IMG/VR virus record: IMGVR_UViG_3300033993_002093
Coordinates: 1 to 25,354 of that record
From: a virus
Length of the DNA stretch: 25,354 bases
Strand: one strand, 5' to 3'
A model generated the notes under the pieces. The model did no database searches. It saw nothing but the letters and a program-made list of their open reading frames with translations, and was not told the DNA's origin. The position numbers and the translations under genes were made by a program. This document shows, in pieces, positions 1 through 25,354 of the stretch. Within the stretch, counting starts at the first letter, position 1; every line of letters begins with the position of its first letter.

Positions 1-60
1 CCTGCCTCCTGCCTCCTGCCTCCCGCCCCTGCCCCCTGCCCCCTGCCTTCGTCTGCCTCA
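1..60. repeat. Pyrimidine-rich 7-nt tandem repeat
   Basis: The window opens inside a run of CCTGCCT / CCCTGCC heptamers on the + strand, with strongly biased C+T content. The units degenerate towards position 50, where a 40-nt block begins that recurs exactly at 2777-2816. The left end is cut by the window, so the true copy number is unknown. I see no gene in 1-215: the open frame running through it from position 63 has no ribosome site and its product is low-complexity Arg-rich. Confidence 0.7.
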
Positions 61-96
61 GGTTGTGCGTCCGGTTGTGCGTCCGGTTGCTGCGCC
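61..96. repeat. 12-nt iterons upstream of the DUF932 gene
   Basis: Two perfect tandem copies of GGTTGTGCGTCC (61-72, 73-84) are followed by a degenerate third (85-96). The same unit is arrayed at 2788-2832 and appears singly at 4557-4572. In each case a conserved TTGACAGCC motif follows after roughly 50 nt, so these are candidate binding sites for a shared regulator. That role is inferred from the layout only. Confidence 0.6.
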
Positions 97-143
97 GCCG
101 ATGGCTGTCTACTCACCTGTTTGGCTGGGTCCGCACTCGGGGC

Positions 144-164
144 TTGACAGCCGTGGTTCAATGG
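144..164 (+). promoter_or_regulatory. TTGACAGCC-N8-ATGG motif, copy A
   Basis: This 21-bp motif occurs three times (144, 2881, 4632), each time with 50-52 nt between its end and a start codon. TTGACA looks like a sigma-70 -35 box, but no good -10 box lies 16-18 nt downstream in any copy. The conserved right half may therefore carry the recognition. The following leader (about 169-197) can fold into a hairpin, CCGACCGGCC against GGCCGATCGG with one mismatch. Confidence 0.5.
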
Positions 165-215
165 TTCCAGCCGACCGGCCACCCCGGCCGATCGGTTCAC
201 GAGAGGAAACACCCC

Positions 216-1328
216 ATGTCCAGAGAGACAATGCAATGGCTCAACGAGAACGTCATGTACGGCTTCGCCGCTCACCGGTCCAACTGGGATGCGTCGATGT
301 CGTTCGGTCAGGGCGGCAAGCCCTGGTTCGCTGACGAGAACTACCAGTACCTCTACCAAGACGGCATCCCCGTACAGGATGTCATCGACAACCTGTTCTG
401 GTGGACTCCGGTGGAGGCTGAGCCGCTCATCCGCGTCGTTTGCGACATCGACGACGCACACTCGTTCCTCGACGACGGCACCCCGTATCGGTACGTCGCC
501 GACCCGAAGCGCAAGGCGATCTTGCGTCCCGACACGCTCGAAGTGTTCGGCTACTTCGGCAAGGACAGTTACACCGTGCATGGCTACGAACAGTGGCTCA
601 TCACGAACGTCGCCAACCTGATCGACGACGGCGAGGTCGGTATCTCGTCGGCCGGTCTGTTGCGTGGCGGCGGACAGGCGTGGGTGTCGATCGAACTGCC
701 CGACGACATCGAGGTTGCCGGTGCTGGACACATCCGTCCGTGCATCATCGCCGCCACATCCTGTGACGGCACCCTGGCAACCACCTACGCCACTCGCATC
801 ATGCGGCCCGAGTGTGACAACTCGTTGCGTATCTCGCTCAACGCTTCGGGCAACACGATGCGGGTCAAGCACAGTGCGCGTTCGATGAACCGCATCAGCG
901 ACGCCCGTCAGGCACTCGGCCTGATCTACCAGATGGGCGATGTCGCACAGCAGTGGTTCGACGAGTTGGCGAACGTCGACGTGACCGACCATCAGTTCAA
1001 TCAGATCATCCGTGGTCTGGCACCGATCCCCGACCCGGATGTGGTCGATGGCAAGGTGAAGAATCAGCGGGCGATCACGATTGCCACCGGCAAGCAGTCG
1101 GCACTGCTCGACATGTGGAACCATGACCCCCGTTCGGCACCGTGGAACGGGACGCTGGCCGGTGCGTTCCATGCTGTCAGCACATGGCAGCAGCACGACA
1201 TCCCGCAGGACGACGTGCTGGTGCGCCGTCAGATGATCGGCAGCCTGTCCGGTGGTTTCGACAAGGCGGAGCAGGAGTTCTGGACGATCGTGTCCGGCAT
1301 GGGATTGCACATCCCGGTGGCAGCCTGA
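216..1328 (+). CDS. DUF932-family phage/plasmid-like protein
   Basis: This 370-aa protein resembles the DUF932 family (phage/plasmid-like protein, TIGR03299) that is common in actinobacteriophages and plasmids. The recognisable parts are an N-terminus beginning MSRETMQWLNENVMYGF, a middle stretch AATSCDGTLATTY (about residues 181-193) followed by a PECDNSL segment, and a late LLDMWNHD segment. The molecular function of the family is unknown. I chose ATG 216 because it sits just after GAGAGGAAACACCCC, a leader that recurs at 1748 and 3879; the frame stays open to position 63, but that part is low-complexity. The stop overlaps the next start (TGATG), so the two are co-translated. It is the first gene after the iteron and TTGACAGCC module. 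Length is normal for the family. Confidence 0.85.
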   Translation: MSRETMQWLNENVMYGFAAHRSNWDASMSFGQGGKPWFADENYQYLYQDGIPVQDVIDNLFWWTPVEAEPLIRVVCDIDDAHSFLDDGTPYRYVADPKRKAILRPDTLEVFGYFGKDSYTVHGYEQWLITNVANLIDDGEVGISSAGLLRGGGQAWVSIELPDDIEVAGAGHIRPCIIAATSCDGTLATTYATRIMRPECDNSLRISLNASGNTMRVKHSARSMNRISDARQALGLIYQMGDVAQQWFDELANVDVTDHQFNQIIRGLAPIPDPDVVDGKVKNQRAITIATGKQSALLDMWNHDPRSAPWNGTLAGAFHAVSTWQQHDIPQDDVLVRRQMIGSLSGGFDKAEQEFWTIVSGMGLHIPVAA

Positions 1329-1600
1329 TGGCCCGCTATCGAGTCACCATCCCTGTCGAGTTCATTGTCGATGTCGAGGACGGACACATTGACCCGATGG
1401 CACCCGATCGGGACAACGCGTACCGCTTCGTCGAGTGCATCACTGAGTTGGTTCGTGACGAGAAGTTGTTCGACTCGACGTGGTGGTTCATGGACCCGGC
1501 CAACGATCAGTTCATGGAACTGAAGCAGGTTGGTTGGTCGTCGTTGGACTGGCAGATCGACGACGACAACCCCTGGTCGCACATCAAGCGGATCAAGTAG
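1328..1600 (+). CDS. Hypothetical protein, 90 aa
   Basis: I do not recognise this 90-aa protein. It begins MARYRVTIPVEFIVDVEDGH, a run of alternating hydrophobic residues that suggests a beta-strand, and it is rich in Asp and Trp (FDSTWWFMD, VGWSSLDWQIDDD). The ATG shares one base with the stop of the DUF932 gene, so it is probably translated by coupling. A perfect 15-bp hairpin begins 5 nt after its stop and closes the unit. It looks soluble, with no signal peptide or membrane segment. It could assist the DUF932 protein, but only adjacency supports that. Confidence 0.75.
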   Translation: MARYRVTIPVEFIVDVEDGHIDPMAPDRDNAYRFVECITELVRDEKLFDSTWWFMDPANDQFMELKQVGWSSLDWQIDDDNPWSHIKRIK

Positions 1601-1605
1601 CACCC

Positions 1606-1640
1606 TGGCCGTCACCCCGAACATGTCGGGGTGACGGCCA
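1606..1640 (+). terminator. Perfect 15-bp hairpin after the 90-aa gene
   Basis: The left arm 1606-1620 and right arm 1626-1640 pair perfectly around the 5-nt loop ACATG. No U-tract follows, so it may be an intrinsic terminator without a tail or an RNA-processing structure. It lies 3 nt upstream of the tRNA-like element. Confidence 0.6.
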
Positions 1641-1643
1641 CAT

Positions 1644-1718
1644 GGGGGCAGTGGGCCTGGTGGCCCGGCCGGAACCTAGAAACCGTGCTCCCTTGGGGTT
1701 CGATTCCCCCTGTCTCCA
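1644..1718 (+). tRNA. tRNA-like element with abnormal anticodon arm
   Basis: This 75-nt stretch has tRNA topology. Acceptor GGGGGCA (1644-1650) pairs with TGTCTCC (1711-1717) using two G-U pairs, and the discriminator is A1718. The D arm is GGGC/GCCC (1653-1656, 1663-1666) with a short 6-nt loop containing GG. The T arm has four G-C pairs around the classic loop TTCGATT (1699-1705). The anticodon arm is irregular: GCCGG (1668-1672) pairs with 1683-1688 only if T1686 is bulged, leaving a 10-nt loop AACCTAGAAA. Position 8 is G rather than U, and CCA is not encoded. It may be a decayed tRNA, a tRNA mimic, or an attachment-site fragment. No amino-acid identity can be assigned. Confidence 0.45.
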
Positions 1719-1747
1719 CTCCGCCGCGTGTCGGTTACACGCACACT

Positions 1748-1762
1748 GAAAGGAAACACCCC
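1748..1762 (+). promoter_or_regulatory. Conserved start-associated leader
   Basis: GAAAGGAAACACCCC immediately precedes the ATG at 1763. The same 15-mer precedes the TTG at 3894, and a one-base variant (GAGAGG...) precedes the ATG at 216. A related AGGAGGAATACACCCCA precedes the ATG at 2954. It combines an AGGA ribosome site with a conserved ACACCCC spacer, like the start-associated sequences of some mycobacteriophages. Confidence 0.7.
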
Positions 1763-2326
1763 ATGAAACCTATCAACCTGTACAGCGTCAAAGGTGGTGT
1801 GGGCTTGACGACCGTGGTCGCCTTGCTCGCCACCCATATCGCTCAGTACGAGCCGGTGACCATCCGCGTCGACGACCCCGACGAGTTCGCCGATCTGGCC
1901 TGCACGTTCGGGGCGGCTGTCGGCGACTACCAGATGCAGGTGTTCGAGCACGGACAGAAGCACATCAAGGTCATCACTAACCGCGTGGACGCGCCGTACA
2001 ACTTGCGTGTCTCGCATCGCCCGATCGACGACCATTTCAACGTGATGGTCGTTGACACGTCGTATGTCGGTCTGCGCCGTGTCGTCATGTCCACAACGAG
2101 CCACTATCCGCCTGACGGTCTGGTGGTTGTCACACAGCCTGCACGTGCCCTGAGTGCAGCAGACGCGTCGATGGTTGCCGCCGCACCCGTCATCGCGGAA
2201 CTCACCTACGACCCGCATCTGGCCCGCATGATCGACGCCGGAATGTTGCTGCACACACCGAAGGTGCCGCAACGCAACGAACTGTCCGCAGTGGTCAAGG
2301 CGGCACGTGAGGCGGTGACGGCATGA
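1763..2326 (+). CDS. ParA/MinD-like protein with altered P-loop
   Basis: This 187-aa protein resembles the ParA/MinD family of deviant Walker A ATPases, which position DNA or protein cargo. It starts MKPINLYSVKGGVGLTTVVA. The KGGVG-TT framework is intact (residues 10-17), but the residue that is Lys in KGGVGKTT is Leu15. A Walker B-like strand VMVVDTS follows near residue 95. At 187 aa it is shorter than typical ParA proteins, and no ParB-like gene is adjacent. Loss of the P-loop lysine would normally cripple ATP hydrolysis, so it may be a non-catalytic or ATP-binding-only relative. The start follows the shared GAAAGGAAACACCCC leader. It overlaps the next gene by 4 nt (ATGA). Confidence 0.7.
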   Translation: MKPINLYSVKGGVGLTTVVALLATHIAQYEPVTIRVDDPDEFADLACTFGAAVGDYQMQVFEHGQKHIKVITNRVDAPYNLRVSHRPIDDHFNVMVVDTSYVGLRRVVMSTTSHYPPDGLVVVTQPARALSAADASMVAAAPVIAELTYDPHLARMIDAGMLLHTPKVPQRNELSAVVKAAREAVTA

Positions 2327-2709
2327 GCGCGAAGGACAACATGCTTCGCTGGGTGGAAGCACTCGAATCCGGCGAATATCAGCAAGGCGTCGGCTACCTG
2401 CATGACCGCCACGACAACCTGTTCTGCTGTCTTGGTGTGGCATGTGATCTGGCATACAAGGACGGTGCCGTGACAAAGCACCAGTACGACGACGATGAGC
2501 CGGGGCGTTCACCGGCATGGGTCGTACGGTACGGCAAGGCTGAACTCACCACTGTGTTGCCCGACGAGGTGGTGGACTGGCTGGGCCTTGCATCACAGAA
2601 CCCGGAAGTGGAGACCGATGACAGTCGTGTCGAAATCACCCATGTGAACGACGCGTGGGAGATGTCGTTCACGGAGATCGCGCAACTCATCCGGAACAAC
2701 TACCTGTAG
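2323..2709 (+). CDS. Conserved phage hypothetical protein, 128 aa
   Basis: The 128-aa product has a pattern I recognise from many phage hypothetical proteins: an N-terminal W-AL-SG-Y-QG-GYL segment, FCCLGVACDLAY (about residues 34-45), a central LPDEVVDWLGL, and a final VNDAWEMSFTEIAQLI. The function of this group is not known to me. The conserved FCCLGVACD cysteine cluster and LPDEV-WLGL motif are the strongest evidence for the call. It begins within the ParA-like stop (ATGA), so it is translationally coupled to it. A strong intrinsic terminator begins 9 nt after the stop. No membrane segment is visible. Confidence 0.75.
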   Translation: MSAKDNMLRWVEALESGEYQQGVGYLHDRHDNLFCCLGVACDLAYKDGAVTKHQYDDDEPGRSPAWVVRYGKAELTTVLPDEVVDWLGLASQNPEVETDDSRVEITHVNDAWEMSFTEIAQLIRNNYL

Positions 2710-2718
2710 TACCACAAC

Positions 2719-2759
2719 AAAGGCCCGACCGATCAGCAACTCTGACCGGTCGGGCCTTT
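2719..2759 (+). terminator. Intrinsic terminator
   Basis: An 18-nt arm at 2719-2736 pairs with 2742-2759 (one mismatch) around the loop CAACT, with an A-tract on the left and TTT on the right. Its AAAGGCCCGACCGATC arm closely resembles the terminator at 5046-5086, suggesting copies of one terminator cassette. Confidence 0.85.
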
Positions 2760-2787
2760 GTCGCGTCTCCTGTGCGCGTCTGCCTCA

Positions 2788-2832
2788 GGTTGTGCGTCCG
2801 GTTGTGCGTCCGGTTGTACGTCAGGTTGTGCG
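2788..2832. repeat. 12-nt iteron array, about 3.75 units
   Basis: Units GGTTGTGCGTCC (2788-2799, 2800-2811), GGTTGTACGTCA (2812-2823) and GGTTGTGCG (2824-2832) run in tandem. The block 2777-2816 is identical over 40 nt to 50-89. The 16-nt ACGTCAGGTTGTGCGG at 2818-2833 is identical to 4557-4572. This ties three intergenic regions together as one regulatory family. Confidence 0.75.
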
Positions 2833-2880
2833 GAAATGGACGGTGTGCGGCCCCTCACCGGACATGGCAAGACACGGGGC

Positions 2881-2901
2881 TTGACAGCCTGGGGATGATG
2901 G
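2881..2901 (+). promoter_or_regulatory. TTGACAGCC-N8-ATGG motif, copy B
   Basis: Second copy of the 21-bp motif, 52 nt before the ATG at 2954. The leader contains the hairpin TCGGCA-ACCGG-TGCCGA (about 2910-2926). No canonical -10 lies at the expected spacing from TTGACA. Confidence 0.5.
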
Positions 2902-2953
2902 TGGGGTCGATCGGCAACCGGTGCCGACGACTCAACAGGAGGAATACACCCCA

Positions 2954-3802
2954 ATGTCCATCGAGACACAGATCGACCAGATCCACGAGATCGTCGATGA
3001 GCGGCCCACCACTGAGGCTGAGAGGGCGGCGTGCAATGAGTTGAACACGACAATGCGTGGGTGCAGCAGCATCAGTCCGACCAGTCACTTCTGCGTTCTG
3101 CGGTCTGACCACGACGGTCTGCACATCTCCACGAGGGGCAGTTTCAGCACGCACCTCGCATCGTGGGGCACCGCCGCACAGTGGGGCATCAGCCCCGCTG
3201 TGGCGGAGACGCTCACGCCGACGGAGATGCCGACGGAGGACGCCACTACGGCGTTCATCTACGGCAAGTTGCACGAGCCGGTGGCGGTCAACATCAGCGA
3301 CTTCAGCGGCTACACCGCCACTGAGAGCCGCGAGCAGTACAACTACGCACGGCGTCAGTTGCTCGAACTGGCGGACAAGTACCGGCAGAGCGAGGACGAC
3401 AACGCGATTGCCAGGCAGGTGGCGGAGGCCAACCTGTCCACTTCGGATGCCAACACGGCGCACTACCGCATGTTGGCGAACGAGCACCAGCAGGACTTCA
3501 AGACGTTCGCTGATGCACTGTTGGAGGAGGCTGAGAACCGCGGTTGGTGCGCCGATTACGAGCGGTTCGCCGAGAGAGTCAACGACAGCCTGCTCCACAA
3601 CGAGGTGCCTCACCGCACCAAGCAGTACACCGTGACGAACACGTACACCGTCACGGTGTCGTACACCGTCGAGATGCGTGACGAGGACGAGGCCATCGAG
3701 TACGTCCAGAACAACATCAGCGCCCCGTCGTTCCGTTGCAACACGTGGGATGTCATCGACACGAGTGACGACAGTGAGTGGTCGGCGGAGGCCACTGACT
3801 GA
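2954..3802 (+). CDS. Hypothetical protein, 282 aa
   Basis: I do not recognise a family for this 282-aa acidic protein. It starts MSIETQIDQIHEIVDERPTT. The centre (about residues 120-215) is rich in Ala, Glu and Gln and looks mostly helical, for example NYARRQLLELADKYR and FKTFADALLEEAENRG. The C-terminus has a Thr/Val/Tyr-rich repeated strand pattern (YTVTNTYTVTVSYTVEM) followed by EDEAIEYVQNNI, which resembles a small beta-alpha module. ATG 2954 follows an AGGAGG ribosome site and the ACACCCC leader variant. It is the only gene of its unit, lying downstream of iteron array B and upstream of a 16-bp hairpin. No signal peptide or membrane segment is seen. Confidence 0.75.
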   Translation: MSIETQIDQIHEIVDERPTTEAERAACNELNTTMRGCSSISPTSHFCVLRSDHDGLHISTRGSFSTHLASWGTAAQWGISPAVAETLTPTEMPTEDATTAFIYGKLHEPVAVNISDFSGYTATESREQYNYARRQLLELADKYRQSEDDNAIARQVAEANLSTSDANTAHYRMLANEHQQDFKTFADALLEEAENRGWCADYERFAERVNDSLLHNEVPHRTKQYTVTNTYTVTVSYTVEMRDEDEAIEYVQNNISAPSFRCNTWDVIDTSDDSEWSAEATD

Positions 3803-3816
3803 CATGAGCAATGCCT

Positions 3817-3853
3817 ACCCCGGCCCGGTGCCTACATGGCATCGGGCCGGGGT
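3817..3853 (+). terminator. 16-bp hairpin after the 282-aa gene
   Basis: ACCCCGGCCCGGTGCC (3817-3832) pairs with 3838-3853 around TACAT, with one G-U pair. Outer bases GAGCA and TGCTC could extend it. No clear U-tract follows, so termination may be partial, allowing read-through to 3894. Confidence 0.6.
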
Positions 3854-3893
3854 CGGGGAGTGCTCATGCTCCCCTGAGGAAAGGAAACACCCC

Positions 3894-4130
3894 TTGCGAA
3901 CAATCAGTAGACCTGCCCCGATGAGGGCAACACCTGAACAGGTACAACAGGTTGTCCACATCACGTGGGGCAGCCAGTATCACCGGCAGTGGCAAGGCAC
4001 TCTCACCGGCATCATCGTGTTGCAGGACGACGAGTTCACACTGGTGCAGATGTTCAGCGCCGGTTGTGTTCACAACATCGTCGCCATCCCCACCCCGGAC
4101 ATCATCCGGATGGTGCCATATGGACACTGA
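3894..4130 (+). CDS. Hypothetical protein, 78 aa, TTG start
   Basis: I do not recognise this 78-aa product. I place its start at the TTG at 3894 because that codon sits directly after a perfect copy of the 15-nt leader GAAAGGAAACACCCC that precedes the ParA-like gene; the frame stays open further upstream, but only through the hairpin. The product begins (M)RTISRPAPMRATPEQVQQ and continues into a hydrophobic GIIVLQDDEFTLVQMF strand segment, perhaps a small SH3-like or Sm-like barrel. A downstream ATG (M10) is an alternative start without the leader. It overlaps the next gene by 11 nt. Confidence 0.65.
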   Translation: MRTISRPAPMRATPEQVQQVVHITWGSQYHRQWQGTLTGIIVLQDDEFTLVQMFSAGCVHNIVAIPTPDIIRMVPYGH

Positions 4131-4464
4131 CATCGACACAACCGGGGTGCTAGGCGATGACTGGCACCCGCTGTATTCAGACCCGATCTGGTACAGCACC
4201 GATGCACCGTGTGTTTGCGGTGCAACATGGCAGCCTGCACCGGAGTTCGGTCAGGGTGCCAGAGAGATGACCCACACCGAAGCATGTCGGTACATGGTCT
4301 GGGCAAACGCCGACGAGCAGTATTGCGACCCCGAATGGGAACTCGCCGACGAGGACACCGACGCCTACTTGGCGTACACGGCAGCATGTATCAACGAGTC
4401 ATGTGACTTTCACACGCCGCATATGTGGCGAGTGCATGGTCGCCCTACCGGCCCACTGGGCTAG
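4120..4464 (+). CDS. Hypothetical Cys/Trp-rich protein, 114 aa
   Basis: This 114-aa acidic protein is unknown to me. It carries a CVCG pair (about residues 32-35) and further Cys and His residues in EACRYMVWA, QYCDPEWE, AACINESCDFHTPH and MWRVH. Together these could bind a metal, but no standard zinc-finger spacing is evident. It is rich in Asp, Glu, Trp and Tyr. The ATG lies inside the end of the preceding 78-aa gene (11-nt overlap), indicating coupling. A perfect 18-bp terminator begins 14 nt after its stop. Confidence 0.7.
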   Translation: MDTDIDTTGVLGDDWHPLYSDPIWYSTDAPCVCGATWQPAPEFGQGAREMTHTEACRYMVWANADEQYCDPEWELADEDTDAYLAYTAACINESCDFHTPHMWRVHGRPTGPLG

Positions 4465-4478
4465 GTAGAGCAACAATC

Positions 4479-4523
4479 GAAAGGGCGCACAGTCGGAACC
4501 CTCCGCCGACTGTGCGCCCTTTC
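4479..4523 (+). terminator. Perfect 18-bp intrinsic terminator
   Basis: GAAAGGGCGCACAGTCGG (4479-4496) pairs perfectly with 4506-4523 around a 9-nt loop, followed by TTCTTC-type sequence. It is the strongest hairpin in the left part of the window. Positions 4524-4702 hold no convincing gene; they contain the single iteron and motif copy C, and 4575-4610 is visibly AT-richer. Confidence 0.9.
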
Positions 4524-4556
4524 TTCATGCCCGGATTCAGTGCTCATAATGGACTT

Positions 4557-4572
4557 ACGTCAGGTTGTGCGG
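4557..4572. repeat. Single iteron copy, ACGTCAGGTTGTGCGG
   Basis: This 16-nt sequence is identical to 2818-2833 in iteron array B. It lies 59 nt upstream of motif copy C, matching the arrangement at the other two sites. Confidence 0.65.
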
Positions 4573-4631
4573 ATCGCAAAGCGAACAAATCAACCTATTC
4601 AATGGGCCGACGATCACTGGGACGAGGGCTA

Positions 4632-4652
4632 TTGACAGCCTGACGATAATGG
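4632..4652 (+). promoter_or_regulatory. TTGACAGCC-N8-ATGG motif, copy C
   Basis: Third copy, 50 nt before the GTG at 4703. This copy reads GATAATGG at its right end, the closest of the three to a -10 box. The leader contains AGTGGCGG and CCGCCCCACT, which can form an imperfect hairpin around 4656-4681. Confidence 0.55.
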
Positions 4653-4702
4653 GGTTAGTGGCGGCGACCTACCGCCCCACTACTACAACTGTTGGAGGAA
4701 CA

Positions 4703-5041
4703 GTGCCTACCAAGAAGAACAACAACACCCCTACCGTTCTTGATCCGAACATGTTCGGTATCCGTTGCTACGGCAAGAACCGGGATACGTGGGGAATCGT
4801 CGGTCCGTCTGAGAAGATCGCAGAGATGTTCCGCGACACCGAGACGGTGTTCACTATCAAGACCAAGCGCGGCACCGACATGAACCTCATGTTCACTGGT
4901 TCGGTCGTCGTCCGTAAGGTCGAGGGTGAGCCGCGCCGAATCTGGATGGAGGACGGTGCGAAGAAGTCGGCGGCGATCTACAACCGGATCACCAAGACCA
5001 AGAAGAACGCGGAGATGTTCGACGAAAGCATCTTCGAGTAG
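4703..5041 (+). CDS. Hypothetical basic protein, 112 aa
   Basis: I do not recognise this 112-aa protein. With the GTG start at 4703 it begins MPTKKNNNTPTVLDPNMFG and is Lys-rich, with ITKTKKNAEMFDESIFE at the end. Strand-like segments (TVFTIKTKRGTDMNLMFTGSVVVRK) suggest a beta-rich core, and a basic surface could bind nucleic acid. I prefer GTG 4703 over the ATG at 4565 because GGAGGA lies 5 nt upstream and motif copy C lies exactly where it does for the other two regulated genes. It is a single-gene unit closed by the terminator at 5046. Confidence 0.75.
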   Translation: MPTKKNNNTPTVLDPNMFGIRCYGKNRDTWGIVGPSEKIAEMFRDTETVFTIKTKRGTDMNLMFTGSVVVRKVEGEPRRIWMEDGAKKSAAIYNRITKTKKNAEMFDESIFE

Positions 5042-5045
5042 AGGG

Positions 5046-5086
5046 AAAGGCCCGGCCGATCGAGCGATTCGATCGGTCGGGCCTTT
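5046..5086 (+). terminator. Intrinsic terminator
   Basis: AAAGGCCCGGCCGATCGA (5046-5063) pairs with 5069-5086 around GCGAT, with one G-U pair, and CTTCTT follows. It is a near copy of the terminator at 2719-2759. A second inverted repeat (CGGCCGACTGTCC and GGACACGTCGGCCG, about 5107-5135) lies further on in the gap before 5242. Confidence 0.85.
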
Positions 5087-5205
5087 CTTCGCGCCCCAAC
5101 GCCGGTCGGCCGACTGTCCCAGTTTGGACACGTCGGCCGCCCCCACCCTTAGGGGCCAGTTCACGTGCCGATCCCATGTGCCGTTGGGGGTAACTAGACG
5201 GAGTG

Positions 5206-5235
5206 TTGACATGTCCAGACTGGGGACGGTACGGT
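5206..5235 (+). promoter_or_regulatory. Promoter for the packaging block, leaderless
   Basis: TTGACA (5206-5211), an 18-nt spacer and TACGGT (5230-5235) form a good actinobacterial-type promoter. Six bases separate the -10 box from the ATG at 5242, so the expected first transcribed base is the A of the start codon. A leaderless mRNA is inferred. GGAG at 5237-5240 is too close to the ATG to act as a normal ribosome site. Confidence 0.7.
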
Positions 5236-5241
5236 TGGAGC

Positions 5242-5703
5242 ATGGAAATCATCGCTGTCACCGCCATTCTGGCTGTTCTGCTGCTGTCTTTCGGGGCGAT
5301 GCGGACGTACGCGAGCCTGGTCACGGCCACTTCTCAGCCTCAGATCGACGTATCCCAGGTTGTGCGGGATGTTCTGGACAGGTTCGTCGAGCAGTCGAAG
5401 TCGACGAACGAGACGATCACGGGTGTGTATGCCCCGGTGGAGCGCACGGGTGGCGCGAATGGCTCGATTCAGGACTGGGCGCAGGCGTTGGAGTCGTTGG
5501 AACCTGCCCGGATGGCGTCGTACAACGATTTCGATGACTCTGATCCGACCGATCTGTACTTGAAGCCGACGCGTGTGTCGGCAGCGATGATCGACGGCGG
5601 TGACGAGAACCCGTTCGGCATTCCTGGCCTGGTCACGATGGCCCGGAAGGATGAGCCGTTGACGATCGCGGACATTCTCGGTACCGGTCATGCCGCGCGG
5701 TGA
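5242..5703 (+). CDS. Membrane-anchored hypothetical protein, 153 aa
   Basis: The 153-aa protein has one N-terminal hydrophobic segment (IIAVTAILAVLLLSF, residues 3-17), then a soluble acidic domain with VSQVVRDVLDRFVEQ and repeated Asp/Ser-rich patches. It could be a type I- or III-like membrane anchor or an uncleaved signal; no lipobox cysteine is present. I do not recognise a family. ATG 5242 is favoured because it coincides with the predicted transcription start; an upstream in-frame ATG at 5203 would precede the -35 box. It is the first gene of the packaging block and overlaps the next gene by 14 nt. Confidence 0.7.
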   Translation: MEIIAVTAILAVLLLSFGAMRTYASLVTATSQPQIDVSQVVRDVLDRFVEQSKSTNETITGVYAPVERTGGANGSIQDWAQALESLEPARMASYNDFDDSDPTDLYLKPTRVSAAMIDGGDENPFGIPGLVTMARKDEPLTIADILGTGHAAR

Positions 5704-6019
5704 CGCCAGCCAGAAGGCGCGTCAGCGTGCCCGCAACGGCACCGATCAGGGGTCGAGTCTCATCACGAAAGTGGCGGCGAACATGCACCGCCGCGAGTTC
5801 GCCGACATCGAACATGTCGCTGAACATGTGTGTGACTTGCAGGCCGTGTTCCAGTCGGGGCAGATCATGGCGAACCGTGCTGTGACCGGGACGTTGGTGG
5901 CAGGCAAGGAGTGGGGGCACGAGATGTTGGATGCCGCGATGGCGTCGCAGGGTCGTGCCGTGTACGTGCGGTTCTATGTGGTGCCGCTGAACGCTGTCGT
6001 GGAGGACGAAGATGAGTGA
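5690..6019 (+). CDS. Hypothetical protein, 109 aa
   Basis: This 109-aa protein has a basic N-terminus (MPRGDASQKARQRARNG) and a helical middle with FADIEHVAEHVCDLQAVFQ. It ends in a strand (VYVRFYVVPLNAVV) plus an acidic tail EDEDE. I do not recognise it. It overlaps both neighbours, by 14 nt upstream and 8 nt downstream, so it is part of a tightly coupled cluster leading to the terminase genes. The basic N-terminus would allow DNA contact, but nothing identifies a DNA-binding fold. Confidence 0.7.
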   Translation: MPRGDASQKARQRARNGTDQGSSLITKVAANMHRREFADIEHVAEHVCDLQAVFQSGQIMANRAVTGTLVAGKEWGHEMLDAAMASQGRAVYVRFYVVPLNAVVEDEDE

Positions 6020-6341
6020 CGGTGAAGCCGTGTACTGGCCGCGGCCGTTGGCTGCGCGTGAGCGTGTGCTGAACGACGCGATGGAGTTGATCGTCGGGGA
6101 CCGCAACCAGTCGTACAACGATCCGATCGAGAACTTCTCGCAGATCGCGTCGCTGTGGTCGACGTATCTCGGGGTCGAGATCGAGCCGCACGATGTCGCT
6201 GTGCTGAACATCTTGCAGAAGGTGTCGCGCATGATGACTTCACCTGAACGCATGGATCATTGGACTGACATCGCCGGGTACGCCGGTTGCGGCTACGAGT
6301 GCGTGGAGTCGACGCATGGCCGCACAGAAGCAGACCACTGA
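6012..6341 (+). CDS. DUF6378 domain protein
   Basis: The 109-aa product matches the DUF6378 pattern found in many phages. It has RERVLNDAMELIVGDRNQSY (residues 16-35), DPIENFSQIASLW, a central PHDVAVLNILQKVSRM, and a C-terminal DHWTDIAGYAGCGYEC. The function of the domain is unknown; its GDRN-SYG-P-NF and D-W-D-AGYA signatures are what I recognise. Length is typical. The ATG overlaps the previous stop, and its own end overlaps the next gene by 26 nt, keeping it in the packaging operon. Confidence 0.8.
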   Translation: MSDGEAVYWPRPLAARERVLNDAMELIVGDRNQSYNDPIENFSQIASLWSTYLGVEIEPHDVAVLNILQKVSRMMTSPERMDHWTDIAGYAGCGYECVESTHGRTEADH

Positions 6342-6621
6342 CACGCTGAGTCGGTTGGCTGGCACTGCGCTGGCTGCCGACTCGAATCTGCGGGACCACA
6401 CCCGCAAGATGTTCGATCAGGCGTTGCAGCACGCCCGGTACATCCTCGACTTCGGCACCGACAGCGAACGGTCGTCGCTCATCAAGGCGATCGTGCCGCA
6501 GATGATGCGTTCGTTGCAGGATGAAGCAGCCGACGTGGAGGCGAAAGCCCAACGTGACGCGTACAACCGGATGCGTGCAGCGATGCGTGGCGAAGGTGGA
6601 CCGAAGAAGGCGAAGCGGTGA
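6316..6621 (+). CDS. Candidate terminase small subunit
   Basis: This 101-aa, mostly helical and basic protein (ending GEGGPKKAKR) directly precedes and overlaps the large terminase gene by 4 nt (GTGA). That position and size fit a small terminase, which recognises the packaging site and stimulates the large subunit. I see no clear helix-turn-helix, so the call rests on context. The segment SSLIKAIVPQMMRSLQDEAADVEAKAQ could be helical oligomerisation surface. It could equally be an unrelated accessory protein. Confidence 0.45.
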   Translation: MAAQKQTTDTLSRLAGTALAADSNLRDHTRKMFDQALQHARYILDFGTDSERSSLIKAIVPQMMRSLQDEAADVEAKAQRDAYNRMRAAMRGEGGPKKAKR

Positions 6622-8498
6622 CTCGGAAACGCAGCGCGCCCACTTCACCGGAACTCATCCCCCCGAAGGGGGATGGCGTTCCCCTGGGTAGCCTTCTGCT
6701 GGAAGAACGACCGGACGCCTGGAATCAGGTGCAGTTCGAGTCGAATGGGCGTATCCATCTGATCCCGCTCGTCGAGGAACTGTTCATCCTGACGAAAGAG
6801 CGCGGCATCGTCCGGTTGGGTGACGTGATGAATCACGCGCAGCGCGACTTCTTGGCGCGCTGCGAGAACCAACTGAACGACACGGGCCGCATCCGTGCGT
6901 GCGTGTTGAAGGCCCGCCAGATCGGTCTGTCGACGATCATCGAGGCGATCATCTTCACAATGTCGATGATGTGGGACAACTTGAACAGTCTGGTTGTTGC
7001 TCACGAGAAGGATGCGTCGGAAGCGTTGCTCGGCATGACTCGCCGCTACTGGGAGTCGTATCTGTGGCGCAAGATGCACGACGAGAAGTATGCGGGGCGA
7101 ACCCAGTTGTCGTGGTCGGACACCGGTTCGAACGTGCAGGTGGCGACAGCGAAGAACGTGCAGGCTGGCCGGTCGCGTACGATCCACTGTCTCCACGCGT
7201 CCGAGGTGGCGTTCTACGACGACCCGGAGACGTTGATGACGGGACTTCGCCAGTCGATCCCGACGAACGGCCTCAGCGCAGTGTTCTACGAGTCGACAGC
7301 GAACGGTGTCGGCAACTTCTTTCACCGGCAGTGCGTGTCGGCGATGAAAGGCCAGTCGGAGTACGAGTTCTTCTTCTACCCGTGGCATGAGCATCCGGAG
7401 TACACGGCGCAGTCGATGCCGTCGAGGGAGCAGGGGAAGTATGCGCGGCTCGGCGATCTCGATGAGGAAGAACTGGCGTTGCGGAAGTTGGGTATCCCTG
7501 ACGAACGGCTGATCTGGCGCAGGTACGCGATCGAGAACCTGTGTCAGCGCGACGTGGACAAGTTTCATCAGGAGTACCCGACGACACCGCACGAGGCGTT
7601 CGTGTCGACGGGTCGCAACGTGTTCCCGTTGAACGATCTGCTCACCCACTACGCGCCGAAGCGGGGCATCCGCGGCTACCTCCGCAGGTCGGGCGGGCAG
7701 GTGCAGTTCGTCGAGTCGAAGACGGGCTGGCTGACGGTGTACTCGAAGCCTTCACGCGACATGTCGTGGGGTGTGTATCTGGTCGGCGGCGATGCGACAC
7801 ACACGGTTGCTGGTGACAACGCGGTCGGCCAGGTCATCAACCGGCGCACCAAGGAACAGGTTGCGGTGTACACCCGCAAGGTCGACCCGGTGCAGTTCGG
7901 CAAAGACTTGCAGTTGCTCGGCACGTGGTACCACATGGCTCTGATTGCGCCAGAACGTGAAGGGCCGGGGTATGCGACGGTCGGCTGCATCGCGGCCGAC
8001 AACTACCCGAACCTGTACCAAGGGACAAATGTGGTGTCGGCTCGCGGCCATGTGACCGATGCGCTCGGCTGGTCGACGAACTCGGTGACGAAACATCTCG
8101 CCGTCCAACATCTGCGTCGCCTCGTGACCGAACCGATCATCGCTATGGGTGGCGCGCAGTACGGGTTGGTGATCCACCATGAACAGACGCTCGCTGAGAT
8201 GCGTGATTTCGTGACCGACCAGAAAGGCACCGGTTACGAGAACTCGGGCGAATCAGCGCACGACGATCATGTGATGGCGTTGGCGATCGCGGTGGCTGTC
8301 GACGCGATCGAGCCAACTCCGCCACCGTACGAGTCGACTGACCCGTCCAGCAGCGTCCAACGGCCGATCGCTCGTGTGGTGGAACGCGACGGGCGCACGT
8401 TGGCCGAACACCCACACACCGTTGCCCTTGACCCCGACACCGGGGGAGTGGGGCCGATTGTCCCCTGGGAAGCCTGGGGCGAAATGGAGGATCAGTGA
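6618..8498 (+). CDS. terL: Terminase large subunit
   Basis: This 626-aa protein is the packaging motor ATPase and nuclease. The Walker A-like motif is KARQIGLST (residues 98-106). The Walker B region is HCLHASEVAFYDD (190-202), with Ser-Glu at the catalytic pair. A coupling-type segment VFYESTANG is at 222-230. The RNase H-like nuclease has VGGDATHTVAGDNAVG (389-404) and a late acidic motif ESAHDDHVMALA (545-556). The GTG start overlaps the previous stop. Residues 6-25 are encoded by one copy of the 60-bp hairpin element (6634-6693) and are probably not part of the ancestral ATPase. It lies directly upstream of the zinc-ribbon and portal genes. Overall length is somewhat above many TerL proteins, partly because of a Pro-rich C-terminal tail. 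Confidence 0.92.
   Translation: MTRKRSAPTSPELIPPKGDGVPLGSLLLEERPDAWNQVQFESNGRIHLIPLVEELFILTKERGIVRLGDVMNHAQRDFLARCENQLNDTGRIRACVLKARQIGLSTIIEAIIFTMSMMWDNLNSLVVAHEKDASEALLGMTRRYWESYLWRKMHDEKYAGRTQLSWSDTGSNVQVATAKNVQAGRSRTIHCLHASEVAFYDDPETLMTGLRQSIPTNGLSAVFYESTANGVGNFFHRQCVSAMKGQSEYEFFFYPWHEHPEYTAQSMPSREQGKYARLGDLDEEELALRKLGIPDERLIWRRYAIENLCQRDVDKFHQEYPTTPHEAFVSTGRNVFPLNDLLTHYAPKRGIRGYLRRSGGQVQFVESKTGWLTVYSKPSRDMSWGVYLVGGDATHTVAGDNAVGQVINRRTKEQVAVYTRKVDPVQFGKDLQLLGTWYHMALIAPEREGPGYATVGCIAADNYPNLYQGTNVVSARGHVTDALGWSTNSVTKHLAVQHLRRLVTEPIIAMGGAQYGLVIHHEQTLAEMRDFVTDQKGTGYENSGESAHDDHVMALAIAVAVDAIEPTPPPYESTDPSSSVQRPIARVVERDGRTLAEHPHTVALDPDTGGVGPIVPWEAWGEMEDQ
6634..6693 (+). repeat. 60-bp hairpin element, copy R1, inside terL
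   Basis: This 60-nt sequence is identical to 22676-22735 and near-identical to 10774-10831. It folds as CATCCCCC-CGAA-GGGGGATG with an outer GGAAC/GTTCC pairing. Here it begins 12 nt after the stop of the 101-aa gene and is translated in frame as exactly 20 codons of terminase. Confidence 0.9.
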
Positions 8499-8869
8499 TC
8501 TACGAGTACAAGTGCCGCATGTGCGGACAGATCGAATCGACGACACGTCATCGCGGCGACCGGATGGGGGACTGCACGAACCCGGACTGTTCGGGTTCGC
8601 TGACCCGTCTGTTCTCGGTGTCGGTGCAGCGACCGCTGCATGAGCATTGGAACCCGACCGTGAACGCGGTGGTGTCGTCGAACGCCCAGTTCGACGACAT
8701 GCTGAAACGCAAGTCGGACGAGGCGACAGAGAACACCGGCATCGAACACCGGTTCGTGCGGCACGATCCGGCTGACACGCAGGCGTTGAAGGTGACAAGC
8801 GAAGGGATCGAGGAATCGAACAAGGTTCGTCGTGCCCAAGGGATGAGGGAACTCCCCACACCAGTGTAG
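8495..8869 (+). CDS. Zinc-ribbon FmdB-like protein
   Basis: The 124-aa protein starts (M)IYEYKCRMCGQIE. Cysteines form CxxC (residues 7-10) and a second cluster CTNPDCSG (about 27-34), giving a four-cysteine zinc ribbon like the FmdB/CxxC_CxxC_SSSS family. The aromatic YEYKC opening and the LTRLFS segment after the second pair also fit. The rest (about residues 45-124) is unlike FmdB and ends in a charged helical tail. Its role is unknown, though such ribbons are often found between phage packaging genes. The GTG start overlaps the terminase stop. The stop codon TAG is also part of a TAGAAT hexamer. Confidence 0.75.
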   Translation: MIYEYKCRMCGQIESTTRHRGDRMGDCTNPDCSGSLTRLFSVSVQRPLHEHWNPTVNAVVSSNAQFDDMLKRKSDEATENTGIEHRFVRHDPADTQALKVTSEGIEESNKVRRAQGMRELPTPV

Positions 8870-8902
8870 AATGGGGGTGAGGCAGCAGGGGTGTTACCTC
8901 CC

Positions 8903-8952
8903 GCCGCGACCCGCCCGAGTGCCCTTTCCGGTTGGCATGGGCGGGTCGTGGC
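8903..8952 (+). terminator. Hairpin upstream of the portal gene
   Basis: GCCGCGACCCGCCC (8903-8916) pairs with GGGCGGGTCGTGGC (8939-8952), with one G-U pair. TGCC and GGCA within the loop could pair as well. ATTTCTGG follows, a weak U-tract. It most likely ends the packaging transcript just before the next promoter. Confidence 0.65.
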
Positions 8953-8960
8953 ATTTCTGG

Positions 8961-8966
8961 TACCCT
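8961..8966 (+). promoter_or_regulatory. Candidate -10 box, leaderless portal mRNA
   Basis: TACCCT fits TANNNT and ends 7 nt before the ATG at 8974, placing the transcript start at or next to the start codon. No ribosome site precedes the ATG. I find no good -35 box at 17-18 nt. An alternative TAGAAT at 8867-8872 could start a transcript around 8879. Confidence 0.5.
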
Positions 8967-8973
8967 GTGTGGA

Positions 8974-10770
8974 ATGAGTCTGGATGAGTCGATTTCGGTG
9001 GTTGCCCCCGACAACCGCCCGACCACGGCCGCTGCTGACCATGAAGTCGAGACAGTGCAGATGGTGCGCGACCTGTTCTACAAGGCCCGTGATGCTCGTC
9101 GCCCGCTGGTGCAGCGATGGAAGAAGTGGTATCGCGTCCTGAACAACCGGACATGGACTCCTGGCGCGTCGTGGGAGCCGACGACGGAGATTCCGCAGAT
9201 GTGGCCGATCATCGCGTCGATGGTGGCGTGGATGACCGATCAGCGTCCGATCCTGTCGACGCTTGCGGGCGGGACGGCGTTCAGTCCGCACAACGACTTC
9301 TACGACGCCATTTCGAAGGACATGAACGCGGTGCTCGAAGCAGCGTTCATCGAGCACCAAGAAGACGCCGAAGTGACTCGCGGGTTGTGGGATGTGGCGA
9401 CGTACGGGATCGGCTGGCAGAAGACGATATGGGACGCCACGTTGGCGGACGGGTTGGGTGACACCACGTTCCGCAGGTGTGATCCGTTCACGATCTACCC
9501 GGATCAGTTCGCCCGTTCGCCGAAAGACATGAACAACATCACCGAAGCGAAGATCATGACGCTTTCGGATGTGGACCGCGCCTGGCCTGGCGCAGCGAAA
9601 CGGTTGGGCTACAACCATTTCCTCGAAGATGTCGACGAGTCGCCGCACATCTTGGATGAAACAGTCAGCATGACTGCGCCGCGTGCAGCGATGGCTCCCC
9701 CGGCCGCGGGCGGGTCGAACGCCTACCAGTACACGCGGCGTGGCAACGGTGCTGACGTGCAGAACCGTGAGGAGCCGGTGGTGACCGTCCTCGAATGCTG
9801 GGTGAAGTCGCATTCGGTGAAAGCGACCGACGATCCGAACGTGTTGCAGGTGACCGACGTGTGGACGTGTTACGTGGTGTGCGGCAACATCCTTCTGTTC
9901 GAAGGCACCGCGCAGGACGTGTCCGGGCACCGGATGCACCCGTATGACCGGATGGTGCTGTTCGATCAGGGCGAGATGTACGGGCCGTCGCTCGTCGATT
10001 TCATGACCAGCCCGCAGGAGTCGATCAACCGGATCGTGTCGATGATCGAACGCAACGCGATGTTGCACGGCAACCCGATCATGGCGGAGTCGCCACGGTC
10101 GCTGTCACGTGGGCAACGCAAGTCGAACCGGCCTGGCACGATCATCAAAGCGAACCCGTCCGAGGTCGGCTGGATTCAGCCGCCACAGATGCACCCGCAG
10201 ATGTCGGTGTCGCTGCTCGGCTACTTCGAGTCGAAGTTGGAGTCGATCTCTGGCATGTCGGCGATCGTGCGAGGGTTCTCGCCGTCTGGCCGCAACGCGC
10301 AAGGTGTGCTCGATTCGGTGCAGGACGCAGCGTTCGTCCGTATCCGTGCGACGTTGCGAGAGTTGGAACGCACGTTGCGTGGGATCACAACGAAGAAGGC
10401 TGCGAACATCGCCGAGTTCTACACGGAACCACGGTTCATGGCGATCATCGGCCCGGACGGTCAGAAGACGCGACGTGCGTTGCGGTCGAGGCATTTCTAT
10501 GCGCCGCCCGGTGAGGAAGGAACACGTGTGCCGTTGCGGTTCACGGTGCTCGCCGACGCCGGTTCCCAGTTGCCCACTTCGAAGCAGGCTCGTTCGGCGG
10601 AGGCTGACACCCTGTACGCGCTCGGCGCGATTGACGTGCTCGAACTGTTGAAGGCGAAGCAGTGGCCGAACTACGCGGTGGTAGCGAAGCGAGTCATGGA
10701 AGCGCAGGCTGCGAACGGTCAGTCCGGTGGTGTTGCCGCTCCTGGCAAACGTGAACGCGCTCGGGCCTGA
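8974..10770 (+). CDS. Portal protein
   Basis: This 598-aa protein fits a portal (head-tail connector) by its position after the terminase, its size and its sequence pattern. It has an N-terminal helical region with WKKWYRVLNN and a central segment MYGPSLVDFMTSPQESINRI (about residues 335-354), typical of portal wing/stem regions. A later segment NAQGVLDSVQDAAFVRIR begins near residue 441. The large size without separate middle components matches podovirus-type connectors. I chose ATG 8974 over the upstream frame start at 8932 because the -10 box ends 7 nt before it. It forms a dodecameric ring at one capsid vertex in known phages. Hairpin copy R2 begins 3 nt after its stop. Confidence 0.88.
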   Translation: MSLDESISVVAPDNRPTTAAADHEVETVQMVRDLFYKARDARRPLVQRWKKWYRVLNNRTWTPGASWEPTTEIPQMWPIIASMVAWMTDQRPILSTLAGGTAFSPHNDFYDAISKDMNAVLEAAFIEHQEDAEVTRGLWDVATYGIGWQKTIWDATLADGLGDTTFRRCDPFTIYPDQFARSPKDMNNITEAKIMTLSDVDRAWPGAAKRLGYNHFLEDVDESPHILDETVSMTAPRAAMAPPAAGGSNAYQYTRRGNGADVQNREEPVVTVLECWVKSHSVKATDDPNVLQVTDVWTCYVVCGNILLFEGTAQDVSGHRMHPYDRMVLFDQGEMYGPSLVDFMTSPQESINRIVSMIERNAMLHGNPIMAESPRSLSRGQRKSNRPGTIIKANPSEVGWIQPPQMHPQMSVSLLGYFESKLESISGMSAIVRGFSPSGRNAQGVLDSVQDAAFVRIRATLRELERTLRGITTKKAANIAEFYTEPRFMAIIGPDGQKTRRALRSRHFYAPPGEEGTRVPLRFTVLADAGSQLPTSKQARSAEADTLYALGAIDVLELLKAKQWPNYAVVAKRVMEAQAANGQSGGVAAPGKRERARA

Positions 10771-10773
10771 TCG

Positions 10774-10831
10774 GCGCGCCCAACTCCACCGGAACCCATC
10801 CCCCCCGAAGGGGGGATGGCGTTCCCCTGGG
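10774..10831 (+). repeat. Hairpin element, copy R2
   Basis: This is a diverged copy of the 60-bp element. The inner stem is CCATCCCCCC-CGAA-GGGGGGATGG (10796-10805 with 10810-10819), two pairs longer than in R1 and R3. One extra C and one extra G are matched across the stem, and T-to-C adds another pair, so the changes preserve structure. It starts 3 nt after the portal stop and may act as a terminator or 3'-end stabiliser, although no U-tract follows. Confidence 0.85.
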
Positions 10832-10848
10832 TGTCAGCAACTCTACAT

Positions 10849-10866
10849 GCCACACAGGAGTGTGGC
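10849..10866. promoter_or_regulatory. Inverted repeat overlapping a promoter
   Basis: GCCACAC-AGGA-GTGTGGC is a perfect 7-bp inverted repeat just upstream of the -10 box at 10874, covering where a -35 box would lie. It could be an operator for a dimeric regulator or a hairpin. No recognisable -35 sequence is present. Confidence 0.5.
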
Positions 10867-10873
10867 AAGTGTG

Positions 10874-10879
10874 TAGACT
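10874..10879 (+). promoter_or_regulatory. -10 box, leaderless transcript
   Basis: TAGACT, within the context TGTGTAGACT, ends 6 nt before the ATG at 10886, so transcription is predicted to start on the A of the ATG. The same TGTGTAGA(A/C)T context and spacing occur at 22763. Confidence 0.6.
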
Positions 10880-10885
10880 GTGTTT

Positions 10886-11077
10886 ATGGCATACGACATC
10901 TCGATCACTCCTCAGGGTCAGGAAAGCAAGTCGGCCTTTCAGCGGCCGACGTGCGAGGCGACTGATCCGCGGGGCGGGTTCCAGTTCAACCCCGAGTTCC
11001 GTATCTACGGGGCGATCGACAACGGCACTTGGTCGTCGACCAAGGGCAATCTCAGCGATCCATTCACGAAACCCTGA
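10886..11077 (+). CDS. Hypothetical protein, 63 aa
   Basis: This 63-aa protein begins MAYDISITPQGQESKSAFQR and contains a Gly/Phe/Pro-rich middle (RGGFQFNPEFRIYGAIDNG). I do not recognise it. I place the start at 10886 because this ATG matches the predicted transcription start; the ATG at 10880 in the same frame would lie inside the promoter. It is the first gene of the head-assembly unit between portal and scaffold. Confidence 0.65.
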   Translation: MAYDISITPQGQESKSAFQRPTCEATDPRGGFQFNPEFRIYGAIDNGTWSSTKGNLSDPFTKP

Positions 11078-11087
11078 GGAGGGCATC

Positions 11088-11234
11088 ATGGACAAGGGCA
11101 TCAAGTCGAAGACCGGCAACGTCGGTATCAAGAAGAACGGCCACACGTTCTCGGGCATGCACGGCAACAACCCGAACGCGAAGCGTCGCGGCTACCCGAA
11201 CGAGCCGACGACGATCACTTTCGGCAAGGGCTGA
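11088..11234 (+). CDS. Small basic protein, 48 aa
   Basis: The 48-aa protein is basic and glycine-rich: it begins MDKGIKSKTGNVGIKKNGH and includes NPNAKRRGYPN. ATG 11088 has a strong GAGGAGG-type ribosome site 5-6 nt upstream, which argues that it is real. I do not recognise it. Basic small proteins between portal and scaffold may bind DNA or capsid inner surface, but this is inference. It ends 3 nt before the next ATG. Confidence 0.65.
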   Translation: MDKGIKSKTGNVGIKKNGHTFSGMHGNNPNAKRRGYPNEPTTITFGKG

Positions 11235-11237
11235 CCG

Positions 11238-11525
11238 ATGGCGGCGCGCAGCACAAACACGATGGCGGAGTTGCTTCAGCGGCTCCTGTCGGACCTCGCC
11301 CAAGCGAAAGTCTTGCAGGACGCTGATCTGCCGTTCATCGTGGAGTTGGAGACGATGATCGTCTCCAAGTTGCGCGACCCGCAGACCAAGATGCAGGAAG
11401 CAGGGTTGCTCCCCTCTGCTCCCGCACAGCAGATGTTCCCCGGTCAGGGGGCACCTGTTGGTGGCGGCGTGATGCAGGGCATGGGGACGCCCCCGGTCGA
11501 CGAACTTCGTCGGCTGATGATGTGA
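11238..11525 (+). CDS. Hypothetical protein, 95 aa
   Basis: The 95-aa protein has a helical N-terminal half (MAELLQRLLSDLAQAKVLQD and DLPFIVELETMIVSKLRD). Its second half is Pro/Gly/Met-rich and ends in VDELRRLMM. I do not recognise it. Its place between portal and scaffold makes a minor head or assembly role plausible, but the sequence does not show one. Confidence 0.65.
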   Translation: MAARSTNTMAELLQRLLSDLAQAKVLQDADLPFIVELETMIVSKLRDPQTKMQEAGLLPSAPAQQMFPGQGAPVGGGVMQGMGTPPVDELRRLMM

Positions 11526-11535
11526 AAGGTTCCCT

Positions 11536-12543
11536 ATGACCACATTCGACGAATCCACCGAAACCGAGTTTCCTGGCGGCGAAGCACCCGACTTCGAAGC
11601 GTTGCTGTCCGCCGAGTTCGCGAAGCGGCTCGGCCTCAGTGTCAACGAAGACGAGGACGACGACTTCGAAGACGATCGTCCCGCGCCGACCCCTGAACCG
11701 GTTGGCGATCCCGACGAGGAATACGACCCGACCGAAGACCCGTCGCCCACATCTGACCCTGCGCCTGCTCCGGCGCGTCTCACGGTGCCGATTCCTGGCA
11801 CCGATCAGTCATATGACGTGGATGTGGACACGGCGCAGAAGTTGCTGGGTTTGGCCGCATGGGCGGAAGGCTTGCAGCCTCAGACCCGTGAAGCATTCGC
11901 GGCGATCGAGACGGGCGCAGCGGTGCCGGTCACGCGCGCCGACTACGAACGTTTCCTCGCGTGGAGCCAGATGCAGGAACGCGAAGACGCGGGACGTTTC
12001 GGCGACGACGATGAGGACGCAACTGCACGCGAGGTGGCTGAACTGCGGGCCGAAGTGGCTCGTATGCGTCAGCAGCCGATCGTCGATCAGTACACGCAGA
12101 CCGCCGACCGGGCAACCAACATCTTCATTCAGACTGCCGAATCGTACGCCGAGTCGCGTGGGCTGTCCGAGGAACAGATGGGCGAAGTGTTCCAGTACGC
12201 CATCAACGCTGGCGTGATCGGTTCGATCGCTGACTCGATGCGGCAGTACAGCCCGACTGGTCAACTGGTCCGCGACGCCGACTATGGCGAGGTGGCGCGT
12301 CGCTCGTTCGATTTCGCTCTCGTCAACCATCCTCAGTTTCGTGATCGCGCTTTGGCCGGTCCTCCTTCTGGCGCATCCGCACCAGACCCGACAGCAATCA
12401 AGAAGGCCCGTGCAGGGTCTTTGGCCTCCGCTCCTTCGGCCGCTGTCAGCACACCATCCATCGACGTACGCCAGATGTCGGATTTCGACAGGCGTGCGGC
12501 GATGGCCGACGAACTCCGTGCCGCGATGAGCGGGCGGGCGTAA
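11536..12543 (+). CDS. Scaffolding protein
   Basis: This 335-aa protein is the probable capsid scaffold by position, immediately before the major capsid gene, and by composition. The N-terminal third (residues 36-80) is a highly acidic, Pro-rich disordered region. A coiled-coil segment follows at about 161-180 (DATAREVAELRAEVARMRQQ). The C-terminus, with DFDRRAAMADELRAAMSGRA, is a charged helix of the type that binds capsid protein in known scaffolds. It would be absent from mature virions. An AAAGG ribosome site lies 6 nt before the ATG. Confidence 0.75.
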   Translation: MTTFDESTETEFPGGEAPDFEALLSAEFAKRLGLSVNEDEDDDFEDDRPAPTPEPVGDPDEEYDPTEDPSPTSDPAPAPARLTVPIPGTDQSYDVDVDTAQKLLGLAAWAEGLQPQTREAFAAIETGAAVPVTRADYERFLAWSQMQEREDAGRFGDDDEDATAREVAELRAEVARMRQQPIVDQYTQTADRATNIFIQTAESYAESRGLSEEQMGEVFQYAINAGVIGSIADSMRQYSPTGQLVRDADYGEVARRSFDFALVNHPQFRDRALAGPPSGASAPDPTAIKKARAGSLASAPSAAVSTPSIDVRQMSDFDRRAAMADELRAAMSGRA

Positions 12544-12566
12544 CCCACTAGGAGAAGGAGCCACCT

Positions 12567-13556
12567 ATGGCAGTCCTCATCGGTACCGACACGGTGACTT
12601 CGATCGCCAACCGGTACGTCGTCCCGACCATCACCGACCAGATCTACCCGGCGAACGTCTTCCTGTATCGCGTCCATCGCGCGAACAAGAAGATGGTGCA
12701 GGGCGGCACACAGATCGAAGTGCCGTCGATGTACCGTCGTTTCGCTGCTGGCGGTGCCTACCGCGGCTTCGAGCCGCTCGACACCACGCCCAGCGACACG
12801 ATCCGTAACGGCGCGCTGGACTGGAAGCAGTACTACGTGCCGTGGTCGCTGTCGGGTCTGACCCTCATCCAGACCGATTCGCCCGAAGCGATCGCGAACT
12901 TCCTGACCCTTCAGAGCCAGCAGGCGTTCATGGAGATGGCCGAAATCCTCGCTTTCGGTCTGTTCCAGAACGGTGTCAGCAACGTGAAGGAACTCGACGG
13001 TTTCGCTGGCGCGATCGGCAACTCGTCGGTCGGCAACACCTCCTACGCGGGCATCACCCGTTCGGCGAACTCGTGGTGGAACTCGTCGGTGGACGCCACC
13101 ACGGCGACCTTGACGCTCGCTTCGCTGCACGCGCTCATCATGAACGCCAGCCGCGGCGGTCAGCACCCGACGATCCTCCTGACCCGTCAGGAGCAGTACA
13201 ACCGTGCTTGGGCACTCGGCACCGCATCGACCGGCTACACGGTCCAGCAGCAGCGTGCCCCCGGTGGTCACGACGAACTGCTGCTGTCGGCAGGCTTCAC
13301 CAACATCCTCGTCGACAACATTCCGCTGGTCGTCGACCCGCACGTGGACAACGGCCCGAACGCCAACAACGGTCGCATCTACGCGATCAACGAGAACACG
13401 TTCCACCTGTGCGTGTCGCCTCGCGCCGACTTCTACGTGGAGCCGTTCCAGAAGCCGGTCAACCAGGACGCGATGGTGTCCATGATCCTGTGGGCAGGCA
13501 ACTTGGTTTGCACCGCCCCGAACCTCAACGCCGTCATGACCAACGTGTCGGCCTGA
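12567..13556 (+). CDS. Major capsid protein
   Basis: This 329-aa protein follows the scaffold gene and has a strong AGGAGAAGGAG ribosome site, consistent with high expression. The sequence fits HK97-fold capsid proteins: an N-terminal NRYVVPTITDQIYPANVF, a strand-rich VPSMYRRFAAGGAYRGF, then a long helical stretch with LTLQSQQAFMEMAEILAFGLF (about residues 112-132). A late segment, DFYVEPFQKPVNQDAMVSMI, precedes a short C-terminus. No prohead protease is visible nearby, so N-terminal cleavage is not expected. It forms the shell around the genome. Confidence 0.85.
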   Translation: MAVLIGTDTVTSIANRYVVPTITDQIYPANVFLYRVHRANKKMVQGGTQIEVPSMYRRFAAGGAYRGFEPLDTTPSDTIRNGALDWKQYYVPWSLSGLTLIQTDSPEAIANFLTLQSQQAFMEMAEILAFGLFQNGVSNVKELDGFAGAIGNSSVGNTSYAGITRSANSWWNSSVDATTATLTLASLHALIMNASRGGQHPTILLTRQEQYNRAWALGTASTGYTVQQQRAPGGHDELLLSAGFTNILVDNIPLVVDPHVDNGPNANNGRIYAINENTFHLCVSPRADFYVEPFQKPVNQDAMVSMILWAGNLVCTAPNLNAVMTNVSA

Positions 13557-13571
13557 TCCAAGGGAGCACCA

Positions 13572-14054
13572 ATGGCAACCCCCAATATCCAGAACCCGTT
13601 CGGCGCTCACCGCCAGGTGACCACCTTCGCTTCAGGCGTCGACGTGCTTGGCGAACCGTTCCATGCTCCTGCGGTCACGCAGGAGTATCGAGCCAACGCA
13701 GCCATCACGCTCGGCCAGGTCGTCGAGTTCGTGTACGGCACCGCCACCGTGCCGCTGTCGGTGCAGCCGATGGCGACCGCGAGTAGCCAGATGCGTTTCG
13801 CTGGTGTCGCACTCAACGCTGCCGCAGCCGGTGAAGTGGTGCAGGTCTGTACCCACGGCCATTGCCTCGTGAACGTCGGTGCGACCGCAACCGCGATCGA
13901 CTCGTATCTGCTGAAGCCTGCCACCACGGCCGGTGTCGGCACGGTGGCGAGCACCGCGGTCGACGCAACCACGGTCACCGGCACGATTCTCGGCACGTTC
14001 GTCGGTGCCAACGACGGCACCACCTTCAGTCCGGTGTTCCTCCACCGTCAGTGA
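13572..14054 (+). CDS. Probable capsid decoration protein
   Basis: The 160-aa product is rich in Ala, Thr, Val and Gly with short beta-strand patterns (AVTQEYRANAAITLGQVVEF, GEVVQVCTHGHCLVNVGATA) and few charged residues. This resembles DUF2190-like and lambda gpD-type capsid-stabilising proteins. Its position right after the capsid gene supports that. It has a good GGGAG ribosome site. It could alternatively be a head-fibre base. A hairpin terminator follows. Confidence 0.6.
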   Translation: MATPNIQNPFGAHRQVTTFASGVDVLGEPFHAPAVTQEYRANAAITLGQVVEFVYGTATVPLSVQPMATASSQMRFAGVALNAAAAGEVVQVCTHGHCLVNVGATATAIDSYLLKPATTAGVGTVASTAVDATTVTGTILGTFVGANDGTTFSPVFLHRQ

Positions 14055-14070
14055 TCCCCCCGACAGGGAA

Positions 14071-14106
14071 CGGGGGACGGGGCATGCGTCCAGGCTCCGT
14101 CCCCCG
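14071..14106 (+). terminator. Terminator hairpin after the decoration gene
   Basis: CGGGGGACGG (14071-14080) pairs with CCGTCCCCCG (14097-14106) around a 16-nt loop, followed by a weak T-rich CCTTGTTGTC. A competing CCCCC at 14056-14060 could pair with the same G run. It may attenuate rather than fully stop transcription, favouring capsid over downstream genes. Confidence 0.6.
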
Positions 14107-14144
14107 GCCTTGTTGTCACCATCCCTCAACTCAGGAGATACCTC

Positions 14145-14852
14145 ATGGAACAGATTTACGATCTCGTGCGCGTCGTCAACACCGGCAGCGAACCGGTCGT
14201 CCTGCGTGGCAACACCACGTACACGATTCAGGTGGGCGGCGAACGGATCATCCCGTTCGTCGAAGCCGCATCATGGTTTGGTGACCCGCGGCTCGTCGAT
14301 GACGGTCGCAACCGTTTCCGCAGCGAAGCGTTCCGCATGACACAGAACTTGTGGGGCTACACCGAAGGCATGAAGTACCCGCGCGATGTCTACGACGCCG
14401 CAGCCGGGTTCTTCGGGTGGGAAGATTTCATTCCTTCGGTCGAATGTTTCGACATGGAAGGCAACCCGATCTTCTTCCTGATCCACGACCCGGACGGCGA
14501 GCGGACCAACGGAAGCCTTCCCGGCCTCGTCGACCCGTCGCTGCTCGACGCACAGTCTCTCGCCAAGCAGGTGCAGGAGATGGCTGCTCAGATGGCGAAG
14601 TTGCAGCAGGCACTTCAGGAACGAGTCAACTGGCAGCAGATGAACCCGCAGCCGAGCGAAACGCCTGGCCCAACGGTCGCTCAGCCTTCCATCCATGCGC
14701 TCGCCGCAGAAGAAGCCACGCAGGCGTTGCTGTCCGCCGCCAATGCCGACACGGACATCGCGGCAGCCGTCGACCTTCCTCAGCCGTCGTTCGATGACAT
14801 CGTGACCGACGACGCGCCCCGCACGGTGAAGTCGGGCGGACGATCGAAGTGA
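14145..14852 (+). CDS. Hypothetical head-associated protein, 235 aa
   Basis: I do not recognise this 235-aa protein. Residues 1-50 look beta-rich (YDLVRVVNTGSEPVVLRG, TYTIQVGGERIIPF). A coiled coil runs at about 136-165 (AQSLAKQVQEMAAQMAKLQQ). The C-terminal 70 residues are Ala/Pro/Asp-rich and probably disordered, ending in a basic GGRSK. Position after the capsid genes suggests a minor head or connector-proximal role. The ATG has AGGAGATA 6 nt upstream. Its stop overlaps the next GTG. Confidence 0.6.
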   Translation: MEQIYDLVRVVNTGSEPVVLRGNTTYTIQVGGERIIPFVEAASWFGDPRLVDDGRNRFRSEAFRMTQNLWGYTEGMKYPRDVYDAAAGFFGWEDFIPSVECFDMEGNPIFFLIHDPDGERTNGSLPGLVDPSLLDAQSLAKQVQEMAAQMAKLQQALQERVNWQQMNPQPSETPGPTVAQPSIHALAAEEATQALLSAANADTDIAAAVDLPQPSFDDIVTDDAPRTVKSGGRSK

Positions 14853-15115
14853 CCTTGGTGGAGCGTCGCGCCCGTGTCGCTCAGGAACTTGCGGACACGC
14901 TCCGCAGCCTGGGCGACACCCGCGCGGCGCGCCGCACCCAATGGGGGGTCGCGTTCGATCATGCCCGCATGACGGGCGACAACATCACGACGGTACGCCA
15001 GGTCGCTGACCGTGCAGTGATCCATCTCGAAAGCGAGATCGAACGGTTGCAAGGCGAAGTTGAAGCCATGCGTGTCGAACTCGGCCAGATCGACTTCGAG
15101 GCAGACCATGACTGA
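14849..15115 (+). CDS. Hypothetical helical protein, 88 aa
   Basis: The 88-aa product, with a GTG start overlapping the previous stop (GTGA), is almost entirely helical. It has an Arg-rich N-terminus (ERRARVAQELADTLRSLG) and a C-terminal coiled coil (IHLESEIERLQGEVEAMRVE, about residues 58-77). I do not recognise it. A small coiled-coil protein here could be an assembly chaperone for the fibre gene it overlaps by 8 nt. That is inference from position only. Confidence 0.65.
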   Translation: MTLVERRARVAQELADTLRSLGDTRAARRTQWGVAFDHARMTGDNITTVRQVADRAVIHLESEIERLQGEVEAMRVELGQIDFEADHD

Positions 15116-17477
15116 CATCCACAACCAACAGACGATCGAACCGTTCGTCAAGTCGCCGTACATCGGTTCGATCGGTGTCGATGTCATCAACAATGGTGGC
15201 GGTGGTGGTGGCGGTGGGGCCGCGGGGTCGCAGATTCTCTACGGCACAGGTGAACCGCAAGGCGCGACTGGCGTCCAGGGCGACACCTACATTCGCACCA
15301 CCAACGGGTTCGTCTACACGAAGACGAACGCTGTCACATGGACGTACCAGTTGACGATCGTCGGGCCGACTGGTGCGAACGGCCCGGCTGGCCCCGCTGG
15401 CGAACCCGGTACCCCTGGCCCTGTCGGTCAGCCAGGAGCCGGTGTGCCCACCGGTGGTGCCGCCGGGCAGATTCTCGCCAAGACGAGCGGCAGCAACTAC
15501 GACACCCAATGGGTCGACGCCCCGACCGGTGGTGGTGGAGCGGTGTCTGGCGACTACGTGCCGTTGTCCGCGTTTCCGGTCACCATCGGTGTGCAGGTGT
15601 CGTCCCAATCGGCGGCTGTCACCCCGTCAACCACGGTTCCAGCGATTCGGATTCGCACCCCGTACGCGTTCAATCTCAACTCGATTCAAGGCTACGCGAC
15701 GGCGACCGACACGACAGCGGCGATCATCGACATCGAGACGACAATCAACGGGGTGTCGCAGTCGATCTTGGGTAACCGTGTCCAGATCGACGCGAACGAG
15801 TTCACGTCGCTCGAAGCGGCAGCGTTGCCCACCATCGTCGCGTCAGCGATTGCTGCCGATCAGGAACTCCGCATCTTCGTCGATCAGGCATCATCGGCGT
15901 GGCGTGGCCTTGCGTTGTGGCTGAACGGTACCCGCGCACTGACGCTCACTCCATCCGCACCCGGCGTGCCGACAATCTTCGAGGTGCGTGCAGGCATCCA
16001 GTCGGGTGCTCTCGGTCTGTGGTTCTTTGTCCCCTCGGCGAACAACTCTCCGATCACGTCGTACACGGTGCAGTACCGGACAACGGGAAGTCCGACGTGG
16101 TTGACGTGGAGTGGCGCGCTGTCCGATTCAACGATCCTGCCAAACTTTGCTCCGGCGAAGTACACGCTCATCACCGGTCTGACGAATGGGACGGAGTACG
16201 AGATTCGCGTATCGGCCACGAACGGTGTCGGAACGTCGCTGTTCTCTCAGTCTTCGGGAACGCCTGCGGCCGGTACGGTTACTGCGCCAGCGGCACCGAC
16301 GATCAACACTGTCACGACTCCTTCGACCGGCAAGGGAACGCTCAGCGTCGCGTTCACCGCGGGGTCCGCAAACAACGGCACGATCTCCAACTACCAGTAT
16401 TCGTTCGACGGCACCAACTGGGTGAACCGGCAAACTGGAACCACAGCATCCCCTATCGTCATCACCGGTTTGGCGGATGCCACGGCGTACTCGGTGCGAA
16501 TCCGTGCCGTGAACGAAGCCGGTCCCGGCTCAACGTCGAACATTGTTGGCGGCACGACAGCATCCGTGCCTGCCGCGCCCGCAGCCCCAACCCCGACCGC
16601 GGGCAGCAGTCAGGTGTCGCTCACGTGGACTGCCCCCGCGAATGGCGGCTCGGCGATCCTCGACTACGTGATCCAGTTCTCGTCGAACGGCGGCACCTCG
16701 TGGACGACTTTCACCGAAGGGGTGGAAGCGGTCACATCGAGCAACGTCACCGGCCTGACCAACGGCACGTCCTACGTGTTCCGGGTTGCGGCAGTGAACG
16801 CTGTCGGCCAGGGTGTGTTCTCGGTTGCTTCGAGCGCAGTTACTCCTGCTGCTGGTGGTGGCGGAGCAGGTTCGTTCTCGAAGAACCCGACGAACGCAAA
16901 CAGCGGCTTCATGCTTTCGCAAGCAATCGACAGCGATTCGGCGGCAGCATATTCGGCAGCACGAGGCGGCACCGGCAGCCTCTCCGTGACCAGCCTTGTT
17001 GACTCAGCCATTGGCTCGGTCGGACAAGATCGTTCGTACAACAGTCTGGACGAAGAATACACACAGACCGTTTATCAAGCATTCTTGGAGTTCGACACAT
17101 CTGGCGGAGGAACTGTCAGTGGTGGTGTCGCGCTGAAGATATTCCTCAATAGCGATTTCTCGACCACCGACTTCACGATTGAGGCGTACGCCCGTGATTA
17201 CGGTTCGACGCTCACGACTGGCGACTGGATGAACGGCACCACCGTGGAGGGGCTGACCCCATTGGCGGCGTCGATCAGCACGAGCGGCATTGGCGCAACC
17301 GGATCACTGAAGACGTTGACATTGAGTGGCAACGTGCTGCGTGACGCGATCAACCCGTCCGGGGTGACAAGAATCGTGCTGGTGTCTTCCCGCAACCGCG
17401 GCAACAACCTTCCTTCAGGCGGCGAGTCCGTTCAACTGGATTTCCGCAACACTGTGCTCGAATACACGAAGGTGTGA
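15108..17477 (+). CDS. Collagen-like/FN3 fibre protein
   Basis: This 789-aa protein is a probable virion fibre or adhesin. Residues 30-37 are a run of eight Gly. A collagen-like Gly-X-Y block spans about 86-112 (GPTGANGPAGPAGEPGTPGP). GGAAGQILAKTSGSNYDTQW (117-136) is a motif common in phage tail fibres. A beta-rich domain follows to about 280, then three fibronectin type III domains (about 283-383, 389-486, 487-583). The last 200 residues form an unassigned Gly/Ser/Thr-rich, probably jelly-roll domain that may contact the host. ATG 15108 is chosen over 15060 because it overlaps the previous stop normally and 15060 lies deep in that gene. Collagen-like and FN3 parts often attach phages to surface glycans. 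Confidence 0.8.
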   Translation: MTDIHNQQTIEPFVKSPYIGSIGVDVINNGGGGGGGGAAGSQILYGTGEPQGATGVQGDTYIRTTNGFVYTKTNAVTWTYQLTIVGPTGANGPAGPAGEPGTPGPVGQPGAGVPTGGAAGQILAKTSGSNYDTQWVDAPTGGGGAVSGDYVPLSAFPVTIGVQVSSQSAAVTPSTTVPAIRIRTPYAFNLNSIQGYATATDTTAAIIDIETTINGVSQSILGNRVQIDANEFTSLEAAALPTIVASAIAADQELRIFVDQASSAWRGLALWLNGTRALTLTPSAPGVPTIFEVRAGIQSGALGLWFFVPSANNSPITSYTVQYRTTGSPTWLTWSGALSDSTILPNFAPAKYTLITGLTNGTEYEIRVSATNGVGTSLFSQSSGTPAAGTVTAPAAPTINTVTTPSTGKGTLSVAFTAGSANNGTISNYQYSFDGTNWVNRQTGTTASPIVITGLADATAYSVRIRAVNEAGPGSTSNIVGGTTASVPAAPAAPTPTAGSSQVSLTWTAPANGGSAILDYVIQFSSNGGTSWTTFTEGVEAVTSSNVTGLTNGTSYVFRVAAVNAVGQGVFSVASSAVTPAAGGGGAGSFSKNPTNANSGFMLSQAIDSDSAAAYSAARGGTGSLSVTSLVDSAIGSVGQDRSYNSLDEEYTQTVYQAFLEFDTSGGGTVSGGVALKIFLNSDFSTTDFTIEAYARDYGSTLTTGDWMNGTTVEGLTPLAASISTSGIGATGSLKTLTLSGNVLRDAINPSGVTRIVLVSSRNRGNNLPSGGESVQLDFRNTVLEYTKV

Positions 17478-17480
17478 TCC

Positions 17481-19370
17481 ATGCCTGTCGTGAGAGCGCC
17501 CCTCAACTACGACAACGCGGGCGGTCCCTACTATGGGGTTACCATGCTGTTGCCGAACGGCAAGGTGCTGACGTGGGGAAATGGAACCGCGTGGGTTCTA
17601 TCCCCTGACGCATACGGCTCGTACGTGACCGGTTCGTGGCGGCGCGTGCAAGACATGCCGTTCACTCAACAAGCGGGGCCAGCACTCGTGCTGAACAACG
17701 GCAAACTGCTGGTCACCTGCGGCGAGTACGGGACTTCGTATTTCTCGAACACGCAACTGTTTGATCCCGAAACTGAACGATGGACTGCGTATCCGAACAC
17801 GCCTGTGGCGCGTCACGCGTTCGGGTTGATGTTCGATGACGGAAGCGTGTACGGCAATGTCAGTGGTCCGCGATACATTCCCGCAAACAGCCTGCCCACA
17901 CAAACAGCCTCGTATCAGGTGTTGGCGAATCTTCTTCTTGCAAACGACCTTCTCTTTGAAGGTGGTCAGTTGGTAGAAGGTGTTGCGGCTCTGACTCCGG
18001 GCGGTTTCTTTGTAACCGCAGAAACGAATCTCAATAAGCCCAACACAGTGAGTCACGCCTTGGGTTCTGTCGCGAAAGAGAATGCGACGCTCTTGCGATA
18101 CGAAAGACGCAGTGCGCTCACTCGACTTGGCGAACTTCCGAACTGGTGGCGTTTGCCGCCCAACAACCTGAAGGCTCGTTGGACAAGCATTGGTGTGGAA
18201 GATCAGCAGCCAAGTCAACTGGCTGCTGGAGCGGCGAGCGTCTGGTACGAACCTGGGGCGATGTGTTTCATGCCGAAGATCGGCAAGGTAGTGCTGGTGG
18301 ATGGGGTCGGCAGCATCTTGACGATCACACCGAACCTTTCTCCCGATCTGATGCTTCCCACGTTGACGCGTGCTGCAACGATGCCGCTCGATCCGCCAAG
18401 TGCAGCGAACACGTTCACGACGGCCTACAACTTTGGCGTCGTTGATAGCAGTGATCGCGGCAAGACCGCTCCACAGATTGCGTCCCAAGGGACGCTGACC
18501 GTTTCCACCGGTTTGTATACCGGTGTTGACTCGCTTGTTCAACTGTGGAACATCAAGCCAAACAAGAACTTCTACGTTCGATGCGCGAGCAACACGAAGT
18601 TCATGCGCTTCAGTTACGACACTGCCACGGCGGTAGGCACAAACACGTTCCGCTTCAACAACGTCACGACCCGCACGTATTCGGGCGCATCGTGGGACGG
18701 AACTGTTACTGAAACAGGTGGAGAGGTCACGTTTTACCGTCCCATCTTGACCAACATGGATCAAGGCGTCGCGATCCTTCCGAACGGCAACCTGTTGATT
18801 GCGGCAGGAACCGGAGATGGGGGTTTCAACACGCGAGGGTGGGTTGCCACGTGGGATGGAGTGCAGCCGGTCGCTCAGATAGTTGGTGAGAGCGAATCTG
18901 GTGCCTTTCAACTGCTTCCCCTTCCTGACGGGACAGTGCTGCATGGCGGTGTCTATATCTACGTCCCCACCACCGCTGAGCGAACTCCAAGCCCGAGCGC
19001 GATTCCAACGATCACGTCCGCGCCGTCAGCGATTGCTGCCGGGGGGCGGTTCACGCTGGCAGGGACGCAACTGACCGGCATCCATCAGGGCGGCTACTTC
19101 TCTGAGGATTACACGCCGCACACGAACATCCCAATCGTTCGTCTCACCGGCAGCGATCAGCGCGTGTGGTTCTGTTCGACGCGTGACTACTCGTACCGCG
19201 GCATCGAGCCGGGCCGCGCTTCGACCTGCAACGTCACGGTTCCTTTCGACGTTCCCGCAGGGACGTACGGGATGGAGGTCGTTGTGAACGGCTGTCCTTC
19301 CGCTTCTCGGCCCATCACCATCACCCCTCAGGCGCATGGTGAGGCAACGTTCATCAACTTCATCCCGTAG
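17481..19370 (+). CDS. Galactose-oxidase-like beta-propeller protein
   Basis: The 629-aa protein has kelch-like blades (LLPNGKVLTWGNG, about residues 23-35; VLNNGKLLVTCGEYGTSYFS; ILPNGNLLIAAGTGDGG, about 433-449). It ends with a domain like the C-terminal DUF1929 domain of galactose/glyoxal oxidases (IPIVRLTGSDQRVWFC and FDVPAGTYGMEVVVNGCPS). In galactose oxidase the THTVNTDQR segment supplies a copper-binding His; here the matching stretch is just TGSDQR and that His is missing. I infer a binding rather than catalytic role, probably as a receptor-binding appendage. No secretion signal is present. GC content drops: two sampled 60-nt lines (18001, 18541) are 47-48% GC against 58-68% in neighbouring genes, suggesting recent acquisition. 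It starts 3 nt after the fibre gene. Confidence 0.7.
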   Translation: MPVVRAPLNYDNAGGPYYGVTMLLPNGKVLTWGNGTAWVLSPDAYGSYVTGSWRRVQDMPFTQQAGPALVLNNGKLLVTCGEYGTSYFSNTQLFDPETERWTAYPNTPVARHAFGLMFDDGSVYGNVSGPRYIPANSLPTQTASYQVLANLLLANDLLFEGGQLVEGVAALTPGGFFVTAETNLNKPNTVSHALGSVAKENATLLRYERRSALTRLGELPNWWRLPPNNLKARWTSIGVEDQQPSQLAAGAASVWYEPGAMCFMPKIGKVVLVDGVGSILTITPNLSPDLMLPTLTRAATMPLDPPSAANTFTTAYNFGVVDSSDRGKTAPQIASQGTLTVSTGLYTGVDSLVQLWNIKPNKNFYVRCASNTKFMRFSYDTATAVGTNTFRFNNVTTRTYSGASWDGTVTETGGEVTFYRPILTNMDQGVAILPNGNLLIAAGTGDGGFNTRGWVATWDGVQPVAQIVGESESGAFQLLPLPDGTVLHGGVYIYVPTTAERTPSPSAIPTITSAPSAIAAGGRFTLAGTQLTGIHQGGYFSEDYTPHTNIPIVRLTGSDQRVWFCSTRDYSYRGIEPGRASTCNVTVPFDVPAGTYGMEVVVNGCPSASRPITITPQAHGEATFINFIP

Positions 19371-19378
19371 GAGCAGAC

Positions 19379-19615
19379 ATGAGTTCAGCGATGCCTCCGA
19401 CCCTGGTGGTCAGCCGTGAAGAATGGGACGCGATCCGTCGCGATGTGAGCACGTTGTTCGACTGCCACCGGACGATTCGCAATCTTGCCAAGTTCGTGTT
19501 CGAACCGGATCAGATCACTGATTCTGATCGGGTGATGGCGGGGCTTCATCTTCAGCACTTCTTCAAGCAGTACCCGATGAGTGCAGACACGCCCACACAC
19601 GGCCCAGTAACCTGA
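19379..19615 (+). CDS. Hypothetical protein, 78 aa
   Basis: The 78-aa product has a helical N-terminal half (SREEWDAIRRDVSTLFDCHR) and a middle HLQHFFKQYP, with no recognised family. It starts 8 nt after the propeller gene behind a GGAG ribosome site and ends 4 nt before the next GTG, so it is within the tail operon. It may be a small assembly or chaperone protein for the propeller, but only adjacency suggests it. Confidence 0.6.
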   Translation: MSSAMPPTLVVSREEWDAIRRDVSTLFDCHRTIRNLAKFVFEPDQITDSDRVMAGLHLQHFFKQYPMSADTPTHGPVT

Positions 19616-19619
19616 TGCG

Positions 19620-21500
19620 GTGAGCACCAACCACGTCACGGGGCGCATTACGATCGCTGACTTCCGCGCAGGCATCCATTCGGACTTCCATGCCGGAACG
19701 GCGACGATCGCTACATCGGGCATGGCAGTGAACGGCGCGGCCGTCGTCGAGGACACGTGGGGATGTTGCGCTGATCCGTCGGGTGCGCTGGTGCCTCTGC
19801 CGCGAGTGACGACCGGCAAGACTTCGGCTCTCATTCCGCCGAATGCCAGCCTGCATGGCACCGGTCTGCCCGACACGTATCTGCTCGACGCGATCGTTGT
19901 CGACGAAGTGCAGCAGACCAACCAACCGTTGTCGGCGAATCCTGAGGTTGTCACCATGCAGGCGTTCGTGTATTCGCCTGCCGGGTTCTGGGATCAGTAC
20001 ATGCTGGTGCGCCGCTGGCACGAGTTCAAGGCGTCACCCGATACGAGCGATGTGTCGTTCGTGAAGTCGGGTGCCAGCCAGAGCGCGAACGAACTGCTGT
20101 CAGGCAACCTGTGCCACACGCGCGGCTACGAATCGCCGTCGTACTCGGCGACCGAGGATGGCGCGATCTCGTCGCTTCGCAAAGGGTTCGCGTGGGTGGC
20201 GCACGCATTGGAGATTGCCGGGTCGTTGGACGGTTCGGCAAGCCAGTTCATTCAGGGCGCGATGACTGCGGGCGATCAGGCGATCAGCGACTACTACTCG
20301 AAGTATTCGCAGGCGCAGTTCAGTGGCAACTACCCGACCCGTGTGCGTGACGCGGTGGTTGGCTACTTCCCGAACTTCGCGTCGCCGCCAGGCACTTTCA
20401 TGAACACCCCTGGTCATTACGACGGCACCGCGATCGGAAACCGCCAGTATCAAGGCGCGTTCATGTGTACCGGCCATCAGGGCCGTGTCGTGGTGGCGCA
20501 ACGCATCCCGTCGCAGTACGAGAACCGGTCGAGTGGCTTGTATGCGTGGAAGGACCGTCTGACCGCCAGCGCGCCGTTGCAGCCACAGGTGTTCGGTGGT
20601 GGCGGCGAGTTCGTCGAGGAAGTCACATCGGGCATCGGGACGATGGCGTCGCTGTCTGCCGATGAACTGCTCGTCGTGAAGCACAGCGGTGGCGGCTACC
20701 TGTTGCGCGGGTCGGTGACGAACCCGACCGTGACCAAGTTGCCGTTCATCGAGTCGACATACGGTGTGGTGTCATCCCCGGTGGCGACACCGATGGGCCT
20801 CGTGTACGGCTCGCGCAACGGCGTGTTCGTGTGGGACGGCGGGCAGACTTCGCGCCATATCAGCCCCCAGTTGGACGGCTTCTTCTGGCGGCACACAGCA
20901 ACCAAGTATCAGGGGCACAGCGCACGGTTCGGCTGGTGGCATCCGTGGGTGATGGCCCCGAACGGGTTCATGTTCGACACACGCAACCAGGGCTGGTGGC
21001 GTCTCGACAACCCGAGCGGCCATGAGGCGTACAACGTGTATGCCGTGTCGAACCGTGACCGGCTGTACGCGTTTCCGTGGCGGCTCGGCGCGGCAGCGCC
21101 CGCGAACGTGATGTGGAACCAGGCCGATTCGGATGTGCTCGCGTCGCAGTGGTCGTGGAAGTCGCAGCCGTTGTACGAAACGCGCGACACGTCATTCAAG
21201 GTGCGTGACGTGACGATCTTGGCGACCGCGGCTGATCTTGGGTCGACGGTCACTGTCACGATCGCTGGGATCGACGAAACAGGTTCGGTTGTGTCTTTGA
21301 CACCTGTGACGTTCACGCTTGGCGAGAACTTGGATCAGCCGCAGCAACTCACGAAAGATGTCCTGTCGACAGGTACGGGCGCGTTGGCGTACGTGCAGGT
21401 GAAAGTTACGGCGAACAACACGAACTCGTTGGCAGCCCCGAAGGTGCATTCGGTGTCGCTTGGCGTGATCGACACGGTGCCGTTGCGAAAGGCTGCATGA
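19620..21500 (+). CDS. Probable tail nozzle / structural protein
   Basis: This 626-aa protein looks like the beta-propeller nozzle of short-tailed phages (functional equivalent of T7 gp12). Repeated blade-like strands include VYGSRNGVFVWDGGQTSRHI (about residues 396-415), WVMAPNGFMFDTRNQGWWRL and VSNRDRLYAFPWRL. A strand-rich C-terminal domain follows. The match is by pattern and by its closeness to an adaptor gene, not by exact motif. The start is GTG 19620, since the nearby ATG at 19614 stops at once. It overlaps the next gene by 4 nt (ATGA). An alternative is a general tail-associated propeller. Confidence 0.5.
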   Translation: MSTNHVTGRITIADFRAGIHSDFHAGTATIATSGMAVNGAAVVEDTWGCCADPSGALVPLPRVTTGKTSALIPPNASLHGTGLPDTYLLDAIVVDEVQQTNQPLSANPEVVTMQAFVYSPAGFWDQYMLVRRWHEFKASPDTSDVSFVKSGASQSANELLSGNLCHTRGYESPSYSATEDGAISSLRKGFAWVAHALEIAGSLDGSASQFIQGAMTAGDQAISDYYSKYSQAQFSGNYPTRVRDAVVGYFPNFASPPGTFMNTPGHYDGTAIGNRQYQGAFMCTGHQGRVVVAQRIPSQYENRSSGLYAWKDRLTASAPLQPQVFGGGGEFVEEVTSGIGTMASLSADELLVVKHSGGGYLLRGSVTNPTVTKLPFIESTYGVVSSPVATPMGLVYGSRNGVFVWDGGQTSRHISPQLDGFFWRHTATKYQGHSARFGWWHPWVMAPNGFMFDTRNQGWWRLDNPSGHEAYNVYAVSNRDRLYAFPWRLGAAAPANVMWNQADSDVLASQWSWKSQPLYETRDTSFKVRDVTILATAADLGSTVTVTIAGIDETGSVVSLTPVTFTLGENLDQPQQLTKDVLSTGTGALAYVQVKVTANNTNSLAAPKVHSVSLGVIDTVPLRKAA

Positions 21501-21991
21501 TGTCCGGCGTGTCGCGCCGTGCCCGCCTGAACGTGTCGGCGACCGAGACGCGGTTGGGGCGTGTCGTTGAGGAAGTGAACAAACTGCCGTTCGCGTTCGT
21601 TGGTTTCGGAGCGACCCGCTCGACGACGTTCAGTGCCGCAACTGTGAGCACGTGGGAAGCGGTGGCGTTCGTTCCGGGCCTCGACTTCGACTCGATGCTG
21701 AACAGTCGGGAGTCGGCTACGGGGGCGACGGTGAGTGACGGCGCGGACGGGGTGTATCTGCTGTCGGTGCGTGGCGGCATGGCGTCGAACGCAGGTTCGT
21801 TCCGGTTCACGGTGAACGGCACCGCTGTGTTCACTGTGAACCTGTCGACGACCGAACTGTCTCACTGGTCGACTCCGGTCGCGTTGCGTTCTGGTGATGT
21901 GATCCGGTTCGAGTTCCAGACCACGAACGTCGCCTGGTTGCTGAACACTGGCTGCTCGGTGACGGCTGTTCGCGTAGGATTGCTCCCATAG
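21497..21991 (+). CDS. Small jelly-roll-like structural protein, 164 aa
   Basis: The 164-aa product has a basic N-terminus (MMSGVSRRARLNVSATETRL) and a beta-rich body (GVYLLSVRGGMASNAGSFRF, FTVNLSTTELSHWSTPVALR, GDVIRFEFQTTNVAWLL). This strand pattern is reminiscent of C1q/TNF-like jelly rolls found in phage appendages. I cannot assign it to a family. The start overlaps the nozzle stop, and the next gene begins after an AGGAGG site 10 nt on. A tail or head appendage role is inferred. Confidence 0.6.
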   Translation: MMSGVSRRARLNVSATETRLGRVVEEVNKLPFAFVGFGATRSTTFSAATVSTWEAVAFVPGLDFDSMLNSRESATGATVSDGADGVYLLSVRGGMASNAGSFRFTVNGTAVFTVNLSTTELSHWSTPVALRSGDVIRFEFQTTNVAWLLNTGCSVTAVRVGLLP

Positions 21992-22001
21992 GAGGCTGGA
22001 C

Positions 22002-22670
22002 ATGACCACAGGAACGCAGATGATCGCGCGGGTCCGTTCCCGCCTCGATGAGACAACGGCACGGTTCTGGTCGGATGCTGAACTGTTGACCTGGCTGAAC
22101 GAGGCGTTGCGTGACGCTGGTCGTTACACGAAACACATCCGTGACCGCAAGACGATCGCGGTGACGGCGAACGTGGGTGAGTACACGGTGCCCGAAGATG
22201 TCATCGAGATCGAACACGTGTACTTCTTGCCTGGTGATGGTCGGCAGATTCCGATGACCAGCCAGTCGTACGACAACATGGATCAGGTGTGGGGGTCGTG
22301 GCAGAACCTTCAAGTGGGGGAACCGGCCGCGTTCGCGTTGTGGGGAACGCCGCCATCGTTGAAGATGAAGGTGTACCCGACCCCGGTGTCCACAGGGACG
22401 CTCAGCATGTTGGTGGTACGAATGCCTGCCGAGTTGACCACCGCCGCCAGTGTCGTCGACTTTCCCCCAGCCTGGGATGACGTGTTGGAGGACTACATTG
22501 AAATGGCTGCGCTCCGCAAGGCACGCGACCCTCGATGGCAGGAAGCGTTCCAGATGTACACGCAGAAGCGCGACATGCTCGACGTGAACGCCGACTACGG
22601 CAACGACCCCGAGACATTCGTGTTCGACGGCTACGCAGGCATCTTGCCGCGCTGGCTCGTCCAAGGCTGA
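22002..22670 (+). CDS. Head-tail adaptor protein
   Basis: This 222-aa protein fits the phage adaptor type (T7 gp11 / P22 gp4-like) that joins portal to nozzle. The N-terminal helical pattern FWSDAELLTWLNEALRDAGR (residues 22-41) is characteristic. It is followed by a strand domain (IAVTANVGEYTVPEDVIEIE) and a C-terminal helical region with WDDVLEDYIEMAALRKARDP. ATG 22002 has a strong AGGAGG site 7 nt upstream. Its presence next to the propeller gene, and the lack of a tail tube or tape measure, supports a podovirus-like tail. It ends 5 nt before hairpin copy R3. Confidence 0.7.
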   Translation: MTTGTQMIARVRSRLDETTARFWSDAELLTWLNEALRDAGRYTKHIRDRKTIAVTANVGEYTVPEDVIEIEHVYFLPGDGRQIPMTSQSYDNMDQVWGSWQNLQVGEPAAFALWGTPPSLKMKVYPTPVSTGTLSMLVVRMPAELTTAASVVDFPPAWDDVLEDYIEMAALRKARDPRWQEAFQMYTQKRDMLDVNADYGNDPETFVFDGYAGILPRWLVQG

Positions 22671-22675
22671 CCGCG

Positions 22676-22735
22676 GCGCGCCCACTTCACCGGAACTCAT
22701 CCCCCCGAAGGGGGATGGCGTTCCCCTGGGTAGCC
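22676..22735 (+). repeat. 60-bp hairpin element, copy R3
   Basis: Identical over 60 nt to R1 (6634-6693), with stem CATCCCCC-CGAA-GGGGGATG at 22698-22717 and outer GGAAC/GTTCC. It begins 5 nt after the adaptor stop and lies 27 nt before a TAGAAT -10 box, the same layout as R2. Confidence 0.9.
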
Positions 22736-22762
22736 CTTCCTGCAACTGTCCAGCATCCTGTG

Positions 22763-22768
22763 TAGAAT
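22763..22768 (+). promoter_or_regulatory. -10 box, leaderless transcript
   Basis: TAGAAT, in context TGTGTAGAAT, ends exactly 6 nt before the ATG at 22775. No ribosome site precedes the ATG. No clear -35 box is seen. Confidence 0.6.
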
Positions 22769-22774
22769 CTGGCT

Positions 22775-23830
22775 ATGCCTCTCGGTGTCCCCACGCAGCA
22801 GCAGCGTCCCGCTGGGAAGACGCCGACACCGCCGCGTCCGATGCCTGGTGGCACCGGGGGCAGCCAGACGGCTCCGAAGCCGAAGATGCAGACGACAACG
22901 GTCATTGCACCAGACTCGCCGAATCAGGTGCCGTTGTCGGTGAGCAATCCTGGGCCAGCCAAGTTCTATCCGCCTGGCACGACACCGCCCCCGCCAGGGC
23001 CGATTGTGATTTCACCCATTCCAGAAGGCGTGATCCCTGACGGGAAAGGCGGGGTGCTTTCGAACTACGGGTTGGACAAGGGCACGTGGGATGCGCTGAA
23101 GGCGGCGCAGGCAGCACAGTTCGCGCAAGCCGACTACGGGAACGCCATTCTGTTCAACGATCAGGCGATGGCCCAACGTGGCAACCAGTTCGACCGCAAC
23201 ACGATGGGGCTGAACTACCGATCTGACATGGCGCGCCTCGGCAACTCCCAGTTTCGTGACGTGGATGTGGCTCGTCAAGGAGTGCAGGACGCGGGTGCTG
23301 CTGCGGCCCGCATGTATGGCATCAACTCGCAGCGGCTCGCTGACCAGTTGGGGTTCGGTGAACGAGCGTTCAACCTGGGGATGGAGTCGAGCGGTTACAG
23401 CGCAGGGATGCAGCGACGGGCGTTGACCGATCAGACCGCTGCGGCCGGTTCTGCAAGCGCGACCGGTACCGCTCAGGGTTTCACGGACATCGACAGCAAC
23501 CTGGGTTTCGCGCAGCGCGGTATCCGCAACACGTGGGATCAGGTGCAGGCAGATGTGGGCACCGGCCGTCAGGCTCTCGATTCGGACTGGGCGACCTCTC
23601 AGGCAGACATGGCGCGCCAGAACAAGGTGATCGACTCAATCGCCAAGGACTACGGCATCACGTCGAACCAGATGAAGCAGGCGTTCAAGTTGGGGATGGA
23701 TCGGCTCGGTCTTGACTACGGGTCGGTGACCGCGAAGTTCTCGGCCGCGATGTTGTCGAACAACCAGCAGGCGCAAGCCGCTGCCAACGCGTTGTTGACA
23801 GAAGTTCTCGCAGCAGCACAGGGAGGATGA
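22775..23830 (+). CDS. Probable internal virion protein, 351 aa
   Basis: The first 90 residues are Pro/Gly/Gln-rich and likely disordered (for example PAGKTPTPPRPMPGGTGG). The rest is helical and rich in Ala, Gln, Asn and Asp, with many ARQ/ADQ-type repeats (DALKAAQAAQFAQADYGNAI, about residues 108-127) and no cysteine. Such composition, downstream of adaptor and nozzle, fits internal core or ejected proteins of podoviruses. No lysozyme motif is visible. It starts with a leaderless ATG after copy R3. The final TGA overlaps the ATG of the next gene. Confidence 0.5.
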   Translation: MPLGVPTQQQRPAGKTPTPPRPMPGGTGGSQTAPKPKMQTTTVIAPDSPNQVPLSVSNPGPAKFYPPGTTPPPPGPIVISPIPEGVIPDGKGGVLSNYGLDKGTWDALKAAQAAQFAQADYGNAILFNDQAMAQRGNQFDRNTMGLNYRSDMARLGNSQFRDVDVARQGVQDAGAAAARMYGINSQRLADQLGFGERAFNLGMESSGYSAGMQRRALTDQTAAAGSASATGTAQGFTDIDSNLGFAQRGIRNTWDQVQADVGTGRQALDSDWATSQADMARQNKVIDSIAKDYGITSNQMKQAFKLGMDRLGLDYGSVTAKFSAAMLSNNQQAQAAANALLTEVLAAAQGG

Positions 23831-25354
23831 CCGTGCGGAAGATGAATCTCGCACCCAGCCTGTTCGACGCGTTGGTCGATGAAGGTTGGGAAGGATGGGA
23901 ACTCGTCAAGCGCACCGGCAAGAGCGTGCTTGTCAGCGTCGATGACGATGGGTTCGATGCGATGTCGTCGATGATCGACGACATCGCCGAGAGCGACCCC
24001 GAAGATTACGGGCGAGGCGTCAAGCGGGCTGCGTCGAAGTGGATGGATGACACCTGGGGGCCGCTCGACGCGACGAAGGGGGTCGCGAAGGCGACAACGA
24101 AAGTCGAACAGGTTGGTCCGAACCCTTGGGATGAAGCCTTCAAGAAGGCCGACGAAAGGATCAGGGCGCGCAGCCCGATCCCTGCTGCCGCGACCGATCC
24201 GGCCCCGACCCCTACAGGAGAGATGACCGTGGCGAAGCAACCGAAGAAGGTAATGCTGTCGAAGGCGTTGTTCGAGGAACTGAAGTCTCAGGGCTTCAAG
24301 GTCACCTCGTCCGAAGTCGTCAGCCAGAACGCTCGCACCGTGTCGTTGGAGTTGGACGACGCAAAGCATTCGCGTCTGTGGGAACTCACCGATGACATCA
24401 AGAACGGCGACAACGCCAAACTGAAGAACGTGTCGTCTTCGGCGGCGAGCCGATCGGCTGAAGCCTGGCAGAACAAGAACAAGGCTGATCGTCCAGCCGG
24501 TGTGGTGGATCAGCAGCGGGCGAACGCTGAGGCGGCAGTGACGCGATCGAAGGCGGCGCGGGCCACTCCCGAAGTGGTTCGCCCCCAAACCAGGCCCAAG
24601 GTCGATCTTGACACCGTGGATCGTTCTGTCAACAGGCCGTCCAGTGACGATGCGTTCCTGAAGTCGTTGGAGGATGAACTGTTCGGCGACGCCCCGACCG
24701 TGGGCGACGAAACGCCTGCCAAGCAGCCGAAGACACCTGCCGTTACCACTCCGGCAGCAACCCCCACTCCCGCAAGTGGCGGGTCGTTGTTGAAGTTCAC
24801 GAACGCTGCCGGTCAGTCCATCTTGGTCGAAGGAGCAGAGAACGGTATCGCGATCGCGAACCAAGCAACCGGAGAAGTGCTCGACGGCCTCACCGCCAGG
24901 CAAGCGCAGAACATCCTGTACAGGACGTATCAGGTTCCGGGAGCGTCAGGCAAGAAGATCGGCGCGCAGTTGCAGGCGTTGACTGCGGGCACTCCTGTGA
25001 CGCCTGCTTCCGTGACGCCCCGTCAGCGCACGCCGAAGCCCGCAGCGGCCGCTGCCACGGCTGACTCCCTTGCCGACGAGGCTCGCCTGTTCGGCGACGC
25101 TCCGACTGTGGGGGAGACGACCGGCAAACCTTCGGAGACACCGAAGGGGGCGAGTGGCCCGGCGCGTGGTTCGCAGCAGGTGTCCGACGCGATTGACGCC
25201 GAGATCGAGTTCCAGCGGCGCACTTCGGGCAGGAACGCCGGATTGGGCAAGTCGGGTATCACCGAGAACATCGGCGAGTACCGCGACCTGATCGACGAGT
25301 TGGAACAGGATCAGAAGGTGATCGGCAGCGATGCCGACATCGAGGCAGGCAAGG
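23827..25354 (+). CDS. Long virion-type protein with internal duplication, partial
   Basis: This frame is open from ATG 23827 to the window edge (509 codons plus 1 nt), with no stop, so it is 3'-truncated by the window. I chose ATG 23827 because it overlaps the previous stop (ATGA) behind GGGAGG. Two related modules occur. Residues 1-60 begin MTVRKMNLAPSLFDALVDEG; a second begins MTVAKQPKKVMLSKALFEEL at 24223. Both share a helix, strand (VLVSVDDD / TVSLELDD) and DDI- ending. The later motif LFGDAPTVG occurs twice (near 24680 and 25090). The linkers are Ala/Pro/Thr-rich. It may be a large internal virion or ejection protein, inferred from position only. Confidence 0.6.
   Translation, partial: MTVRKMNLAPSLFDALVDEGWEGWELVKRTGKSVLVSVDDDGFDAMSSMIDDIAESDPEDYGRGVKRAASKWMDDTWGPLDATKGVAKATTKVEQVGPNPWDEAFKKADERIRARSPIPAAATDPAPTPTGEMTVAKQPKKVMLSKALFEELKSQGFKVTSSEVVSQNARTVSLELDDAKHSRLWELTDDIKNGDNAKLKNVSSSAASRSAEAWQNKNKADRPAGVVDQQRANAEAAVTRSKAARATPEVVRPQTRPKVDLDTVDRSVNRPSSDDAFLKSLEDELFGDAPTVGDETPAKQPKTPAVTTPAATPTPASGGSLLKFTNAAGQSILVEGAENGIAIANQATGEVLDGLTARQAQNILYRTYQVPGASGKKIGAQLQALTAGTPVTPASVTPRQRTPKPAAAAATADSLADEARLFGDAPTVGETTGKPSETPKGASGPARGSQQVSDAIDAEIEFQRRTSGRNAGLGKSGITENIGEYRDLIDELEQDQKVIGSDADIEAGK

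Follow-up and report, generated by a model that had tools for sequence, protein, structure and literature searches.

A hairpin of about 64 nt, present as three copies (R1, R2 and R3) in the window, by which we mean the whole linear virus record of 25,354 bases analyzed here, is best read, with a probability of roughly 0.6, as a terminator-like 3'-end hairpin that would serve as operon punctuation coupled to the next promoter and that appears to have been copied between sites. The genes of the window lie on one strand and are packed tightly, with few long intergenic gaps, the gaps making up about one twentieth of the sequence. By its portal and adaptor proteins the phage is P22/SU10-like rather than T4-type, and the leaderless starts described below, along with a G+C content of 62%, suggest an actinobacterial host. 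The features central to the argument, in order along the window, are:

6316..6621, + strand: gene upstream of the terminase, 101 aa; its stop codon overlaps the GTG start of the terminase (GTGA)
6618..8498, + strand: terminase large subunit, 626 aa (603 aa in the related contig L005)
6624..6695, + strand: in-frame 72-nt segment (terminase residues 3-26), absent from the related contigs L005, L006 and L089-L092; holds all of R1
6630..6693, + strand: copy R1 (core from 6634), within the 5'-terminal part of the terminase gene and 12 nt past the TGA of the preceding gene
8974..10770, + strand: P22/SU10-like portal gene, upstream of R2
10770..10836, + strand: copy R2 (core from 10774), directly after the portal stop; site occupied also in L005 and L001
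10848..10867, + strand: perfect 8-bp inverted repeat TGCCACAC-AGGA-GTGTGGCA, between R2 and its -10 box
10874..10879, + strand: putative leaderless-type -10 box TAGACT, 6 nt before the ATG at 10886
10886..11077, + strand: small gene after R2, its start served by the putative promoter after R2
22002..22670, + strand: SU10-type adaptor gene (Pfam PF24175, E 7.9e-25), upstream of R3
22672..22735, + strand: copy R3 (core from 22676), directly after the stop of the adaptor gene; site occupied also in L005
22763..22768, + strand: putative leaderless-type -10 box TAGAAT, 6 nt before the ATG at 22775; conserved in L005 (L030:5738)
22775..23830, + strand: gene after R3, its start served by the putative promoter after R3

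The early region of the window additionally codes for a DUF932 protein (216-1328; Pfam E 1.2e-32) and contains a weak, below cut-off match to a ParA/AAA_31-like ATPase (1763-2326), as well as a tRNA-like remnant with an intact T-arm and acceptor stem (1643-1718) that gives a weak tRNA-Sec match (33.3 bits, below gathering) and is recovered by ARAGORN in relaxed settings only.

Over 60 nt, R1 (6634-6693) and R3 (22676-22735) do not differ, and when extended (6630-6693 and 22672-22735) they match at 63 of 64 positions; R2 is 87% identical to them by global alignment. The distance from the stop codon to the start of the copy is 12, 3 and 5 nt for R1, R2 and R3, respectively. The identity of R1 and R3, with correct coordinates and sequences, the divergence of R2 and the 3-12 nt spacing had all been given in the original prediction and are borne out here. 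The length of the match alone excludes a chance origin of the copies. Each copy is recovered by a covariance model with E ~1e-14, and all three fold better than dinucleotide shuffles on the + strand (z of -3.3, -3.8 and -2.7 for R1, R2 and R3), with R1 and R2 doing so on the - strand as well. An exact search and the RNA model found no fourth copy in the window, and an Rfam scan found no family at any of the three.

A hand alignment of six copies reveals a common layout, viz., GCGCGCCC, a variable 5' arm, CC, GGAAC, and a variable inner stem whose short loop contains GA, followed by GTTCC, CC, TGGGT, and finally either NGCC or GTC. All six share an invariant outer stem, GGAAC/GTTCC, and the inner stem changes as paired events: R2 has one added C-G pair, CAT/ATG in the window phage corresponds to CA/TG in L005 (one U-A pair present or missing, with both arms affected), and where R3 of L005 has a C-G pair, R2 of the same phage has G-C. 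The proportion of paired cells is 95.5% on the model-fitted alignment, as against 46-67% when the partners are slid, and five cells changed on both sides are observed, as against 2.1 in shuffles, figures that reflect few independent events and an alignment that leans towards the structure. The matched changes from which the original prediction had argued for selection on the fold, namely an extra C and an extra G within homopolymer runs and one U-G to C-G change in R2, are real but weak if taken by themselves; the better covariation lies in the paired changes between phages. Consistent with this, both differences between L001 and the window in R2 fall in the unpaired 5' arm. On the sequence evidence, then, the element is real, repeated and conserved in structure, its hairpin being retained through compensatory changes between phages.

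The element was found in only three contigs (the window, L001 and L005), which are metagenomic assemblies and represent two independent lineages. L001 is 97.8% identical to the window and carries R1 and R2 at matching positions; its contig ends short of R3. L005 shares about 76% DNA identity with the window, is collinear with it across the aligned parts, and encodes terminase, portal and capsid proteins that are 84-90% identical to their counterparts. It has diverged copies past the portal gene (10753), past the adaptor gene (22668) and at the contig start (7-52), the last preceding a TTGACA-like promoter region and sitting at an assembly edge, but none in its terminase gene. As a side observation, this contig begins within the copy (1-58), which fits an assembly break at a repeat, and the window may have another copy immediately beyond its upstream end. 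The R2 site is empty in six outgroup contigs (L006 and L089-L093), where no hairpin follows the portal stop and the next coding region starts almost at once, whereas in the window, L001 and L005 the portal stop is followed by both the hairpin and a -10 box; the gained unit thus comprises hairpin, spacer and promoter. Given that the R2 and R3 sites are filled in L005, that no copy lies in its terminase gene, that the six outgroups are empty at the R2 site and that five of them, like L005, lack the terminase segment with R1, R2 and R3 are the older copies and R1 is a derived one.

Beyond these contigs, no copy was found in more distant relatives (terminase identity of 50-60%), and no similar repeated hairpins were found in L089 and L091-L094. 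The covariance-model search for further copies advocated in the original prediction, run over 35 loci, scored only the known copies above noise. Looser patterns matched 39 viral stretches, real only in L001 and L005 (those in L027 and L043 were inspected and judged to be chance), and a BLAST search with R3 against phages and plasmids returned no match. Across 84,980 cellular genomes there was no copy beyond 20 genome matches to GGAAC..GTTCCCCTGGGTNGCC; none of these has the inner hairpin, and a cellular origin was set aside with the matches judged to be chance.

In the window, TGTGTAGA(A/C)T comes after both intergenic copies, and 6 nt separate the -10 box from the start codon, as in a leaderless transcript; the promoter sequence after R3 is the same in L005. 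The leaderless promoters proposed earlier for the starts after R2 and R3 are therefore upheld as putative ones, with TAGACT and TAGAAT as their boxes. No sigma70-type match was detected on the + strand at R2 or R3 of the window, only the -10 box being recognizable. The inverted repeat between R2 and its -10 box is a possible operator; L001 departs from it at a single position, a spacer difference that comes in addition to the two in R2 and lies in the loop. Strong hairpins lie directly past the stop codons in essentially every long intergenic gap, and the gap before the portal gene of L005 also holds one. When 60-nt folds of the window are ranked by stability, eight of the top ten, R2 included, lie just past stop codons. 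R2 and R3 hence occupy a position held elsewhere by unrelated hairpins, including some that resemble ordinary terminators in having T-rich tails, and the use of unrelated hairpins in the other gaps implies that a shared sequence is unnecessary for termination. No U-tract follows any of the copies, and a scan for canonical terminators flags none of them.

A different repeat accompanies other promoter-like stretches: a 12-bp tandem repeat, GTTGTGCGTCCG, occurs at 50-100 and 2777-2835 of the window and at 63-98, 3091-3126 and 4600-4623 of L005. In the window it is flanked by an operon-end hairpin (2717-2761) on one side and a promoter-like stretch containing TTGACA (2872-2902) on the other, and it also precedes a similar stretch at 135-165; it looks like an early-promoter operator array.

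The copies within one genome resemble each other more closely than they do their positional equivalents: paralogues are 87-89% alike (100% over 60 nt for R1 and R3), as against 76-77% for same-site copies between the two phages, the latter divergence being about that of the whole genomes. This could reflect conversion among the copies; alternatively, each phage may have restocked these sites from a master copy of its own. In the window, the spacer and -10 box past R2 (GTGTC..AGCA, TGTGTAGA) are nearer to those after R3 of L005 than to those after R2 of L005, as if the whole cassette had moved between sites, a comparison that draws on short matches. Inspection of R1 revealed no target-site duplication, and a Pfam scan of 20 window proteins no transposase domain, so that recombination is likelier than transposition. 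Separately, the 5' boundary of R3 in L005 (L030 5634-5660) is partly duplicated (AGCGCGCCCC, then AGCGGCGCGCCCC), possibly a trace of copying or recombination.

The copy inside the terminase gene has a distinct history. The terminase starts of L005 and L090-L092 have M-T joined directly to L-L/M, and in the window and L001 a further 24 residues (RKRSAPTSPELIPPKGDGVPLGSL) separate these two motifs; the segment is absent also from L006 and L089. Its nucleotides (6624-6695) are R1 with 6 nt to the left and 2 nt to the right, so that R1 is translated if the GTGA-overlapping start is used. That overlap of the start with the preceding stop is common to the window and L005. A downstream terminase start past R1 was considered and rejected, since L005 likewise has a start that overlaps the preceding stop as GTGA, along with the M-T-L-L/M motif; the L090 terminase also begins at GTGACGCT, and those of L091 and L092 have the M-T-L-L/M motif from an ATG. 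R1 is thus a derived in-frame insertion, in keeping with the earlier suggestion of one: neither the repeat nor its residues occur in the aligned homologues, and the refuting condition set in the original prediction (homologues sharing the residues but lacking the repeat) was not borne out. The original prediction of exactly 20 in-frame codons was right as to length, but the core starts at the second base of a codon, and what the relatives lack is 24 residues rather than 20. The N-terminal stretch of the terminase before the conserved region varies among relatives, which makes 24 extra residues tolerable. There is no -10 box near R1, unlike R2 and R3. Nor was R1 retained as a candidate packaging (pac) site, L005 having no terminase copy.

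Taking the main reading forward, we propose that the transcript at R2 and R3 would fold into a GC-rich hairpin past the last stop codon, at which transcription would stop or a 3' end would form, and that a leaderless promoter 30-40 nt beyond the hairpin would then start the next unit. Recombination between copies would spread the combined hairpin and promoter cassette around the phage genome and would also keep the copies of one genome alike. R1 would be a later, hairpin-only copy that landed in frame between terminase codons 2 and 3 and came to be translated as the 24 extra N-terminal residues. Since a terminator across terminase codons 5 to 26 should be harmful, we infer translational coupling, with ribosomes coupled via the GTGA overlap keeping R1 from folding and stopping transcription; the R1 hairpin is probably neutralized in this way by translation inside the terminase gene.

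The strongest competitor, which we nonetheless consider unlikely, is a mobile palindrome of the MITE or REP kind that transposes by itself or through a host enzyme, its positions being merely tolerated sites and its fold serving transposition. The clean derived insertion of R1, the gain of R2 relative to the six outgroups, and the palindromic form and single length of the copies would all suit such an element. However, all copies have a single orientation relative to transcription, those in the window lie within 3-12 nt of a stop codon, and two phages have the R2 and R3 sites in common; no target-site duplication was seen at R1 and no transposase domain in the 20 window proteins scanned, and the searches found no full copy in the 84,980 cellular genomes and none in other phages or plasmids. 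Of the options offered in the original prediction, a mobile palindrome, a 3'-end RNA structure or both, we thus favor both, with the 3'-end role as the primary one, in view of the new copy at the terminase, the conserved fold and the promoters.

A 3'-end role could also be fulfilled differently, by a hairpin that acts as a barrier to exonucleases or as an RNase III cleavage site and so protects the portal and adaptor mRNAs. A very stable hairpin right past the stop codons with no U-tract, kept by compensatory changes, is what such a stabilizer or processing site would look like; yet this account leaves the promoter after each intergenic copy unexplained, and the other gaps hold hairpins resembling ordinary terminators with T-rich tails; we rate it slightly below the mobile palindrome. 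Very improbable, in our estimate, is a DNA-level site for protein binding, replication or packaging that is palindromic by coincidence: the flanks GCGCGCCC and GTTCCCCTGGGT are indeed more conserved than the hairpin center and one copy does lie within the terminase gene, but the center changes by paired substitutions, pointing to single-strand folding, the strict orientation and stop-codon position would go unexplained, and, with no copy in the terminase gene of L005, it is not a required packaging site.

Among known systems, the closest kind to the punctuation cassette favored here is the PeSL (promoter early stem-loop; Arbiol 2010, Comeau 2014) of T4-type phages, of which the element would be a PeSL-like variant in a P22/SU10-like phage. 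As described in two citing papers, PeSLs are promoter/terminator stem-loop cassettes thought to promote shuffling, and a similar idea has been proposed for the haloarchaeal virus HGTV-1 (PMC4503421, PMC3950731). By these accounts, the likeness lies in a composite of stem-loop and promoter between genes, repeated in one genome, and in the proposal that PeSLs spread and serve as homology for shuffling. Stem-loop and putative promoter share a gap at R2 and R3 of both the window and L005, and not at R1. In place of an early host-sigma70-like promoter, R2 and R3 of the window have only a -10 box, and the carrier has a P22/SU10-like portal and adaptor rather than being a T4-type myovirus. Compared to PeSLs as those papers present them, the copies here precede virion-region genes or ones of no recognized identity, with no recognizable early -35, and R1 is hairpin-only and coding.

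With a canonical intrinsic terminator the element shares the GC-rich hairpin, the U-tract being absent. Hairpins with no U-tract within 50 bp of stop codons have been described as the predominant mycobacterial intrinsic terminators, a view that is disputed (PMC12288462). The element resembles these I-shaped actinobacterial terminators in its GC-rich hairpin 3, 5 or 12 nt past the stop with no U-tract, but they are unrelated hairpins, whereas this is one repeated, homogenized sequence for which termination is predicted (PMC12288462). R1, and R1 only, recalls the Rickettsia palindromic elements in being a palindrome in frame within a protein gene, from which the element differs in size (64 nt as opposed to about 150) and in residing in a phage instead of a bacterial chromosome (PMC10969869). 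The recurrent insertion into many unrelated genes typical of those elements is not seen, one copy being coding and the others intergenic; with a single coding site, and no cellular genome or other phage family found to have the element, the parallel with a Rickettsia-type protein-coding palindrome family drawn in the original prediction is not supported. Like the element, the SAS/ESAS repeats known from cluster K mycobacteriophages are short repeated sequences with inverted repeats at gene boundaries in one phage group (PMC3203893), but SAS are 13-bp motifs at translation starts, whereas the element follows stop codons and has no such 13-bp motif (PMC3203893).

The fullest version of the proposal, which we advance tentatively and at rather less than even odds, is that of a self-spreading punctuation cassette outside the T4-type phages, homogenized within each genome by recombination, of which a stray hairpin has come to lie in the N-terminus of an essential packaging enzyme, where it is silenced by translation. 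If true, phages outside the T4 group would build and rearrange their transcription units by copying a ready-made stop/start cassette, and the terminase would offer a bracketed case (L001 and the window with the segment, L005 lacking it) of a hairpin entering a coding gene and leaving it unbroken. How new operon boundaries arise, and how proteins acquire new segments, would thereby become open to direct test.
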